Shown piece after piece: positions 1 to 63,303 of a stretch of DNA of 63,303 nucleotides (position 1 is the stretch's first letter; each line of letters starts with the position of its first letter). Below the pieces are notes generated by a model. The model did no database searches, was not told the DNA's origin, and worked only from the letters and a program-made list of their open reading frames with translations. The DNA comes from Bacteroidales bacterium (GTDB taxonomy: Bacteria; Bacteroidota; Bacteroidia; Bacteroidales; UBA932). The position numbers were made by a program, and so were the translations under genes. Where the stretch lies: the NCBI GenBank assembly GCA_017451395.1, contig JAFSPR010000041.1:1-63303 (forward strand), in the 5' to 3' direction.

Positions 1-1
1 C

Positions 2-1339
2 ACCAACGAGGACGACCCCGTGAACTTCTTCTTCACCATGGATGCCGAACACGAAGAAATCTCCGAGAAACTCATCCCGGAGGTTGTGGATGTGTATCTG
101 ACCGGCCTGATACCGGACTATGAGCACTACCCCACTGAGCTTCAGCAGGTAAGCGGCAATCATTACGTTTACTCCGTACCCACACCAGGGTACACATCTC
201 AGGTGCTGCACCTGCTCTCTACAGGAGACACCGAGAATCCGTACTCAGTACAGTTGAAGGCACAGTACTACGAGGATCATGAGCTTGTGAACGTCCAGAA
301 CGAGTTCTCTGGATTGTCCTTCGGCACGGTCCTCTATGGCCGAGGCTGGCCCACCACCTTCCGCTTCACCATCCCGAACGACTTCGAGATGCCGGTCGTG
401 GGCTACATCGACATCGAACTCGGCCTGACCAACCTCGTGCCCGATGACGCCAATATCATCACGGCCGAAGGCAAATACTATTACCGCGCCTACTCCACCG
501 GCACCAAGACGCTGAGCCTCAAGACCGCCGACTCCCAGACAGCCGCCGTGGGCGTCCAGCTCAAGCATCGCTCCTTTGCCACTGCCGTAGGTACGCAGAG
601 CAGCCGGCAGTACCTGAACATTGCGGCAGGACGTATTACCAACAGCGTACCCGCAAATGCATCCCGCCCGTTCCGCACCAACCGGAATACCGTCTATGTA
701 TATACTAACAAGAACGGTTCCGGACAGGTGGCCAGCTACACTACAAATACCAGCAATAGCGGCACATCCGTCACCAACTACAGCGCTGCCAACTTTGCAT
801 CCAACCCCGTGGATGCCAATGCCAAGCTGTATCTGAGCATGCGCTCCGAGTACAACGGCACCACTTACAGGGCCACCACAACGGCAGAAGCGCTCTATAA
901 CAACGGAAACGCCACCACCGTCAACTTCACCACAGACCCGTTTGGTACCAAGGAGGTGACCATCAATACAACCAATGCCAACTACAGCACAACAAACCGT
1001 TCATATACGTATGACGATGTAACGGTGGCATTCTCCAACCTGTCCGGAGTGTCAGGTGATTATGTTACTATGGCCGATGGCTCGACCGTTACCATATCGG
1101 TCGCAGCGGGTTATCACATAACCAATATTTCAATCAGTTATGACGGAGAGAACTATGCCGCAAGCGGCTCAGTAACCTCAGGCGGCGGATCATTCTCCGG
1201 CACCACAACCGGGACCTGGACATCGGCAAATAACTCCACAACTAGCGTTACATTAAGACTTAATAAACGAGATAACGGCTGGTTTACCACACGCTATCTA
1301 CGTCCCTCTTCCATTGTCGTAACAGTGGTGGAAGACTAA
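2..1339 (+). CDS. Surface-type hypothetical protein, 5' end outside window
   Basis: The reading frame is open to the left edge, so the true start is not in the window; the visible part is about 445 residues ending in a TAA stop. I do not recognise the family. The protein is rich in Thr, Ser, Asn and Tyr, has almost no Cys, and the last 150 residues read as alternating beta strands with a Gly-rich stretch (SGGGSFSGTTTG), as in secreted or cell-surface beta-sandwich proteins of Bacteroidales. A fimbrillin-like or adhesin role is a guess only. A perfect hairpin follows 19 bases after the stop. No neighbour shares its strand nearby, so operon context is unknown. Confidence 0.7.
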   Translation, partial: TNEDDPVNFFFTMDAEHEEISEKLIPEVVDVYLTGLIPDYEHYPTELQQVSGNHYVYSVPTPGYTSQVLHLLSTGDTENPYSVQLKAQYYEDHELVNVQNEFSGLSFGTVLYGRGWPTTFRFTIPNDFEMPVVGYIDIELGLTNLVPDDANIITAEGKYYYRAYSTGTKTLSLKTADSQTAAVGVQLKHRSFATAVGTQSSRQYLNIAAGRITNSVPANASRPFRTNRNTVYVYTNKNGSGQVASYTTNTSNSGTSVTNYSAANFASNPVDANAKLYLSMRSEYNGTTYRATTTAEALYNNGNATTVNFTTDPFGTKEVTINTTNANYSTTNRSYTYDDVTVAFSNLSGVSGDYVTMADGSTVTISVAAGYHITNISISYDGENYAASGSVTSGGGSFSGTTTGTWTSANNSTTSVTLRLNKRDNGWFTTRYLRPSSIVVTVVED

Positions 1340-1358
1340 CCTCTCCCGTTCTTATTAC

Positions 1359-1411
1359 ATTGCCGCCAATCCAATGAACGCCTTTGAAGCGTATCACGGA
1401 TTGGCGGCAAT
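1359..1411. terminator. Hairpin after the surface-protein gene
   Basis: A perfect 14-base inverted repeat (ATTGCCGCCAATCC at 1359-1372, its complement at 1398-1411) encloses a 25-base loop. It may end transcription of the upstream gene, though there is no clean T run. The arm core GGATTGGCGGCA recurs at 40369 and 40451, so it may belong to a dispersed repeat instead. Confidence 0.45.
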
Positions 1412-1423
1412 GGTTTTGACCGG

Positions 1424-1508
1424 GAGATTTCTCGACTTCGTCCTTCGGGCTTCGTTCGAAGTGACAGGGAAACGCCCTGACAGGGAGACTACGCTCGAAA
1501 TGACAGAG
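1424..1508. repeat. Dispersed short repeat, GTCATTTCGAGCG type
   Basis: Two degenerate tandem units of the form GAGATTTCTCGACTTCG...CGAAGTGACAG are visible. Related units lie at 2646-2690, 41695-41723 and 47442-47490. They are short, locally palindromic (CTTCG...CGAAG) and mostly intergenic. Nothing else is seen between the surface-protein gene and higA. Confidence 0.7.
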
Positions 1509-1548
1509 AAAGCGCACCCCGAATGACAGGGGCTGGACAGGATTACTG

Positions 1549-1914
1549 CTACAGCATGCAGGCCCAGCCAAATTTACGGGCTACTTCTTTCAGAAGGTTA
1601 CGGTCCTTAACCGGGATAGTTACGGCTATGGTTTCACGTTGGTTTCGTCGTTCTGCAAGAGTTGCTGTATCCAGATTATACTGCGACTGGAGATTCATCC
1701 ACATATCGGCAGGAATACCCAAAGCTTTTTCCAGGGAAAGCGCCATGTTCAAAGAGACGGAACGCTTCCCTGTGATGGTTTCACTTATGACCGAAGCCTT
1801 GACGCCTGTCATCTCTGAAAGCTGTTTCTGCGTTAGGCATCTTGCCTTCAACTCATCCTTGATAAGTTCTCCAGGGTGAGTTGGTATGATAGGAGTCATT
1901 GCGTTGTTACTCAT
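1549..1914 (-). CDS. higA: HigA-family antitoxin
   Basis: The 121-residue protein opens with PTHPGELIKDELKARCLTQ, the typical HigA/VapI start, followed by a helix-turn-helix (about residues 25-55, QKQLSEMTGVKASVISETI) and the conserved LEKALGIPADMWMNLQ segment. Such proteins bind and neutralise the HigB toxin and repress their own promoter. It overlaps the 3' end of the toxin gene by 8 bases, toxin first, which is the usual higBA order. The palindromes at 2262-2288 are the likely operators. The last residues (GWACML) are a little longer than usual. Confidence 0.88.
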   Translation of the reverse strand: MSNNAMTPIIPTHPGELIKDELKARCLTQKQLSEMTGVKASVISETITGKRSVSLNMALSLEKALGIPADMWMNLQSQYNLDTATLAERRNQRETIAVTIPVKDRNLLKEVARKFGWACML

Positions 1915-2224
1915 AATGTTTGGATATTTCTGTTATCAATGCATTCACAATTATTCCTTCGGCATCAGGTGATGTCTTAAATAAAAGGCGATACTGTAAT
2001 GTAATCCATACTACATCTACACCTTCCAGATCTCCCCTCTTTTTTTCATAGTGCAGGGAGTTGATCTGAAACAAGGTCTCTACCCGGGAGGCAGCTCTCA
2101 AATAGTTTACCACCTTGACATAACGCTTTACCACATCTTTCGGCAAGCGTTTATAACGACTGTCGTTTGTCTGGCCTTTAAGGAACAACTCTTCCAGGGC
2201 CTTGTCTTCAAACTCTATATTCAT
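1907..2224 (-). CDS. higB: HigB/RelE-type toxin
   Basis: The 105-residue protein matches the RelE/HigB fold: a short N-terminal strand (MNIEFEDKALEELF), a middle helix with LPKDVVKRYVKVVNYLRAA, and the later LHYEKKRGDLEGVDVVWITLQYRLLFK strand pair ending in NALITEISKHYE. Family members are ribosome-dependent mRNA endonucleases. It is the first gene of the pair with higA, transcribed from the promoter at about 2247-2280. No catalytic-residue loss is obvious, but the active site of this family is variable and I cannot verify activity. Confidence 0.85.
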   Translation of the reverse strand: MNIEFEDKALEELFLKGQTNDSRYKRLPKDVVKRYVKVVNYLRAASRVETLFQINSLHYEKKRGDLEGVDVVWITLQYRLLFKTSPDAEGIIVNALITEISKHYE

Positions 2225-2241
2225 AACTCCATGTTTGAAGA

Positions 2242-2288
2242 CTTTGCAAAGGTAACAAGATTTTGCGAATAATTCGCAAATTTGCGAA
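2242..2288 (-). promoter_or_regulatory. higBA promoter with overlapping palindromic operators
   Basis: On the minus strand TACCTTTG (2254 to 2247) matches the Bacteroidetes -7 box; a TTTG lies 22 bases upstream, slightly longer than the norm. Two overlapping palindromes cover the upstream part: TTTGCGAATAATTCGCAAA (2262-2280) and TTCGCAAATTTGCGAA (2273-2288), giving three TTCGCAA half-sites in alternating orientation. HigA is the obvious candidate repressor. Confidence 0.7.
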
Positions 2289-2565
2289 AAATATCAGTTT
2301 CTGTTCCTGCTAACCAAACTTCTGAAAAGCAACATAAATCTGATGAAAACATAAAAAGCACAATAGTTAGTTAAACATACTGCACCCTTCACTGTGAAGA
2401 ATGCCCGGCAACACTTAACATGTCGGGCTACAATAATATGCAAATAATCCTGAAACAATCAATGGAAACGTATTTTTTTTCTAAAATGTTTTTTAGGATT
2501 CCTGTGAAACAACAATTTTTTTATGCGAAGTGTGGAGACAATTGACACAGTATCAGGCGATTATG

Positions 2566-2601
2566 CAAAATAGGGTGCACGGTTTTGAGCACCCTATTTT
2601 G
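2566..2601. terminator. Isolated perfect hairpin in a gene-poor stretch
   Basis: CAAAATAGGGTGC (2566-2578) and its exact complement (2589-2601) form a 13-base stem with a 10-base loop, with A- and T-rich stem bases so that it could work as a terminator in either direction. The rest of 2289-2801 has no credible gene: it is AT-rich to about 2530 and then carries the repeat at 2646-2690. Confidence 0.4.
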
Positions 2602-2645
2602 TGTAATACATTGATAACGAGACGGTTACCCCCACGCGGCAACAT

Positions 2646-2690
2646 GAGATTTCCCGACTTCGCCCTTCGGGCTCCGCTCGAAATGACATG
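2646..2690. repeat. Dispersed short repeat, GTCATTTCGAGCG type
   Basis: One unit (GAGATTTCCCGACTTCG...CGCTCGAAATGACA) closely resembles those at 1424-1508 and 41695-41723. Confidence 0.7.
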
Positions 2691-2801
2691 GCGCGTCCGC
2701 AATAACCACCCACAGTTATTCGTCCTCTGGCACCAAAATGCTCAAACGGTGTCCGCGCTGCGGCAAAAATACCACACCACATTACACCAGAACGGCAACT
2801 C

Positions 2802-2832
2802 TTGCATTTTACTGGGGTTTTTCATACCTTTG
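2802..2832 (+). promoter_or_regulatory. Promoter of the signalling operon
   Basis: TTG at 2802-2804, 20 bases of spacer, then TACCTTTG at 2825-2832: a near-perfect Bacteroidetes sigma-ABfr promoter, 25 bases before the kinase start codon. Confidence 0.8.
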
Positions 2833-2857
2833 TGTATCTCGCAATGGGATTATCCAC

Positions 2858-4759
2858 ATGAAAAGGACTGTCATTTCAATAATCTCGCTACTTTTTGCCG
2901 TTGCATTTACAGCCTCGGCACAGAAGAATCCGCTGAATATAGACCCCACTTGCTATGCCTTCTACACCCGCGTAGAGGGCCTTGTGGGCAAGGACGGCTT
3001 TGAAACCGCCAACAAACTCCTGCTGGAAGCCGCCATCAAAACCGGAGACCGCAAGGCCGAAACCATCCACTACATGGAGACCCTCAAGGACCTTACAATG
3101 AGGCCCGGCACCCCGCAAAACGACATTCTTGTGGAACAGGCCCAGCAGAAGGCCAAGGAGATAGCCCGCAAATACGGTTACACCCAGTATTTCTACTACT
3201 CCTTCCAGATAGTCCAGAGCTACTACCTTGCAAACGGTCAGGAATACCGCACCCGTGACCTCATGGAGGAAATGCAGCAGACCGCTCTTCAGGAAGGCAA
3301 CGCCTACGGCATGTGGATAGCAGACCGCTACCTGGCGTCCATGTACATAGACCAGAACGACTACGTTAGCGCAAAGCCCCACCTCCAGCAGGCCATAAGG
3401 CTTTACCACAGCACCACGGACCCTACCGTAAAGGCTCAGTCCCCCACCAGGCTGTACTGCGACCTCGCTGATACATATCCTATCGGCACAGACTCCGTGC
3501 GCCTTAACGTGGCCAAGGCCGTAACCCATGCACGGGAGCACATTGATACCCTCCGCTGCCGTTATTACCAGGCTCGTCTGGCGGCCCTGGACGGAAACAA
3601 AAAAGAGTATGAGCGCCTCCGGGACCTCTGCCTTGAAGACCCCCAGCTTAGGCAGATGAGGCAGAACGCCCCGCTTTACTTCTCCCTCATAGACGCCGTG
3701 TTCGACGGAAGCATCCTTCAAAGGCAGGAAGAGATAGTGAACCTGCGCTCCATCCGTGAGATGAAGGTGATTGCAAACCTCTGCGAGAACCAGGGCTACA
3801 AAGATTTCGCCTTCGGCCTGGAAAAATCCCTTGTGGTGCGCCTTGAAAACGCCATCTCCACCAACAACCAGAGCCAGCTCTCAGAGCTTGACGTAACCAT
3901 GGGAAAGGCCGCCCTGAGCGCAGACCTCCAGACCAAGGAGCGGCAGATGAACCAGATTACGCACTTTATCATGATTGCGCTCATCGTAATCCTTGCCGGC
4001 ATTGCCTTATTTGCCTGGAAGCACATCCGTGACCTCCAGAAGGCCAATGAAAAAGTGAGGCTTGCCGACGCCGCCAAAACCCGCTTTGTCCAGAACATGA
4101 GCCACGAGGTCCGCACTCCCCTGAACGCCATCGTGGGCTTCTCCCAGCTCCTGGCGCTCCCGGACGGCACCCTGGACCCTTCAGAGAAAGACGAGTTCTC
4201 AAAGCACATCATCAACAACACCCAGATGCTCACCATGCTTCTGGACGACATCCTTAATGCATCGGCTATGGACAGCGGCAATTACCGCATAAGCTATGAG
4301 CCTGGAGAGAAAGACTTCATGGCGCAGGCCGCAATTTCCAGCGCAGAGCATCGCCTGCAGCCCGGCGTCAGCATGACCTATGAGCCCAAGGACCCTGAGC
4401 TCTTCACCTTCACAACGGACCCCCGCCGCGTGCAGCAGATTCTCATAAACCTTCTCACAAACGCCTGCAAACATACCTCTGAAGGCTCAATTGTACTGTC
4501 CAGCTCCCTCAAGGAACGCCCCGGATTCGTCACCTATGCCGTCACGGATACCGGTTCCGGAATTCCCCCGGAAGAGGCCGAACGAATCTTCGAGCGCTTC
4601 ACCAAGCTCAACGAATTTGTGCAGGGAACCGGCCTTGGCCTTTCAATATGCCGCGACATTGCAGGCCGAATGGGCGCCGACGTATTCCTGGACACCTCGT
4701 ATGAAGGGAAAGGTTCCCGTTTTGTATTCCAGATTCCAACAGAGCCCAAAAAACAATGA
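2858..4759 (+). CDS. Membrane histidine kinase with TPR-like periplasmic sensor
   Basis: The protein is 633 residues from the ATG chosen because it begins a signal peptide (MKRTVISIISLLFAVAFTAS) just after the promoter. Residues about 25-360 are helical, TPR-like and predicted periplasmic; a membrane helix lies near 368-388. A HisKA domain follows with MSHEVRTPLN (His416), then a full HATPase: N box LINLLTNACKH (about 532), DTGSGIPP, and GTGLGLSI (about 590). There is no receiver or DNA-binding domain, so it must signal to a separate partner; the receiver two genes downstream is the natural candidate. Its stop overlaps the next gene by 4 bases (ATGA). Confidence 0.88.
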   Translation: MKRTVISIISLLFAVAFTASAQKNPLNIDPTCYAFYTRVEGLVGKDGFETANKLLLEAAIKTGDRKAETIHYMETLKDLTMRPGTPQNDILVEQAQQKAKEIARKYGYTQYFYYSFQIVQSYYLANGQEYRTRDLMEEMQQTALQEGNAYGMWIADRYLASMYIDQNDYVSAKPHLQQAIRLYHSTTDPTVKAQSPTRLYCDLADTYPIGTDSVRLNVAKAVTHAREHIDTLRCRYYQARLAALDGNKKEYERLRDLCLEDPQLRQMRQNAPLYFSLIDAVFDGSILQRQEEIVNLRSIREMKVIANLCENQGYKDFAFGLEKSLVVRLENAISTNNQSQLSELDVTMGKAALSADLQTKERQMNQITHFIMIALIVILAGIALFAWKHIRDLQKANEKVRLADAAKTRFVQNMSHEVRTPLNAIVGFSQLLALPDGTLDPSEKDEFSKHIINNTQMLTMLLDDILNASAMDSGNYRISYEPGEKDFMAQAAISSAEHRLQPGVSMTYEPKDPELFTFTTDPRRVQQILINLLTNACKHTSEGSIVLSSSLKERPGFVTYAVTDTGSGIPPEEAERIFERFTKLNEFVQGTGLGLSICRDIAGRMGADVFLDTSYEGKGSRFVFQIPTEPKKQ

Positions 4760-6003
4760 CGCCCCGAAGTCTCATATCAGCCTTGATTCTGGCCTTGGCT
4801 GCAACTCTTCCGTGCTTTGCGGAAGGTAACCCTTATGCCATAGACCAGCAGTGCTATGAGTACTTCCGCATGGCCGAAAACCTTGTGGACGACACCTCCA
4901 ACAACGCCTTTGAGGTTGCAAACGACGCCCTCCTGAAGCGCGCTGTTGAATGCGGAGACGAAAAAGCGCGCACGCTTCACTTCGTGGGCATCCTCAAAAG
5001 AGCCACGCGCCTGAACAGACACAACCCGGACCGCCTTGCCGGGAACAATGCCGTGGAGGCTGCCCGGCACCAGCTCATGTCCGTAGCCTCGGAAACCGGC
5101 TACAAGCAGTACTTCTACTATGCCTATGAACTGGCCCAGACATACTATGTGAACACCCGCCAGGAAGGCCATGCCCAGAACCTTCTCCAGGAAATGCTTT
5201 CACTGGCCCAGGACAAGGAGGACGACTACGGCCTGTGGCAGGGAGAGCGCTACATAGCCACCCTTTACCATACCCAGCACGACTTCCGCAATTCCCGCAG
5301 GTTCTTCCAGGAGGCAATCCGCATCTATGAGCGCAGCCAGGACCCCCTTATCAGGCGCCAGTCCCTCACAAGGGTATGCTGCGACCTTTCAGATACTTAT
5401 CCCGTCGGTTCCGATTCCGCCAGGCTTTACATCCGCAAGGCGGAGGAAACCGCCCATCTTCACCAGGACACCCTCCGCTGCTACTACTACAAAAGCCAGC
5501 TTGCTGCCCTGGACGGGAAGCCCGACACATATTCCTATTACCGTGACTACTGCCTTGGGGATCCCAATTTTGCGGCCGTAATAAAGGCCACCCCGGAGTA
5601 CTTCGAGTGCGTGGAAGGCATTATGGCAAACTCTGTTTCGGCCCAGGAATTCGGCTCCAAATTCCAGCACCTGAATTATGTTCAGCAGATGGTCTTCCTA
5701 AGGGAACTTGCCATCAGGAAACAGCGCTGGGACATTGCCGCCACGGCCGGCAACGGGGTTATCCAGAGCCTCTACAGCGCCATTTCCCGCATGAACGACA
5801 TGCGCATAGAGGAGGTTTCAGCCGCCCACGGAAACTATGAGCTGTCCACGGAACTTGCCCGGCAGCAAAAGCGCACGCGCGTGGTTACATCCATTGTGCT
5901 TACGCTGGTGATTATACTGCTTATTACAATCCTGACATTTGTCCTCTGGCGCTACAATAAACTGAAGGCCGGACACCTTATATTGAAGAATAAAGTAAAC
6001 TAA
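4756..6003 (+). CDS. Kinase-less paralogue of the upstream sensor (TPR, one membrane helix)
   Basis: At 415 residues it mirrors the sensor half of the preceding kinase: signal peptide (LISALILALAATLPCFA), then matching landmarks such as NPYAIDQQCYEYF against NPLNIDPTCYAFY, GYKQYFYYAYEL against GYTQYFYYSFQI, and CCDLSDTYPVGSDSARL against YCDLADTYPIGTDSVRL. A membrane helix lies at about 377-399, and the protein ends after a short basic tail (WRYNKLKAGHL), exactly where the kinase would begin. It is therefore a duplicated sensor without output, possibly a heterodimer partner, ligand buffer or decoy. It overlaps the kinase gene by 4 bases and is 5 bases before the receiver gene. Confidence 0.82.
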   Translation: MTPRSLISALILALAATLPCFAEGNPYAIDQQCYEYFRMAENLVDDTSNNAFEVANDALLKRAVECGDEKARTLHFVGILKRATRLNRHNPDRLAGNNAVEAARHQLMSVASETGYKQYFYYAYELAQTYYVNTRQEGHAQNLLQEMLSLAQDKEDDYGLWQGERYIATLYHTQHDFRNSRRFFQEAIRIYERSQDPLIRRQSLTRVCCDLSDTYPVGSDSARLYIRKAEETAHLHQDTLRCYYYKSQLAALDGKPDTYSYYRDYCLGDPNFAAVIKATPEYFECVEGIMANSVSAQEFGSKFQHLNYVQQMVFLRELAIRKQRWDIAATAGNGVIQSLYSAISRMNDMRIEEVSAAHGNYELSTELARQQKRTRVVTSIVLTLVIILLITILTFVLWRYNKLKAGHLILKNKVN

Positions 6004-6008
6004 AAGAT

Positions 6009-6431
6009 ATGACACCACTTTACGCACAGGAGCACGATTACTCAAGGTTCAACGTGCTTGCCGTAGACGACATCCCCCTGAACCTCCTTCTGGTCCAGAA
6101 GATGCTTTCCCGCTTCAATTTCAAGCTGCGCACGGCAGCCAACGGGCAACTGGCCCTGGACGCCGTTGCAGCCCAGAAGCCGAATCTCATCCTGCTGGAT
6201 CTTATGATGCCCGGCATTGACGGTTTTGAGGTTATCCGCAGGCTCAGGGAAGATCCTGAAACCGCCGATATCCAGATTGTGATCCTGAGCGCCCTCAACT
6301 CCAACGAGGACGTGATCAAGGGTTTCAACGTGGGTGCCAACGACTTCATAATGAAACCCATCATTATGGAAAAACTGCTCTCCTGCGTTGTGAACCAACT
6401 TGCTATTGCTGAGGCGAAGGCCGGAAAGTAA
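6009..6431 (+). CDS. Stand-alone response regulator receiver
   Basis: The 140-residue protein is a single receiver domain: acidic pocket VDDIP near residue 21, phosphoacceptor Asp64 in LLDLMMPG, the conserved Ser in VILSALN, and Lys116 in FIMKPI. The tail (EKLLSCVVNQLAIAEAKAGK) is only the last receiver helix, with no output domain. Family knowledge: such proteins act by binding partners or as phosphate carriers. It lies 5 bases after the sensor paralogue and 21 before the TPR protein, so the kinase two genes upstream is its likely phosphodonor. Confidence 0.88.
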   Translation: MTPLYAQEHDYSRFNVLAVDDIPLNLLLVQKMLSRFNFKLRTAANGQLALDAVAAQKPNLILLDLMMPGIDGFEVIRRLREDPETADIQIVILSALNSNEDVIKGFNVGANDFIMKPIIMEKLLSCVVNQLAIAEAKAGK

Positions 6432-6452
6432 GCATCTTCGATCTTTCGCGCT

Positions 6453-7784
6453 TTGAGGAAATTCCTTCTATCGGCATTGGCGGCGCTTTTGTGCGCTGCC
6501 GCCCCGGGGCAGATTGTGAACCGCCTCCGGGTGGACCAGAAAACGTTCATCCGCTACGCCTACGGCCGTATGCAGGAGTTCAACGAGGACAATCTTCCTC
6601 TTGCCGATTCCCTGTACCGGGAAGGAGAACTCCAGGGGAATTTCCGCCTCAAATGCCTTGGTCTTTCCCTTGAAATGCCCGTCCGCTATGCCCTTGGCGA
6701 ATATGGGAGGATGGACAGCACCGTGGTAGAGATAAAGGCTCTCCTTGCCGACAGAAAGGACCTCAGGGAATTCTACTTCTCCACCCTACACGAGTACTGC
6801 GAATTCCTTGTCCACACGGGCCGCGTCTCCGACGCCATGCTTGAGGCAAGGGCTATGGAAAGGCTGGCTTCCCAGGAGAAAAAGCCGCTTGGAAGGATGT
6901 ACTCCTACAGGATTATCGGCCTTATCCAAAGTTACAGGGAAAACCATTACCTGGCCATCCAGAACCTTGAAAAGGCCGTGCGTTTCTGCCGTGAGGCCCG
7001 CGCGGAGCAGGACCTCCCCAACCTCTGCATCCTCCTTGCCCAGGAAAACATCAAGATGCGAAACTTCCCGGAGGCCGACAACTACTGCCTCAAGGCGGAA
7101 GAATATGAGAGTTTCTTCCCCGCCATCCGCATCAAGGCGCTAATGACAAGGGCGTACCTCAGCAATGCCGCCGGCAACGACAAAGCCTTCTGGAAGTACT
7201 ACGACGCCCTCCTCAAAGAGCCGCTCTACGCCGTTCAGACAGACGCCGACACCCGCACCGGACTTGACATAACCTACCTCCGCTCAAAGGGCCTTCTTGA
7301 AGAGGCGCTCCAGAAGGCCGATTCCCTGGGGACCCTCCGCGGCCGCCTTGAGCAGAAGCACGGGATTTATGCCGATATGGGGGCGTTCGGAAGCGCCTAC
7401 GGGCATTTATCGGCCCTGATGCAGCAGAAGGACTCCGTGTACATCACCGTCCAGAACGAGGACCTTGCCATCCTGGACGCGGAGATGAACAATGCGCAGC
7501 TCCGCGAGGAAGCCCAGAGGCTCAAGTCCCAGAACCAGATTACCATCCTCCTTGGCTTCCTTGCCATGTTTGTGATTGCCTTTGCAACGGTAATCTACCA
7601 GCAGTGGAAACTGAGGGACAATCTTGACCAGATGCGCCGCATGTCCCAGGAGGCCGTCCAGGCCCGCCGCGCCTTCAAGAAGGCCATGGACGCAAAGGAG
7701 GCGGAGAACTCTTACAAGATAAAACTACTTCAAAACCGAACTACAAATATCCTCACGGACTATGAAGATATCCTCAATAGTTAA
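6453..7784 (+). CDS. TPR membrane protein with cytoplasmic coiled coil
   Basis: I chose the TTG start because it gives a good signal peptide (MRKFLLSALAALLCAAAPGQ); the first in-frame ATG would remove it. The 443-residue product has TPR-like helical repeats through about residue 350, a membrane helix at 362-384 (LLGFLAMFVIAFATVIY) and a C-terminal charged coiled coil of about 55 residues. Architecture resembles the two sensors upstream, but sequence similarity is weaker and there is no kinase domain. It may be a third sensor or a scaffold that passes a signal across the membrane to the receiver. The next gene overlaps its 3' end by 23 bases. Confidence 0.75.
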   Translation: MRKFLLSALAALLCAAAPGQIVNRLRVDQKTFIRYAYGRMQEFNEDNLPLADSLYREGELQGNFRLKCLGLSLEMPVRYALGEYGRMDSTVVEIKALLADRKDLREFYFSTLHEYCEFLVHTGRVSDAMLEARAMERLASQEKKPLGRMYSYRIIGLIQSYRENHYLAIQNLEKAVRFCREARAEQDLPNLCILLAQENIKMRNFPEADNYCLKAEEYESFFPAIRIKALMTRAYLSNAAGNDKAFWKYYDALLKEPLYAVQTDADTRTGLDITYLRSKGLLEEALQKADSLGTLRGRLEQKHGIYADMGAFGSAYGHLSALMQQKDSVYITVQNEDLAILDAEMNNAQLREEAQRLKSQNQITILLGFLAMFVIAFATVIYQQWKLRDNLDQMRRMSQEAVQARRAFKKAMDAKEAENSYKIKLLQNRTTNILTDYEDILNS

Positions 7785-8184
7785 GAATCACTCAAACGAG
7801 CTCCTGGCCGTAGTGATCTTCCTGGTTGGCGCCGTCCTGGGCCTTCTGGGTCTGATCCAGGTTGTGCCCCTTTTAATTGGCGTATTAGGCCTTATTATCC
7901 TTTCCAGCGGACTCATCTACTTCTGCATCAAGTTCACCTCTGAAAAGGCTTATAAGGAGTACTACAAGGAGAGTTACGAGATTGAGCACGAGTCCATTGA
8001 GGAAGTCACCCTCACCTCAATGCGCTATCACCGCTATCAGGAGGCCGTGCTGGCCCGCTATGAGAGCGCCTGCCGTGACCTTGGCCTTGTGGACGAGCAG
8101 AAAGACTGGCTCCTGGACCTCCTTATGGCCGCAAAGAACAAGGTGGACGAGCAGTTGGAAGAGGAAGGCGGCGGGCACATTTAG
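7762..8184 (+). CDS. Small two-helix membrane protein
   Basis: The 140-residue product has two close membrane helices (about residues 13-33 and 35-57, AVVIFLVGAVLGLLGLI and LLIGVLGLIILSSGLIYF) and a soluble, acidic, helical C-terminal half rich in Tyr and Glu. I do not recognise the family. It overlaps the preceding gene by 23 bases, so translation is probably coupled, and it ends the operon just before the tRNA promoter. A role in the same membrane signalling complex is inference from position only. Confidence 0.7.
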   Translation: MKISSIVKNHSNELLAVVIFLVGAVLGLLGLIQVVPLLIGVLGLIILSSGLIYFCIKFTSEKAYKEYYKESYEIEHESIEEVTLTSMRYHRYQEAVLARYESACRDLGLVDEQKDWLLDLLMAAKNKVDEQLEEEGGGHI

Positions 8185-8194
8185 TCCTGCAAAG

Positions 8195-8225
8195 TTTGCA
8201 TTTTAAAAAATTCTTACTATCTTTG
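8195..8225 (+). promoter_or_regulatory. tRNA-Val promoter
   Basis: TTTG at 8195-8198, 19-base spacer, TATCTTTG at 8218-8225, 14 bases before the tRNA: a perfect match to the Bacteroidetes consensus. Confidence 0.85.
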
Positions 8226-8239
8226 CAGTCCCAAAATGA

Positions 8240-8314
8240 GGGCGGTTAGCTCAGCTGGTTCAGAGCACCTGCCTTACAAGCAGGGGGTCACTGGTTCGAA
8301 TCCAGTACCGCCCA
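8240..8314 (+). tRNA. tRNA-Val (anticodon TAC)
   Basis: A complete cloverleaf can be folded: acceptor GGGCGGT / ACCGCCC, D arm GCTC...GAGC, anticodon stem CCTGC / GCAGG around loop CTTACAA (anticodon TAC), and T loop GGTTCGAATCC. Discriminator A at 8314; CCA is not encoded. A terminator follows at once. Confidence 0.97.
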
Positions 8315-8350
8315 CGAAAAAAGGACTGATTTTCATCAGTCCTTTTTTCG
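8315..8350. terminator. Bidirectional rho-independent terminator
   Basis: A perfect 15-base stem (CGAAAAAAGGACTGA at 8315-8329, complement at 8336-8350) with a six-base loop and A/T runs at both ends. It can stop the tRNA transcript and the converging minus-strand operon that ends at 8369. Confidence 0.9.
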
Positions 8351-8368
8351 TGGATATCGGCCTTGAAA

Positions 8369-9289
8369 CTATTTCTTTTTAGGCTGAATGTAGCGGACGT
8401 AGCCAAACTGGATACCAATGATGTCAAAGACGTTGGTGGCGCGGTCTACCCTGAAGAAGGACATCTTGCCGCCGCCGGGGACGGACACCACTTCATAAAC
8501 GGGATCGCCGTCGGCATCTAGAACCGTTGCTCCTGTATCGTCTTTCTTCACAGCCTCATACTGCCTTACGCTGTCCTGCCAGGCGCCGTTCCAGGAGAGG
8601 CCGATGATAGGAACGCTGATGGTGATGGCGCTGTTATCGGGGAACCTTACGGCAAGGCCGCCGGCAAGGTCTATACCCACCTGGCCGGTCTGGGAGGTGC
8701 GGGTTTTACCAAGTTTCTCAGGGTTCAGAGGAGAGGAGAACGTATTGCCGTACTTTGCATACAGGCGTCCCTCGCCGAATATGCCGAAAGTCCTTGAGCC
8801 GAAGAAAGAGATGTACTTTCTGGCCGAAAATGCAAGTCCCCAGTTATGATGGACCATATGACGCGAAGATATTGCCACGTTTGCCACGCTTGAGGCATCT
8901 CCAAGCCACTTGTAAAGAGCCGGGACCACCTCCCTGAAATCCAAGTTGAGGTTGGTGTCGGCCACATAACCGCTGTAGAGGATGTTGGCGCCAAGAGCCA
9001 GGTCATCGGCCACAAACCAGGAGAATCTGGGGGCGACATTCCAGTAGTGCAACTTGCCTGTTCCCATATTGAGGAGGGAAAGGATGGAGAAGCCGTCTCC
9101 ATCTGCATAACCGGAGGCGTTGAAGTTGTAGTAACTGCCGCTGACGCCTATGGAGCGGCCGCCTTTCTCAATAAACGTCACGCGCCCTTTCTGAGGGTCT
9201 GTGAAACGATCCAGGACGCCGTCAATGGGGCTCTGGGCAAATGCCTCCAGGCCAAGGAGCATGAAAGCTGCAGCAATGATCTTTTTCAT
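8369..9289 (-). CDS. Outer-membrane beta-barrel protein
   Basis: The 306-residue protein has a signal peptide (MKKIIAAAFMLLGLEAFAQS) and then repeated amphipathic strands with aromatic girdles, glycine-rich turns and an aromatic strand near the C terminus (IIGIQFGYVRYIQPKKK). This is the pattern of Bacteroidetes outer-membrane barrels, but no specific family is recognised. It is 11 bases downstream of mscS and last in the wza operon, so it may be made together with the polysaccharide exporter. Confidence 0.7.
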   Translation of the reverse strand: MKKIIAAAFMLLGLEAFAQSPIDGVLDRFTDPQKGRVTFIEKGGRSIGVSGSYYNFNASGYADGDGFSILSLLNMGTGKLHYWNVAPRFSWFVADDLALGANILYSGYVADTNLNLDFREVVPALYKWLGDASSVANVAISSRHMVHHNWGLAFSARKYISFFGSRTFGIFGEGRLYAKYGNTFSSPLNPEKLGKTRTSQTGQVGIDLAGGLAVRFPDNSAITISVPIIGLSWNGAWQDSVRQYEAVKKDDTGATVLDADGDPVYEVVSVPGGGKMSFFRVDRATNVFDIIGIQFGYVRYIQPKKK

Positions 9290-9300
9290 ATTATGTAGAT

Positions 9301-11670
9301 TTATTCGTCTTTAATAAGGTGTACGTCGCACTGCGGGAAAGGGATGGTAATTCCAGCTTCGTTGAGGGCGTTGTAAATCACTTCTTTCTCCTTGTCAATG
9401 AGGCCTGCACGCTCCGGAACCAGCACAAACTGCTTCACGGCAATCTCCACGGCGCTGTCGCCAAACTCTCCAAAGCGGATGTTTATGCCGAACTTAGGGT
9501 CGATTATATCCCTGCCGTACTTGTCCTTGGTGCGCAGGGGCGCCAGGGCCTCTTCAAGGATGGAGCGCACTTTCTCTATGTCCGTTCCATAGGCAACTCC
9601 CACGGTAACCTTGGTGAACTCGTATTCGTTGTTTCTGGTGAGGTTCTGGAAACTCTTGCCGAAGAGGTTTGCGTTGAGGAAGGCCACCAGAGTGCCGCTT
9701 ACGGTCTCTATCTGGGTGGTCTGATAGTTGATGTCCGTTACCTTGCCGCGGATGCCGTCGCACTCTATCCAGTCCCCTACCCTCAGGCGGCCGCCCATGA
9801 GCTGGATGCCGTAGATGAAGTTGTTGAGGATGTCTTTCATGGCAAGACCGATACCGGCGCTGAGACCTCCGGCCACAAGCCCCAGGGAGCCCGTGGGAAT
9901 CTTGAGGAGGAGAACTATCACGGTAATGTAGGTAAACCACACCAGGATGCTTATGATGCTCTTTCCAAGGGAAAGATTAACCTCGTTAGTCTGGACCGTG
10001 GTCTGGCCGGTCTTGTTAAGGTAGGTGACAAACTTTATGTACTGCCACAGTGTCTGGACCGCCTTGTTGATGTATTTGAACACAAAGAACAGGGCCACAA
10101 GAAGCACTATGTTGCTTACGGAAAGCCTGAACGACACCTGCGTGGTGGTGGGGTCAATCACCTGGAAGAACGGGGTGTTGTAGAAAGTCTGGAAGAGGTC
10201 GTCAAAGTCGAATATATCCAGTGAATAGCGCACGCAAAGAGGCACGGACACAAGGATTAGGATGGGAATAGCAACGTCCCTGAGGAGGTCGTAGAACCAC
10301 GTTGCGCCAAACATAAGGGACTTCTTGGCGCTGCCCGTCACAAACTTGATGTTGTCCTGATACTTGGCAATGCGCTTTACCAGGCGCTTTTCCTTGTAGA
10401 TGCCCATGAGGTGGTTTACGGCCAGAAGGGCCAGCACCGCGGCAAGTTGGAAGTACCACCAGGTAACTATCATGAGCGCTATGAAAATGTATCCCAGTAT
10501 GGCCGAAACCGCCGCTGCGCCCATTACCCACAGGGAAGCCAGGCTCATGAACCGGTTCTCCTTGTCCACCTTAGGGGTATTAATCGCGCAGGCAATGGCC
10601 TGCCAGATGAATCCAACCGTCATGACCGCGGGGAACAGGATGTTCATGAGGATGTTGGGCATGAAGGTGATTCGGCATATAATCACCACCAGGGTGACCA
10701 CAACGGTGGGAAGAAGCAGCCAGATTACCTTTCTTACGTTTATCTTGCGGAAACGCACCGCAAGGGCGGCGGCAATGGCCAGAAGAAGCCAGAAGAAGGT
10801 CCAGATGGGCGTAGTCATGTGCACGCTGGTATCACGGCGCGTCATGGCGTTCTGGGCCATGCGGCTATAGAAAGGCCAGCGCTGCGCCATTGTCCAGACC
10901 GGCGTTTGGCCGTCGCGGAAAATCTCCCTCTGAAGGAGCATGTAGCGGTCTTTGGCGTAGTCATAGGACTCCTTGAGCCTGAGGTAGGCCTCCTGGTAAT
11001 GGGTGCTGTCGGCAACCATGTTCTCCTTCATGTCCACGTACATCTTCAGGATGGCCGAAGCATAGTGCATGCAGGTGTCCCTGTCTATCTGTCCCTGGTC
11101 TCCAAGGAAGAACGGGGAACGGTTTACATCCACGCTGTCGGCGAGCTTCTCTACATCGGCCTCAAGGGAGGTATCCGTTGCCTTTATATGGTTTTCAAGG
11201 GAGTCGTTGCGGAACCGCAGGGAGTCTGCAGGCATTTCCACCGAGGCCGAATCCAGCACGGGGGGAAGGCGCCGCATGGACTCTATGAGGCGGGCGTAAC
11301 GGTCTATCTCAAGGTCCATGTCGGAGACTATGCGGTCATAGGGCGTACGGTGCTTGTTGAAGGCCTGATATTCGTCCGTAACCTGCTGTAGGGCATAACT
11401 GAGGTCGAAGGTGTACTCCTTTTTCTGGAGGTACAGCATCACTGAAAGCTCATTGCACTTTTTGATGAGTGCGAGCATCCGGCCATGCTGGTGCTCGAAG
11501 TTGGCGCTCATCCTCTCCTGCATCCGCTGGCGCCTGACATAGTCGCGCTTGAGTTCCACCCTTGCATCTGAAAGAGCCTTGTCAAGGGTGGTGGACGGGC
11601 CGTCTGCCACTGCAACAATGGGCAGTGCAAACACCAGGGCGGCAAAAAGGATTGTAGACAGTTTCTTCAT
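9301..11670 (-). CDS. Large MscS-family mechanosensitive channel
   Basis: The 789-residue protein has a signal peptide, a helical periplasmic region to about 270, several membrane helices, and the MscS core: pore helix LGLVAGGLSAGIGLAMKDIL, then the beta domain with GGRLRVGDWIECDGIRGKV and NANLFGKSFQNLTR, and a C-terminal alpha-beta domain. It resembles the larger MscS proteins (MscK/YnaI type) rather than the 286-residue MscS. Role: release of solutes on hypo-osmotic stress. It lies 3 bases after the antiporter gene, so turgor valve and K+/H+ exchanger are co-made. Confidence 0.9.
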   Translation of the reverse strand: MKKLSTILFAALVFALPIVAVADGPSTTLDKALSDARVELKRDYVRRQRMQERMSANFEHQHGRMLALIKKCNELSVMLYLQKKEYTFDLSYALQQVTDEYQAFNKHRTPYDRIVSDMDLEIDRYARLIESMRRLPPVLDSASVEMPADSLRFRNDSLENHIKATDTSLEADVEKLADSVDVNRSPFFLGDQGQIDRDTCMHYASAILKMYVDMKENMVADSTHYQEAYLRLKESYDYAKDRYMLLQREIFRDGQTPVWTMAQRWPFYSRMAQNAMTRRDTSVHMTTPIWTFFWLLLAIAAALAVRFRKINVRKVIWLLLPTVVVTLVVIICRITFMPNILMNILFPAVMTVGFIWQAIACAINTPKVDKENRFMSLASLWVMGAAAVSAILGYIFIALMIVTWWYFQLAAVLALLAVNHLMGIYKEKRLVKRIAKYQDNIKFVTGSAKKSLMFGATWFYDLLRDVAIPILILVSVPLCVRYSLDIFDFDDLFQTFYNTPFFQVIDPTTTQVSFRLSVSNIVLLVALFFVFKYINKAVQTLWQYIKFVTYLNKTGQTTVQTNEVNLSLGKSIISILVWFTYITVIVLLLKIPTGSLGLVAGGLSAGIGLAMKDILNNFIYGIQLMGGRLRVGDWIECDGIRGKVTDINYQTTQIETVSGTLVAFLNANLFGKSFQNLTRNNEYEFTKVTVGVAYGTDIEKVRSILEEALAPLRTKDKYGRDIIDPKFGINIRFGEFGDSAVEIAVKQFVLVPERAGLIDKEKEVIYNALNEAGITIPFPQCDVHLIKDE

Positions 11671-11673
11671 TGT

Positions 11674-13167
11674 TTAGTCGTCGGATTCTCCCATTACAAT
11701 TACAAGATGGTCCCCTTCCATGAGTTCCATGCTTCCGTGGGGCACCAGGAACTTGCCTTCGCGCTTGACCATCATGACACGAATGCCATGGGGAAGATGC
11801 AGTTCCCTAAGAGTTTTCCCGGCCGAAAGGTCCTCCTGGGTAACCACATGGTCACTGAGAAGGCCCATTTCTTCCGGGAGTTCCATTCCAAAACTCTCCA
11901 CCTCAGGATCCTCCGGATAGGAGAGGTTGAGCCATTTGGCTACGGGGGTGAGGGACATTCCCTGAAGGATCAGGGACATAAGGCTCACGATGAAAACCAC
12001 GTTGAAGATGTCGCTGGCGCCCTGGACCTCATGAACCACGGGATAGAGGGCGAAGAGGATGGGGCCGGCGCCCTTCAGGCCCACCCAGGACACGAAGAGT
12101 TTTTCCTTGAACTTCACGCCGCGGAACGGCGCCAGGGTAAGGAACACGCTGGCGGGCCTTGCCACGAAGATGAGGAAGAGGCCCGTAAGGATGGCGGGCA
12201 GCGCCACGGACACCATACTTGAGGGGCGGGCAAGGAGTCCCAGGATAAGGAACATCGCCAGTTGCATTATCCAGGTGATTCCGTCGAAGAACTTCGCAAT
12301 CTCCTTCTTGCGGGCTATATCGGCCTTATTGGAGATTATAACCGCGGCGATGTAGATTGCAAGGAGGCCCTGGCCGCCAAGGACGGATGCAAGGCCGTTG
12401 GCAAAGAAGCCGGTGCTCAGGACCAGGATCCCCATAAGGGAACTGTTCTCAAGCCTTATCTTGGACAGCAGCCATTTGCCGCCGAATCCTACGCCAAAGC
12501 CCACTGCAACACCTATGAGGATCTGCATAAGCACCACTATTATGCCGGCAGCCACCTTCACTCCGGGAGTGAGTTCCATAAGGGAAGGTTCAGTCATAAA
12601 CTTCACTATAAGGATAGTGAGGATGTATGCCACGGGGTCATTGCTTCCGGATTCAAGTTCCAGAAGAGGGGCAAGGTTGCTGCGGAGGCGAAGGCGTTTT
12701 CCGTTTAGGACGGAGAACACGGACGTGGAGTCAGTGGAACTCATAACTGCCGCAACCAGGAAGCAGGCCAGGATGGACACTCCTGTATCGGCAATTATGC
12801 GTCCGGTTACAAAAAAGATGAAAAGACCCGTGAGGATAACCGTGATGCAAATACCTACGGTAGAGAGCATTATGCCCCGCCTCATCACGGGCCTTGTCTC
12901 ACTGAGGACTGTCTCAAAGCCGCCCGTGAACAGAATTACGGTCATTGCAAAATGGCCGATAGATTCCGCTATCTCGTAGTCCTCGAACTTCAGGCCCAGG
13001 CCTTCGCTGCCCACGAGCATTCCCAGAAGGAGGAACAGCAGGAGCGAAGGAGCTCCCAGCTTTACTCCGGCCTTGGTGATGAGCACAGCCACAAACACCA
13101 GGACGGAAGCCAGGAGCAGCAGGTTATCTGAAATTAGATCTACTGAGAAGACGGCGAGGGGCAGCAT
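11674..13167 (-). CDS. CPA1-type potassium/proton antiporter
   Basis: The 497-residue protein has about 12 membrane helices with the CPA1/NhaP signatures: LLLFLLLGMLVGSEGLG, FTGGFET, and the ion-binding segment LELESGSNDPVAY with its ND pair. The last 80 residues form a TrkA-C-like regulatory domain (SAGKTLRELHLPHGIRVMMVKR). This arrangement fits NhaP2/CvrA, which exchanges K+ for H+. The start codon shares one base with the stop of wzz (TGATG), indicating translational coupling. Ion choice cannot be proved by eye. Confidence 0.87.
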   Translation of the reverse strand: MLPLAVFSVDLISDNLLLLASVLVFVAVLITKAGVKLGAPSLLLFLLLGMLVGSEGLGLKFEDYEIAESIGHFAMTVILFTGGFETVLSETRPVMRRGIMLSTVGICITVILTGLFIFFVTGRIIADTGVSILACFLVAAVMSSTDSTSVFSVLNGKRLRLRSNLAPLLELESGSNDPVAYILTILIVKFMTEPSLMELTPGVKVAAGIIVVLMQILIGVAVGFGVGFGGKWLLSKIRLENSSLMGILVLSTGFFANGLASVLGGQGLLAIYIAAVIISNKADIARKKEIAKFFDGITWIMQLAMFLILGLLARPSSMVSVALPAILTGLFLIFVARPASVFLTLAPFRGVKFKEKLFVSWVGLKGAGPILFALYPVVHEVQGASDIFNVVFIVSLMSLILQGMSLTPVAKWLNLSYPEDPEVESFGMELPEEMGLLSDHVVTQEDLSAGKTLRELHLPHGIRVMMVKREGKFLVPHGSMELMEGDHLVIVMGESDD

Positions 13168-14321
13168 CAGTTGTCCTCCTTATCCTGTTCTTCCTGAGGA
13201 GTCTGGAACATTTCCTTTACCTTGGGCCAGTACTGCTTGCCAAGGACTATGCCGCAGCCGAGGATACCGCCCAGGAAGGTCCAGATGATAAGGGTCTTGG
13301 CCCTGCTGTTGGACGGCTTGGTGGGAACGGTGACGGGCTGCACCACGGTGAGGATGGGGGTATCCCTCTTCACCTTCATCTTGGCGGTTTCAAGTTGCTT
13401 TGCCATTTCTGAGTAAACGGCGCTTGAAACGGCATATTTGGTCTGGAGACGCTCCCTTTCCAGGCGGGCGCGGGATGTGGTCATATTCTGGGAACGGTCT
13501 GTGAGAACTGCAAGGGCGGCCTGATAGGACTCGGCCTCCTTCTTAACCTCATTGTAACGCTCCTGAATGTACTTGAGTTCGTCCTCGGCTTTCTCCGTGC
13601 GGAAGCGGGTTACCTCGGCCTGCAGGAGTTCCTGCGCCTTGATTGCAAGGTCTGCGGTCTGGACGGGCTCCATACCGTTTACGGTAAGGGTAAGATAGCC
13701 TTCCTTCTTGTCCACGGCAAGGTTCACTGCCGCAGCAAGATACTTCAGCATCTTCTCCTCATCCTTGGTGACGGTGTAGGGCCTTGGCTCAGCGTTTCCG
13801 GCGCCGGGCTCCCAGCCTTCGGGAAGCACCACGTCCTTGGGTTTCTTAAGTTTGGAAAGAAGAAGGAAAGGAAGGCCGATGGTGTACTTCTTTATGGTTG
13901 CCATCACACCGGGCTTCATATAGTCCTTTGCGTAGGTGAGGAGCGACACTGCTGTATCGGCCTTTTCAAAATGAAGCGGGGCGTGCATAAGTTCCACCTT
14001 GTAAGGAACGCTCTCCACGATCTGGGGATATACAAGGGGTGAAAGTTCTGCGGTCTGGGTCATACCGAGGTCCATACCGGCAAGGGATGCCAGGGAAGCC
14101 AGGGAGGAGTTCCTGGAAGAACTCATCTGGGGCACCATAGTGGTGGACACGGTATAGGTGCGCTTCATCGTGAGGGCGGCTATAAGACCCAGGAAGATGA
14201 ACACTCCGGTGACTATGAGAATGGTCTTACGGCCTTCCCAGAGGCTCCTGACAAGGGCCATTATGTCAATGCCCTCCTCCTCCTCAACCGCGGGGTTGTT
14301 GTACTGATTGTTCTGGTCCAT
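13167..14321 (-). CDS. Wzz-type polysaccharide chain-length/co-polymerase protein
   Basis: The 384-residue inner-membrane protein has the Wzz layout: a short cytoplasmic N terminus, first membrane helix at about 35-55, a long periplasmic coiled coil (about 220-320) and a second helix near the C terminus preceded by a Pro-rich motif (VVQPVTVPTKPSNSRAKTLI). There is no tyrosine-kinase domain. It controls chain length and connects to Wza. It starts 6 bases after the wza stop and overlaps the antiporter start by one base. Confidence 0.88.
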   Translation of the reverse strand: MDQNNQYNNPAVEEEEGIDIMALVRSLWEGRKTILIVTGVFIFLGLIAALTMKRTYTVSTTMVPQMSSSRNSSLASLASLAGMDLGMTQTAELSPLVYPQIVESVPYKVELMHAPLHFEKADTAVSLLTYAKDYMKPGVMATIKKYTIGLPFLLLSKLKKPKDVVLPEGWEPGAGNAEPRPYTVTKDEEKMLKYLAAAVNLAVDKKEGYLTLTVNGMEPVQTADLAIKAQELLQAEVTRFRTEKAEDELKYIQERYNEVKKEAESYQAALAVLTDRSQNMTTSRARLERERLQTKYAVSSAVYSEMAKQLETAKMKVKRDTPILTVVQPVTVPTKPSNSRAKTLIIWTFLGGILGCGIVLGKQYWPKVKEMFQTPQEEQDKEDN

Positions 14322-14327
14322 AAGCCG

Positions 14328-17054
14328 CTAGTTTGCTGTTTTGAGAAGGTTCCTGGACAGGATGATGATGGACACCACGGAGGTTACGCCGGAGAGAGTC
14401 TTGGCGGCCACGGACTCAATGTCCACCTTGGTCTTGGGCTCTTCCATCTTGCGGTTGCGGTTGTCTATCTTGTCCTGGTCCATACCAAGAGTGATTACAC
14501 CACCGGGTTCCACAACGGGAGTTGCGCGGAAGATGAACTGCTTGGTGCCCTTGGACTGGCCGTTGGGCAGTGTCACGGTTACGCTCTTGCGCTCTGCGTA
14601 TTTCTGATAACCGCCGGCAAAGTTCTTGATGTACCAGGCAGCGCGGTGACGGCCCTGATAGATGACTGTCTTGCTTTCATCGGTGAATTCATCGGGCACA
14701 TACTGGTTCATACGGGTGCCAAGTGCACGGATTACAACGGTGTTCTCCTGACGGGTTACATTGATCACGTCTCCGTCCATAAGGATGGGATCCTTGTCAA
14801 TCTTGCCCTTGCGCTTATTCATATCAGTAAGGTTCATACCAATACGGCCGCGGTGACGGCCCTGGGTGCGGAACACGCTGGTGTAGGGATCTGCGTCGTC
14901 AAGAAGACCGCCTGCAAGTTCAATTATCTTGGAAAGTTGGGTGCGGGAATCCTCAAGCACATATACGCCGGGATATTTCACACGGCCGCTGATCTCCACA
15001 GTACGTCCGGTAGAGAAGTTGGGAGTCATACGTACCACAACGTGGTCGTAGGGCTGAAGCTGGAAGGAAGGATCCTTGACGTTGTAATCTTCGTCCACTG
15101 CAAGGGTAAGTACATCGTAGTCCACTTCTTCAGTTTCAGAGATATTCACGCGGAAGACCTGAACCTTGTCATATGCTGCACCTACCTCAAAGCCGCCGGC
15201 CATCATAATTAGGTCGTGCACGGTGAGGTTGGGTTCATAGGTAACGCCCGTTGCGTTCTTGACGGCGCCTGCGATACGCACCTCTCCGATGTTGGTGTAG
15301 GTGGTGTTGTCGTAAACGGTGAGCTGGTCTCCGGGCTGCAGGTACTTGTCCTTGTCCCCATCAAGTGAGATACGGAGGTACTCCTTTTTGTCGGGGTTGG
15401 AAATGTCCTTGCGGGTGATGTAGGCCACGGGATAGACGCTGGGCTTGAGGCCGCCGGCAAGTTCTATTGCCTGGCCGATTGTCATACGGTCATTGAGGCC
15501 GAATGCACGGGTGAAAGGCCTGCGGACCTGGCCGCTGACGGAGATGTTCTCCGTGTCACGGAAATCTGCCTGCTCAAGTACGGAGACGCGGTCACGGGCC
15601 TGGAGGGTGAAGTCGGGGTTGCCGTCCTCTCCGGGGAAAGGAACGGTTATAACTTCAACTGTTTCATCGGGGTTAGTGCGCTCTACAATCACGTAATCCT
15701 TCTTGACAGTGTAGCGGGGCTCGGCCTTCTCAATGAGTTCCTTCAGGCTCTTGTTCTTCTCATAGTCAAACCTTCCGCCGTAGTAGACGTCTCCGGAAAT
15801 CTCAACGTAATTCTCCAGGGGACGGGCCGATGACTTAATCCTCACTACATCTCCGGGACGGAGGGAAACGCTCTTGCCGGACATAATCTCCGAGAGCTTG
15901 TATTCCTTGTAGCTGAGTTCACCGTTTTCGTGGCGCTCTATCTGGACAAACTCAGGATAGGCGTTGTATGTGAGGCCGCCTGCAAGTTCGATGAGGTCAA
16001 TAAGATTCTCAGACTCAATCATCTCATACTGCATAGGACGCTTTACTGCACCTTCGATGGTGACAATCTTCTGGGCCAGGGGCACAAAGATGACGTCATT
16101 GTTCTGGAGATCATAGGGAAGGCCCACGGTGGGGTTTGTCATATACTTGTAAAGGTCCAGGCTGTAATTCTTGCCTGCACGGGAAAGCTGGATGTTACGG
16201 ACGGAACCGTTTGCGGTGGGACCGCCGGCCGCTGCAAGGGCGTTGAACACGTTGTTGAGGGCGCTGATGGTGAAACCACCCTGTACGCCGACCTCACCGT
16301 AGATGCTTACGGAAAGGGTTCTGGCTGTAGAGATGGTTACGGCAATCTGGTCCGGGCGGAAGGAATAGTGCTGGGACAACTTTGAGCGGATGGCAGCACG
16401 GCCCTGGGCCAGGGTGAGGCCCTTCAGGAAGATCTTGGAGGAACCGGCGGGCTGGATGGAGCCGTCGGCGGCTATCCTCTGATGGATTTCCGTCTGGGAG
16501 GAACCGAAGATTGAGATATGGACCTCATCTCCTTCTCCAAGGATGTATGTATCCGGAGCCTGGGCGCCGTCCGTAGTGCGGTAGACGTCAAGGGTTTTTC
16601 CGGTGAACATTGAGTGGCCGTAGATATTGTTTCCGGCAGTGGGAGACACATTGTTCTGGGCAAGAGTCTCTTCCAGGGCGCTCTCTGCGGCCGCTTCACC
16701 CATAGTTGTCTGGGGGGCATCTGCAGATGCTACCGGAACAGCAACGGTTGCGCCTGAATCAGTGGTGGCAACCACGGTGTCACCTCCAGCGGGGGCGGCA
16801 GCAGCGCCTGCACCGGCCTTCTGGGACTGGAGTTCGTCCAGGATAGCCATCACACGGCCCTGGTACTTGGGATACTCAGACGGGGGGATGGCTTCGGGAT
16901 TGATGCCGTCCTGCATAAGGCGGGCACGTACCTCAGCCTCAGTAAGGCCGCGCTTGTCAAGTTCTGCGCGGGCCATTGAAAGCATTGATGCCGACTGCGC
17001 CACTGCCAGAACGGACACCAGAATCATAAGGGATGAGAGTAGGAATCTCTTCAT
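14328..17054 (-). CDS. Wza-like polysaccharide export protein with six SLBB repeats
   Basis: The 908-residue protein starts with a signal peptide, then an Ala/Gly-rich linker (about 80-115), a Poly_export domain (DTYILGEGDEVHISIFG...) and six SLBB-type blocks recognisable by SIYGEV, TIEGAVKRP, EISGDVYY, SVSGQVRRP, RIAGAVKN and EISGRVKYPG. A C-terminal hydrophobic helix (SGVTSVVSIIILS) could span the outer membrane as in Wza. The long multi-SLBB form is common in Bacteroidetes. It is the first gene of the operon; no glycosyltransferases are in the window. Confidence 0.9.
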   Translation of the reverse strand: MKRFLLSSLMILVSVLAVAQSASMLSMARAELDKRGLTEAEVRARLMQDGINPEAIPPSEYPKYQGRVMAILDELQSQKAGAGAAAAPAGGDTVVATTDSGATVAVPVASADAPQTTMGEAAAESALEETLAQNNVSPTAGNNIYGHSMFTGKTLDVYRTTDGAQAPDTYILGEGDEVHISIFGSSQTEIHQRIAADGSIQPAGSSKIFLKGLTLAQGRAAIRSKLSQHYSFRPDQIAVTISTARTLSVSIYGEVGVQGGFTISALNNVFNALAAAGGPTANGSVRNIQLSRAGKNYSLDLYKYMTNPTVGLPYDLQNNDVIFVPLAQKIVTIEGAVKRPMQYEMIESENLIDLIELAGGLTYNAYPEFVQIERHENGELSYKEYKLSEIMSGKSVSLRPGDVVRIKSSARPLENYVEISGDVYYGGRFDYEKNKSLKELIEKAEPRYTVKKDYVIVERTNPDETVEVITVPFPGEDGNPDFTLQARDRVSVLEQADFRDTENISVSGQVRRPFTRAFGLNDRMTIGQAIELAGGLKPSVYPVAYITRKDISNPDKKEYLRISLDGDKDKYLQPGDQLTVYDNTTYTNIGEVRIAGAVKNATGVTYEPNLTVHDLIMMAGGFEVGAAYDKVQVFRVNISETEEVDYDVLTLAVDEDYNVKDPSFQLQPYDHVVVRMTPNFSTGRTVEISGRVKYPGVYVLEDSRTQLSKIIELAGGLLDDADPYTSVFRTQGRHRGRIGMNLTDMNKRKGKIDKDPILMDGDVINVTRQENTVVIRALGTRMNQYVPDEFTDESKTVIYQGRHRAAWYIKNFAGGYQKYAERKSVTVTLPNGQSKGTKQFIFRATPVVEPGGVITLGMDQDKIDNRNRKMEEPKTKVDIESVAAKTLSGVTSVVSIIILSRNLLKTAN

Positions 17055-17093
17055 AGCTTTATCGTTTGTTTTAAATATTCTATATTAAGCCTA

Positions 17094-17101
17094 CAAATTT
17101 A
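17094..17101 (-). promoter_or_regulatory. -7 box before wza
   Basis: TAAATTTG on the minus strand lies 40 bases before the wza start. The -33 position reads only TTTA-like, so the promoter is partial. The rest of 17055-17176 is AT-rich spacer shared with the divergent gene. Confidence 0.55.
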
Positions 17102-17151
17102 CAAAAATTAATTGAATATCTAAAGAGTACTGCTATTTGGTACAGAAAGTG

Positions 17152-17159
17152 TATATTTG
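17152..17159 (+). promoter_or_regulatory. -7 box before the divergent secreted protein
   Basis: TATATTTG sits 17 bases before the ATG at 17177. No TTTG is found at the expected upstream spacing. Confidence 0.55.
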
Positions 17160-17176
17160 CAGTGGAATTTGATATT

Positions 17177-18154
17177 ATGAAAAAAGTACTAGTAAGCATC
17201 CTGGCAGCCCTCATTTGCTGCAGCGCGTTTTCCCAGCAGATCCGCACAAACTACCGCAGCGGCGGTTTCACCCACATATCCACGGACTATGAGGCCATAA
17301 AACTGGCCGATATCCCCTCCGAGGCAAGGGTGGAACTTGTGGGGCTTCCTGACGGATCGTCAGTATATCTTCTGTACATCAACCTCATCCAGAAGGAATC
17401 CGTGGTTACGCCGAAGGGCGTGAAGATGTCGGCCACGCTCCCCTCCGGTAAGTTCGTGCGCCTGGACCAGATAGGCCAGGATTCTGCAACCAAGAGACGC
17501 AGGGAAGACGGCCTCTTCGTGAACCGCCTCAAGTACGCCGCAGAGCCCGCCGACATTGAAAAAATGATACGTGGTATCAAATCCATAGACCTTGTGACGG
17601 GCTGGAATCCGGACGACTACGTTCAGGCCACCTTTGCCCAGGACGAATTCGCAAAACTTCTCAAATCCCACTGCGAGGCCATCCTGAAGGCATCCGAGAG
17701 CACCATCGAACTATCGGCCACCATTGCCGGCCGTACAGACAGCGCCGGCAGCATCCTCACAACGTCAAATCCCATCGTAGCCCGCGGCAGCAGCCTTGAC
17801 TACAACGTCATCCTCTCCCACCTCTACTACAAGAACACCGGTGAGGAGGACCTTGACCTTGCGGTTGTCATCGGCACGGGAGAAAAGCATCATATCCCCT
17901 ACGACGCCCCGGTCAGATTCACCCTCCGGGACGGCTCGGAGATACTTCTCATCCAGACAAGGGACGACTACAATTTCTTCTACGTCTATCCTTCCCTTCA
18001 GGACTTCTACAGGATGGCTTACGTCGGGGTATCGGCCATATCTATAGAATGCGAGGACGGCATCCTTCAGGATACCATCCCCGCATCAGGTGAAGATTTC
18101 ACGTCTGCTGTTTCCCAGCAGTTGAACCTGCTTCTTTCAGTGAGCCAGCGCTAG
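17177..18154 (+). CDS. Secreted protein of unknown function
   Basis: I use the ATG at 17177 because it begins a clear signal peptide (MKKVLVSILAALICCSAFSQ); a GTG five codons earlier is unlikely. The 325-residue product is mixed alpha/beta with no motif I know; it has a middle helix and strands ending in IECEDGIL. It is divergent from wza and converges on the GH109 gene, with the two stop codons overlapping. No function can be assigned. Confidence 0.75.
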   Translation: MKKVLVSILAALICCSAFSQQIRTNYRSGGFTHISTDYEAIKLADIPSEARVELVGLPDGSSVYLLYINLIQKESVVTPKGVKMSATLPSGKFVRLDQIGQDSATKRRREDGLFVNRLKYAAEPADIEKMIRGIKSIDLVTGWNPDDYVQATFAQDEFAKLLKSHCEAILKASESTIELSATIAGRTDSAGSILTTSNPIVARGSSLDYNVILSHLYYKNTGEEDLDLAVVIGTGEKHHIPYDAPVRFTLRDGSEILLIQTRDDYNFFYVYPSLQDFYRMAYVGVSAISIECEDGILQDTIPASGEDFTSAVSQQLNLLLSVSQR

Positions 18155-19524
18155 TCTGCGAAGGCGTAACTGAAGCCCTGGATCTTGTCCCAGTCACCGC
18201 GTGTGAAGTCCGGGATTTCAACGGGAGCGCAGCCGTTCTCGATTGATATCCTGGAGAGTTCAGTCACGCAGCACCATTCGGCAAGGTCATACACGTCCAT
18301 ATCCAGCGGCAGGCCGTTGTTCAGGCAGTAGATGAGGCGGTAGTCCATAATGAAGTCCATTCCGCCGTGGCCGCCGACCTCCTTTGCAAGCGCCTCCAGT
18401 TCAGGGGTGAGGATGGGGTTGCGGTACTTTGCCATAAGTTCCTCAAGGTCGTCGCCTTCATATACTTTCTCAAACTCAAGGTCTTCGTAGTCAACGTCTC
18501 CGGTGTTCTCCGTCCTGAGGCATACCTGGCCCACGGGATACTTGGCGGCATAGCCGTCAGTGCCCACGAGCTGGTACATACGGTCATAGGGACGGGGAGT
18601 CATTACGTCGTGCTCGATGAGGATGCTCTTTCCCTTGGCGGTGCGGATCATAGTCATAGTCTCGTCACCGTTCTGGAAATCGGTGCAGGGCTTGCCGGTG
18701 CGCTTCTCAACGTGCTTGGGGCCGTTGAAAGGATCCGTATCCATAGCCACGAGGGTGGTGAGGCGGTCTCCGCGGTGGATGTCGAGGGCCTGGCAGACGG
18801 GGCCGAATCCGTGGGTGGGATAGAGGTCTCCCCTGTGCTTCTGGTTGAATTCCAGACGCCAGTTGTGCCAGTAGTTGTCCCAGTAGGGATCAAGGTTGTG
18901 GTGGTAGGAGCCTTCCACGTGGATGATGTCGCCGAAAACACCCTGCTGTGCCATTGTGAGGGCGGTGAGTTCAAAGAAGTCGTAGCAGCAGTTCTCAAGG
19001 ATCATACAGTGCTTGCGGGTGCGCTCGGAAGTGTTTACAAGGTCCCAGCAGGCCTGGAGGGTTTCCGCTGAAGGGACTTCCAGGGCAACGTGCTTTCCGT
19101 GCTCCATAGCGTAGAGAGCCACGGGGACGTGGTGGATCCAGTCAGTGCAGATGTAGACAAGGTCTACGTCAGGGTCTTCGCAGAGTTGCTTGTAGACTTC
19201 CTCGTCACCGGCATATACCTTTGCGGTCATTCCGCGGCTTTCCAGGACCTTGAGGTTCTTCTCAGCCCTGTCGGGCTCAACGTCGCAGATGGCTGCGATG
19301 TGGCTGCCGGGGACATAGGAAAGACGATGAACGGCGCCGGAACCGCGGTCTCCAAGACCAACTACGCCGATACCTACATCGGCGATGGGCTCTGCGGCAA
19401 ACTGAAGCATAGTCTCCTGGCCGGCGGGACGGGCAGGAACGGGAGTCTTGATAATCTTTGCAGACTGGCTGCAGGAAACGGCTGCAAGAAAGGCGGCCGA
19501 TAAGATGATGGCTCTTAGTTTCAT
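18151..19524 (-). CDS. GH109-type glycosidase lipoprotein (Gfo/Idh fold)
   Basis: The 457-residue protein has a lipoprotein signal (lipobox-like LAAVSC, Cys near 18), a Rossmann motif (GVVGLGDRGSG) and the GH109 hallmarks VALEVPSAET, NCCYDFFEL and YPTHGFGPVCQALDIHRGDR. The founding GH109 enzyme is an NAD-dependent alpha-N-acetylgalactosaminidase, so release of terminal GalNAc outside the cytoplasm is likely. It overlaps the kinase gene upstream by 4 bases, linking sugar release to phosphorylation. A plain oxidoreductase is the alternative; the PTHG motif argues for GH109. Confidence 0.85.
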   Translation of the reverse strand: MKLRAIILSAAFLAAVSCSQSAKIIKTPVPARPAGQETMLQFAAEPIADVGIGVVGLGDRGSGAVHRLSYVPGSHIAAICDVEPDRAEKNLKVLESRGMTAKVYAGDEEVYKQLCEDPDVDLVYICTDWIHHVPVALYAMEHGKHVALEVPSAETLQACWDLVNTSERTRKHCMILENCCYDFFELTALTMAQQGVFGDIIHVEGSYHHNLDPYWDNYWHNWRLEFNQKHRGDLYPTHGFGPVCQALDIHRGDRLTTLVAMDTDPFNGPKHVEKRTGKPCTDFQNGDETMTMIRTAKGKSILIEHDVMTPRPYDRMYQLVGTDGYAAKYPVGQVCLRTENTGDVDYEDLEFEKVYEGDDLEELMAKYRNPILTPELEALAKEVGGHGGMDFIMDYRLIYCLNNGLPLDMDVYDLAEWCCVTELSRISIENGCAPVEIPDFTRGDWDKIQGFSYAFAD

Positions 19525-20573
19525 ATCTTTTCAATAAATTCTTTCATTGCGGGAACCTTTGCCATAGCGGCGTGGAACAGGGCAACCTGGTTGCGGGTAC
19601 GAACAAGGTTGTGCTCCGGGTATTTGATCTTGTAGTAGGTGTCTCCGTTGATGTAATCGGCAAAGAAACGCACGGCCTGCATATAGGGGAACAGGCAGGC
19701 GGCGTAAGGGAGGTTCTCCTTTTCGATGGGGGTGAGGAACACGTTTGCGCTCTCAAGATAGCCCTTTGCAAAGGCCTCGAAGATATCCATCCTGAAATCC
19801 ACCTTTTCCACCTCCGGGCTGTCTTCCGCAACGGTGTTTGCCGCGGTGCGGAGGAAGTCTCCGAAGTCACTGAACACGAAACTTGGCATAAGGGTGTCAA
19901 GGTCTATGACGCAGAGGATGTTGCCGTCCTTGTCAAAGAGCATATTGTTCACCTTTGTGTCGCAGTGGCAGATACGCTTGGGCAGTTTTCCTTCACGGTA
20001 AAGACGCTCCGCCTTGCACATTTCCTCCTCATATGGAAGGAGGTCCTCAAGGATGGCCTTCACCTCAGGTTCCGCCATACGGCCGGCTTTATCGGCCTTG
20101 ACGGCCTCATGGAGCTGGCGGGCGCGGAGTTCCATATTGTGAAAGTCCGGGATGGTCTCGCCAAGGGTGTCGGGGATGTCGGAGAGCATTGCCTCAAAGG
20201 CGCCGAAAGCCTTTCCGGCGTAGTAGGAGTACTCCGGATTCACGGTTTCATACGTGAAGGCGTTCTTGATGAAGATTGAAACGCGCCAGTACTGAGTACC
20301 GTCTGTCCAGTAGGTCTTGCCGGTTTCCCTGCAGGGGATGAAGGTAAGGGACATCTGGCCCTTGCGGCGGATATGTGCAGTTGCGCAGTCAATATTGTGC
20401 TGGAGCAGTTCCACATCCTGGAAAATGGCGTTGTTGATCCTCTGAAGCACATAATCTTCGGGACCGTCGGTCTTCACCAGGAGGGTGTCGTTGATAAGGC
20501 CGTTTCCAAGGGGTTTGATCTCCTTTACATTGCCCTGAATGGCAAAAAGTTTTACAATTTCAAGTGGTTCCAT
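19521..20573 (-). CDS. Aminoglycoside-phosphotransferase-fold sugar kinase, NahK-like
   Basis: The 350-residue protein has the APH/choline-kinase fold: nucleotide loop region LGNGLINDT, catalytic HCDTKVNNML (about 200-209) and metal-binding VIDLDT. The same layout is found in N-acetylhexosamine 1-kinase. Because it is first in a two-gene unit with a GH109 alpha-N-acetylgalactosaminidase, phosphorylation of GalNAc or GlcNAc at C1 is a reasonable inference; other small-molecule kinases remain possible. A -7 box lies 23 bases upstream. Confidence 0.78.
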   Translation of the reverse strand: MEPLEIVKLFAIQGNVKEIKPLGNGLINDTLLVKTDGPEDYVLQRINNAIFQDVELLQHNIDCATAHIRRKGQMSLTFIPCRETGKTYWTDGTQYWRVSIFIKNAFTYETVNPEYSYYAGKAFGAFEAMLSDIPDTLGETIPDFHNMELRARQLHEAVKADKAGRMAEPEVKAILEDLLPYEEEMCKAERLYREGKLPKRICHCDTKVNNMLFDKDGNILCVIDLDTLMPSFVFSDFGDFLRTAANTVAEDSPEVEKVDFRMDIFEAFAKGYLESANVFLTPIEKENLPYAACLFPYMQAVRFFADYINGDTYYKIKYPEHNLVRTRNQVALFHAAMAKVPAMKEFIEKI

Positions 20574-20595
20574 TTGAATGATAGTGTTATCTATG

Positions 20596-20603
20596 CAAAG
20601 TTA
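20596..20603 (-). promoter_or_regulatory. -7 box before the NahK-like gene
   Basis: TAACTTTG on the minus strand, 23 bases before the start; only a weak TTTC is seen upstream at short spacing. Confidence 0.5.
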
Positions 20604-20677
20604 ATGAATTTTTGCATACGAAACACCCACCGTTTCGAAAAACGTTTCAAAGGGTTTCGGAGTAACGCATAACAATA

Positions 20678-20709
20678 AGAAAAGAGACCTGGGGATAGGT
20701 CTCTTTTAT
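20678..20709 (-). terminator. Terminator of tRNA-Arg
   Basis: AAAAGAGACCT / AGGTCTCTTTT stem with a six-base loop, placed right after the 3' end of the minus-strand tRNA. Confidence 0.85.
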
Positions 20710-20712
20710 GTG

Positions 20713-20786
20713 TGATTCCGTTGGGATTCGAACCCAAGACCCACAGCTTAGAAGGCTGTTGCTCTATCCAACTGAGCTACGGAACC
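20713..20786 (-). tRNA. tRNA-Arg (anticodon TCT)
   Basis: On the minus strand the acceptor GGTTCCG pairs with CGGAATC (one G-T wobble), the D arm is GCTC...GAGC, the anticodon stem ACAGC/GCTGT encloses CTTCTAA (anticodon TCT), and the T loop is GGTTCGAATCC. Discriminator A; CCA not encoded. Confidence 0.96.
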
Positions 20787-20802
20787 ATCCTCAATTGGAC
20801 TG

Positions 20803-20832
20803 CAAAGTTAGTTATTTTTCCTCTAATTGCAA
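20803..20832 (-). promoter_or_regulatory. tRNA-Arg promoter
   Basis: Minus strand: TTG at 20832-20830, 19-base spacer, TAACTTTG at 20810-20803, 16 bases before the tRNA. Confidence 0.75.
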
Positions 20833-20844
20833 GCGCAGCCGCCT

Positions 20845-22218
20845 CTACTGCACAAAACCGGCGAAGTACCCTGCAAAGAACACGTTTGTGATAAGATAGC
20901 CGATGATTGTGGATACAAATACGCATATCAGTCCCGGCATCATAAAACTGTGGTTCAGAAGGTATTTGCCGATAACCGTGGTGCCGGAGCGGTCGAAGTT
21001 CACGGTAGCGATATCGGACGGATAGTTGGGGATGAAGAAGTATCCGTACACGCTGGGAAGTACGCCAAGGAGCACGGGACCGGCAATACCCAGTTCATAG
21101 GCCAGAGGCAGCATAGCCACTACCACGGCGCCCTGGGAGTTGATGAGAACGGACACCAGGAAGAACACGAACGCTATGCTCCATGGGTAGTTTGTGACAA
21201 GGCCCGTGAGCATCTCCTTCATCTGGTCCATATAGTTTCCAAAGTAGGTATCGGCCAGCCAGGCGATGCCGTAGATTGCCACCACGGCCACCATTCCGGA
21301 CTGCCACACGGCGCCTGCGACGGCCTTCTTTGGCTGGGCCTTGCAGAAGATGATGTTGGCGGCCGCGGCCGTGAGCATTATGATCTGGATGCAGATGTTC
21401 ATCTTGGGAAGATTGATGGTCTTGGCAAGCGAGACTCCGTCAATCTTTATCATCTGGCAGAATGCGAATCCCACAATCACAAGGAGGGCGCCCAGGAACA
21501 CGAATACGGAAGCCTTAGCCTCTTTGGTGATTTCCTTGTCAAGGGTTGTGGCGCTGTGGCCGTACATATACTGGTACATCTCGGGATCGGCCTTACGGGC
21601 AAGGAAGTCGGGGTCCTTGTCAAGGTCCTTGCCTCTCTTGTATGACGCGGCGGCGGCGCACATAAGGCCGCAGACGCATGCCGGAATTGTAACCATCAGG
21701 ACCTGTGGGATGCTCACCATATAGCCGTTGGCGTTTGAAATTGTAACAAATGCCACCACGGCCGCCGCAATGGGGGAGCAGGTGATGCCCACCTGGGAGG
21801 CCACGGAGGCCACGCCGCAGGGACGCTCCGGGCGGATATTCTTCTTGAGGGCGATGTCACAGATGATGGGCATTATGGTGTAGACCACGTGGCCGGTGCC
21901 AACCAGGACGGTGAGGAAAAACGTCACGAGGGGACCCAGGAAAGTGATGTGCTGGGGGTTCTTCCGGAGCATTTTCTCCGCAATCTGGATCATCCAGTCC
22001 ATACCGCCGGAGGCCTGCAGGGTGCCGGCGCAGGTAACGGCCGCGATTATGATATAGATGACGTCCGTGGGAGGCGTGCCAGGCTTGAGCCCAAATCCGA
22101 ACACAAGGATTGCAAGGCCGATACCGCTTATTGCTCCAAGGGCCAGGGACCCGTAGCGGGAGCCTACGTACAGTGCTGCCAGAACGATGAGCAGCTCGAT
22201 GATCATAGTGAAAGTCAT
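20845..22218 (-). CDS. dcuB: Anaerobic C4-dicarboxylate transporter DcuB
   Basis: Translation from the ATG at 22218 gives 457 residues starting MTFTMIIELLIVLAALYVG, which parallels the start of DcuB; longer upstream extensions are not hydrophobic and look non-coding. Signatures include TLQASGGMDWMIQIAEK, VGTGHVVYTIMPII and NIRPERPCGVASVASQ, with about 12 membrane helices. The protein exchanges fumarate or aspartate for succinate in anaerobes that respire fumarate, which fits the Rnf complex in this window. It is divergent from the second GH109 gene. Confidence 0.93.
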   Translation of the reverse strand: MTFTMIIELLIVLAALYVGSRYGSLALGAISGIGLAILVFGFGLKPGTPPTDVIYIIIAAVTCAGTLQASGGMDWMIQIAEKMLRKNPQHITFLGPLVTFFLTVLVGTGHVVYTIMPIICDIALKKNIRPERPCGVASVASQVGITCSPIAAAVVAFVTISNANGYMVSIPQVLMVTIPACVCGLMCAAAASYKRGKDLDKDPDFLARKADPEMYQYMYGHSATTLDKEITKEAKASVFVFLGALLVIVGFAFCQMIKIDGVSLAKTINLPKMNICIQIIMLTAAAANIIFCKAQPKKAVAGAVWQSGMVAVVAIYGIAWLADTYFGNYMDQMKEMLTGLVTNYPWSIAFVFFLVSVLINSQGAVVVAMLPLAYELGIAGPVLLGVLPSVYGYFFIPNYPSDIATVNFDRSGTTVIGKYLLNHSFMMPGLICVFVSTIIGYLITNVFFAGYFAGFVQ

Positions 22219-22318
22219 AGTGCCAATGTGGTTTGCGACCGCTAATATACAAAAAAACGGTGACAATCGTTGCAGGCGCGCGCTTGCTATTGTGATTAAT
22301 TTTTCTGAAATTCGCATT

Positions 22319-23512
22319 ATGGAATCTTCAGTACTTCGTCTTGCGCGTAAGCCCATAGAGAATGTCCGCGTGGGCTTTATCGGCCTTGGGATGAGAGGTC
22401 CCGGCGCCGTGGAGCGTTTCATTTTCCTGGAACACGCCACGGTGGCGGCTCTTTGTGACCTGTATCCCGGTCCTGTGGCCGATGCTCAGAAGATCCTCTC
22501 CTCCCACGGCTGCGCTCCGGCTAAGGAGTTTGTGGGCCATGACGCCTGGAAGCGCCTATGCGAACTCCCGGACCTCGACCTTGTGTACGTGGCGGCCCCC
22601 TGGCAGCTTCACGCAGCAATGGGCGTTTATGCTATGGAATGCGGTAAGAACGTGGCCCTGGAGGTCCCTGCAGCCACCACCGTGGAGGAATGCTGGGCGC
22701 TTGTGGATACCGCGGAGCGCACGCGTATGCACTGTATGATGCTGGAGAACAGTTGCTACGATTCCTTTGAGATGACCTGCCTCAGGATGGCCCGTGAGGG
22801 CGTTTTTGGAGATATCGTCCACGTTGAGGGCGGGTACTGCCACAACCTCTCAACCTACTGGGACAAGTACCGCGACGACTGGAGTATGCGCTTCAGCGCA
22901 GAGCACCACGGGGACGTCTATCCAACGCATGGTATCGGCCCCCTTTGCCAGCTTCTTGACATCCACCGCGGGGATAAACTCTCCTATCTGGTGTCCATGG
23001 ATTCGGCGGCCATTGCCGGTCAGGCAGCGGCCGATTCCCGCTACGGCGCCGGAAATGTTTCATTTTCTAACGGAGACATCACTTCCACCCTCATCCGCAC
23101 CGCCCGCGGCCGGAGCATCCTGCTTCAGCATTCGGTTATGACTCCCCAGCCCTACAGCCGCCTGTACCGCATTTACGGCACCCGCGGATTCGCCAACAAG
23201 TACCCCGCGCCCGGCTTCGTGTTCGATGAAGGGAAGGAGTATATGCCGGAGTCGGAAGTATCGGCCCTTATGGCCCGCTACAAGCACCCCGTATGGCAGG
23301 AACTGGAGGAGAAGGCGCTCACCGTGGGCGGCCACAACGGCATTGACTACATAATGGACTACCGCCTGGTGGAATGCCTCCACAATGGCCTTCCGCTGGA
23401 TATGGACGTGTATGATGCGGCCGAATGGAGCAGTATCGTGGAACTCTCTGAGAAGTCCATCCTTGGCGGCTCCGTCCCCGTTGAGATTCCGGATTTCACC
23501 AGGGGCCGATAA
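22319..23512 (+). CDS. Second GH109/Gfo-Idh protein, no signal peptide
   Basis: The ATG at 22319 gives 397 residues that begin directly at the Rossmann region (VRVGFIGLGMRGPGAVE). It parallels the lipoprotein GH109 at 18151-19524 throughout: VALEVPAATT, NSCYDSFEMTCL, YPTHGIGPLCQLLDIHRGD, HNGIDYIMDYRL and a shared ending EIPDFTRG. Lacking any export signal, it should act in the cytoplasm, unlike its paralogue. Either a cytoplasmic alpha-N-acetylgalactosaminidase or a related redox-glycosidase is plausible. It converges with the EamA gene with 10 bases between. Confidence 0.83.
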   Translation: MESSVLRLARKPIENVRVGFIGLGMRGPGAVERFIFLEHATVAALCDLYPGPVADAQKILSSHGCAPAKEFVGHDAWKRLCELPDLDLVYVAAPWQLHAAMGVYAMECGKNVALEVPAATTVEECWALVDTAERTRMHCMMLENSCYDSFEMTCLRMAREGVFGDIVHVEGGYCHNLSTYWDKYRDDWSMRFSAEHHGDVYPTHGIGPLCQLLDIHRGDKLSYLVSMDSAAIAGQAAADSRYGAGNVSFSNGDITSTLIRTARGRSILLQHSVMTPQPYSRLYRIYGTRGFANKYPAPGFVFDEGKEYMPESEVSALMARYKHPVWQELEEKALTVGGHNGIDYIMDYRLVECLHNGLPLDMDVYDAAEWSSIVELSEKSILGGSVPVEIPDFTRGR

Positions 23513-23522
23513 TACTAGGTGA

Positions 23523-24392
23523 TTACCTGGAGCCGAAGTACAGAAGGACCATACTGGCAAGGAGAAGCACCAGGTCCAGGGCCTTGGAGCGGATGTTCTT
23601 TTCTTTCAGGATAAAAGCGCCGATGGCAAAACTCACCAGCACGCTGCCGCGGCGGATCATTGACACTACGGCTATGAGTGCGTCAGGCTGGGATAGGGCC
23701 TGCATATAGAGGTAATCGGCCCAGCAGAGGAAGATGCTGATAAACGGGATTGACCAGTCCCAGCGGAAAGGTGTGGTTCTGCGCCTTACCGGAAGCCAGA
23801 GGAAAACCAGCACCAGAGCCATCATCCCCGCCTGATACAGCGTATACCACGCCAGAACCTGACTGCGGTCAAGCCCCAGACGCTCCGGAGACATCAGGAA
23901 TTTGTCATACAGTCCGCTGGCGGCCCCAAGAATCACGGCCAGGATAAGGCATACCAGCCACTTGTTTCCCGGTTTTATACCCTCCTTGTGCCCGCTCAGG
24001 CGCATAAGGAAATACGCCACCATCGCAAGGATCACACCGCCCCACTGCAGCCCGTTCAGGCGCTCGTCAAAGATGAAGATGGCACCCAGAAGCACCAGCA
24101 CAGGCCGAGTGGCGTTGATGGGCCCCACTATGGTGAGCGGCAGGTTCTTCATTGCAAAGTATCCCGCCATCCAGGAACTGAGAACCAGCGCGCTTTTGAG
24201 GAGTATAAACTTCTGCACGGACCATCCTCCCCAGCCGGTAGCGAACAGGAACGGGGAGAAGATAAGGGCCGACAAAACCGTGTTCAGCAGCAGCACCGGC
24301 ACAACGGCATTGTCCTTCAGGGATATCTTCTTGAAGGAGTCATAGCCGCCCAGAAGGGCCGCAGAGCAGAATGCCAGTAACCACCAGGTCAC
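23523..24392 (-). CDS. EamA/DMT-family transporter
   Basis: The 289-residue protein has ten hydrophobic helices in two halves, with the EamA pattern of a conserved proline in the fourth helix (NLPLTIVGPINATRPVLVLLGAIFIFDERL) and the repeat half ending MIRRGSVLVSFAIGAFILKEKN. Substrate unknown; DMT members export amino acids, sugars or metabolites. It starts 7 bases after the rnfA stop, so it is probably carried on the Rnf transcript. Confidence 0.85.
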   Translation of the reverse strand: MTWWLLAFCSAALLGGYDSFKKISLKDNAVVPVLLLNTVLSALIFSPFLFATGWGGWSVQKFILLKSALVLSSWMAGYFAMKNLPLTIVGPINATRPVLVLLGAIFIFDERLNGLQWGGVILAMVAYFLMRLSGHKEGIKPGNKWLVCLILAVILGAASGLYDKFLMSPERLGLDRSQVLAWYTLYQAGMMALVLVFLWLPVRRRTTPFRWDWSIPFISIFLCWADYLYMQALSQPDALIAVVSMIRRGSVLVSFAIGAFILKEKNIRSKALDLVLLLASMVLLYFGSR

Positions 24393-24399
24393 GTAACCC

Positions 24400-25000
24400 C
24401 TACTTCACCATTCCGCTGAAGCCCATAAAGGCCAGGGCAAGGATACCCACGGAGATGATTGCGATGGGAACGCCCTTGAAACTCTTGGGAACGTTCATAA
24501 GGGCAAGGTGCTCACGGATACCCGCAAAGATCACCATTGCAAGGCCGTAGCCAAGGGATGTGGCAAAGGCGTAGACCAGAGCCTGTCCAAGGTTAAGCAT
24601 ACCGCCGGGAACGAAGGAGAACTCCTTGGTAACCACGTTGATTGCAACACCCAGAACCGCGCAGTTGGTGGTGATAAGGGGCAGGAAGATACCCAGGGCC
24701 TGATACAGCGACTGGGGAAACCTTCTTGAGCACTATCTCCACCATCTGGACCAGGGCCGCAATCACAAGAATGAAGGCGATGGTCTGGAGGAAGGTGATT
24801 CCAAACGGCACCAGCAGGTACTTGTTGATGAGATATGTCACCAGCGTTGCCAGGGTAATCACAAAGCATACGGCCATGGACATACCCGTAGCGGTGGAAA
24901 GTTTGTTGGATACGCCAAGGAAGGGGCAGATACCCAGGAACTGGGCCAGGACAATATTGTTAACGAATATTGCCGATATTATTATGAGAAAGTACTCCAT
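24400..25000 (-). pseudogene. rnfA: rnfA with a one-base frameshift
   Basis: The 5' part (from 25000) reads as Rnf[30 protein letters not shown], and membrane helices to VEIVLKKVS. It then shifts frame at a run of four C (plus strand GGGG at 24714-24717). Removing one base restores the conserved continuation through [21 protein letters not shown] to [17 protein letters not shown], and the remaining 3' frame ends at 24400. RnfA is an integral subunit of the Na+ (or H+) pumping ferredoxin:NAD oxidoreductase and should be essential to it. Since the other five subunits look intact, a homopolymer base-call error is as likely as a real mutation. Confidence 0.85.
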
Positions 25001-25003
25001 AGC

Positions 25004-25594
25004 CTAGCTGTTCTTTTTGAGGAATTTGTTAAACAGTACCATAAGATAGCCAAGGCACAGGAATGCGCCGGGAGCCATCACGAATGCCAGCATACCGTCT
25101 GCGCCGCCGGTGAAACTCCATCCGAATGCGCTTCCGGAGCCAAGGATCTCACGCACAAGGCCAAGAACGGTAAGTGAGCAGGTGAAACCCAGGCCCACTC
25201 CTATTCCGTCCAGCGCGCTCTCCCCTACGCCGTGCTTGTTTGCAAAAGCCTCAGCGCGGCCGAGGACTATGCAGTTCACCACGATGAGCGGGATGAAAAG
25301 GCCCAGGGTCTCGTACATAGCCGGGGTGTAGGCCTGCATAAGGAACTGAAGCAGGGTCACAAACGTGGCGATAACCACAATGTACACGGGGATGTGCACC
25401 TTATCCGGAACAACCGGGGCGATGAGGGATATCGCCATATTGGAAAGGACCAGCACAAAGAGTGTAGCGAGGCCCATAGAGAGGCCGTTTATGGCCGATG
25501 TTGTTGTGGCCAGCGTGGGGCACATACCCAGCAGGAGCACAAAGGTGGGGTTGTTCTTTACAAGCCCGTCTGTCAGAAGTTTGAATTTACTCAT
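25004..25594 (-). CDS. rnfE: Rnf complex subunit RnfE
   Basis: The 196-residue membrane protein begins LTDGLVKNNPTFVLLLGMCPTLATTTSAINGL, the RnfE/NqrD signature, with six helices and the later NCIVLGRAEAFA motif, the mirror partner of RnfA. The two form the membrane pair around the [2Fe-2S] site. It overlaps rnfG by 8 bases and is 3 bases before rnfA. Confidence 0.95.
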   Translation of the reverse strand: MSKFKLLTDGLVKNNPTFVLLLGMCPTLATTTSAINGLSMGLATLFVLVLSNMAISLIAPVVPDKVHIPVYIVVIATFVTLLQFLMQAYTPAMYETLGLFIPLIVVNCIVLGRAEAFANKHGVGESALDGIGVGLGFTCSLTVLGLVREILGSGSAFGWSFTGGADGMLAFVMAPGAFLCLGYLMVLFNKFLKKNS

Positions 25595-26183
25595 TGTCCT
25601 GTCCTCCTTCTTCTGTTAGGGGTTCATCTTCTTCAATAACCTCGTCCGGTTCCAGGCCGTCAAAAACCTTCAGGGCATTCTCCACTGCAAGCGTATATGC
25701 CCTGGAAGTGATTGTGGAAGCCGTGATGGCATCTACGTCACCGCCGTCCTTCTTCACGGAAAGTTTCTTGACGGCAGGGTCAAAGCCTCTCCACTGATCC
25801 ATGAACTTTGCATCCGTGGAGCACTTTGCGCCAAGGCCGGGAGTCTCAGAATGTGAAAGCACGGAAGTGTTGTACACAACCCCGTCCACAGTTACGCCAA
25901 CCATCAGCGACAGGGGGCCGCCGAAGCCTACCACAGTGGATTCAATTGCATAACCCACAACGGCCTCACCGTCCTTTGCCGTGTAATAATGGGCATCGGC
26001 ATTATACTCAAGAGTCTCGAAATGCGGAAGCACCTGTGCAACGGCAGCCTGCGTCTTTGCAGCGGCCGCAGCCTCGATCGGAGCCTTGGTTATCACATAC
26101 GCGCCGCCAAGGACCGCGCTGCACGCAAGGCACACCAGCCCAAGGACAAGCACCATATTGGTAAGATTGGATTTTGCCGCCAT
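25587..26183 (-). CDS. rnfG: Rnf complex subunit RnfG, covalent FMN protein
   Basis: The 198-residue protein has one N-terminal membrane helix and a periplasmic FMN-binding domain. The flavin attachment segment reads DAITASTITSRAYT near residue 155, the form usual for RnfG, and the VVGFGGPLSLMVGV and SETPGLGAK motifs precede it. The acidic tail (VIEEDEPLTEEG) is longer than in enterobacterial RnfG. It starts 3 bases after rnfD. Confidence 0.94.
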   Translation of the reverse strand: MAAKSNLTNMVLVLGLVCLACSAVLGGAYVITKAPIEAAAAAKTQAAVAQVLPHFETLEYNADAHYYTAKDGEAVVGYAIESTVVGFGGPLSLMVGVTVDGVVYNTSVLSHSETPGLGAKCSTDAKFMDQWRGFDPAVKKLSVKKDGGDVDAITASTITSRAYTLAVENALKVFDGLEPDEVIEEDEPLTEEGGQDNE

Positions 26184-26186
26184 ACG

Positions 26187-27158
26187 CTATTTCCTCCCGA
26201 ATTTTTTCTGATGGAACCACATATTGAGAAGCGGCACCACAGAGTTCATAATCAAAATGGCAAATGAAACGCCCTCCGGATATGAGCCGAAGTAACGGAT
26301 CATCATTGTAAGGAAGCCGATTCCCACGCCGAAGATAACGCCGCCCCAGAGGCTCATAGGCGATGTCACATAGTCCGTTGCCATAAAGCAGGCGCCAAGG
26401 ACAAGACCGCCGGTGAGGAGGTTGAAAAGGGGATCCGTGAAACGGGCAGGATCGATCCCCCAGAAAATGAGGGAAGTGAGAGCCACCGTTCCAAAGATGC
26501 TGAGGGTGATCCAGGGCTTCACAACCTTGCGGCAGCAAAGGTAGATGAAACCGGCAAGAAGAGCAAGGGCGCAGGCCTCACCTGCACTGCCTCCAAGGTT
26601 TGCAAAGAGAAGGTCCCTGTAATTGAAGGCCGATGTAAGTTCCTGAACGGAAGCCCCCTGCATAAGGCCCTCCTGGATTGCGCCAAGCGGAGTGGGACCG
26701 GAAACGGCATCCACAACACCCTGAGGGGCGCCCCAGGTGGTCATATAGGTAGGGAACGATACCAGCAGGAAGACGCGGCCCACAAGGGCGGGATTCCATA
26801 TATTCTGGCCGATACCGCCGAATGTCATCTTGGCAACGCCGATTGCAACCACGGCACCTATCATCACAACCCACCAGGGCGTGGTGTAGGGAAGGTTCAG
26901 GGCCAGGAGGATACCTGTAATGACTGCGGAAAGGTCCCCGATTGTGGAGGGTTTCCGGAGCATATACTTTGTGATGGCCCATTCAAGCAGCACGCAGGAT
27001 GCGACGCTCACCGCCATCACAAGGATCTCTCTCCAGCCGTAGAATACGAAGGAGCATATTACCGCGGGGATAAGCGCGATAATAACGTCACGCATCAGGG
27101 TTTTGGTGGAAACCGGAGCGTGAATATGGGGATTGGGAGATACTAATAACTTTTCCAT
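26187..27158 (-). CDS. rnfD: Rnf complex subunit RnfD
   Basis: The 323-residue membrane protein begins SPNPHIHAPVSTKTLMRDVIIALIPA, the RnfD/NqrB start, and has about nine helices with GGIGQNIWNPALVGRVFLLVSFP. The covalent FMN site is probably the Thr in VSGPTPLGA, where many relatives read SGATPL. It lies between rnfC and rnfG in the canonical BCDGEA order. Confidence 0.94.
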   Translation of the reverse strand: MEKLLVSPNPHIHAPVSTKTLMRDVIIALIPAVICSFVFYGWREILVMAVSVASCVLLEWAITKYMLRKPSTIGDLSAVITGILLALNLPYTTPWWVVMIGAVVAIGVAKMTFGGIGQNIWNPALVGRVFLLVSFPTYMTTWGAPQGVVDAVSGPTPLGAIQEGLMQGASVQELTSAFNYRDLLFANLGGSAGEACALALLAGFIYLCCRKVVKPWITLSIFGTVALTSLIFWGIDPARFTDPLFNLLTGGLVLGACFMATDYVTSPMSLWGGVIFGVGIGFLTMMIRYFGSYPEGVSFAILIMNSVVPLLNMWFHQKKFGRK

Positions 27159-27164
27159 AGTCAG

Positions 27165-28538
27165 TTACTTTTTAGCGGCTTCAGCGGCAGCCTTTGCGGC
27201 GGCGGCGCGGGCGCGGATTGCACCCATCGCCAGGCCTTTACCCAGACGTACCCAGTCCAGCAGAGGGATGTTGGCGGGGCAGGAATACAGGCAGCAGCCG
27301 CACTCGATGCAGTCGTGGGCGGCATTTGCCTCCAGCGCCTCAACATCTGAGTTACGGGACAACTTTTGGAGAAGGAAGGGTTCAAGACCCATAGGGCAGG
27401 CATCGGCGCAGCGGCCGCAGCGGATACACTCGGATTCCGGAGCGCGGCGTGTCTGGGCCTCGGTGAGAAGAAGGAGGGCACCCGTTCCCTTTACCATTGC
27501 TGCGTCAAGGTTTGCAACGGCGCGTCCCATCATAGGGCCGCCGCTTATAACCTTTGCGGCATCGGCCGGAATACCTCCAAGGTAGTCCAGGATATAACGA
27601 AGGGGCGTTCCTACGCGAACCAGAAGGTTTGCCTGGTTGGGGAAGCACTCGCCGGTAACGGTTACGGAGTTGTCCACAATGGGCTTGTTCTTCTGGACGG
27701 CGTCATAGACGGCCAGGGCGGTTGCAACGTTCTGGACAACGGCGCCAACGCTGATAGGAAGGGCGCCGGAACCCACCTGACGGTGCATAACGGCATCTAT
27801 GAGTTGCTTTTCACCTCCCTGCGGATACATCATCTTCATCTCCATCACCTCAATGCCCTCATATCCAAGTTTTTCAATGACCTCACGGATATGGGCGACA
27901 GCCTCCGGCTTGTTCTCCTCAATTGCGATGGTGCAGGGAACGTTTCCCATCACCTGCCTCAGGATAGCGGCTCCAACCACCACCTGCTCTCCCTTTTCAA
28001 GGAGGGTGCGGAAGTCGGAGGTAAGGTAAGGCTCACATTCGCAGCCGTTTATGATAACCCTCTCGCACTTGGATCCGGGAGGCGGGGAAAGTTTCACGTG
28101 AGTGGGGAAGGTTGCGCCGCCAAGGCCCACAACGCCGCCAAGGCGGATCTTCTCCACAATTGCCTTGTTGTCTGAAGGAATCTCAGTGACAAGGGTATCG
28201 GTGGTGTCAATACCATCGGCCCACTCGTCACCTTCCACGGCAATCTCAATGTGCGTCACGGGACGTCCGGCAAGGTCCGGGCGGGGGCCGATAGATTTAA
28301 CGGTTCCCGAAACAGAGGAATGGATGAAGGCGCTCACAAAGCCGCCGGGCTCTGCGATCACCTGGCCCACCTTCACCTTGTCACCAACGGCAACACAGGG
28401 AACGGAGGGCGCGCCAATATGCTGTGCCACAGAAATATACACTGTGGGGGCAAGAGGCAGGGGGCAAATGGGGCAGCCCCTTGAAATCTTGCTGTCGTGC
28501 GGATGAACACCGCCGATGGAGAATGTTCTCTTACTCAT
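27165..28538 (-). CDS. rnfC: Rnf complex subunit RnfC
   Basis: The 457-residue protein has the N-terminal barrel-sandwich segment (GGVHPHDSKISRG), an FMN/NADH-binding middle with GLGGATFPTHVKL, and two 4Fe-4S clusters near the C terminus: CIRCGRCADACP and CIECGCCLYSCP. The Ala/Lys-rich end (about 20 residues) is shorter than in E. coli RsxC. RnfC is the NAD-side subunit. It overlaps rnfB by 8 bases. Confidence 0.95.
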   Translation of the reverse strand: MSKRTFSIGGVHPHDSKISRGCPICPLPLAPTVYISVAQHIGAPSVPCVAVGDKVKVGQVIAEPGGFVSAFIHSSVSGTVKSIGPRPDLAGRPVTHIEIAVEGDEWADGIDTTDTLVTEIPSDNKAIVEKIRLGGVVGLGGATFPTHVKLSPPPGSKCERVIINGCECEPYLTSDFRTLLEKGEQVVVGAAILRQVMGNVPCTIAIEENKPEAVAHIREVIEKLGYEGIEVMEMKMMYPQGGEKQLIDAVMHRQVGSGALPISVGAVVQNVATALAVYDAVQKNKPIVDNSVTVTGECFPNQANLLVRVGTPLRYILDYLGGIPADAAKVISGGPMMGRAVANLDAAMVKGTGALLLLTEAQTRRAPESECIRCGRCADACPMGLEPFLLQKLSRNSDVEALEANAAHDCIECGCCLYSCPANIPLLDWVRLGKGLAMGAIRARAAAAKAAAEAAKK

Positions 28539-29427
28539 TTGCTGCAGCCTCCTTCGCTTTCTGGTTACGGATTTTAATACGCTCCTTGATGGCGTCCTTG
28601 TCCAGCGGCTTGGGGAAATTCACGCCGTGGATGGCGCCGGTGGGGCACATAGCCTCGCACTCGCGGCAAAGTTTACACTTGGACGCGTCGATATAGGCGA
28701 TATTGCCTTCCACCACAATGGCATCGTGGGTGCAGGTTTTGGCGCAGATGCCGCAGCCTATACAGGCCGATGCGCACGCCTTCTTTGCAACGGGGCCCTT
28801 GTCCCTGTTAAGGCAACTCACGAACACGCGCATACCGCGGGGGCCCTTGGGCCTTAATTCGATGACCTTCTTGGGGCAGGCCTTCACGCAGGCGCCGCAG
28901 GCGGTGCACTTCTCCTCATCCACTTCCGGAAGACCGGTTTCGGGATTCATTGAGAGGGCTCCGAACTGGCAGGCCTTCACGCAGTCTCCGCAGCCAAGGC
29001 AGCCGTATGCGCAGCCGGTGTCTCCGGCATACAGTTGGGCTTTAACGGCGCAGGACTCCGTGCCGCCCCATTCGTTCACCCTGGGGCGCACGGCGCAGGT
29101 GCCGTTACACCTCACCACAGCCACCATAGGGGCTTTGGCCTTAACCTCGTAGCCAAGGATGGCCGCTACCTTTGCCATAGTGTCGTTGCCACCCACCGGA
29201 CAGTAGTTGTTGTCCAGATTGGGCGCTTTCACGGCAGCCTCTGCAAAAGCGCGGCAGCCGGCGAAGCCGCAGCCGCCGCAGTTTGCGCCGGGCATTGCTT
29301 TCTCGACTTCGTCGATGCGGGGATCCTCCTCAACCTTGAACTTCTGGGCCACAAGGTACAGGACCAGGGCAAGCAGAAGGCCAAGGACGGTAACCACCGC
29401 AATCGTCCAAATGATTGTTGATGACAT
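28531..29427 (-). CDS. rnfB: Rnf complex subunit RnfB
   Basis: The 298-residue protein has an N-terminal membrane helix, then the 4Fe-4S module CGGCGFAGCRAFAEA...YCPVGG, and several ferredoxin-type clusters (CLGCGDCVKACQF, CTACGACVKACP, CIGCGICAKTC, CKLCRECEAMCP). It takes electrons from ferredoxin and feeds the pump. The extra C-terminal clusters are usual in anaerobes. It begins 3 bases after rseC. Confidence 0.95.
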   Translation of the reverse strand: MSSTIIWTIAVVTVLGLLLALVLYLVAQKFKVEEDPRIDEVEKAMPGANCGGCGFAGCRAFAEAAVKAPNLDNNYCPVGGNDTMAKVAAILGYEVKAKAPMVAVVRCNGTCAVRPRVNEWGGTESCAVKAQLYAGDTGCAYGCLGCGDCVKACQFGALSMNPETGLPEVDEEKCTACGACVKACPKKVIELRPKGPRGMRVFVSCLNRDKGPVAKKACASACIGCGICAKTCTHDAIVVEGNIAYIDASKCKLCRECEAMCPTGAIHGVNFPKPLDKDAIKERIKIRNQKAKEAAANE

Positions 29428-29430
29428 AGT

Positions 29431-29844
29431 TTATCGTTTAATAGTAAATACGTATTCTGTCTGAAGTCTGCCGCGGAAAAGCCACAGAAGGAGATAATAC
29501 ACTCCTACCGCGGCAATGCCGGAAAGCCCGGCCACAACCTCGCCAACCCCAAGGGACATAAGCCCCAGGATTGCGGCAAGAAGTATTATAAGGGGTATAA
29601 GGTATGCAAGATACACGGCCTTGAAGCCCATAGAGGCTTTGAGAAGGACCTCCACTTCATCCCCGACGGCGTGCTTGTTGTAAGGGTCCGTGGGAAGTTC
29701 CACCACTTTTTCCGCAACATCCCCCATACTGCAGAGGCCGGCGGCGTGGCACTCGGAGCAGGCGCCGTGCTGCACGAAGGCAACCGTTGTCACCTGCGGG
29801 GTGATTTTCACTATCTTTCCTTTATGGGAGATGCTTTCACTCAT
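29431..29844 (-). CDS. RseC-family membrane protein
   Basis: The 137-residue protein has an N-terminal beta domain with the cysteine pair pattern GACSECHAAGLCSMGD and two membrane helices after VEVLLKASMGFKAVYLAYLIPLI, as in RseC (SoxR-reducing system). In Bacteroidetes it commonly precedes rnfB, as here; it may help assemble or regulate the complex. It overlaps the DUF3108 gene by 4 bases. Confidence 0.87.
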   Translation of the reverse strand: MSESISHKGKIVKITPQVTTVAFVQHGACSECHAAGLCSMGDVAEKVVELPTDPYNKHAVGDEVEVLLKASMGFKAVYLAYLIPLIILLAAILGLMSLGVGEVVAGLSGIAAVGVYYLLLWLFRGRLQTEYVFTIKR

Positions 29845-30659
29845 TTTACGCGGGCTTCAAAGGGATATTTTAGGTTTTCCAGTTGCTTCACCCACCCCTG
29901 CACGGAGCCAATCCTGAGGGGCGCCACGAAGCCTATCGGTACACGGTTTTCGTCGTCGGAGAACCAGAGGGTCATCTCCGTTTCGCCGTCGAACATAGCC
30001 CCGGAGACCACCTGGCAACTGAATCTCCAGACGTTCACCTTCCCAAGGCGCTTCACCTTCACGGAATCCTTTCCCTTGTAGGTGAGAAGGATGTCAAAGA
30101 CAGTGTCGTCAATGGCAAAACTGATTGGAATCTTCCTTCCGGGAGAGAGGATACTGAAATCCAGGCTCCTTACATAATATAGGATGGAGGTTATGTCGCA
30201 GACGCAGTCCTTGATGGGAATGTCCAGGATCTGCTGTCCCCTGCCCTCGAAGTTGATATCGGCGTGAATCTCCTTCTTGTCCCAGTCGTAGATGTAGTTG
30301 TTGAAGGCGCGGTAGTCTCCCTGCTTTGTGTTGCGGTAGTACTTCAGGGGACGCACGGCGTCAAGGGCGAACCAGGTCTCGAAGCGCTCGTGCATATCGT
30401 AGAAGACGCTGAAAAAAGGCGCGCTGTCGGCAATTAGGGACGCCTTGTAGACGCTTTTTCCGTTAAGGGCCGATTCCGTCAGCGAAAGGTCTCCGGTTGC
30501 CACTTCGGTGTTCACCGCGCCCCATTTGAAGAAAAGGCCCATCCTGATCTTCTCTCCCGCCTTGAACGGAAGTTCCCCGCTTGTGGGAAAACAGTTCTGG
30601 GCCGATGCCTGGACGGCAACCAGCAAAGCACATAGTATAAGCGTCAGTCTCCTCATCAA
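29841..30659 (-). CDS. DUF3108 secreted protein
   Basis: The 272-residue protein has a signal peptide (LTLILCALLVAVQASAQ) followed by the DUF3108 pattern: FKAGEKIRMGLFFKWGAVN, a FYDMHERFETWF segment, YYRNTKQGDYRAF and the final LWFSDDENRVPIGFVAPLRIGSV. The fold is a beta-barrel-like periplasmic domain of unknown function. It overlaps dnaB and rseC by 4 bases each, which shows strong operon coupling but does not explain the link to either. Confidence 0.85.
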   Translation of the reverse strand: MMRRLTLILCALLVAVQASAQNCFPTSGELPFKAGEKIRMGLFFKWGAVNTEVATGDLSLTESALNGKSVYKASLIADSAPFFSVFYDMHERFETWFALDAVRPLKYYRNTKQGDYRAFNNYIYDWDKKEIHADINFEGRGQQILDIPIKDCVCDITSILYYVRSLDFSILSPGRKIPISFAIDDTVFDILLTYKGKDSVKVKRLGKVNVWRFSCQVVSGAMFDGETEMTLWFSDDENRVPIGFVAPLRIGSVQGWVKQLENLKYPFEARVK

Positions 30660-32131
30660 AAATCCTGTGAAGAATCAAAGTCCTGGTAACTTGCGCCCTG
30701 GGCAGGAGCGGGCTCATTGGCGGCGCTTGCCACCGGGCCCCTCTGGGCATAGATGTCAAGGCTTTGATCGGCCTCTACAAACTTCACCTGGCCGGCCTTG
30801 TACTTCATCTCTATGTCACACACCTCACCGTTACGGTGCTTGGCAATCACGATGTATGCCTTCTCCTTATCCTCAGGGTTATCGCTCATACCTACAAAAT
30901 CCGGGCGATGGATGAAGATGACCATATCGGCATCCTGCTCGATTGAACCGGATTCACGGAGGTCGCTGAGTTGGGGCTTCCCCATACCGCCCGTACGCTG
31001 AACCGCGTTACGGGACAACTGTGACAGCGCAATGATGGGGATGTTCAGTTCCTTGGCAGTAGCCTTGAGGGTACGGGAAATGGCCGCCACTTCCTGCTCA
31101 CGCAGGCCCCTTAGTTCCACGGGACCCTGCATAAGTTGGAGATAGTCAACCACTATGAGCCTCACGCCCTTCGACTTTACAAGGCGCTTTGCCTTGGTGC
31201 GGAATTCCATAATGGGAATGCCGGGGGTGTCGTCAATGTACAGGGGCGCCTTTGCCAGGCGCTTCAGGGTGTCTTCCAACTGGATCCACTCGAAGGTTTC
31301 CAGTTTTACGCCGCCCTTGATCTTTTCTCCGGAAAGGCCGCTTTCCGTTGTGATGAGACGCTTTCCAAGTTGGTCGGCGCTCATTTCCAGGGAGAACACA
31401 GCCACGGGCATATTTGCATCTACGGCCGCATTGCGGGCGATATTCAGCGCAAATGCAGTCTTACCAACGGAGGGACGCGCCGCAAGGATGATGAGGTCAC
31501 TCTTCTGCCATCCCTGGGTTACCCTGTCAATGGAAGGATAGCCTGAAGGGACACCGGAAGGCCCCGTGATGTTCTGGAGTTCCTGGAGGTTGTCCAGCAC
31601 GGAGTTGATTATGGACCCGATATCCTGGACGTCCCTCTTTACGTTGTTCTGGATGGCGGCGAAGACCTTTGTCTGGGCGTTGTCAATGAGGTCGTCCACA
31701 TTTGTGGATTCGTCGAAAGACTGCTTCAGGATATCGTAGGAGGCCGTAATGAGGTCCCTCTGGATGGTCTTCTGCTTGAGTATCTTAATGTAGTACTCAA
31801 TGTGGGCCGCGGCGCCAATGTTCTGGGACAGGCGCGCAAGTTCCACCGGACCGCCTATCTCCTCAAGGTCTCCGAGTGAACGGAGTTTCTCGCTTACCGT
31901 AACTATGTCTATGCTCACGTGCTCATTGACGAGAGCGCTCATCGCCTCAAAGATCTTGCGGTGACGGGGGTCATAGAAACAGCCCGCGCTGAGTTCCTCC
32001 ATTGACTCGTCAATGGTTGCCGGCTCTACCAGCATAGCGCCCAGCACGGCCTCCTCAACGTCAAGCGCCTGAGGGGGTTTGTTCCCCATCAGGGCTTCCA
32101 GGTTGAGTGGTTCCTGAGGCTTCCTAGGCAT
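30656..32131 (-). CDS. dnaB: Replicative DNA helicase DnaB
   Basis: The start at 32131 gives 491 residues and an 8-base overlap with the upstream gene; the longer Ser-rich extension is unlikely. The N-terminal domain (PPQALDVEEAVLGAML) binds primase; the RecA-like core has Walker A ARPSVGKTAFALN, Walker B RLIVVDYLQLM, and the helicase motif SQLSRNAVQRTGG. The Gln/Pro/Ala tail (VASAANEPAPAQGASYQD) is variable. It unwinds DNA at the fork. Confidence 0.96.
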   Translation of the reverse strand: MPRKPQEPLNLEALMGNKPPQALDVEEAVLGAMLVEPATIDESMEELSAGCFYDPRHRKIFEAMSALVNEHVSIDIVTVSEKLRSLGDLEEIGGPVELARLSQNIGAAAHIEYYIKILKQKTIQRDLITASYDILKQSFDESTNVDDLIDNAQTKVFAAIQNNVKRDVQDIGSIINSVLDNLQELQNITGPSGVPSGYPSIDRVTQGWQKSDLIILAARPSVGKTAFALNIARNAAVDANMPVAVFSLEMSADQLGKRLITTESGLSGEKIKGGVKLETFEWIQLEDTLKRLAKAPLYIDDTPGIPIMEFRTKAKRLVKSKGVRLIVVDYLQLMQGPVELRGLREQEVAAISRTLKATAKELNIPIIALSQLSRNAVQRTGGMGKPQLSDLRESGSIEQDADMVIFIHRPDFVGMSDNPEDKEKAYIVIAKHRNGEVCDIEMKYKAGQVKFVEADQSLDIYAQRGPVASAANEPAPAQGASYQDFDSSQDF

Positions 32132-32948
32132 CGAAATCGGGGTTGATGATGATGCGGCCGCAGTGCTCGCAGATGATGAGTTTGCGGTTTGAGGCAATCT
32201 CTACGCGGCGCTGGGGAGTGATGGTGTTGAAGCATCCTCCGCAGGAGTCTCCGTTGTAGATGCCCACAACAGCGAGGTGGTTGTTGACGCTGGCGCGGAT
32301 ACGCTCATAGGCACTCATGGTACGGGCGTCGATCTTGCCGGCGCACTCTTCACGGCGTGCACGCAGAACGGCTTCCTCCTTGGCGGTTTCCTCAACGATG
32401 GTCTCTAGTTCGGCCTTCTTGGCGGCGAGGTCCTCTTCACGGATGGTGAGGCGGTCCTTGATATCGTCAAGTTCGGCCTTCTTCTCACCAATCTCATAGC
32501 GGGTGTCGTTGATGGTTTTCTCGTCAATCTGGCGGAGAAGGTCCTGGTTCTCGATTTCCTTGTTCAGGGAATCGTACTCACGGGAGTTGGTGATGGTCTC
32601 CAACTGGTGCTGGTATTTCTGGATGGTGCCCTCGTGCTCTGCGATGGAGAGTTTTGCATCGGCTATATTGCGGGTGAGCTGGTCCACCACGGCCGATATT
32701 GAAGCGCTGCGCTCCTTGAGGGTTGCGATCTCTGATTCCAGGGCCTCTACCTCTGCGGGGAGGGCGCCACGGAGTTGGATGATCTTGTCAATCTCTGAAT
32801 CTGCGGCCTGGAGTTGATAGAGGGTCTTGAGTTTTTCCTCAACGCTCATCTCGGAGTCTCCGAAAGACTTCTGGAGAGATACAAAGGTTTCCCTGTTGTC
32901 GATGGGAGCCTCTACTTTCTTGGCTGCTGTAGTTTTTTTGGTTGCCAT
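32124..32948 (-). CDS. Coiled-coil C4 zinc-ribbon protein
   Basis: The 274-residue protein is a long antiparallel coiled coil (about 40-215) ending in a zinc ribbon with two Cys pairs, CGGC and CEHC, as in the CT398/YbfN-like zf-RING_7 family. The basic N terminus (MATKKTTAAKKVE) may bind nucleic acid. Function in bacteria is not settled; proposed roles include flagellar or RNA-associated scaffolds. Fifteen bases separate it from nif3 and it overlaps dnaB by 8. Confidence 0.85.
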   Translation of the reverse strand: MATKKTTAAKKVEAPIDNRETFVSLQKSFGDSEMSVEEKLKTLYQLQAADSEIDKIIQLRGALPAEVEALESEIATLKERSASISAVVDQLTRNIADAKLSIAEHEGTIQKYQHQLETITNSREYDSLNKEIENQDLLRQIDEKTINDTRYEIGEKKAELDDIKDRLTIREEDLAAKKAELETIVEETAKEEAVLRARREECAGKIDARTMSAYERIRASVNNHLAVVGIYNGDSCGGCFNTITPQRRVEIASNRKLIICEHCGRIIINPDFDA

Positions 32949-32963
32949 ATGTAATAAATCGAT

Positions 32964-33755
32964 TTATTTATGCATCACAAAATAGTGGACGGGATTGCTC
33001 CTGTCCAGCGTGCCGGATGAATAGCTTGCAAAGTTAGGAAATTTTTTCCGTATTTGCGTAAGCAAAATGTCCACAATGTCAACTTCGCTCTCAAAATGGC
33101 CGATATCCATCACCATAAAGCCATCCCGGGTAAAGAAATTGTGATATGATACATCGGCCGTGATATAAAGCTGCGCTCCGGCACAGCGGGCCGATTCAAT
33201 CTCCGAGCCTCCGCTTCCGCCAAGCACCGCCACCCGGCTGATGAGCCCCTCCAGGGGCCTTGAACTCCTGATAAGCGTAAGGCCGAAAGCCTTACCCACA
33301 TACTCCCGGGCCTCATTTCCAGTAAGCGGCCGGGGAAGGGTGCCGATGCACCCGAGGCCGTTCCCGCTTGCATCCTTCTCAAGAATCTCAATGTCCTCAA
33401 GGCCAAGTTTCAGGGCCATAGCCCAACTTACCCCCCGAGGCACTTTATCGGCCGATGTATGCGCGGCATACACCGCCACCCCGCTGCGGATTGCAGCCAT
33501 TACGGTTGCCCCTACGGGATCCTCAGGCCCTATCTGCTTAAGACCGTGGAAAATGAGCGGATGATGGGTCACAACCATATTGCACCCCCTGGAAACCGCT
33601 TCTTCAATGAGCCCCACGGTGCAGTCAAAACCCACCAGGACACCCTTCACCTCATCCTCCGGACTCCCTATGAGAAGCCCGCTGTTGTCCCAGCCTTCCT
33701 GCACGCAGCGCGGCGCAAAGGCCTCAATGGCGCCCACAATGTCCTTTACCTGCAT
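32964..33755 (-). CDS. Nif3-like dinuclear metal protein
   Basis: The 263-residue protein has the Nif3 motifs: WDNSGLLIG, VTHHPLIFHGLKQI, AHTSADKV, and a late VMDIGHFESE, which supply metal ligands in a hexameric ring. It corresponds to the GTP cyclohydrolase I type 2 homologue family (YbgI). Function is unproven in most bacteria. It overlaps merR by 10 bases. Confidence 0.92.
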   Translation of the reverse strand: MQVKDIVGAIEAFAPRCVQEGWDNSGLLIGSPEDEVKGVLVGFDCTVGLIEEAVSRGCNMVVTHHPLIFHGLKQIGPEDPVGATVMAAIRSGVAVYAAHTSADKVPRGVSWAMALKLGLEDIEILEKDASGNGLGCIGTLPRPLTGNEAREYVGKAFGLTLIRSSRPLEGLISRVAVLGGSGGSEIESARCAGAQLYITADVSYHNFFTRDGFMVMDIGHFESEVDIVDILLTQIRKKFPNFASYSSGTLDRSNPVHYFVMHK

Positions 33756-34069
33756 ATAGCCTCCCTCACTTGAACAAGTTGTTTACGGATGGCCCTGAGG
33801 CTGTCAAGGGCTTTCACGCGGCGGTCTACGCTGCGGTGGTCCTCCTTAAGCCTCTGCATGGCGCCCTCCAGGGTAAGCCCCTGATTCTTAACCATAAACT
33901 GAATCTCCTTCAGGGTCTCTATATCCTCCGGGTGGTACAGGCGGTTGCCCTTGGCGTTACGCTGGGGCTTCACGTACTTCTCAAAGTAGTTGCTCCAGTA
34001 ACGTACGGCCGACGGCGCCTCTGAAAGCATATTGGCCACCTCTCCCATTGTGTACAGCAGTTTAGCCAT
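33746..34069 (-). CDS. MerR-family transcriptional regulator
   Basis: Starting at 34069 (MAKLLYTMGEVANML) gives 107 residues: a MerR winged helix with AVRYWSNYFEKYVKPQRNAKGNRLYHPEDIETLKEI and a short helical tail. The common Bacteroidetes form is a small MerR next to a peptidase or nif3. It lacks an effector domain. It sits 100 bases after trmB, the widest gap in this operon, where I see no -7 box. Confidence 0.85.
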   Translation of the reverse strand: MAKLLYTMGEVANMLSEAPSAVRYWSNYFEKYVKPQRNAKGNRLYHPEDIETLKEIQFMVKNQGLTLEGAMQRLKEDHRSVDRRVKALDSLRAIRKQLVQVREAICR

Positions 34070-34169
34070 ATTACTGTTTTTTGTTAGGTTGATGCGAAAA
34101 AGAACGTCTTGGGCCCTCCTCCTGAAGCCAATGATCGTGGTCAAACGCCTCTCCGGGGCCGATAAATGC

Positions 34170-34979
34170 TCACTGATGCTCCAGCGTAAACGCCATATAC
34201 GTTATTGGCAGCCCCATCTCCAGGAACATCTTCTCATAGAACGTCTGCACGGATGTCACTTCCTGAGCAGAGAGGGGATACATATCCTGGAACCTCTGGC
34301 CACCCTCGGCCGGATAAGAGGGAGGGGCCCACGAAGTGGGAGGGGTCGGCGCAGCCGACGGTTCAAGGATATGTATCCCCTCTCCGTAAATATCAGTACC
34401 TGAAGCGATTACATTCAAATTATTGACCTTACATACAGCCTGGGTGTATTCGTAAAGATACCTGGAATCAGTCTTGAGGTGGACTATTCCGCCGGGGCGG
34501 AGGAAGCCGCGGTAGCGCTCCAGGAACATAGGTGACGAAAGCCTGGCGTTTTCAGAGCCGCGTAACTGGGGATCGGAGAAGGTGAGCCAGATTTCAGAGA
34601 CCTCGGAGGGGCCGAAGAAAGCGCCTATGAACTCTATCCTGGTGCGGAGGAACGCAACGTTTGGAAGGGCGTTCTCCGTGGCGAATTTGGCTCCGGCCCA
34701 GAGGCGGGCGCCCTTTATGTCAACGCCTATAAAATTAATCTCAGGATGCCGCAGAGCCAGGGCTATGGTATAATCCCCCTTGCCGCATCCAAGTTCCAGG
34801 ACAATGGGATGGTCATTGCCGAACATCTCCTTTCCCCAGTTGCCCTTGATGGGATGATCATTAAGGACAAGAGCCTTGGAGCCGGGAGCCTTTGGAGCCA
34901 GCACGGCAGAGGCGTCCGGCTGCAGGAGGCAGCGGAAGGTAGCGTTTTCGGCAAATTTTTTCAGTTTTCCGTGACCCAT
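34170..34979 (-). CDS. trmB: tRNA (guanine-N7)-methyltransferase with in-frame repeat insertion
   Basis: The 269-residue protein carries the TrmB motifs: SAM-binding LELGCGKGDYTIALA, GVDIKGARLW and TFSDPQLRGSENARLSSP, and the C-terminal TSVQTFYEKMFLEMGLPITY. Between them, at about residues 199-237, is a Pro/Ala-rich block that the family does not usually have, made by the 115-base repeat at 34270-34384, which leaves the frame open. Most relatives are nearer 230 residues. The insert lies before the final strand and helix, so activity may be retained. It shares one base with ricT at 34979. Confidence 0.92.
   Translation of the reverse strand: MGHGKLKKFAENATFRCLLQPDASAVLAPKAPGSKALVLNDHPIKGNWGKEMFGNDHPIVLELGCGKGDYTIALALRHPEINFIGVDIKGARLWAGAKFATENALPNVAFLRTRIEFIGAFFGPSEVSEIWLTFSDPQLRGSENARLSSPMFLERYRGFLRPGGIVHLKTDSRYLYEYTQAVCKVNNLNVIASGTDIYGEGIHILEPSAAPTPPTSWAPPSYPAEGGQRFQDMYPLSAQEVTSVQTFYEKMFLEMGLPITYMAFTLEHQ
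34270..34384. repeat. Arm-palindrome element, copy in trmB
   Basis: Inverted arms of 25 bases (34270-34294 and 34360-34384, one mismatch, core GGGGATACATATCCT) enclose a 65-base body with AAGAGGGAGGGGCCCAC and GGGAGGGGTCG. The body matches that at 53119-53183, but the arms are unrelated to those of that copy. Both arms are translated as part of TrmB. Confidence 0.9.
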
Positions 34980-36115
34980 TACTTCTTGTTACGGTTCTTG
35001 CGGCGTTTCTTACGTTTCTTTTCAGGATCGAAGCGGTTGATCGCGTCATCGCCCACGGCCGATACAAACTCCGGAGAGCGCTCCGGCTCTTCCTGAAGCG
35101 TTGCAGGACGCTCCCCGCGGCGGTTCATCGCCTGGATTTCCCTCACCTGGTCGGCCGACAATCCATATACCTTTGCAAGGGAACCCTTCTCATAGGAGAA
35201 GTACAGCATTCCGGCAAGGATGTCCGTCTTTACAAGGAAAGCCTGGCCGTCCTCAAGTTCAAGGGGCTCATTCACGCGGGGAAGGCGGGAGCGGGCATCG
35301 GTGTAAGCCGCTACTTCATAATTGAGGCAGCACTTGAGTTTTCCGCACTGGCCGGCCAGTTTCTGGGGATTCAGGGAAAGGTCCTGGACGCGGGCGGCGG
35401 CGGTTGTGATGGACTTGAACTCCGTGATGTAGTTGGCGCAGCACAGTTCACGGCCGCACACGCCAAGACCGCCGATGAGGCCGGCCTCCTGGCGGGCGCC
35501 TATCTGCTTCATCTCAACGCGGATATGGAATTCCTCCGCAAAATCCTTGATGAGTTGGCGGAAGTCCACGCGGCCGTCGGCAATGTAATAGAAGATGGCC
35601 TTGGTGCCGTCTCCCTGAAACTCCACGTCACCTATCTTCATCTCAAGGCCAAGGTTTGCGGCAAGGACGCGCGCGCGGATCATAGTTTCCTCCTCACGGG
35701 CTATTGCCTCCTGCCAGCGCTGGATGTCAAAGGGACGCGCCTTGCGGTAGATCTTCCTCAGTTCCTGCTGAGCGGGATCAACGCCCTTGCACTTCATCTG
35801 GCGGGCAACCACGGGACCCTCAAGGGTTACAATTCCTAAATCGTGGCCCGTTGCGGCCTCTACAACAACAAGGTCTCCGGTTTTGATACTCTGGCCGGAA
35901 GCGTTCACATAGATGCCCTTTCGGGTATTTTTGAAACGGACCTCGAAGTAGCCGTCCCACTGCTCCTGGGCGATGCCCTTAAGGGTATCATACACCTCAA
36001 GTTTGCAGCAGCCCTGACGGTAGCGTATATCTTTTTCTCCCGTTTCCTCGTCTGTCACTACCGTGCAGCCGCGGAAGCAGTCGAACTGGATTGATTCGTT
36101 GCTATAATCTTTCAT
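34979..36115 (-). CDS. PSP1/RicT-like protein
   Basis: The 378-residue protein has the PSP1 domain with conserved cysteines and FRQLIKDFAEEFHIRVEMKQIGARQEA, GGLGVCGRELCC and QKLAGQCGKLKCCLNYE. These Cys residues coordinate an Fe-S cluster in the RicT (YaaT) proteins, part of the RicAFT complex that modulates RNase Y in Bacillus. The C terminus is a Lys/Arg-rich tail (PEKKRKKRRKNRNKK). In Bacteroidetes it usually lies beside holB, as here (4-base overlap). Confidence 0.9.
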   Translation of the reverse strand: MKDYSNESIQFDCFRGCTVVTDEETGEKDIRYRQGCCKLEVYDTLKGIAQEQWDGYFEVRFKNTRKGIYVNASGQSIKTGDLVVVEAATGHDLGIVTLEGPVVARQMKCKGVDPAQQELRKIYRKARPFDIQRWQEAIAREEETMIRARVLAANLGLEMKIGDVEFQGDGTKAIFYYIADGRVDFRQLIKDFAEEFHIRVEMKQIGARQEAGLIGGLGVCGRELCCANYITEFKSITTAAARVQDLSLNPQKLAGQCGKLKCCLNYEVAAYTDARSRLPRVNEPLELEDGQAFLVKTDILAGMLYFSYEKGSLAKVYGLSADQVREIQAMNRRGERPATLQEEPERSPEFVSAVGDDAINRFDPEKKRKKRRKNRNKK

Positions 36116-37092
36116 AGCGATATATATAGTTTGCTCACAAGGTCTGTGAACAGGATTTTCTGGTTAACGTTGCGCTCAAGAAGCGTGAGGGCACGCTCCA
36201 GCGCCTCATTTGCCTTGCGGGGGAAGGTGGGTTTGAAGGCCCCTGCCATACGGCGGAACCAGTCCTCCTCCCCTTCCGGAAGGACAGCCAACTGCGGAGT
36301 CTTCTGTACAAGGAAGATCCGGCGGAGATCTTCAGATGCCAGCCTGCAGAAAGACTTCTGCTTCTCCCTGTCCTTAAGGTCTGCCACGGCATCGGCCGTT
36401 TCAAGCGCCTGCAGGAGATTTCTGGCCGATAAAGCCTCCAGAATATCGTGGAAGAGGTCCCTTAAGACCGCCGCGCCCGCAACCTCACGAGCGTGGACTA
36501 TTGAATCGGCCTCCATAGAAAGAGGCTGAATCCTTATGTGAAGGCAGCGGGAGGAAATGGTCACAAGCACCTTTTCCGGTGCCTGGGTGATAAGGAGGAA
36601 AAGCGTCTTCTGAGGCGGCTCCTCCACCATTTTGAGGAGGGCGTTTGCGGCCTGGGCGTTCATCTTTTCCGGGAGGTACATCACCACGGTGCGGTAGCCA
36701 CCCTCGACTGCGCTGAGGGAGAGAGTGTCAAGAAGCGCCCGGGCCTCGTGGACGGAGATGTTGCTCTGCTTCCCTTCTATGCCGATAGCCTCGTAGAGTT
36801 CGTTTTCAAAGAAGTAGGGATTGTCCTGAAGGAGTTCCCTGAAAGGGCCGATAAAAGTCCGTGACACGGGTTTATCGGGGCCTGCCACCGGGAACACGAA
36901 GTGGATGTCGGGGTGGATGAGTTTCCCCACGCGGGGATTGCCCCCGTAGAGTTCTTCAAGGAAGTTAAGGGCAATTGGGAATGCGCCGGCGCCGTCGTCC
37001 TGATGCATAAGGATGGCGTGAGGCACGTGGCCGCTTTCCACCATTCGGTGAAGGGCGTCCACAACTTCCGTATTCCCGTAAACCTTCATCAT
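36112..37092 (-). CDS. holB: DNA polymerase III delta' subunit
   Basis: The 326-residue protein matches the HolB-type clamp-loader subunit: VVDALHRMVESGHVPHAIL, NISVHEARALLDTLSLSAVEGGYRTVVMYLPEKMNAQAANALLKMVEEPPQKTLFLLIT and SRCLHIRI (sensor-1-like region). It lacks a canonical P-loop, as expected for delta'. It loads the beta clamp with DnaX and delta. Overlaps of 4 bases with both neighbours. Confidence 0.92.
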   Translation of the reverse strand: MMKVYGNTEVVDALHRMVESGHVPHAILMHQDDGAGAFPIALNFLEELYGGNPRVGKLIHPDIHFVFPVAGPDKPVSRTFIGPFRELLQDNPYFFENELYEAIGIEGKQSNISVHEARALLDTLSLSAVEGGYRTVVMYLPEKMNAQAANALLKMVEEPPQKTLFLLITQAPEKVLVTISSRCLHIRIQPLSMEADSIVHAREVAGAAVLRDLFHDILEALSARNLLQALETADAVADLKDREKQKSFCRLASEDLRRIFLVQKTPQLAVLPEGEEDWFRRMAGAFKPTFPRKANEALERALTLLERNVNQKILFTDLVSKLYISL

Positions 37093-38057
37093 TTTCCTCT
37101 CTCTCCAACATATCTTGCTATAGCCACAAGGCGGTCTTTTGCGGGGCTGTCAGGAAGGAAATCCAACTCTTCGATGGCCATATGAATGAACTCGTCCACC
37201 TTAAGGGCGCTCTTTTCAATGCCGCCGCGGCTCCTTACAAATTCCAGCACCTCACGTCCAAGTTCGGGGTTATCGGCAATCCTTGTGACCTTAGCCCTTA
37301 TATCGGCCTCATTGTCCGAGCCCTCAAGTGCGCATAGCAGGGGCTGGGTTATCTTTTGCTCCTTGAGGTCTATCCCCACGGGCTTTCCAAGGGCGTCTTC
37401 GCCGGCGGCGTAGTCCATCCAGTCGTCCTTCACCTGGAAGGCCATTCCAAGCAGCCTTGCGAACTCTCCAAGGGCCTTTATGGACTCTTCAGACGCACCC
37501 ACGGAGACCGCCGCGCTTAGGGCCGATGCCTCGAAGAGCGATGCGGTTTTGCAATAGATTATGCGTTCATAATCCTGCTGGGTGGTATCCCCTTTCACCG
37601 CCTTTTCCATCTGGAGGAGTTCGCCCTCTGCCAGGTGGCCGAGGGTTGCGGCAAAGATCCTTGTGACGCGGTCTGTGTTACAGGATGCCCCAAGTATAGT
37701 TTTCACGGCCTTTACAAGCCAGTAATCTCCTATGAGGACGGAGGCGTGGGGGTTAAGGAAACTTGCAACGGTAGGGCGGCCCCGGCGCTCCGAGGCGCAG
37801 TCCACTACGTCGTCGTGAAGGAGGGTGGCATTATGGAGAAGTTCCGCCGCCGCCGCAAACTTTATTGTGTCTTCATTTGGCGTTCCCACTGCATCGGCGC
37901 AGAGAAAGGCCAGGGAAGGCCTCATCATCTTGCCCGGGTTTTCCCTTAGGGCGCGGTTGGTGGCGTCAAGAAGGGACACATCTGAGCGGAGGGCGTCTTC
38001 TATGACACTCTCCACCTTGCCCAGCCAGGGCTCAAGATATGATTTAATCTCCTTCAA
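37089..38057 (-). CDS. Long-chain polyprenyl diphosphate synthase
   Basis: The 322-residue protein has both aspartate-rich motifs of the trans-prenyltransferase family: first LLHNATLLHDDVVDCA and second FQVKDDWMDYA, with GKMMRPSLAFL and KTASLFEAS between and before. It extends farnesyl diphosphate for menaquinone side chains; chain length is set by residues near the first motif and cannot be read reliably. It overlaps LOG by 14 bases. Confidence 0.92.
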   Translation of the reverse strand: MKEIKSYLEPWLGKVESVIEDALRSDVSLLDATNRALRENPGKMMRPSLAFLCADAVGTPNEDTIKFAAAAELLHNATLLHDDVVDCASERRGRPTVASFLNPHASVLIGDYWLVKAVKTILGASCNTDRVTRIFAATLGHLAEGELLQMEKAVKGDTTQQDYERIIYCKTASLFEASALSAAVSVGASEESIKALGEFARLLGMAFQVKDDWMDYAAGEDALGKPVGIDLKEQKITQPLLCALEGSDNEADIRAKVTRIADNPELGREVLEFVRSRGGIEKSALKVDEFIHMAIEELDFLPDSPAKDRLVAIARYVGERGK

Positions 38058-38577
38058 AGCAGTTCAGAAGTTCTTCTACTGTTTCCGGGAACTTCACAAG
38101 CGCGCGGTCACGGGGCTCCAGCATTCCGGTTTCCACAAAATGGTCCAGAAGGGCCTTCAGGGGGCTATAGAAGTCGTTCAGATTGAGGGCGTAAAGGTTT
38201 CCGGGGTACCTGCCCAGTTTTCTGAGGGTATGGGTCTCTATGAATTCGTCCATAGTGCCGATTCCTCCGGGAAGGGCAATCACGGCCAAGGTGCCTTCAC
38301 GCATTGCGGTCTTGCGGCTTGCCATAGTGTCTGTCCAGATGATCCTGGAAACACCGGGGTTCTCAAGGCCCCTCATAAACTCAGGTAGTACTGCGGTGTG
38401 GTCTCCGCCGCATTTTATGGATTCATCCGTGATGGCGCCCATAGTGCCTATCTTTCCGCCGCCGGATACAAGGCCGTAACCCTTTGCGTGGAGCCCGCGG
38501 GTAAGTTCCCTTGCGGCCTCATTGAACTCAGGGTCTATCTTTTCACTTGCAGAGCAGAAAACGGCAATCTTTTTCAT
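38044..38577 (-). CDS. LOG family protein
   Basis: The 177-residue protein carries the LOG signatures GGGKIGTMGAI, MASRKTAM and PGGIGTMDEFIE (the PGGxGTxxE motif). Characterised LOG proteins cleave nucleotide monophosphates to free base and ribose 5-phosphate. The substrate here is not known. It begins 3 bases after trxA. Confidence 0.93.
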   Translation of the reverse strand: MKKIAVFCSASEKIDPEFNEAARELTRGLHAKGYGLVSGGGKIGTMGAITDESIKCGGDHTAVLPEFMRGLENPGVSRIIWTDTMASRKTAMREGTLAVIALPGGIGTMDEFIETHTLRKLGRYPGNLYALNLNDFYSPLKALLDHFVETGMLEPRDRALVKFPETVEELLNCFEGD

Positions 38578-38580
38578 CCC

Positions 38581-38892
38581 CTACAGGTTTGCCTTGATCT
38601 TTTCCAGGAGGGCGGGCTTGGGCATTGCGCCAACGGTCTTGTCCACAATCTCACCGTTCTTCACAAAGAGAAGGGTGGGAATGCTCATAATGCGGTACTG
38701 GGCGGCAATTTCATCGGCGTCGTCCACGTTCACCTTAACAACGGTGATCTGGTCCTGCATCTCTTCCTCAATCTGGTCAAGGATGGGGGAAAGCATACGG
38801 CAGGGACCGCACCACGTTGCCCAAAAGTCAACGATTACAAGCTTACTGTCCTGCAGGAGTTCCTGAAAATTGGTATTGGTTGCTACTTTCAT
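38581..38892 (-). CDS. trxA: Thioredoxin
   Basis: A 103-residue thioredoxin with the classical WCGPC active site (27-31), preceded by VIVDFWAT, and the cis-proline SIPTLLFVKNG. No signal peptide, so cytoplasmic. It opens the long minus-strand operon; a promoter lies 24 bases before it. Confidence 0.96.
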   Translation of the reverse strand: MKVATNTNFQELLQDSKLVIVDFWATWCGPCRMLSPILDQIEEEMQDQITVVKVNVDDADEIAAQYRIMSIPTLLFVKNGEIVDKTVGAMPKPALLEKIKANL

Positions 38893-38915
38893 AAGTGTGT
38901 CTTTTTATTAACTTA

Positions 38916-38946
38916 CAAATTTAAGAAAAAAATTTTGTTACTTCAA
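38916..38946 (-). promoter_or_regulatory. trxA operon promoter
   Basis: Minus strand TTG at 38946-38944, 20-base spacer, TAAATTTG at 38923-38916. The palindromic element at 38948 begins just upstream of it. Confidence 0.7.
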
Positions 38947-38947
38947 G

Positions 38948-39055
38948 TAGTGGGGCTTAAGTTATTGATACACAGCTAAATACAGCAGTCTCTACCAGAA
39001 CTTTTTCTGGTAGAGACCCGTGTAAATACTTAAGTATCAGGCCGTTGGCTCCCGC
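38948..39055. repeat. Palindromic element, copy 1
   Basis: Shoulders TTAAGTTATTGATAC and TACTTAAGTATCA surround an inner perfect stem of 13 bases (GTCTCTACCAGAA, 38988-39000, complement 39005-39017). The shoulders themselves pair imperfectly, so the whole element is a long palindrome. Other copies: 40535-40640, about 48490-48610 (reversed) and about 50975-51085. Confidence 0.85.
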
Positions 39056-39092
39056 CGCAAGGGGAGAACCATAGAGGGGAAGGGACATAACC

Positions 39093-39614
39093 TTATTCTG
39101 GATACACTATGCACATTTGCTCTATGACCCCACTGGGCGGATATGTTACCCGATATCCTATCTTATCTAGATCATCTATATCCAATACATACTCAAGTTC
39201 ATACTTGTATTTTGTTCCAATATTCTTGACAAATTCTTCCCAGCCAACTTGTTGTATCAGCTCATCAGACCAAACTTGAATGTGAAGATTATTAGGATAG
39301 ATTTTCCTTTTTAACCACTCCCAGCCCCCTTTCGTGAGAGCTGCAAATATAGTAGATGTGGTTTTTCTTTTTGAGAACAAGAACTCTGTCCTGTAATACA
39401 ATACAGCATCTGCATTTGCGGTATTATCGTGAAAATGCTTTATCTCACTGGATGGATTTGAGTAATTTGGTATCTCATAAGAGAACCAAACATCAGAATC
39501 CGATTTATTATCCCCATCCAAAGACACTACTATACTACTGGGATCCATCAAGCATGACGTCATACAAACTAGCATAACGACAATGATAAGTAGAAAAGAT
39601 GTATTATCACTCAT
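39093..39614 (-). CDS. Lipoprotein, possible immunity protein
   Basis: The 173-residue product has a short lipoprotein signal with the box VCMTSC, then mixed alpha/beta sequence with many Tyr, Trp and Lys. I do not recognise a family. Its base composition is markedly more AT-rich than the flanking core genes. It lies 14 bases after the Rhs-type fragment on the same strand, the position of an immunity gene beside a toxin tip. That role is inference. Confidence 0.6.
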   Translation of the reverse strand: MSDNTSFLLIIVVMLVCMTSCLMDPSSIVVSLDGDNKSDSDVWFSYEIPNYSNPSSEIKHFHDNTANADAVLYYRTEFLFSKRKTTSTIFAALTKGGWEWLKRKIYPNNLHIQVWSDELIQQVGWEEFVKNIGTKYKYELEYVLDIDDLDKIGYRVTYPPSGVIEQMCIVYPE

Positions 39615-39628
39615 TTAACTCGAAAATA

Positions 39629-40006
39629 TTAGAGAGGAAATTCGTCAATAATAGTCCTACCGCGATATTTGTCTTTTTTCCAATCCACACCATAAAACCG
39701 GCCAAAGTAATCAGAGGCATTCCTATTAGCACGTGTTTCCGTCCAATAATAGTTGTGAGCCCAAATAAAATGACCTTCTGGTGATGTTCCCCAACCATTT
39801 CCACTAGCACTTATTAGACTTAGCAATGCCACAACAGGCAAATATGAAGGCCCAAAAATCTGGCTATCAATATAGTGCCCATATTCATGCATATAAACAG
39901 GCGTCTTTCGGACAAAGGAATCAAAATTCTGAGGTATAGTTCCTTCATGATTAATATAAATATTGCTTCCAAGGGTAAAACCACCATCACCTGATGCATT
40001 ATTAGT
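39629..40006 (-). pseudogene. Truncated Rhs-type C-terminal domain with HExxH motif
   Basis: The frame is open for 126 codons (40006 to 39629) but has no start until Met at 39892. The text GDGGFTLGSNIYIN, then MHEYGHYIDSQIFGPSYLP, LLSLISASG and WTETRANRNASDYFG resembles the ends of Rhs/wall-associated proteins from Bacteroidetes. HEYGH fits the HExxH zinc-protease motif, and the Glu in TETRAN could be the third ligand. All of the Rhs repeat region is missing, so this is a remnant or an orphan toxin tip. A stop lies directly upstream. Confidence 0.65.
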
Positions 40007-40010
40007 TTAA

Positions 40011-40042
40011 CAAATATAGCGATTCCCGGAAAATAATACAAA
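40011..40042 (-). promoter_or_regulatory. Promoter-like sequence before the Rhs fragment
   Basis: Minus strand TTTG (40042-40039), 20-base spacer, TATATTTG (40018-40011): a full consensus match, 5 bases before the open frame. Whether it is active is unknown. Confidence 0.5.
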
Positions 40043-40166
40043 TATCGCACAGACGCAAAAATGAATCAACGACATTTTTCGTTATTACGAATCTGGTACA
40101 ACTATATGTTTAAACCCATACAGCGTCCATCTGTTTGTATCATTGGATTAATGAGAAATAGATGGT

Positions 40167-40301
40167 TCCGAAAGTTAAACCGCACTTTGGGCTCTGGAGG
40201 GCCGATAATGCAGTTTAGGCAGGGTTACGGACACGGGGTAAACCGCAGCACCACCTCTCAGAATATGTTATATGGCATGTACGTGCGGTTTAAGTTTCGG
40301 A
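40167..40301. mobile_element. MITE-like 135-base element
   Basis: Terminal inverted repeats of 19 bases (TCCGAAAGTTAAACCGCAC at 40167-40185 and its complement with one mismatch at 40283-40301) enclose 97 bases of non-coding sequence. No target duplication is obvious. The short plus-strand ORF across it has no coding character. Confidence 0.6.
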
Positions 40302-40324
40302 CAAATACTGACGCCCGACCTCTG

Positions 40325-40465
40325 CCTTGCCGCAAGTACAAGAAATCGGCTTTATACAACAAATAAATGGATTGGCGGCAAAGAAAACCGTCCAAAACGC
40401 CATTTTGCTTGCCGCGAGTACAAAAAAACCTCATTGTGGGGCTTCTGAATGGATTGGCGGCAGAA
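40325..40465. repeat. Degenerate tandem repeat
   Basis: Two diverged units begin CTTGCCGC(A/G)AGTACAA (40327, 40409) and end ATGGATTGGCGGCA (40367, 40449). The GGATTGGCGGCA word also forms a hairpin arm at 1398-1411. Confidence 0.55.
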
Positions 40466-40534
40466 AATACACTTGGCTTTACGCATAATACCTAAGCTTT
40501 ACTATTCACGGTAATCCAAAGTCATAAGATATGG

Positions 40535-40640
40535 TGGGACTTAAGTTATTGATACTCAGCTAAATACATAAGTCTTTCCCATTACCGGTAATGGGAAAGA
40601 CTCATGTAAGTTACTGAAAATTAGCCGTTTAGGTCACACG
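40535..40640. repeat. Palindromic element, copy 2
   Basis: Same left shoulder as copy 1 (ACTTAAGTTATTGATAC, CAGCTAAATACA) in the same orientation, but the inner stem is a different 32-base perfect palindrome (40571-40602, core CCCATTACCGGTAATGGG). With copy 1 it brackets the AT-rich islet as a direct repeat. Confidence 0.85.
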
Positions 40641-40651
40641 GCCACCGATAT

Positions 40652-41338
40652 TTAGAAGAACAGGCCCAGGGTGACCTTAATACCCTGATAGTTCTTGATG
40701 TCCTTGTAATTGCTGAGGGCTGCGGACTTGATGGCGTCTGCATCAATCTTACCGTTGTTGTAAAGGCTTCCAAGGTTCATAAACCACTGGACGGAAACCT
40801 GGAAGTGATCCAGGATCTGGATACCGCCGCCAACACCAAAACCAACTTCAAGTTTGTTCTTTGCATCGGCCAGATACTTGTTCATTTCCGCTTTTGCGTC
40901 TTCGCTGATGGCGGTTGCAACATTTGAATAGTTGTCAAGTCCGGTTACCTGGACGCCCACAAAAGGCTCAAACAGGAAGTACGGACGCACGGCAAGGAGG
41001 TCAATTCCTGCCTGAAGACCGGCGGAAAGCTCAATGAAACCGGCCTTTGTGTTAAGGGTGGAAAGGGCGGCCTTGGCGTCTCCGGTACCCATCATCTCCT
41101 GCATAGTTGCACCTTTCATCTGGAAAGCGAGCTGGGGCTGGACAGCGAAGAAACTGCCAAGTTCTATCCTGTATGCTACTCCGGCGTGAAAGAGGCTGAC
41201 GTTGTTTATATTGGACATAACGTCCTGGGTATTGACGGATGTCTTGGAAGACGTGAAACCGCCAATAACGCCTATCTGGGCATTAGCGGCAGAAACAATA
41301 CCAAAAGTCAGGGCTAAGATTGCTAACAGTTTTTTCAT
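40652..41338 (-). CDS. Outer-membrane beta-barrel protein (PorT/OmpW-like)
   Basis: The 228-residue protein has a signal peptide (LLAILALTFGIVSAANAQ), alternating strands, GVAYRIELGSFFAVQPQLAFQMKG, and a final aromatic strand ending IKVTLGLFF, the C-terminal pattern of assembled barrels. A -7 box TACCTTTG lies at 41381-41374, about 36 bases before the start. Function unknown. Confidence 0.78.
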   Translation of the reverse strand: MKKLLAILALTFGIVSAANAQIGVIGGFTSSKTSVNTQDVMSNINNVSLFHAGVAYRIELGSFFAVQPQLAFQMKGATMQEMMGTGDAKAALSTLNTKAGFIELSAGLQAGIDLLAVRPYFLFEPFVGVQVTGLDNYSNVATAISEDAKAEMNKYLADAKNKLEVGFGVGGGIQILDHFQVSVQWFMNLGSLYNNGKIDADAIKSAALSNYKDIKNYQGIKVTLGLFF

Positions 41339-41391
41339 TGTATGCTTTTTTAGGTTTAATCTTATTTCAGACGCAAAGGTAGCAAAAAAAA

Positions 41392-41685
41392 CTAAATTGC
41401 ATCCTCTACGGGAAGAAGGTATGCCCTGAGGCCAAGAGCACTGTTGGCGGCGTCCTTTTCACGCAGCGCGTCCATAATCTTGGGCGCAAGGGAATCCTCC
41501 ACGGCCGTAAGGACGGCGTGGTTCTGGGCCGGCCAGGCGTGTGATCCAAGGTGAGGTTCACCGTCTACGGTTCCCCTTCCGCCAACTTCATTCCACACGG
41601 TGTAACCTCTCTGTCCAAGGTTTTCAAGGAGTTCTACAATCTCCTGATTGTATGCCTGATTGTATGCAATAAAAACAGCTTTCAT
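41392..41685 (-). CDS. Small PII-like protein beside RND efflux genes
   Basis: Starting at 41685 (MKAVFIAYNQAYNQEIVELL) gives 97 residues of compact alpha/beta sequence: a first strand, a helix with LENLGQRGYTVWNEV, a loop GGRGTVDGEPHLGSHAWPAQN, and LTAVEDSLAPKIMDAL. The strand-helix-strand pattern suggests the ferredoxin-like PII fold, but this is not proved. It is 4 bases after the RND stop and last in the efflux operon. Confidence 0.65.
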   Translation of the reverse strand: MKAVFIAYNQAYNQEIVELLENLGQRGYTVWNEVGGRGTVDGEPHLGSHAWPAQNHAVLTAVEDSLAPKIMDALREKDAANSALGLRAYLLPVEDAI

Positions 41686-41689
41686 AATT

Positions 41690-44600
41690 CTATTGAGATT
41701 TCTCGGCTTCGCTCGAAATGACACGGGCAGCCTTACGGGCCTTGCGGCGGGCGCGGTGCTCCGTGAAGCCGCAGTAAAGGACGGGAATGATGACAAGGGT
41801 GATGAGGGTGGAGATGGAAAGTCCCCAGGCAACTGTGATGCCAAGGCCCCTCCAGAGGTCTGCGCCCTCTCCGGTTCCCCAGGCCATGGGGAGCATACCC
41901 AGAACGGTTGTGAGGGTTGTCATAAGGATAGGCCTGAGGCGGCTTCTTGCGGCGGTGACTGAGGCTTCCCTAACGGCTACTCCCCTCTCCTGCAGGAGAA
42001 TGGTGTAGTCAATCAGCACAATACCGTTTTTCACCACAATACCCAGCAGGATTATTATGCCCACCATACCCATCATACTTATTGGCATCCATCCGTGAAC
42101 CATACTTCCAAGAGCCACGCCAACCAGGGCGAAAGGAATGGAGAACATAATCACGAACGGTCCCAGGAGGGATTCAAACTGGGATGCCATAACCATATAC
42201 ACAAGGATCACTATGAGAACGAACAGCAGGAACATGTCCCTGAAGGACTTCTGCTGCTCCTCATAGTCACCGCCTATCCTCCAACTCATATGGGAAGGGA
42301 GAGGATCGGAGGCCATAAGGCCGTTCACTATCTCAACGCCTTCACTGAGGGCCTTTCCGCGGGCCATCATACCGGTTACGGTAATGTAGCGGTCACGGTT
42401 CTTCCTCTGGATTGTGGGAGGGACTTTTGACTCCTTGATGGTTCCAAGGTCACGCACCCTGATTCCCTGACCCTGGGTATTGTAGATCACTATATTTTCA
42501 AGGTCTTCGATGGAACTTCTGAACTCCGGGGCATAGCGCACGCGGATGTTGTATTCCTCACCGTCCTCGCGGAAGAAGGATGCCACGGTGCCGGACATGG
42601 CGGCCGATACATATGCGGCTGCAGTTGTGGACGTTAGGCCGTTCAGGGCCAGTTTCTCACGGTCAAAGTCAACCTCGTACTCGGGCGTATACTGGTCCCT
42701 TGAAAGGATGGCCTGGGTAAAGAAACCGGTTTCCATCATCGCAGCGCGGACGCGGCGGGCTTCGGACTCAGTCTCGTCAAAGTCGTAGCCGTAGATTTCC
42801 ACCTGGACGTTGGCGCGGCCGCCCATACCCATACCGCCTTCCGTCACGTTGAAGCGGTTGAGTTCCGGGAATTCGCGGAGGTCGGCGCGGATTATATCGG
42901 CAATCTCATTGACAGACCGCGTACGGGTGGATATGGAGCCGATATTGACGTTCATCGTGATGAGGTACGTGCCGTTCTGGCGCATCGAGGCGAAGGCGTT
43001 CTCGGAATCGGCCTGACCATAACGGTAACTGAGGACCTTGAGTTCCGGCACGTCCTTCTTGATGCGCTCGTAGATACGCCATGCCACGTCTCCGGTAACG
43101 TGCTGGGCCGTTCCTATGGGAAGTTCTATGGTGGCCGATATGCGGCCCTCATCCTCCTGCGGGAAGAATTCCGTACGCATCTTGGGAATGAAGATGTACA
43201 GCACCACGCTGAATATCACCAGCGCCGCCACCATAATGAGTTTCTTGTGGTTCATGCACCAGCCTATGAGGCTGGAATAACCGCGGGAGATTGCGTCCAG
43301 AACCTTGTTCACCGGGCCGAACACAATCCTGTACGCCTTGTTGGTCACAGGCTTGTTGTTCATCAGGAGGGCGCACAGGGTGGGCACCAGGGTAAGTGCC
43401 GCCGTAGTGGACACTATCATAATGATGGAAACAATCCAGCCCAGTTGCTTGAACATAATGCCGGCCATTCCGGTAATCATAGTGAGAGGCAGGAACACGC
43501 ACAGCATAGTGAGCGTGGATGCGATTACTGAGATACCAACCTCCGCGGTGCCGTGAACGGCCGCCTCCTTGGGCTTTTCTCCCCTTTCAAGGTGCGTGGT
43601 CACGTTCTCCAGCACCACTATAGCGTCGTCCACCACCATACCTATGGCTATGGCAAGGGCGCTCATAGAGATGATGTTGAGGGTGCTTCCCGTTGCAAAC
43701 AGATAGAGGAGTGAAGCAAGCAGGGCTATAGGTATGGAAAGTACAACGATAAGGGTTCCCTTCAGCCTTCCAAGGAAGAGGAACACCACCAGCATAACCA
43801 CCAGGAAGGTGATCATAATGGTGTCTCGAAGAGACTTGATGGTGAGGAGGATATCCTCCGAATTGTCAACGATGGTTGTTATCTTGATATCTGAAGGAAG
43901 ATTCCTGGAGATGGTTTTCATCTCCTGTTTAATCTTCCTTACAACCTCAACCGTATTGTAGCCTGACTGCTTCTGGATAATGATCTGGGCGCCGCGGCTG
44001 CCGTTGGTGTAGGACTCCTGGGACTTCTCCTCCAGGGTGTCGTCCACGCGGGCTACGTCCCTGAGGTATACGGCCGATCCTCCAAAGTTTCCAAGGACCA
44101 CGTCAAGAAGTTCCTGGGGATCCTGGAACTCCTTCTTGATACGGAGGGTGTAGGTATCGGAGCCGATATCAATGCTTCCGGAAGGGACGTTACGGTTCTC
44201 TGCGGCTATGACCTGCGCGATTGCGGCGATGGAGAGGTGATAGGACTCCAGTTTGGCGGGGTCGCAGTACACCTGAATCTCACGCTTGGGGGCACCTGCA
44301 ACCGTCACCTGGCCAACACCGGAGACGCGGGCAAGCGGAGTTGCCACTTTGTCGTCCAGAATCTTGTCCAGGGCGCTCACGCTCTGGTTTGCCGTTGCCG
44401 ACATCATCAGGATGGGCATATCGTCCACGCTGAACTTGAAAAGATACGGCAGCGACGCCCCGTCGGGGAGTTGCTGCGACACCATATCCAGTTTGTCACG
44501 GACGTCGTTGGTGGCCTCGTCTATGTCAGTGCCGTACTCGAACTCAAGGGTGAGGATGGAAATGTTCTCACGGGAGTTGGATGTGAGGTTCTTCAGGTTG

Positions 44601-44824
44601 GCAACGCCGTTAAGGGTGTTTTCAAGCACCTTGGTAAGGTTGTTCTCAACGTCCTCGGCCGATGCCCCCGGATAGGAACTCATCACCATAATGGTGTTGG
44701 ACTCTATTTCGGGGAAGTTGTTTACCGGCAGCCTGGTAAGGGCGAAGATGCCCAGGATGGCGAAGGCCAGGAATACAAGGCAGGTTGTAACCGGGTGCTC
44801 TACCGATGTTCTGTAAATGCTCAT
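41690..44824 (-). CDS. RND efflux pump inner-membrane subunit
   Basis: The 1044-residue protein has two sets of six membrane helices, large periplasmic loops and RND signatures: MVLIDYT-like GIVLIDYTILLQERG, SIPIALLASLLYLFATGSTLNIISMSALAIAIGMVVDDAIVVLENV and an essential Asp pair VVDDA. It belongs to the HAE-type drug/solute efflux group. The last ten residues (VISSEAEKSQ) are encoded by a dispersed GTCATTTCGAGCG repeat (41695-41723), so the tail is not native. It overlaps the adaptor gene by 4 bases. Confidence 0.95.
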   Translation of the reverse strand: MSIYRTSVEHPVTTCLVFLAFAILGIFALTRLPVNNFPEIESNTIMVMSSYPGASAEDVENNLTKVLENTLNGVANLKNLTSNSRENISILTLEFEYGTDIDEATNDVRDKLDMVSQQLPDGASLPYLFKFSVDDMPILMMSATANQSVSALDKILDDKVATPLARVSGVGQVTVAGAPKREIQVYCDPAKLESYHLSIAAIAQVIAAENRNVPSGSIDIGSDTYTLRIKKEFQDPQELLDVVLGNFGGSAVYLRDVARVDDTLEEKSQESYTNGSRGAQIIIQKQSGYNTVEVVRKIKQEMKTISRNLPSDIKITTIVDNSEDILLTIKSLRDTIMITFLVVMLVVFLFLGRLKGTLIVVLSIPIALLASLLYLFATGSTLNIISMSALAIAIGMVVDDAIVVLENVTTHLERGEKPKEAAVHGTAEVGISVIASTLTMLCVFLPLTMITGMAGIMFKQLGWIVSIIMIVSTTAALTLVPTLCALLMNNKPVTNKAYRIVFGPVNKVLDAISRGYSSLIGWCMNHKKLIMVAALVIFSVVLYIFIPKMRTEFFPQEDEGRISATIELPIGTAQHVTGDVAWRIYERIKKDVPELKVLSYRYGQADSENAFASMRQNGTYLITMNVNIGSISTRTRSVNEIADIIRADLREFPELNRFNVTEGGMGMGGRANVQVEIYGYDFDETESEARRVRAAMMETGFFTQAILSRDQYTPEYEVDFDREKLALNGLTSTTAAAYVSAAMSGTVASFFREDGEEYNIRVRYAPEFRSSIEDLENIVIYNTQGQGIRVRDLGTIKESKVPPTIQRKNRDRYITVTGMMARGKALSEGVEIVNGLMASDPLPSHMSWRIGGDYEEQQKSFRDMFLLFVLIVILVYMVMASQFESLLGPFVIMFSIPFALVGVALGSMVHGWMPISMMGMVGIIILLGIVVKNGIVLIDYTILLQERGVAVREASVTAARSRLRPILMTTLTTVLGMLPMAWGTGEGADLWRGLGITVAWGLSISTLITLVIIPVLYCGFTEHRARRKARKAARVISSEAEKSQ
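41695..41723. repeat. Dispersed short repeat inside the RND stop region
   Basis: GAGATTTCTCGGCTTCG and TCGAAATGACA form one unit of the family seen at 1424 and 2646; here it supplies the coding 3' end of the pump gene. Confidence 0.8.
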
Positions 44825-45852
44825 AGTACGTTCACCTTGACTCCGTCCTTAAGCGCCGACTGGCCCTTGACAACTATCCTGCTCCCGGCTTCGATGCCGG
44901 AGATTATCTCATATTCTGCGCCGATGTGACGGCCCACAGTTACGGGGGTGTAACTCACGGTGCCGTCCTCTGAAAGCACGTAGATGAACCTTGTGCCGGT
45001 GCCTTCCTGCTTGACTATGCTCCTGTCCGGGACAATGACGCTGCTGCGGTTTCCGAAGTTCACGGTCACGCGTGCGTACATGCCGGGACGAAGCACCCTG
45101 TCGGCGTTAGGGACAACGACTTCGGCCTTGAAGGTATGGGTGGCGGCGTCAATGGTAGGATAGAGGCGCTCAACCTTGCCCTGGAAGGTCTTTCCGGGGA
45201 TGGCGTCTACGGTAAGGGACACTTTGTCGCCCTTTTTCACCTTGGTGTATTCGCTCTCGGAGATGCCCACAAGGAGTTTCACGGGAACCACCTGCTGCAC
45301 GGTGAAGATGGGGGCGCTCATCCCGAACATATCGCCTTTGTCAAAGTTTCGGGCCGATACATAACCGGTGATGGGGCTGCGGAGGATGGTGTTTTCCTTG
45401 ACGTTGTTGTAATTGGACCGGCGGACCTTGTAGCCAAGTTCGGCGGTCTCGAAGTCGCTCTGGGAGACGCCGCCCTCGGCGTAGAGGCTCTTCAGGCGCT
45501 CGTACTCTATTTCGTCGTTTTTCACCTGGAGTTCCAGCTGCTCAAGCTGGATGCGGTCCATTTCGGCCAGGACCTGTCCCTTCTGGACGTAGTCCCCAAC
45601 CTCAACGTTGATCTTGCGGATACGGCCGCCGCTCTGGGGCATAATGTTGTTAACGGCATAGGCCTCGACGGTAGAGGCGTAAACGCTTTCCTGGGGCACC
45701 ATGCGGGCCTCCGCCACCGTCACTTCCACGTTGGGGACAATCTCTGCGGGAGCCTGGGCGGCTGCGGGAGAACCGGCCTTCTGAGTGCCGAAATTGCCGC
45801 AGGACACCGCGGCTGCAAGGGCTGCAAGTATTGCAATTCCTTTCCTATTCAT
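44821..45852 (-). CDS. Membrane-fusion (HlyD/AcrA-type) adaptor
   Basis: The 343-residue protein has a lipoprotein-like start (AILAALAAAVSCGNF), a biotinyl-lipoyl half (SGGRIRKINVEVGDYVQKGQVLAEMD), a helical hairpin (about 100-140), and a beta-barrel with VVPVKLLVGISESEYTKVKKGDKVSL. It bridges pump and outer-membrane channel. It overlaps the channel gene by 8 bases. Confidence 0.93.
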   Translation of the reverse strand: MNRKGIAILAALAAAVSCGNFGTQKAGSPAAAQAPAEIVPNVEVTVAEARMVPQESVYASTVEAYAVNNIMPQSGGRIRKINVEVGDYVQKGQVLAEMDRIQLEQLELQVKNDEIEYERLKSLYAEGGVSQSDFETAELGYKVRRSNYNNVKENTILRSPITGYVSARNFDKGDMFGMSAPIFTVQQVVPVKLLVGISESEYTKVKKGDKVSLTVDAIPGKTFQGKVERLYPTIDAATHTFKAEVVVPNADRVLRPGMYARVTVNFGNRSSVIVPDRSIVKQEGTGTRFIYVLSEDGTVSYTPVTVGRHIGAEYEIISGIEAGSRIVVKGQSALKDGVKVNVL

Positions 45853-47362
45853 ATGTCTTTTCTTCTGTAAAATCGTAACCTAATGTCTGTTCAAGGCCGG
45901 CCTTCGCTACCACGAAGTTGTATACGGCCTGCGCCGCCTGGAGGCGGGTCTGGGTGAGGGTGAGTTCAGTGTTGTTCAGGTCCGTGAGGGTGCTCTTTCC
46001 AACCTCGAAACTCTTGGAGGCAATGTTGTAGGCTTTCTCGGCGCTGGTAAGGGCCTCCTTGGCTGCGTCGTAGGTTTTCATTGCCGTATCCATAGTGGAG
46101 AGGCTCTGGCGGATACCTATCCGGATCTGACGCTCAGTGTTTTCCCTCTGAAGTTCAAGTTCATCGGCCTGAACCCTTGTCTGCTTTATAGTATGGTAGC
46201 GCTGGCCTCCGGAGAAGATGGGGATGCTGAGGGAGAACACCGCCGTAGATGAAGGCAGCCATTTCCACTGGGCCAGGTTGAATTTGTCGCTCTGGGTGTA
46301 GTAGTTATAAGATATCTGGGCCGATAAAGTGGGAAGATACGCGTACTGCTGCATCCTTATCTGCTTGGAAAGGACCTCTGCCTGAGCGGCCAGCTGACGG
46401 AGCTGGGTATTGCGGTCAAGGGAGGCTTCCGTGCCTTCGTTTATGTCGTAGAACATATGCTCCGCGAAGTCCTCAAGGGCGCCCACCACGTCTACGGGGC
46501 GGTCAAGGTCAAGGCCCATCACGGCTTTGAGTTGCCACAGTGACAGGTAGATGGCGTTTTCCGCGTTATAGACGTTGGGGATTGCGGCGGCAAGGGAACT
46601 CTGGGCGCGGGCAAGGTCAAGTTCTGACGCCTTCTGGACGTTGTACCTGCTTTCCGTGGTCTTCAGGTTCTGGGCGGCGTTTTCAAACACCGCGTTGTAA
46701 ACGTCGTAGGAGGCCTTTGCCATAAGGACGGCGTAGTAGGCCTGCTTCACCTGGGTAACTGTGCCAAGGCGGCTTTCACGGGCCTTTTCAACTGCAAGTT
46801 CCACCTGGTCTCCGGTGATGCAGAGGCTCTCCCAGAGTTGGGCGTTGATTATGGGCATCGAGGCGCTAAGGCCAAGTTGCACCTGGTTCCGGCGGCCCAT
46901 TTCAATTGGGTCACTGCTGGAAGATGTCTTCTCCTCTGTCTTTGGAGCCTGATATGGCACAAAGGGAGTGCTTGTTGCCGCATAGAGTTGCTGGATGTAG
47001 TACATTATGGGCTCGAAGGCGCTTGTCATCATGGATGCCATGCCACCACCGCCTGAACCGGAGGATTCGTCGTCCGAGCCGAAGAACACCTTCTGCTTCT
47101 GGATGGCGTAACTGTACATTCCGGTGGCGTTGATCTGGGGGAAAAGCGCGCCGTAAGCGCCCTTACGGGCGTATTTTTGGCGCTGAACCTCCATATCGGC
47201 CACCTTTACGGACGTATTTTCACTGAGGGCTATCTTGATGGCGTCGTCCAGCGTAAGCACAAGCGTAGAGTCCGCCGCCTCCTGAGGTAAATCCTTATAC
47301 TGTGCCCAGGCCGCAGAAGGCAGCAGAATGGCAAGCGCAAGGATCAATTTTTTAACACACAT
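45845..47362 (-). CDS. TolC-like outer-membrane efflux channel
   Basis: The start at 47362 gives 505 residues with a signal peptide (LILALAILLPSAAWA) and two OEP repeats: helix-strand-helix blocks with TLDDAIKIALSEN, GALFPQINATGMYSY, and a second half ending with LNNTELTLTQTRLQAAQAVYNFVVAKAGLEQTLG. It is the first gene of the efflux operon. A disordered Ser/Gly loop (about 90) is unusual but plausible in a surface loop. Confidence 0.92.
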   Translation of the reverse strand: MCVKKLILALAILLPSAAWAQYKDLPQEAADSTLVLTLDDAIKIALSENTSVKVADMEVQRQKYARKGAYGALFPQINATGMYSYAIQKQKVFFGSDDESSGSGGGGMASMMTSAFEPIMYYIQQLYAATSTPFVPYQAPKTEEKTSSSSDPIEMGRRNQVQLGLSASMPIINAQLWESLCITGDQVELAVEKARESRLGTVTQVKQAYYAVLMAKASYDVYNAVFENAAQNLKTTESRYNVQKASELDLARAQSSLAAAIPNVYNAENAIYLSLWQLKAVMGLDLDRPVDVVGALEDFAEHMFYDINEGTEASLDRNTQLRQLAAQAEVLSKQIRMQQYAYLPTLSAQISYNYYTQSDKFNLAQWKWLPSSTAVFSLSIPIFSGGQRYHTIKQTRVQADELELQRENTERQIRIGIRQSLSTMDTAMKTYDAAKEALTSAEKAYNIASKSFEVGKSTLTDLNNTELTLTQTRLQAAQAVYNFVVAKAGLEQTLGYDFTEEKTYE

Positions 47363-47441
47363 AAAACTAACTGAATAAGCTGGCAATTTACTGCAAAAAT
47401 TGGGCCTGCGCAGCGTCCCCGTCATTCATTCGCCCTCTGTC

Positions 47442-47490
47442 ATTCCAAGTGTAGCTTCTTTGTCATTCCGAGTGTAGCCGAGGAATCTCA
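47442..47490. repeat. Dispersed short repeats before lgt
   Basis: Two units GTCATTCC(A/G)AGTGTAGC, the second followed by CGAGGAATCTC, fill part of the divergent gap between the efflux operon and lgt. They are reversed relative to the copy at 41695. Confidence 0.7.
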
Positions 47491-47499
47491 AAAATGTAT

Positions 47500-47507
47500 T
47501 ATATTTG
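47500..47507 (+). promoter_or_regulatory. -7 box immediately before lgt
   Basis: TATATTTG is 4 bases from the ATG at 47512, so transcription would start at about the start codon. No -33 element is found at the right distance. Confidence 0.45.
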
Positions 47508-47511
47508 CAGT

Positions 47512-48459
47512 ATGGAAACACTCATTGTACATTGGAATGTGAACCCCGCCATTTTCCATATCGGCGGGTTTGAACTCAGGTGGTACTCTCTGCTGTTTGT
47601 CAGCGGCTTCATCCTGGGCTGGTTCATAATGAAACGCTTTTTCAACAGGGAAAAGATAAGCGAGACCCTTCTGGACCCTATGCTATATATGCTTCTGATC
47701 TGCACCATAGTGGGCGCTCGCCTTGGTCACTGCCTGTTCTATGAGCCGGATTACTACCTTGCACCGTTCTTCCAGATGTTCGGAGGCACCGTTTCCCCTC
47801 AGGTGGCCGCACGCGGAATGACCAATTGGCAGGCCTTCTGGGAAATCTTCATGCCCTGGAAAGGCGGCCTGGCCAGCCATGGCGGCACCATAGCCATCAT
47901 CCTTGGCATCATCTGGTATGCCCGCAAGTACGGCCCTGCAAACGGCTTCGACTTCGTGTGGGTTGTGGACCACCTTGTGATTCCCATCTCATTCGCCGCG
48001 TGCTTCATCCGTCTTGGAAACCTCTTCAACTCAGAGATTTACGGCGGTCCCACCACCCTTCCCTGGGGCTTTGTGTTCGAGCGCAACGGAGAAACCGTTC
48101 CCTGCCATCCCACCCAGTTATATGAGGCCGGCACCTATCTCCTCCTTGGTTTCCTCCTTATGTGGCTGTACTGGCATAAACTGGAAAAGATCTACCGCGG
48201 CACCTTTATGGGCATCTTTATGATAGTGTGCTTCGGAAGCCGCTTCCTCATTGAGTTCGTGAAGAATGACCAGGTTGACTTCGAGGCCAATATGGTCCTC
48301 AATATGGGTCAACTCCTCTCCATCCCGTTCGTGCTCCTTGGCATCGGCTTCCTGGTGTACGCCTACGTGAAGAAGCAGCCCGCTATGGCCATCCCCCCGG
48401 CACCCGCCGCCAAGCCCAAGGCCCAGCCCACCCACTTCGCACACCCCACCGGGAAATAG
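47512..48459 (+). CDS. lgt: Prolipoprotein diacylglyceryl transferase
   Basis: From the ATG at 47512 (METLIVHWNVNPAIF) the protein has 315 residues and seven membrane helices. Lgt motifs are visible: LGHCLFYEPDYY, ASHGGTIAI and the signature CFIRLGNLFNSEIYG, plus the last helix GMFSMGQLLSIP-type NMGQLLSIP. It attaches diacylglycerol to lipoprotein cysteines. A Pro/Ala tail (IPPAPAAKPKAQPTH) is longer than usual. The start is likely leaderless given the -7 box position. Confidence 0.95.
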   Translation: METLIVHWNVNPAIFHIGGFELRWYSLLFVSGFILGWFIMKRFFNREKISETLLDPMLYMLLICTIVGARLGHCLFYEPDYYLAPFFQMFGGTVSPQVAARGMTNWQAFWEIFMPWKGGLASHGGTIAIILGIIWYARKYGPANGFDFVWVVDHLVIPISFAACFIRLGNLFNSEIYGGPTTLPWGFVFERNGETVPCHPTQLYEAGTYLLLGFLLMWLYWHKLEKIYRGTFMGIFMIVCFGSRFLIEFVKNDQVDFEANMVLNMGQLLSIPFVLLGIGFLVYAYVKKQPAMAIPPAPAAKPKAQPTHFAHPTGK

Positions 48460-48489
48460 TCACCCCCCCATCGGCTTTCTCTCCCATTA

Positions 48490-48712
48490 CTGTAATGCCG
48501 ATGTAGTGGAGCCCAACTAGCTCACTATCAGTTACTTACATGATTATTTGGGATTACCAGTAATCCCAAATAATCCCATAACTTACTGTGTATCAGCCAC
48601 TTAACCTCCACCGATTCTACCGTTGGACCTGGTCCACACGCAGCAGCCACGCTGCGGCCGTGTTGACAGCCAGAACGCTCAGAATGGGGTTTTTGTGTCA
48701 ACACGGCAAGGA
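48490..48712. repeat. Left inverted repeat of the transport cassette
   Basis: About 220 bases that reappear inverted at 50831-51095. It contains a palindromic element (reversed copy 3, inner palindrome ATTTGGGATTAC..GTAATCCCAAAT at 48546-48571), the palindrome GGACCTGGTCC (48627), and a hairpin with perfect 12-base arms GCCGTGTTGACA (48657-48706). From about 48622 to 48712 the two arms differ at only a few positions. Confidence 0.9.
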
Positions 48713-48714
48713 CT

Positions 48715-48746
48715 TTTGCGAATGCCGTGGCAAATGACTACCTTTG
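48715..48746 (+). promoter_or_regulatory. Promoter of the phosphatase-transporter pair
   Basis: TTTG at 48715-48718, 20-base spacer, TACCTTTG at 48739-48746, 11 bases before the start. It begins right where the left inverted repeat ends. Confidence 0.8.
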
Positions 48747-48757
48747 TGCACTGAATT

Positions 48758-49372
48758 ATGCCTAAAGCAATAGTATTTGACATAGGCGGGGTCCTGATAG
48801 GCCTCAATATGAGCAGGTGCATCCAAGCATTCCGCTCCGGTCTTGGCTTTGAGAGGATTACGCAACTGCTTGATCCTTATCACCAGAAGGGTATTTACGG
48901 TGAACTGGAGGGCGGCCGCCTCAGCGAGCAGCACTTCAAGGAACTTGTCCTTGCAGAGTCCCGCCCCGGAACAAAGCCTCAGGATGTGGAATATGCTATG
49001 GGAGAACTTCTTGACAAGAAGATGGATCCCCGTACAGTCAAGGCCGTCCTTGACCTTAGGGGAAAATACCCGCTCTACCTCCTTTCCAACAACAATCCAA
49101 TCTCTATGAGGCACTGCCTGAGAGTGCTGAAAGACAACGGAATTGACCCGGAGGCCACTTTCAGGGACCAGTTCATATCATCAGACCTTAAGATGATGAA
49201 ACCGGCCCCGGAGTTCTATAACTACGTGATCCAGAGGATAGGACAGCCGCCTCAGGAGATACTCTTCATAGATGACAACAAGGCCAATGTAGACGGAGCA
49301 AGGGCGGTTGGACTGGATGCCCGCCTCTATAATCCGGGAACGGACCTTGGCCTTCTTCTTTCAGACTGTTAG
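48758..49372 (+). CDS. HAD-family (IA) phosphatase
   Basis: The 204-residue protein has HAD motif I FDIGGVLIG (nucleophile Asp8), motif II YLLSNNN and motif III LKMMKPAPEFYNYV with the DDNKANVDGA acidic end. A DxG instead of DxD at the second position is found in YihX-like sugar-phosphatases. Substrates are small phosphate esters. The transporter gene starts 3 bases after the stop, so an imported sugar phosphate is the natural substrate. Confidence 0.9.
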   Translation: MPKAIVFDIGGVLIGLNMSRCIQAFRSGLGFERITQLLDPYHQKGIYGELEGGRLSEQHFKELVLAESRPGTKPQDVEYAMGELLDKKMDPRTVKAVLDLRGKYPLYLLSNNNPISMRHCLRVLKDNGIDPEATFRDQFISSDLKMMKPAPEFYNYVIQRIGQPPQEILFIDDNKANVDGARAVGLDARLYNPGTDLGLLLSDC

Positions 49373-49374
49373 AA

Positions 49375-50727
49375 ATGTCCCTCTACAGCCACTTCCGCAT
49401 AAGTAAGCCGTCAGCGGCAAAAGTGCCGTCAGGAGAGGTGGACGCCACTTACAGGCGTCTTCGAAGCCGCACTTTCTGGGGCGTCACCATAGCATATACT
49501 TTATATTATGTATGCCGGATGACTCTTGGCGTTGTGAAGCAGCCCCTCATTGACGGAGGCGTTCTCACGGCCGGGCAACTTGGCATCATAGGTTCCGCCT
49601 TCTACTTTGTCTATGCGGTTGGAAAGTTCCTTAACGGCTTCATTGCTGATTACTGCAACATCCGCAGGTTTATGGCTGTGGGAATAGGGATATCGGCAGC
49701 GGTCAATCTGATCCTTGGGCTGATGGGCCTCCTTCAGGGGCCTCTTGGCTTTGGCTCCGTGGTGATGCTTGTCACTTTCACGCTGCTCTGGGGCATCAAC
49801 GGCTGGATGCAGTCAATGGGGTCTCCTCCCGGAACAATAAGCCTCTCCCGCTGGTTCCCGCTTTCTCTTAGGGGTCGATACTACAGCATCTTCTCCTCCA
49901 CCCCTCAACTTGGAAAAGCCGTCTCAATGATGATGACGGGATTCATCGTTGCCGCCGCAGGGTGGCAGTGGGGTTTTCTGGCCGCTGCAGTGGCAGGGCT
50001 TATGGGCCTTGTGGTGTCCCTCATCTTCATTGCCGATACCCCCGAAAGCCAGGGTCTCCCTTCCGTCCAGGAACTCTCAGGAGAAGAGACCAGGCCGCTT
50101 GATAAAAAGCCCACACGTGAACTCCAGAAGTGGGTGTTCAAGCACCCCGGAATCTGGGTCATAGCCATCTCCACGGCATTTTTGTACGTAACTCAGCATG
50201 CAGTCTCCGACTGGGGTGTACTGTTTCTCCAGAAGCAGAAGGGGTTCTCCCTTGAGGGGGCAACGCAGGTGATCGGCCTTGCCGAAATCTTTGGCGTGGC
50301 TGGTAACCTTGCCGCCGGGTGGATCTCCGATGTCTTACTAAAGGGCAACCGCGTAAAGCCCGTGGTGGCATCCGGCGTCCTTGCAGTATGCTCGCTGGCC
50401 GCGTTCCTGTTCCTTGGCGGCGGCTTCTGGGGCAATATGGCTTTTGTGGCCCTGTTCAGTTTTGCATTCAGCGTGGTGTTCTGCATTGTGGCCGGGCTTA
50501 TGGCGCTGGACTTCGTGCCCCGCAAAGCAACAGGCGCCGCACTTGGCATAGTTGGAATCTCCAGTTATGCCGCTGCCGGCCTCCAGAGTGTTGTGAGCGG
50601 CTTCCTCATCGAGGGGAACACTACTGCCGGGGCATATAACTTCACTCCCGTTTCCATCTTCTGGATAGCGGCTTGCCTTCTGGCGTTCACCCTCCCGGTC
50701 ATAGGGTGGAAATACCTGCGGAAATAG
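49375..50727 (+). CDS. Organophosphate:phosphate antiporter (GlpT/UhpT family)
   Basis: The 450-residue MFS protein begins YRRLRSRTFWGVTIAYTLYYVCRMTLGVVKQPLI, the OPA-family start with conserved Arg and Tyr residues, and has twelve helices with GWMQSMGSPPGTISLSRWFPLSLRGRYYSI. OPA members swap glycerol 3-phosphate or hexose 6-phosphate for inorganic phosphate; UhpC is a sensor relative. Linked to a phosphatase, import and dephosphorylation of a phosphorylated sugar is inferred. Its stop lies 100 bases before the right inverted repeat. Confidence 0.9.
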   Translation: MSLYSHFRISKPSAAKVPSGEVDATYRRLRSRTFWGVTIAYTLYYVCRMTLGVVKQPLIDGGVLTAGQLGIIGSAFYFVYAVGKFLNGFIADYCNIRRFMAVGIGISAAVNLILGLMGLLQGPLGFGSVVMLVTFTLLWGINGWMQSMGSPPGTISLSRWFPLSLRGRYYSIFSSTPQLGKAVSMMMTGFIVAAAGWQWGFLAAAVAGLMGLVVSLIFIADTPESQGLPSVQELSGEETRPLDKKPTRELQKWVFKHPGIWVIAISTAFLYVTQHAVSDWGVLFLQKQKGFSLEGATQVIGLAEIFGVAGNLAAGWISDVLLKGNRVKPVVASGVLAVCSLAAFLFLGGGFWGNMAFVALFSFAFSVVFCIVAGLMALDFVPRKATGAALGIVGISSYAAAGLQSVVSGFLIEGNTTAGAYNFTPVSIFWIAACLLAFTLPVIGWKYLRK

Positions 50728-50830
50728 ACTTTGCGGGCGTGGTTCGCCCTTTGCCGTGTTGACACGTAAAACGCCCCTAAGGCCGATTCTGGTACCCACA
50801 CGGCAACGTTTTTGGCGTTTTGGGGCAATT

Positions 50831-51095
50831 TCCTTGCCGTGTTGACACAAAAACCCCATTCTGGGCGTTCTGGCTGTCAACACGGCCTCAGCGTGGCTGC
50901 TGCGTGTGGACCAGGTCCAAAAGGGTGGTGGACCAGGTCCGGGAATGCGGTGGACCTGGTCCAGCCACCAAACTAGTGGAAGCCAAACAACTGACACATA
51001 GCAAGTTACGCAGTTATTTGGTATTACCGGTAATCCCAAACAACCGCGTAAGTAACTGACAATAAACAAGTTGAGCTCCACCGCATCGGCATTAC
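50831..51095. repeat. Right inverted repeat of the transport cassette
   Basis: Reverse complement of the left copy, longer by about 40 bases that carry two extra GGACC(A/T)GGTCC palindromes (50930, 50951). The GCCGTGTTGACA hairpin is at 50837-50886 and copy 4 of the palindromic element at about 50975-51085 with a slightly mismatched core. 50728-50830 also holds another GCCGTGTTGACA half-hairpin at 50753. Confidence 0.9.
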
Positions 51096-51114
51096 GGCAC
51101 AAGGCAGGGGGAGC

Positions 51115-51156
51115 AAAAAAGAAACCCGCACGCGAATTTCACAATTGGCGGCGGGT
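51115..51156 (-). terminator. Terminator downstream of the YitT gene
   Basis: On the minus strand the stem ACCCGC / GCGGGT (51156-51151 and 51129-51124) is followed by a T-rich run (51123-51115). It probably ends the atp-yitT transcript. Confidence 0.6.
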
Positions 51157-51198
51157 GTATGGTAAGGTATCAATATTTATGTCTGATACCACTTATAT

Positions 51199-52131
51199 CT
51201 AATTCTGTGCCAAACTCTTCTTTTTACGAGTTTTTTTGTGCCAGTCACCGTAAATTTCGCTCACGTTGCCTGCTGTGATGAATCCGTGGATGTCGTTTGA
51301 CTTCATATAATCCATAAGATGCGCAAACTCGTCCTGGGTAAGCAGGGCCTGGATCTCAACATTCTGATGGCCGTTGTAGCCGCCCGTGACATTGTACAGG
51401 GAGCAGCCGCGTTCAAGGTCCTCGATGATGTACTTACGCAGACGCTCGTACTGTGAGGAAATGATACACACCCTCTTTCGGCGGTTGAGGCCGGCAGTGA
51501 AGTAATCCAGCGCAAGGCCGTTGATCCAGGTTCCTATAAGGCCAATGACAACCAGCCTGAACGGGTTGATGGCAAACGCCGTGCAGCAGATGATGGCTCC
51601 GGCGACTGACACGGACGTACCTATCTCAATGTGCAGGTACTTGTTCACAATCTTTGCCAGGATATCCAGCCCGCCGGTTGACGCATTGATATGGAAAAGT
51701 ATGGTCTGGGAGGCGCTGAGGATGAGCACAAAGCAGATCAGGTCGAACCAGGGGTCGTTCATAAGGGACATCTGCCCCGGCTCCAGAAGGCGGTCGATGG
51801 GCAGCACCTTCTCCCAGAAATCCACCAGCGGACCAAGGATAAGGGCCGTGTAAACCGTCTTGGCCCCGAATTCCTTGCCGATAAGGATCCAGGCCAGCAC
51901 CAGCAGGATGGCGTTGATGATAACTATCACCTGCGAAACCTTGATGCCGATACCTGCGATGTTCAGCAGTTTTCCAATCACGATGGAAAGACCCGTAATG
52001 GAGCCCACAACAAGTTTTGAAGGCATAAGGAAGTAGTAAACAGCCGCGGCCGCTATGGTCATACCGGCAGTCATAATGAACAGTTCCTTCCAGAATTTCC
52101 AGGTTTTCAGAATTTCAAGAATGTTTTTCAT
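51199..52131 (-). CDS. YitT-family membrane protein
   Basis: The 310-residue protein has five or six membrane helices (AAAAVYYFLMPSKLVVGSITGLS, TGGLDILAKIVNKY) and a C-terminal DUF2179 domain (about 225-300) with VTGGYNGHQNVEIQALLTQDEFAHL. Such proteins are usually predicted transporters of unknown substrate. It begins 20 bases after the atpG stop on the same strand, so it rides on the ATP synthase operon. Confidence 0.85.
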   Translation of the reverse strand: MKNILEILKTWKFWKELFIMTAGMTIAAAAVYYFLMPSKLVVGSITGLSIVIGKLLNIAGIGIKVSQVIVIINAILLVLAWILIGKEFGAKTVYTALILGPLVDFWEKVLPIDRLLEPGQMSLMNDPWFDLICFVLILSASQTILFHINASTGGLDILAKIVNKYLHIEIGTSVSVAGAIICCTAFAINPFRLVVIGLIGTWINGLALDYFTAGLNRRKRVCIISSQYERLRKYIIEDLERGCSLYNVTGGYNGHQNVEIQALLTQDEFAHLMDYMKSNDIHGFITAGNVSEIYGDWHKKTRKKKSLAQN

Positions 52132-52151
52132 TTTATGTGGTTAGTCTTGTC

Positions 52152-53084
52152 TTATTCGGCGGCCTGGCCTCCCGCGAGGTCCAGGATCTCCGATGTAATC
52201 TTCTGCTGACGGCTCTTGTTGTATTGAAGAGTCAGTTCAGAAAGCAGGTTCTCTGCATTGTCCGTTGCGGTTTGCATGGCAATTGTGCGGGCCGCGTGCT
52301 CCGCCGCCGCGCTGTCAAGGAGCGCAGCGTATAGTTTCAGTTTCAGTGTCCGGGGTATCAGGGCCTCCAGCAGTTCCCGGGCCGATGGCTCCAGGATGGG
52401 GCGGCTGGGATCTTCAGCCGGAAGGGACGGCATTTCTGGAGCATTTGCACGGATAGGGTCGTGAAGCGACGCTCCAGAAATGCCGTCCCTTCCGGCTGCA
52501 TGCAGCAGCGGCTCCACCACGGGAACCTGCTTGGCGGTGGACACGAAGTGCGTGTACACAAGTGTCACGCCGCTTATCCTGCCCTCATAGAAGTCTTCTG
52601 ACAACTTCTCCACAATGGCCGCAGCCTCCGCATATGCCGGGTGCTCGGAGAGAGCGGAGTAGTCTGAGGGGGATTGGAACCCGTCACGGGCCATTGCATC
52701 GGCCATCTTGCGGCCAATTGAATACACAACGTCATCTGGCTTTCTAACTGCCCTCACCTTTGCAATCACATTGGCATTGAACCCGCCGCAAAGGGAAGAG
52801 TTGGACGCAACCGCGATGATAACTGCCGGTGATGTGACATTTTCCGGCACATCACCTGCAAAATCGGCCCTTTTTGACGGTGATGTAACTTTTTCAGTCA
52901 CATCACCCGCACCCGAAGCCATCTCCAGCATCCTTCGGAGTTCCTCCTCATAGGGCCGCATTGCCGCTATGGCGTTCTGCGCCTTACGCAGTTTGGCCGA
53001 TGACACCAGTTTCATTGCCGATGTTATCTTCAGCGTACTCTTCACAGACCCTATCCGGCCCTTTATTTCCTTTAACGTTGGCAT
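52152..53084 (-). CDS. atpG: ATP synthase gamma subunit with two in-frame repeat insertions
   Basis: The 310-residue protein has the gamma start (MPTLKEIKGRIGSVKSTLKITSAMKLVSSAKLRKAQ), SNSSLCGGFNANVI and the C-terminal ATDNAENLLSELTLQYNKSRQQKITSEILDLAGG, which form the rotating shaft. Two stretches are unlike the family: residues about 60-86, two tandem GDV(T/P)E(K/N)VTSP units, and about 196-224, from a palindromic repeat (52415-52498). Both fall in exposed regions away from the coiled coil, so function may survive. It is separated from atpA by 128 bases holding another repeat. Confidence 0.94.
   Translation of the reverse strand: MPTLKEIKGRIGSVKSTLKITSAMKLVSSAKLRKAQNAIAAMRPYEEELRRMLEMASGAGDVTEKVTSPSKRADFAGDVPENVTSPAVIIAVASNSSLCGGFNANVIAKVRAVRKPDDVVYSIGRKMADAMARDGFQSPSDYSALSEHPAYAEAAAIVEKLSEDFYEGRISGVTLVYTHFVSTAKQVPVVEPLLHAAGRDGISGASLHDPIRANAPEMPSLPAEDPSRPILEPSARELLEALIPRTLKLKLYAALLDSAAAEHAARTIAMQTATDNAENLLSELTLQYNKSRQQKITSEILDLAGGQAAE
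52415..52498. repeat. Arm-palindrome element, short copy inside atpG
   Basis: Perfect 28-base inverted arms (52415-52442 and 52471-52498) enclose a 28-base body ending AGGGTCGTGAAGCGAC, which matches the end of the body at 53119-53183 (GGGTCGCGAAGCGAC). The arms are unlike those of the other two copies. It keeps the reading frame open. Confidence 0.88.
52828..52907. repeat. Tandem hairpin repeat inside atpG
   Basis: Two 29-base units (52828-52856 and 52879-52907) begin GGTGATGT and end CACATCACC, so each is a hairpin with 7-9 paired bases. The period is 51 bases (17 codons), giving the repeated peptide GDVTEKVTSP / GDVPENVTSP. Confidence 0.85.
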
Positions 53085-53099
53085 ATCATAAGCGTAAGC

Positions 53100-53202
53100 G
53101 ACATATTATCTGAAAACCTGTTGCCACCCTCGGCATCATAAGAGGGAGGGGCCCACCGCAGGTGGGAGGGGTCGCGAAGCGACGGTTTTCAGATGATATG
53201 TC
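53100..53202. repeat. Arm-palindrome element between atpG and atpA
   Basis: Inverted 19-base arms (53100-53118 and 53184-53202, one mismatch, GACATATTATCTGAAAACC on the left) enclose a 65-base body nearly identical to the trmB copy (CCACCCTCGGC, AAGAGGGAGGGGCCCAC, GTGGGAGGGGTCG). Since the rest of the atp operon is nearly gapless, this insert separates the two genes. Confidence 0.9.
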
Positions 53203-53212
53203 GGTGAAGCGA

Positions 53213-54796
53213 TCATTTCATTGCTAAAATAACTGATTCAGCGGTGTCAGTAAGGATCTTTTCAATCTCCGGGGTAAGTTTGCCTTCTCCCAGAGGCTCG
53301 AGGACATCGGCCCTGTGCGTGGCGCGGAGACGGTCCAGGAAGGCGTCCTGGAAGGCGCGGACGGAAGAGACAGGAATGTCTCTCATAAGGCCACGCGTGC
53401 CGCAGTAGAGCACCGCCACCTGCTCCCCAACCGGCATAGGGCTGTACTGGGGCTGGATGAGGAGCTGGTTATTCTTGCGGCCCTTATCCAGAGCAAGTTC
53501 GGTAACTTTATCAACATCCGAGGAGAACTTTGAGAAAGCCTCCAGTTCCGCCCACTGGGCCTGGTCAATCTTAAGGGTGCCGGCCACCTTCTTCATGGAC
53601 TTAACCTGGGCGCTTCCGCCAACGCGGGAAACGGAAATACCCACATTGATAGCGGGACGCACGCCCTGGTTGAAGAGAGCCTGCTCCAGGTAAATCTGGC
53701 CGTCCGTGATGGAAATCACGTTTGTAGGGATATAGGCCGATACATCTCCGGCCTGAGTCTCGATTATTGGAAGAGCCGTAAGGGATCCGCCGCCTTTCAC
53801 CTTGTCCTTCAGGGCATCCGGGAGGTCGTTCATCTGAGCCGCAACCTCCTGCTGGTCGATTATTCGGGCGGCGCGCTCCAGAAGACGTGAATGCAGGTAG
53901 AAAATGTCTCCGGGATATGCCTCGCGACCGGAAGGACGTTTCAGGATCAGGGACACCTCACGGTATGCCACAGCCTGCTTTGAGAGGTCGTCGAAGACAA
54001 CCAGCGCGTGGCGCCCGGTGTCACGGAAGTACTCGCCAATTGCCGCCCCGGCAAACGGAGCGTAATACTGAAGGGCTGCGGGATCTGCAGCCGTGGCGGC
54101 AACCACAATGGTGTAATCCATCGCCTTGTGCTCTCTCAGAGTCTGTACTATTGAAGCCACGGTTGAGCCCTTCTGGCCCACGGCAACATAGATGCAGTAC
54201 ACGGGCTCCCCTGCCTCGTAGGCGCTTCTCTGATTGATGATCGTATCAATTGCGATGGCTGTCTTACCGGTCTGGCGGTCTCCGATTATGAGTTCTCGCT
54301 GGCCGCGGCCGATAGGAATCATAGCGTCAATGGCCTTAAGGCCCGTCTGGAGAGGCTCTGAAACCGGCTGACGGAAGATAACGCCCGGAGCCTTTCTCTC
54401 CAGAGGCATATCTATCTTCACCCCGCCAACGGCGCCAAGGCCGTCCAGGGGATTTCCCAGGGGGTCTATCACCCTGCCAAGGAGGCTGTCGTTCACTCCC
54501 ACTGAGGCAATGCGGCCGGTGCGGCGCACCAGCATTCCCTCCTTCACGTGATCCGTGGGGCCCATAAGCACGGCGCCCACGTTATCGGCCTCAAGGTTCA
54601 TCACCACGGCCATAACTCCGCCGCCGCAGTCAAGGAGTTCCCCGGCCTCGGCGTGGTCCAGGCCATAGATGCGCACTACGCCGTCGCTCACCTGCAGGGC
54701 CTTTCCGATCTCCTCAAACTGGAGGTCGTTTTTCATATCCCTGAGTTGGCTGAGAAGGATTTCGCTTACTTCGCTTGGTTTAAGAGATACGCTCAT
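53213..54796 (-). CDS. atpA: ATP synthase alpha subunit
   Basis: The 527-residue protein has Walker [14 protein letters not shown], the arginine-finger region and [25 protein letters not shown]. It is about 15-20 residues longer than the E. coli protein, mainly by loops typical of Bacteroidetes. It shares one base with atpH at 54796. Confidence 0.98.
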
Positions 54797-55356
54797 CAGA
54801 TAATTCTTCTATTCTTTTCTATAAACTGTTCACGGATAAGGTCCAACTGGCGCCTTACGCTGGCATCCAGAAGGTAGTCGTCAAGGTCAAACACAAAGCC
54901 TCCCACAAGGTCCGGGTCCACCTCCACCTCTATGATAACATCGTCCCCGGTCTTTTGCTTCACCAGGGCCTTCAGGCGCTGAAGTAGGCGCTCGGAGGGT
55001 TCACGCGCAGTGGCAAGGCGGGCTTTCCTTATGCCGATGCTCCTGTGGTAGATGTCCACAAAGTCCCTCAGGATATCCTCCACAAGATTCATCCTACCGT
55101 TCTTGTTAAGAAGGGTGAGGAAACGGCTCATCTCCGTGGAAAGCCTGTTTCCCAGCGCTCCCTGGAGGAGTTTTTTCTTGTCGAATGGAGACACCACGTC
55201 ATCGGCGGCGGTAACCATACGCCTGAGATCCGGGACGGTGCGGATTGCGCCCAGCAGGGTCTCTGCCTCGGAGCACACAAGTTCCCCCTGCCCGCTCTCA
55301 CGGGCATATTTCACCAGCGCATAGGCATAGCGTGTTATGACGATACTACGGTTCAC
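54796..55356 (-). CDS. atpH: ATP synthase delta subunit
   Basis: The 186-residue protein begins [15 protein letters not shown] and ends with the delta motif region [39 protein letters not shown]. Part of the stator. Overlaps atpF by 4 bases. Confidence 0.95.
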
Positions 55357-55859
55357 GATCCAAGTCTGGCCTCATTTGCCTCATCCACCAGGGACTCTAT
55401 GAAAGCCCTCTGGCTGCCGGTATCCTGGAGTTCGTGGCGGAGCACTTTTTCCGCCACCTCAACGCTGAGGAGGGCAATTTCCTTCCGGACATCCCGCAGG
55501 GCACTCTCTTTCTCCGCCTCAATCTGGAGCCTTGCGTTTGCAATGATTGCATCGGCCTCGGAACGCGCCTGGGCCTTAGCGTCGGCAAGGATCTTTGCCT
55601 TCGCTTCCGTTGCCTCACGGATCATCTGGGTCTGCTCCCTCCTGGTTTCCTCCAGCATCCGGGAATGCTCGTCTTTCCACTGAGCCATCTGCGCCTTGAT
55701 TGCGTCGGCATCCTTCAGCGACTGTACGATCTTGGCGCTGCGTTTATCCACCATATCGGTTATAATTGGAAAACCGAACTTTGCAAGGAGGAAAAACACA
55801 ATGCCGAAAATCACGACCATCCAGAAAAGGAGGCCGAAATCTGGCGTCACTAGGTTCAT
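55353..55859 (-). CDS. atpF: ATP synthase subunit b
   Basis: The 168-residue protein has one N-terminal membrane helix (LFWMVVIFGIVFFLLAKFGFPII) and a long charged helix with many Ala, Gln and Glu, as in the stator b subunit. It begins 2 bases after atpE. Confidence 0.95.
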   Translation of the reverse strand: MNLVTPDFGLLFWMVVIFGIVFFLLAKFGFPIITDMVDKRSAKIVQSLKDADAIKAQMAQWKDEHSRMLEETRREQTQMIREATEAKAKILADAKAQARSEADAIIANARLQIEAEKESALRDVRKEIALLSVEVAEKVLRHELQDTGSQRAFIESLVDEANEARLGS

Positions 55860-55861
55860 GG

Positions 55862-56122
55862 CTACTTAATTACAATTGCAAGCAGTGCAACTATGATTGC
55901 AAACAGGGCTGCGCCCTCAACCATACCGGCGGCGATAATCATAGAGGTACGCAGGTTGCCGGCGCTTTCCGGCTGGCGGGCGATTGCCTCCATAGTGGAT
56001 TTGCCGATTTTACCGATGCCGATGGCCGCGGCGATGGCAGCGATGGCGGCGCCAAGGGCGGCACCCGCCTTTCCGAGGGCTGCGCCCGCGGCTGCCTGGA
56101 GAATGATTGTACTTAAGATCAT
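55862..56122 (-). CDS. atpE: ATP synthase subunit c
   Basis: The 86-residue protein is two membrane helices with a Gly/Ala-rich first helix (AGAALGAAIAAIAAAIGIGKIG) and the ion-binding Glu in the second (MVEGAALFAIIVALLAIV). The sequence around this Glu, with no Gln ligand in helix one, suggests H+ rather than Na+, but I cannot exclude Na+. Nineteen bases separate it from atpB. Confidence 0.95.
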   Translation of the reverse strand: MILSTIILQAAAGAALGKAGAALGAAIAAIAAAIGIGKIGKSTMEAIARQPESAGNLRTSMIIAAGMVEGAALFAIIVALLAIVIK

Positions 56123-56141
56123 AATATCAAAGTTTTAAAGT

Positions 56142-57097
56142 TTATTCCTCTTCCTTCTGCCTTGCCAGCCCTATGTAAATGGAACTGAGCATAGTGAAAA
56201 CATAAGCCTGGATAAACGCCACAAGGCACTCCAGGGCATCCAGGAACACCCCGAAGAGCACGCTCACAACCGTCATTCCTCCGCCAAGGAGCGGACCGTA
56301 CTTGGCCATTATGAAAATGATACACACCATACTGAGTATCATAATATGGCCCGCCAGCATATTGGCGAAGAGACGGATGGTAAGGGATACCGGCTTCATA
56401 ATGGCGCTGAACACCTCAATTACCGGCATTATGGGTTTAAGGAAGCCCGGAACGTCCGGGGCGAAAATCTCCTTATAATAATGCTTGGTGCCGTTGAAAT
56501 TCACCGTGAAGAATGTGCAGAGCGCAAGCACCAAGGTAATGGCAATATTACCTGTGAGATTGGCCCCTCCCGGGAAGAACGGCATAATCCCCAGGAAGTT
56601 ATTGAAAAGAATCCACAGGAAGGCCATGCAAAGGTACGGGGAGAACTTCCTGTAATCAGGGCCGATATTCTCCTTTGCCATATCGTGCACCATCATCACA
56701 AGCGGCTCCATTGCGGCCGCAAGGCCTGTAGGGGCCTCCTCAAGGGCATCGTGTTTCCTGTACCACCTTGCAGTAAGAAGGATTATGACAAGAAGGAGCG
56801 CCGTACTCATCATAAGGGCAAGCACGTTCTTGGTTATGGAGATATCCACGGGGCGCTTTCCCGTAGTGGCATTCACCAGTTTCCCGTCCTCGTTGAACGT
56901 ATATCCGTAATCTCCGGCGTGATGCGCCGTAAACACCTTCACACCCCTGTCTATCACTATGCACGGCAGCGGAATTGCCACCGGCTTTCCCTTCCACTCA
57001 GTAATGTGCCATTCATACTCATCCCCGATATGCTCAAAGATGATCTCCGACACATTGATCTCCTGAAGGAGAAACAGCGATATGAGGAAACTAAGGA

Positions 57098-57101
<4 letters not shown>
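56142..57101 (-). CDS. atpB: ATP synthase subunit a
   Basis: The 319-residue protein has an N-terminal region of about 100 residues outside the core (IIFEHIGDEYEWHITEWKGKP), then membrane helices with SLTIRLFANMLAGHI (conserved Arg) and AFIQAYVFTMLSSIYIGLA. The long start is common in Bacteroidetes. It overlaps atpC by 4 bases. Confidence 0.96.
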
Positions 57102-58872
<1,771 letters not shown>

Positions 58873-58905
58873 TTAGTTCGTCAAGATAGAGGGTAGTTTA
58901 TCTTA

Positions 58906-58936
58906 CAAAGTTAGCATTTTTTTATTCGGTGGCAAA
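58906..58936 (-). promoter_or_regulatory. ATP synthase operon promoter
   Basis: Minus strand TTTG (58936-58933), 19-base spacer, TAACTTTG (58913-58906). The -33 box lies inside the 3' end of the upstream gene. The next 48 bases lead to atpD. Confidence 0.85.
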
Positions 58937-60844
58937 CTTGAAGAAGGCGTCAATGTCGGCCTTTTTCTCAAGGCGAACGATGTAGCAGGTGTTGCCAAGG
59001 TCGTCGGAGAGGGCGTCAGGGACTCGGGAAGCCATGCGGACATCACTGCCGTAGCGTGCCAGGATATCCTGGTGGGAGTGTTTGTACTGATGGTTGTCAC
59101 GGCGGCCCACATAGCCTATGTAGGAACTTTCCCCGAGGGGCTTACGGGCCTCGTCGAAGGCTACCATATCGGCCCAGATCTGATAGACGTCCGTATTGTG
59201 GGCGAAGTTCATCATATCCGGGGTGTAGCCTCCCGGCGGGCGCATATTCACCTCCAGGCCCACGTAGTCGCCCTTCTTGCCAAGGCCCTCGCGGTCGCGG
59301 TCCAACTGGAAGAACTCCAGGTGCACGAAACGGCTCTTTATGCCGAAGGCGTTCACCGTGCGGCGGCCTATTTCCGAGAGTTTTGCGGGAACGGTCTTGT
59401 TGGTCCAGTAGCAGCAGTCAAGGTTGCCGTGGACTATCTCCATAACGGGCGTTGGGAACACGGTATTGTTCTCGAAGATGGCTTCTCCCTTTGAGTTGAA
59501 AATGGCGTCGTAACTTACCAGGAGACCGGTTATGAACTCCTCAACCACATAGTAGCCCATATCCTTGGCGTGGTGCTCAAGCCACTGCTCAAGGTCGGCC
59601 ACGGTGCAGATCTTTGTGGTACCGCCGGCGCCCATTCCGCTGTCCGGTTTGGCAATTACGGGATATCCGGTCTTCTTTACAAAGGCCTTTATCTTTGCAG
59701 GACCTTCCACGCCTTTTATCTGGCGGGCCGTAGGGATGCCGCCAAGGGCGTAGTACTTTTTCATCTCGGACTTGTTCTTGATGGCCGATATATGGTCCGT
59801 CTTGATTCCGGTTGTAATGTTGAAATCCGTCCTCAGGCGGGCATCCTGCTCCAGCCACCACTCGTTGTTGGACTCCAGCCAGTCTATCTTTCCCCACTTG
59901 TGGGCAAACCACGCAACGGCGCGGTACACCTCCCCGTAGTCCTCCAGGTTCTGTACCCTGTAGTAGTCGGAAATGCTTTGCTTGAGTTCCCAGGAGAGGT
60001 TCTCGTAGGGCTGGTCGGCTATGGCAAGGACGTTGATTCCGTTGGCTTTTGCCCCGGCGCAGAAGTGCCAGTAAGTGTCCGGGAAATGGGGAGAAATGAA
60101 TATGAGGTTCATAAATGAGTATGTTTTGTTTTCTTCGGATACGCGGCGCATGGCTCCGCGGGATATTTCAAATGCCTCTCCGCAGAGGGTGCTGCGGCCA
60201 TTTTCAACTTTCACGAAACCACCGTCGCGGAAAGTGTAGAAGCGGTGGCCCTGACTGTCAGGGAAGGCTATGTCTTCAAAAAGGCGCAGGCCGTCCACGG
60301 TTGCCCATCGGACCTGCTCCATATGTGGTATAAGTTGGATATCAGTAAGGCCGAGGCCCCTTAGCCAACGCTTATACTGAGGGTCTACTGCTTCACCCGG
60401 AAGTTCTGGATGGGAATATACTATATCGGCACAGTTCATAGAACCGGCGCTGCAGCCCATGATGACCCCGTCAAAACCCTTCAGGATATCTTTAAGGCCG
60501 ATTTCATTAATGAAACGGTTCTGGGTGGGGACGTGCCCGCCGCAAAGGATTACCCAATCCGATTCCTCCACCAGACGGGCGGTTTGAGATGCATTGTGGC
60601 GGTCAAGCATCACAATTCTTTCCGTCTCTATTCCGGAGCGGTGGATGCAGAGGCTCATACCCTTTTCCACGGAGTCCGTGAAGCCTTTGTCGTCAGGGGC
60701 GGCGCTTACAAGCAGCACCCGCGGCTTCCGGCCGGGGCCGGTGGCGCGCAAAAGGGAAGCCTTTACATCGGAAAGGAATCCGTTATCCTGCGTAAAGTGA
60801 TCTTCCCCGAATCTGGTGGGACTGCCGGTAAGATATAGAATCAT
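58922..60844 (-). CDS. Peptidase S51-like domain fused to ATP-grasp ligase
   Basis: The 640-residue protein has two parts. Residues 1-240 resemble peptidase E/cyanophycinase (family S51), with the nucleophile in MGCSAGSMN (Ser132). From Met245, MNLIFISPHFPDTYWHFC begins what looks like a separate ATP-grasp ligase, with AKPDSGMGAGGT, VVEEFITG and GLEVNMRPPGG motifs. A peptide- or amide-cleaving domain fused to a carboxylate-amine ligase is unusual. At the junction an alternate frame would read TTATGA, a stop-start overlap, so one base change could separate two genes. It overlaps lpxK by 4 bases. Confidence 0.83.
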   Translation of the reverse strand: MILYLTGSPTRFGEDHFTQDNGFLSDVKASLLRATGPGRKPRVLLVSAAPDDKGFTDSVEKGMSLCIHRSGIETERIVMLDRHNASQTARLVEESDWVILCGGHVPTQNRFINEIGLKDILKGFDGVIMGCSAGSMNCADIVYSHPELPGEAVDPQYKRWLRGLGLTDIQLIPHMEQVRWATVDGLRLFEDIAFPDSQGHRFYTFRDGGFVKVENGRSTLCGEAFEISRGAMRRVSEENKTYSFMNLIFISPHFPDTYWHFCAGAKANGINVLAIADQPYENLSWELKQSISDYYRVQNLEDYGEVYRAVAWFAHKWGKIDWLESNNEWWLEQDARLRTDFNITTGIKTDHISAIKNKSEMKKYYALGGIPTARQIKGVEGPAKIKAFVKKTGYPVIAKPDSGMGAGGTTKICTVADLEQWLEHHAKDMGYYVVEEFITGLLVSYDAIFNSKGEAIFENNTVFPTPVMEIVHGNLDCCYWTNKTVPAKLSEIGRRTVNAFGIKSRFVHLEFFQLDRDREGLGKKGDYVGLEVNMRPPGGYTPDMMNFAHNTDVYQIWADMVAFDEARKPLGESSYIGYVGRRDNHQYKHSHQDILARYGSDVRMASRVPDALSDDLGNTCYIVRLEKKADIDAFFKFATE

Positions 60845-61845
60845 AGGCTGTCCAGAATCTCCACAAAGGCTTTCTCATCATCCTCACTTATAAAGGCCGC
60901 CTCTATGGGGAGATAGAAAAGGCGCTGCTTAAGGGAGTCCGGGACGGACTTCACTTCACGGAGGCGCTGGGCATCCTTTTCCGTTGTCATAACGCACGCC
61001 GTGGGGGTTTCCTTTACGGCCGCGGACATAGCGCGGACATCGGCCTTTGTAAACCGGTGGTGGTCCTTATACTCAAGGCGCTTCACTATCTTGTAGGAGT
61101 CGGAAAGGTAACTCCTTAACGGCGCATTATTGGCAATCCCGGACACCAGGATTACCTTGCTGGAGTACGTGTAACGGGGATCGGCCTCCGGGAACACGGG
61201 CTCCGGGGAGGCGTACTTTATCGAGGTGAAAAAGAGTTTCTGCCCAGGCTTCAGGGAAAGTTTCCGGCGCATTTCCTGACGGGTCCAGCTGTCAAGTTCC
61301 GGGGGGCATTTTGTAACAATCACGATATCGGCCGCATAAAGGCGGGAAGGAAGGTCACGGAGACGGCCGTAAGGAAGAAGCCTGTCTTCATATACCGGCC
61401 GATTGTAGTCCACCAGCACTATGCTGAGGCTGGGATTCAGGCGGCGGTACTGGAAGGCGTCGTCAAGCACAATCAGGTCTGCCCCTTCAAGTTTACGGCA
61501 GCCCTCAACCCTGTTTTTGTCCACCGCCACGGTGACGCCGTGGAACTTACGGGCTATCTGGAGAGGTTCGTCGCCGACAAATGAGGCCGATGAAGAATCC
61601 GGCTTTACTATCTGAAAGCCGCGGGACTTGCGCTTGTACCCCCTGGAGAGGACGGCAAGGGGCTTGAAGCCCCAGCGGTCGCTTACCCTCAGTTGCCTCA
61701 GAAGCATCTCCACGTGAGGGGTCTTGCCGGTGCCGCCTACGGTGATGTTCCCCACGCAGATTGTGGGGACATCGGCCTTGAAACTCTTTTTCCAGCCCTT
61801 ATTGTAGGCAAGGTGCCTTAGCCTTAACCAGAGACCGTATATCAT
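60841..61845 (-). CDS. lpxK: Tetraacyldisaccharide 4'-kinase
   Basis: The 334-residue protein has the LpxK P-loop GNITVGGTGKTP, then LSRGYKRKSRGF and LDDAFQYRRL. It phosphorylates lipid A at the 4' position. It begins one base inside the pfkA stop and is first-strand neighbour to the fusion gene. Confidence 0.94.
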   Translation of the reverse strand: MIYGLWLRLRHLAYNKGWKKSFKADVPTICVGNITVGGTGKTPHVEMLLRQLRVSDRWGFKPLAVLSRGYKRKSRGFQIVKPDSSSASFVGDEPLQIARKFHGVTVAVDKNRVEGCRKLEGADLIVLDDAFQYRRLNPSLSIVLVDYNRPVYEDRLLPYGRLRDLPSRLYAADIVIVTKCPPELDSWTRQEMRRKLSLKPGQKLFFTSIKYASPEPVFPEADPRYTYSSKVILVSGIANNAPLRSYLSDSYKIVKRLEYKDHHRFTKADVRAMSAAVKETPTACVMTTEKDAQRLREVKSVPDSLKQRLFYLPIEAAFISEDDEKAFVEILDSL

Positions 61846-62834
61846 TACATTGAAAGGACGTTGAGCACCGAGATGAGTTCCGTGTTGATGGGTTTGTCCA
61901 TCTTGATGGCGCGGGAGATGGGGACGTACACTATTTCGTCGTTCTTTATGCCCACCATAATGTTGCGCTGGCCTTCAAGCAGGGCCTCTATTGCGGCGTA
62001 ACCCATACGGGAAGCCAGGATGCGGTCATATGCGGAAGGGGTGCCGCCCCTCTGGAGGTGGCCAAGGATTGTGACGCGGGCGTCAAACTGAGGGAACTCC
62101 TTCTTGATACGGTCTGCGTAATACATTGCGCCGCCGTGGCCGTCTTTCTGGGATTCACTCACAAGGACTATTGCGCTATTCTTGGATTTGCGCTTTCCCC
62201 TTTCGATGAATTCGGCAAGCTGGTCAACGTCCGTCTTTCCCTCAGGGATGATGGCGGCCTCCGCGCCGGAAGCGATTGCGCTGTTCTGGGCAAGGAAGCC
62301 GGCATCACGGCCCATAACCTCGATGAAGAAGATGCGGTCATGAGAATTTGCGGTATCGCGGATCTTGTCCACGCATTCCACAATGGTATTGAGGGCACTG
62401 TCGTAGCCAATGGTGGAGTCCGTTCCGTAGAGGTCATTGTCAATGGTTCCGGGAAGGCCGATGATAGGGATATCGTACTCCCTTGCAAACAGCTGCGCGC
62501 CTGTTAGGGAGCCGTTGCCGCCAATCACCACAAGGGCATCGATTCCGGCCTCTACCATGTTCTCATAAGCTGCCTTGCGGCCCTCGGGGGTGAGGAAAGC
62601 CCCGCAGCGGGCTGTCTTGAGGATGGTTCCGCCCCTCTGGATGGTGTTGGACACGGATGAGGAGGTGAATTTCTGGAATTCCTTCTCTATGAGACCCTGA
62701 TAACCTCTCATGATTCCAACCACGTTCATGTCGTGGTAACGGGCGCTGCGGGTGACGGCCCTGATGGCTGCGTTCATTCCGGGGGCGTCTCCGCCTGAGG
62801 TAAGTACGCCGATAGTGTTGATTTTGCGTTCCAT
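61845..62834 (-). CDS. pfkA: 6-phosphofructokinase with Asn at the GGDGS position
   Basis: The 329-residue protein carries PFK motifs: [35 protein letters not shown] (catalytic Asp), and VMGRDAGF. The ATP/Mg loop, GGDGS in most family members, reads GGNGS (Asn107, codon AAC at 62516-62514). The affected Asp contacts Mg-ATP in E. coli PfkA. Whether it alters nucleotide or PPi use is unknown. It is the first gene of the operon pfkA-lpxK-fusion. Confidence 0.93.
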
Positions 62835-62844
62835 TCGATTAATT

Positions 62845-63036
62845 GTGACTTATCCTGCAAAAATACACAAAAAACCGCAAAAAAGCGACACCATCTGGAG
62901 CCTGGGCGGCAAGGCCCTTGGAGCAGCGGATTCCGACACCACCGTGAGCTTCAAGCAGCGTGCGGAAGCCTACCTTCTTTCAATAGGAGTATCCCAGAAA
63001 GACATTGACGACCTCCGCACCCTGATGCTTGAATAG
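62845..63036 (+). pseudogene. Possible gene remnant
   Basis: A plus-strand frame from a weak GTG gives 63 residues whose last 48 (IWSLGGKALGAADSD...VSQKDIDDLRTLMLE) look coding: amphipathic and helix-rich. There is no clear start, and the first part overlaps the pfkA upstream region. It may be the end of a decayed gene or a small gene with an unrecognised start. Confidence 0.3.
62858..62865 (-). promoter_or_regulatory. -7 box before pfkA
   Basis: TATTTTTG on the minus strand, about 23 bases before the start codon. No TTTG is found at the usual spacing. Confidence 0.5.
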
Positions 63037-63063
63037 CCAAATTCACTTTAAGCCGGGCAAATA

Positions 63064-63303
63064 TTACTCTATGGCCGATATTATATCGGCATAGTTGCTC
63101 CAGCCCTCGGCCTCCTTGTAGGCGTCCACGGAGCCGGAAGGCACGCGGATTTCGAAGTCGAAGCGGCGGGGCAGGAAGTTGGAGCTGATATCCGCGCCGG
63201 GGGTATGGGGAGGCGTAGCGGCGAGGACAGTCAGCTTTTCAAGGGCAGACCTGTAAAACGCCTCAGCCTCAATCGCCTCCACGGTGGAAGGAAGCGTGAA
63301 ATC
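63064..63303 (-). CDS. BspA-like leucine-rich repeat protein, 3' end only
   Basis: The frame is open to the right edge; 79 residues are visible, ending with a stop. The text FTLPSTVEAIEAEAFYRSALEKLTVLAATPP is one LRR_5 repeat, followed by VPSGSVDAYKEAEGWSNYADIISAIE, the typical end of BspA/Treponema-type surface proteins in gut Bacteroidales. The start is outside the window. Confidence 0.8.
   Translation of the reverse strand, partial: DFTLPSTVEAIEAEAFYRSALEKLTVLAATPPHTPGADISSNFLPRRFDFEIRVPSGSVDAYKEAEGWSNYADIISAIE

What the first reader, a model, noticed from the sequence alone, without database searches (positions are those of the whole stretch)
34270..53202. Repeat element with a conserved body and locus-specific inverted arms
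Three copies (34270-34384, 52415-52498, 53100-53202) share a body (65 bases in two copies, a 28-base remnant in one, all ending in a ...GGTCG...CGAC motif). Yet each is flanked by 19-28-base arms that are inverted copies of each other and differ between loci. Insertion into an existing hairpin, or inverted copying of the flank during insertion, would explain this. I know of no named element with this build; a similar GC-rich body is common in Bacteroidales genomes as far as I recall, but I cannot confirm it.
Basis: seen in the sequence. Interest (0 to 1): 0.75.

Follow-up and report, generated by a model that had tools for sequence, protein, structure and literature searches.

The report
In-gene hairpins with locus-specific arms
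Small DNA hairpins with a shared core but arms that differ from place to place sit in frame inside many core genes of a Bacteroidales bacterium, and each core likely builds its own hairpin by copying the short palindrome where it lands backwards on its other side.

Summary
The three copies are the only such inverted repeats in the window; 30 shuffles gave none. They belong to two families. Type A (34270-34384, 53099-53203) has 19 armed copies in this genome; type B (52415-52498 plus ten) has a near-constant 38-base core and is no remnant of A. 24 of the 30 lie in open frames, many in core genes. Cores almost identical between loci carry arms no more alike than average, so core and arm histories differ. 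Arms pair over about 21 bp (B) or 25 bp (A) and share a weak palindromic consensus; type A cores carry a covarying pseudoknot. At four sites some relatives keep one palindromic arm and no core. I first read dnaX as a proven insertion with an inverted copy of its target; a check with all usable DnaX relatives withdrew that, since the insert also occurs outside the clade: direction is open and loss at least as likely. Committed reading: a core that enters and leaves short palindromic docking sites, copying the site backwards on entry, with template switching keeping arms paired and flipping cores. Close rival: whole hairpins spread and drift. The enzyme is unknown.

The parts
34270..34294 (+). 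E1 left arm (type A), locus-specific, pairs with 34360-34384
34295..34359 (+). E1 body (type A core, 65 bases)
   Evidence: identical in relatives G183 and G125
34295..34314 (+). E1 stem 1 with loop ACCCTC; stem varies on both sides among copies
34303..34322 (+). E1 pseudoknot: loop CCCTC (34303-34307) with GAGGG (34318-34322)
   Evidence: four different loop/partner combinations, all 5 of 5 paired
34328..34340 (+). E1 stem 2 (length and sequence vary between copies)
34345..34359 (+). E1 stem 3 (GTCGGC-GCA-GCCGAC), terminal hairpin of the kind also seen in type B
34360..34384 (+). E1 right arm
34170..34979 (-). host gene of E1: trmB-like methyltransferase (Methyltransf_4), read through E1 in frame, element antisense to gene
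52415..52442 (+). E2 left arm (type B), 28/28 paired; its last 4-5 bases are core sequence drawn into the arm
52438..52471 (+). E2 type B core, 34-base pattern match with 2 mismatches
52471..52498 (+). E2 right arm
52152..53084 (-). host gene of E2: ATP synthase gamma (PF00231), open through E2
53099..53118 (+). E3 left arm (type A)
53119..53183 (+). E3 body (type A, 65 bases), between atpG and the ATP synthase alpha/beta-type gene
53184..53203 (+). E3 right arm

Best explanation
The three window copies belong to two families of small foldable repeats, found with paired arms at 30 examined places in this genome, whose core likely enters short palindromic docking sites on its own and then copies the site backwards to make the second arm. 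Shown: cores nearly identical between loci whose arms are no more alike than average; arms of fixed reach with a palindromic consensus; coreless single-arm alleles at four sites; a covarying pseudoknot in type A cores; cores in either orientation at the same site; most copies inside open frames of protein genes. Inferred: a single-stranded folded copy (DNA or RNA) joins one edge of the palindrome, its 3' end pairs with its own 5' end through the short inner stem, primes synthesis back over about 17-25 bases of the site, and the gap is closed. Inferred too: ordinary replication template switching between the arms then repairs mismatches and flips the core, and slippage removes core plus one arm, leaving a palindrome that can be entered again. 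The enzyme is unknown; IS200-like (Y1) transposases are a candidate by co-occurrence only. I found no host benefit; the simplest view is a tolerated selfish element in protein loops.
For: Copies and arms. Core and arm histories differ: of 14 type A pairs with cores >=95% identical, four are the same locus (arm identity 0.77-1.0) and ten are different loci with arms 0.32-0.64, mean 0.51, little better than the 0.47 mean of all own pairs. Arm reach: type B pairing 85-100% at -1 to -21, about half at -22 to -24, chance by -27 (34 non-redundant of 57 usable of 71); type A 78-100% to -25, about 60% to -28, near chance beyond -32 (45 of 61). Docking consensus CGGnAGGGGAnnCCCTTTCY; arms self-pair above shuffles (score >=4: 0.32 v 0.12). 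Single-arm alleles: dnaX in G125 and G183 (GCGGGAGCAGAGGCTCC, once; here the same 17 bases, 46 bases, then their exact reverse complement with loop AGAG as CTCT), L235 and L134b in G183, 5 of 120 prephenate dehydrogenases. Clade-specific cores: the TTGCGAAGCAA subtype is found only in G000 (7), G183 (5), G125 (1) of 200 genomes. Pseudoknot: 38 of 42 distinct cores pair 5 of 5. Arm homogenisation and spacer inversion are known effects of template switching (PMC8604942, abstract).
Against: No insertion is polarised. For dnaX, 13 of 113 usable relatives have the core after AGAEAP, and two of them (P0145, P0176) branch outside the clade in which 11 filled and 38 uninterrupted alleles are mixed; 13 more have the core elsewhere or with other arms in the linker. 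So the filled state is probably old and the uninterrupted allele may be a loss. Beyond the second arm native sequence resumes only as CGT, and the whole proteins are about equal in length (579 v 580 aa), so a deletion lies beside it in any case. Single arms with either loop (GAEAP and GASAP) are what slippage would leave. Bare prephenate dehydrogenases (DRIKEKK) lack both arms; 5 of 10 aligned relatives have no spacer at all at E3; L019's empty relatives hold at most about 10 outer bases of one arm. Arms resemble each other above chance, as arm-bearing elements that drift would.
Confidence: 0.45

Rival explanations
1. The whole hairpin (arm-core-arm) moves as one unit; insertions are old; arms then drift at each locus while template switching or selection keeps them paired, and cores stay alike by constraint or exchange. 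Coreless single-arm alleles are losses.
For: Many sites are shared between species; orthologous arms differ yet pair (E3 v L054; L010 v G125 L165; L134a); arm consensus and 47-55% mean identity; E3 and bare prephenate dehydrogenases; the DnaX tree.
Against: Ten different-locus pairs with cores >=95% identical, variable stem 2 included (L193 v L002 100%), have arms little more alike than average; core exchange must be added to explain this.
Confidence: 0.35
2. Cores are exchanged by recombination between pre-existing hairpins, with no insertion mechanism of their own.
For: The G183 folP element looks like a recombinant of two arm types; cores are alike within a lineage and differ between lineages; the same gene loops hold different families in different species.
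Against: Needs hairpins to exist first, and short, partly diverged cores are poor substrates (general knowledge).
Confidence: 0.1
3. Invertible switches: a recombinase flips the core to control genes.
For: Cores occur in both orientations at the same site.
Against: Arms differ at every locus, so no shared recombinase site is seen; most copies lie inside reading frames.
Confidence: 0.03
4. The insert is removed from RNA or skipped by the ribosome, so the protein is unchanged.
For: Strong hairpins in conserved genes.
Against: 24 of 30 copies are spanned by an open frame of at least 150 codons, which skipping would not need.
Confidence: 0.04

Closest known systems
Rickettsia palindromic elements (RPE)
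   Same: Short palindromic repeats in frame in unrelated protein genes, ten families named for one species (PMC10969869 and PMC6649704, passages seen).
   Different: Here arms differ by locus and stay paired, while RPE are said to lose repeat identity over time (PMC6649704 passage); covarying pseudoknot; core flips. No RPE sequence was compared here.
REP sequences / REPINs with RAYT transposases
   Same: Small foldable repeats, some inside genes; IS200-like transposase genes in the same genomes (PMC3733652 passages). The terminal hairpin holds CGTC on the other strand in 55 of 71 type B hits, and CGTC REPs are said to lack a dedicated transposase (PMC3733652, abstract passage).
   Different: In REP dimers the paired units are the conserved repeat and the spacer may vary or not; here the paired arms vary and the middle is conserved.
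Replication template switching at quasi-palindromes
   Same: Makes arms identical and inverts the spacer (PMC8604942 abstract; PMC8794818 search listing).
   Different: It does not by itself bring in a shared core.
Coding palindromes of Nematomorpha mitochondria
   Same: Long paired arms inside coding genes, kept perfect, gained and lost between species (PMC6649704 passages).
   Different: No shared mobile core is described in the passages seen.

Membership tests
Rickettsia palindromic elements | insertion in frame inside unrelated protein-coding genes | tested here: met
Rickettsia palindromic elements | family sequence conserved over the whole palindrome (recalled) | tested here: not met
   arms differ by locus; the core is the conserved part
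Rickettsia palindromic elements | sequence homology to a known RPE family | not tested
   no RPE sequence compared
REP / REPIN | conserved inverted units | tested here: not met
   the inverted units (arms) are the variable part
REP / REPIN | GTAG or CGTC tag at one end of a hairpin | tested here: inconclusive
   CGTC overlaps the terminal hairpin on the other strand in 55 of 71 type B hits, not in the TTGCG subtype; GTAG not counted
REP / REPIN | RAYT gene flanked by the repeat | tested here: not met
   11 Y1 stretches: elements in two, 3.0 and 4.0 kb away, none nearer in what was fetched
MITE | fixed terminal inverted repeats | tested here: not met
   termini differ by locus
MITE | direct target duplication | tested here: inconclusive
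   none seen at dnaX, where the second arm is inverted, but no insertion is polarised
Invertons (recombinase switches) | shared recombination site in the inverted repeats | tested here: not met
known structured RNA families (Rfam 15) | match above gathering score | tested here: not met
   (only two tRNAs in the window); nothing above gathering

The most novel reading that the evidence does not exclude
A new kind of mobile element: a pseudoknotted single-strand core of about 40-130 bases that carries no gene, docks at short palindromes, makes its own hairpin by copying the docking site backwards (an inverted target duplication), and cycles in and out of the same in-frame sites in core genes of one Bacteroidales genus, flipping between its arms.
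Probability: 0.35. Interest if true: 0.87.

Novelty: new variant of a known kind. Interest (0 to 1): 0.68.

Why it matters
Either reading gives a natural system with dozens of loci per genome for watching hairpins stay paired, flip and lose their cores inside working genes. If the inverted copy is made on entry, it is an insertion outcome that my two narrow text searches did not turn up. It also shows genes for tRNA modification, clamp loading, folate synthesis and ATP synthase with inserts of roughly 20 to 60 codons, which affects gene calling and structure work in these gut bacteria.

Tried and rejected
My first motif printed only 60 of 120 listed DnaX proteins; a recount found the core in 27 of 120 and the sequences and a tree (FastTree on the part before the linker, midpoint root, many weak nodes) showed it outside the clade too. 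I lowered the main odds from 0.6 to 0.45, the novel case from 0.45 to 0.35 and interest from 0.72 to 0.68.

Rfam match: none of substance. Reverse transcriptase as mover: PF00078 in 32 of 101 genus genomes, none in this one, no association with type A (both 23, element only 46, RT only 9, neither 23; Fisher p 0.65). Y1 transposase as mover: associated (63, 6, 15, 17; p 2e-6; three genomes without Y1 inferred by subtraction; Y1 counted at E <= 0.001, 70 of the 78 over the curated cut-off; relatedness not corrected), but not beside elements, so only a candidate. Virus carriage: no exact match of one type A and one type B pattern in viral contigs. Empty sites for E1-E3: E1 is present in both near relatives, E2's site holds other repeats there, E3 is in G183 with one arm lost and replaced in G125. 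Other type A sites: mostly occupied, deleted or holding other repeats. L239, L231, L233: diverged or occupied. Literature: searches showed no paper on such elements in Bacteroidales; PMC library only.

Rows dropped: of the body hits I left out the contig-end copy (L009), half copies and hits without a body (L018, L020, C131:29573); 17 of 59 rows without a C-rich loop were dropped, and the filter itself fixed GGG in the partner and CC in the loop, so only about two of the five pairs are free evidence. L008/L178 had no exact motif; one search shows it flipped; I left it undecided; 7 of the 120 DnaX proteins lacked the anchor and were left out.

Full report
What is there. The three places are real and stand out: 30 dinucleotide shuffles gave no inverted repeat of this strength, loop and span, and the single strands fold 7 to 11 sd below shuffles. 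The window is a contig of a 2.15-Mb, 133-contig draft genome; the nearest relatives by atpG are rumen Bacteroidales MAGs. From equal contig length (152,922) I infer that relative G183 is RUG722.

Two families. Type A has a core of 63 to 134 bases: stem 1 with a six-base loop, a pairing of that loop with a site just downstream, a variable stem 2 and a terminal hairpin. I resolved 19 copies with paired arms in this genome. Type B has a 38-base core with a TCGCGAAGCGA-type hairpin; 11 copies here. The window's 52415-52498 copy is type B. In it, and in 5 others of 71 type B hits (L203, L224, L246, L261, L262), the arms have grown into the core's GGAG, as arm-to-arm copying would do.

Folding. Among 42 distinct type A cores kept, 38 pair 5 of 5 between loop and downstream site in four combinations (CCCTC/GAGGG 26, CCCCC/GGGGG 8, CCCAT/ATGGG 2, CCCGC/GCGGG 2); four pair 3 or 4 of 5. 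My filter fixed the GGG of the partner and two Cs of the loop, so the free evidence is mainly the two variable positions. Stem 1 also changes on both sides. This suggests a folded single strand, DNA or RNA.

Where it sits. All 11 type B and 13 of 19 type A copies are spanned by an open frame of at least 150 codons; the longest such frame is antisense to the element in 18 of these 24. Pfam names 19 hosts scanned: TrmB-like, AtpG, TilS, a glycosyltransferase, UvrA-like, RibF, DapF, FolP, TruB; prephenate dehydrogenase, DnaX, PolA-like exonuclease, a DUF6259 protein, a class I tRNA synthetase, an M20 peptidase, a UPF0004 protein, an alanine-racemase-type protein, MetRS, an rRNA adenine dimethylase. 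By reading the printed cores, the antisense strand of E1 and of the type B consensus is open in all three frames and the sense strand has a stop in one. The host loops are permissive: TrmB, FolP, AtpG and prephenate dehydrogenase hold different inserts in different species.

Arms. Type B arms pair 85-100% at -1 to -21, about half at -22 to -24, and reach chance by -27; they share CGGnAGGGGAnnCCCTTTCY and are more self-complementary than shuffles. Type A arms pair 78-100% to -25, about 60% to -28, near chance beyond -32, with a weaker consensus. Of 14 pairs of type A copies with cores at least 95% identical, four are the same locus in relatives (arms 0.77 to 1.0) and ten are different loci with arms 0.32 to 0.64, mean 0.51, against 0.47 for all own pairs. 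So either the core moves without its arms, or cores are evened out between loci afterwards. The type B TTGCG subtype, found only in G000, G183 and G125 among 200 genomes, shows cores alike within a lineage.

Coreless alleles. In dnaX, G125 and G183 read GCGGGAGCAGAGGCTCC then CGTGGCG; here the same 17 bases are followed by 46 bases, their exact reverse complement, and CGTAAAG. The second arm carries the loop as CTCT instead of AGAG. L235 and L134b look alike against G183, with 57 and 51 extra bases. In prephenate dehydrogenase, of 120 listed proteins 36 have the core one way in HSG.EA/GASA arms, 2 the other way in the same arms, 5 a single arm and no core. Each could be an empty docking site or a loss. 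The DnaX tree argues against a young insertion: the core after AGAEAP occurs in 13 of 113 usable proteins, two of them outside the clade where filled and uninterrupted alleles mix, sometimes with near-identical flanking protein. A cycle of loss and re-entry at the same palindrome would explain this, as would old insertions with repeated losses and recombination. I cannot separate them.

Turnover. At the same site the core lies the other way round in 8 of 25 species comparisons, 16 are the same and 1 is undecided. Arms are kept or nearly so in three of the eight (L004, L234, L236) and differ in five (L003, L010, L013 twice, L015), so some of the five may be other insertions; L003/L175 clearly holds another subfamily. 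Arms of one site differ between species and still pair. Template switching does both things in yeast (PMC8604942, abstract); I infer the same here.

Distribution. Type A: 69 of 101 genomes of the genus, 3 of 295 across the order including this one. Type B pattern, up to 3 mismatches: 22 of 200 genus genomes, reversed-pattern control zero in the rows shown.

Mover. Y1 (IS200-like) genes occur in 78 of 101 genus genomes, five matches in this one, four of them confirmed by Pfam, and go with type A presence (relatedness not corrected). In 11 Y1 stretches the nearest elements are 3.0 and 4.0 kb away, in two stretches. Reverse transcriptase shows no association. The enzyme stays open.

Judgement. 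It works like a selfish palindromic element in coding genes, as in Rickettsia, but its paired ends are the variable part. How the arms arise is unsettled; I commit to copying of the docking site at 0.45, with the whole-hairpin model close behind.

Noticed in passing
L138, L056, L057, L060 (folP and atpG loops): A third hairpin kind with a ~20-base core like GC(T)AAAAnnAnGGCCGATGC between paired locus-specific arms, at gene loops that hold types A or B in other species.
   Followed up: partly
L170, L182, L187, L188, L274, prephenate dehydrogenase and DnaX proteins: Other short repeats, of the CCCGGTCAAGCCGGGCATGACG and TTCGCTTCGCTCAGAATGACA kind, fill the same loops in relatives.
   Followed up: no
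window 40565-40608, 48542-48575; L289 2997-3028: Near-perfect palindromes without a core; two contain TTTGGGATTAC/GTAATCCCAAA, one of them near a Y1 transposase gene: possible REP-like units of those transposases.
   Followed up: no
window 34170: The trmB reading frame ends about 33 codons earlier than in close relatives (269 v about 302 aa); draft-assembly error or real truncation not resolved.
   Followed up: no
window 34295-34359 and L197, L198: E1's body is identical in three species whose flanks differ visibly: constrained, recently exchanged or young.
   Followed up: partly
L194 (G183 folP): The element has the left arm of this genome's type and the right arm of G125's type, an apparent recombinant with unpaired arms.
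   Followed up: partly
DnaX proteins P0121-P0240: Filled and uninterrupted linkers occur on near-identical DnaX proteins, which suggests gain, loss or recombination within populations.
   Followed up: partly
L017: A type A copy repeats its core and right arm in tandem.
   Followed up: no
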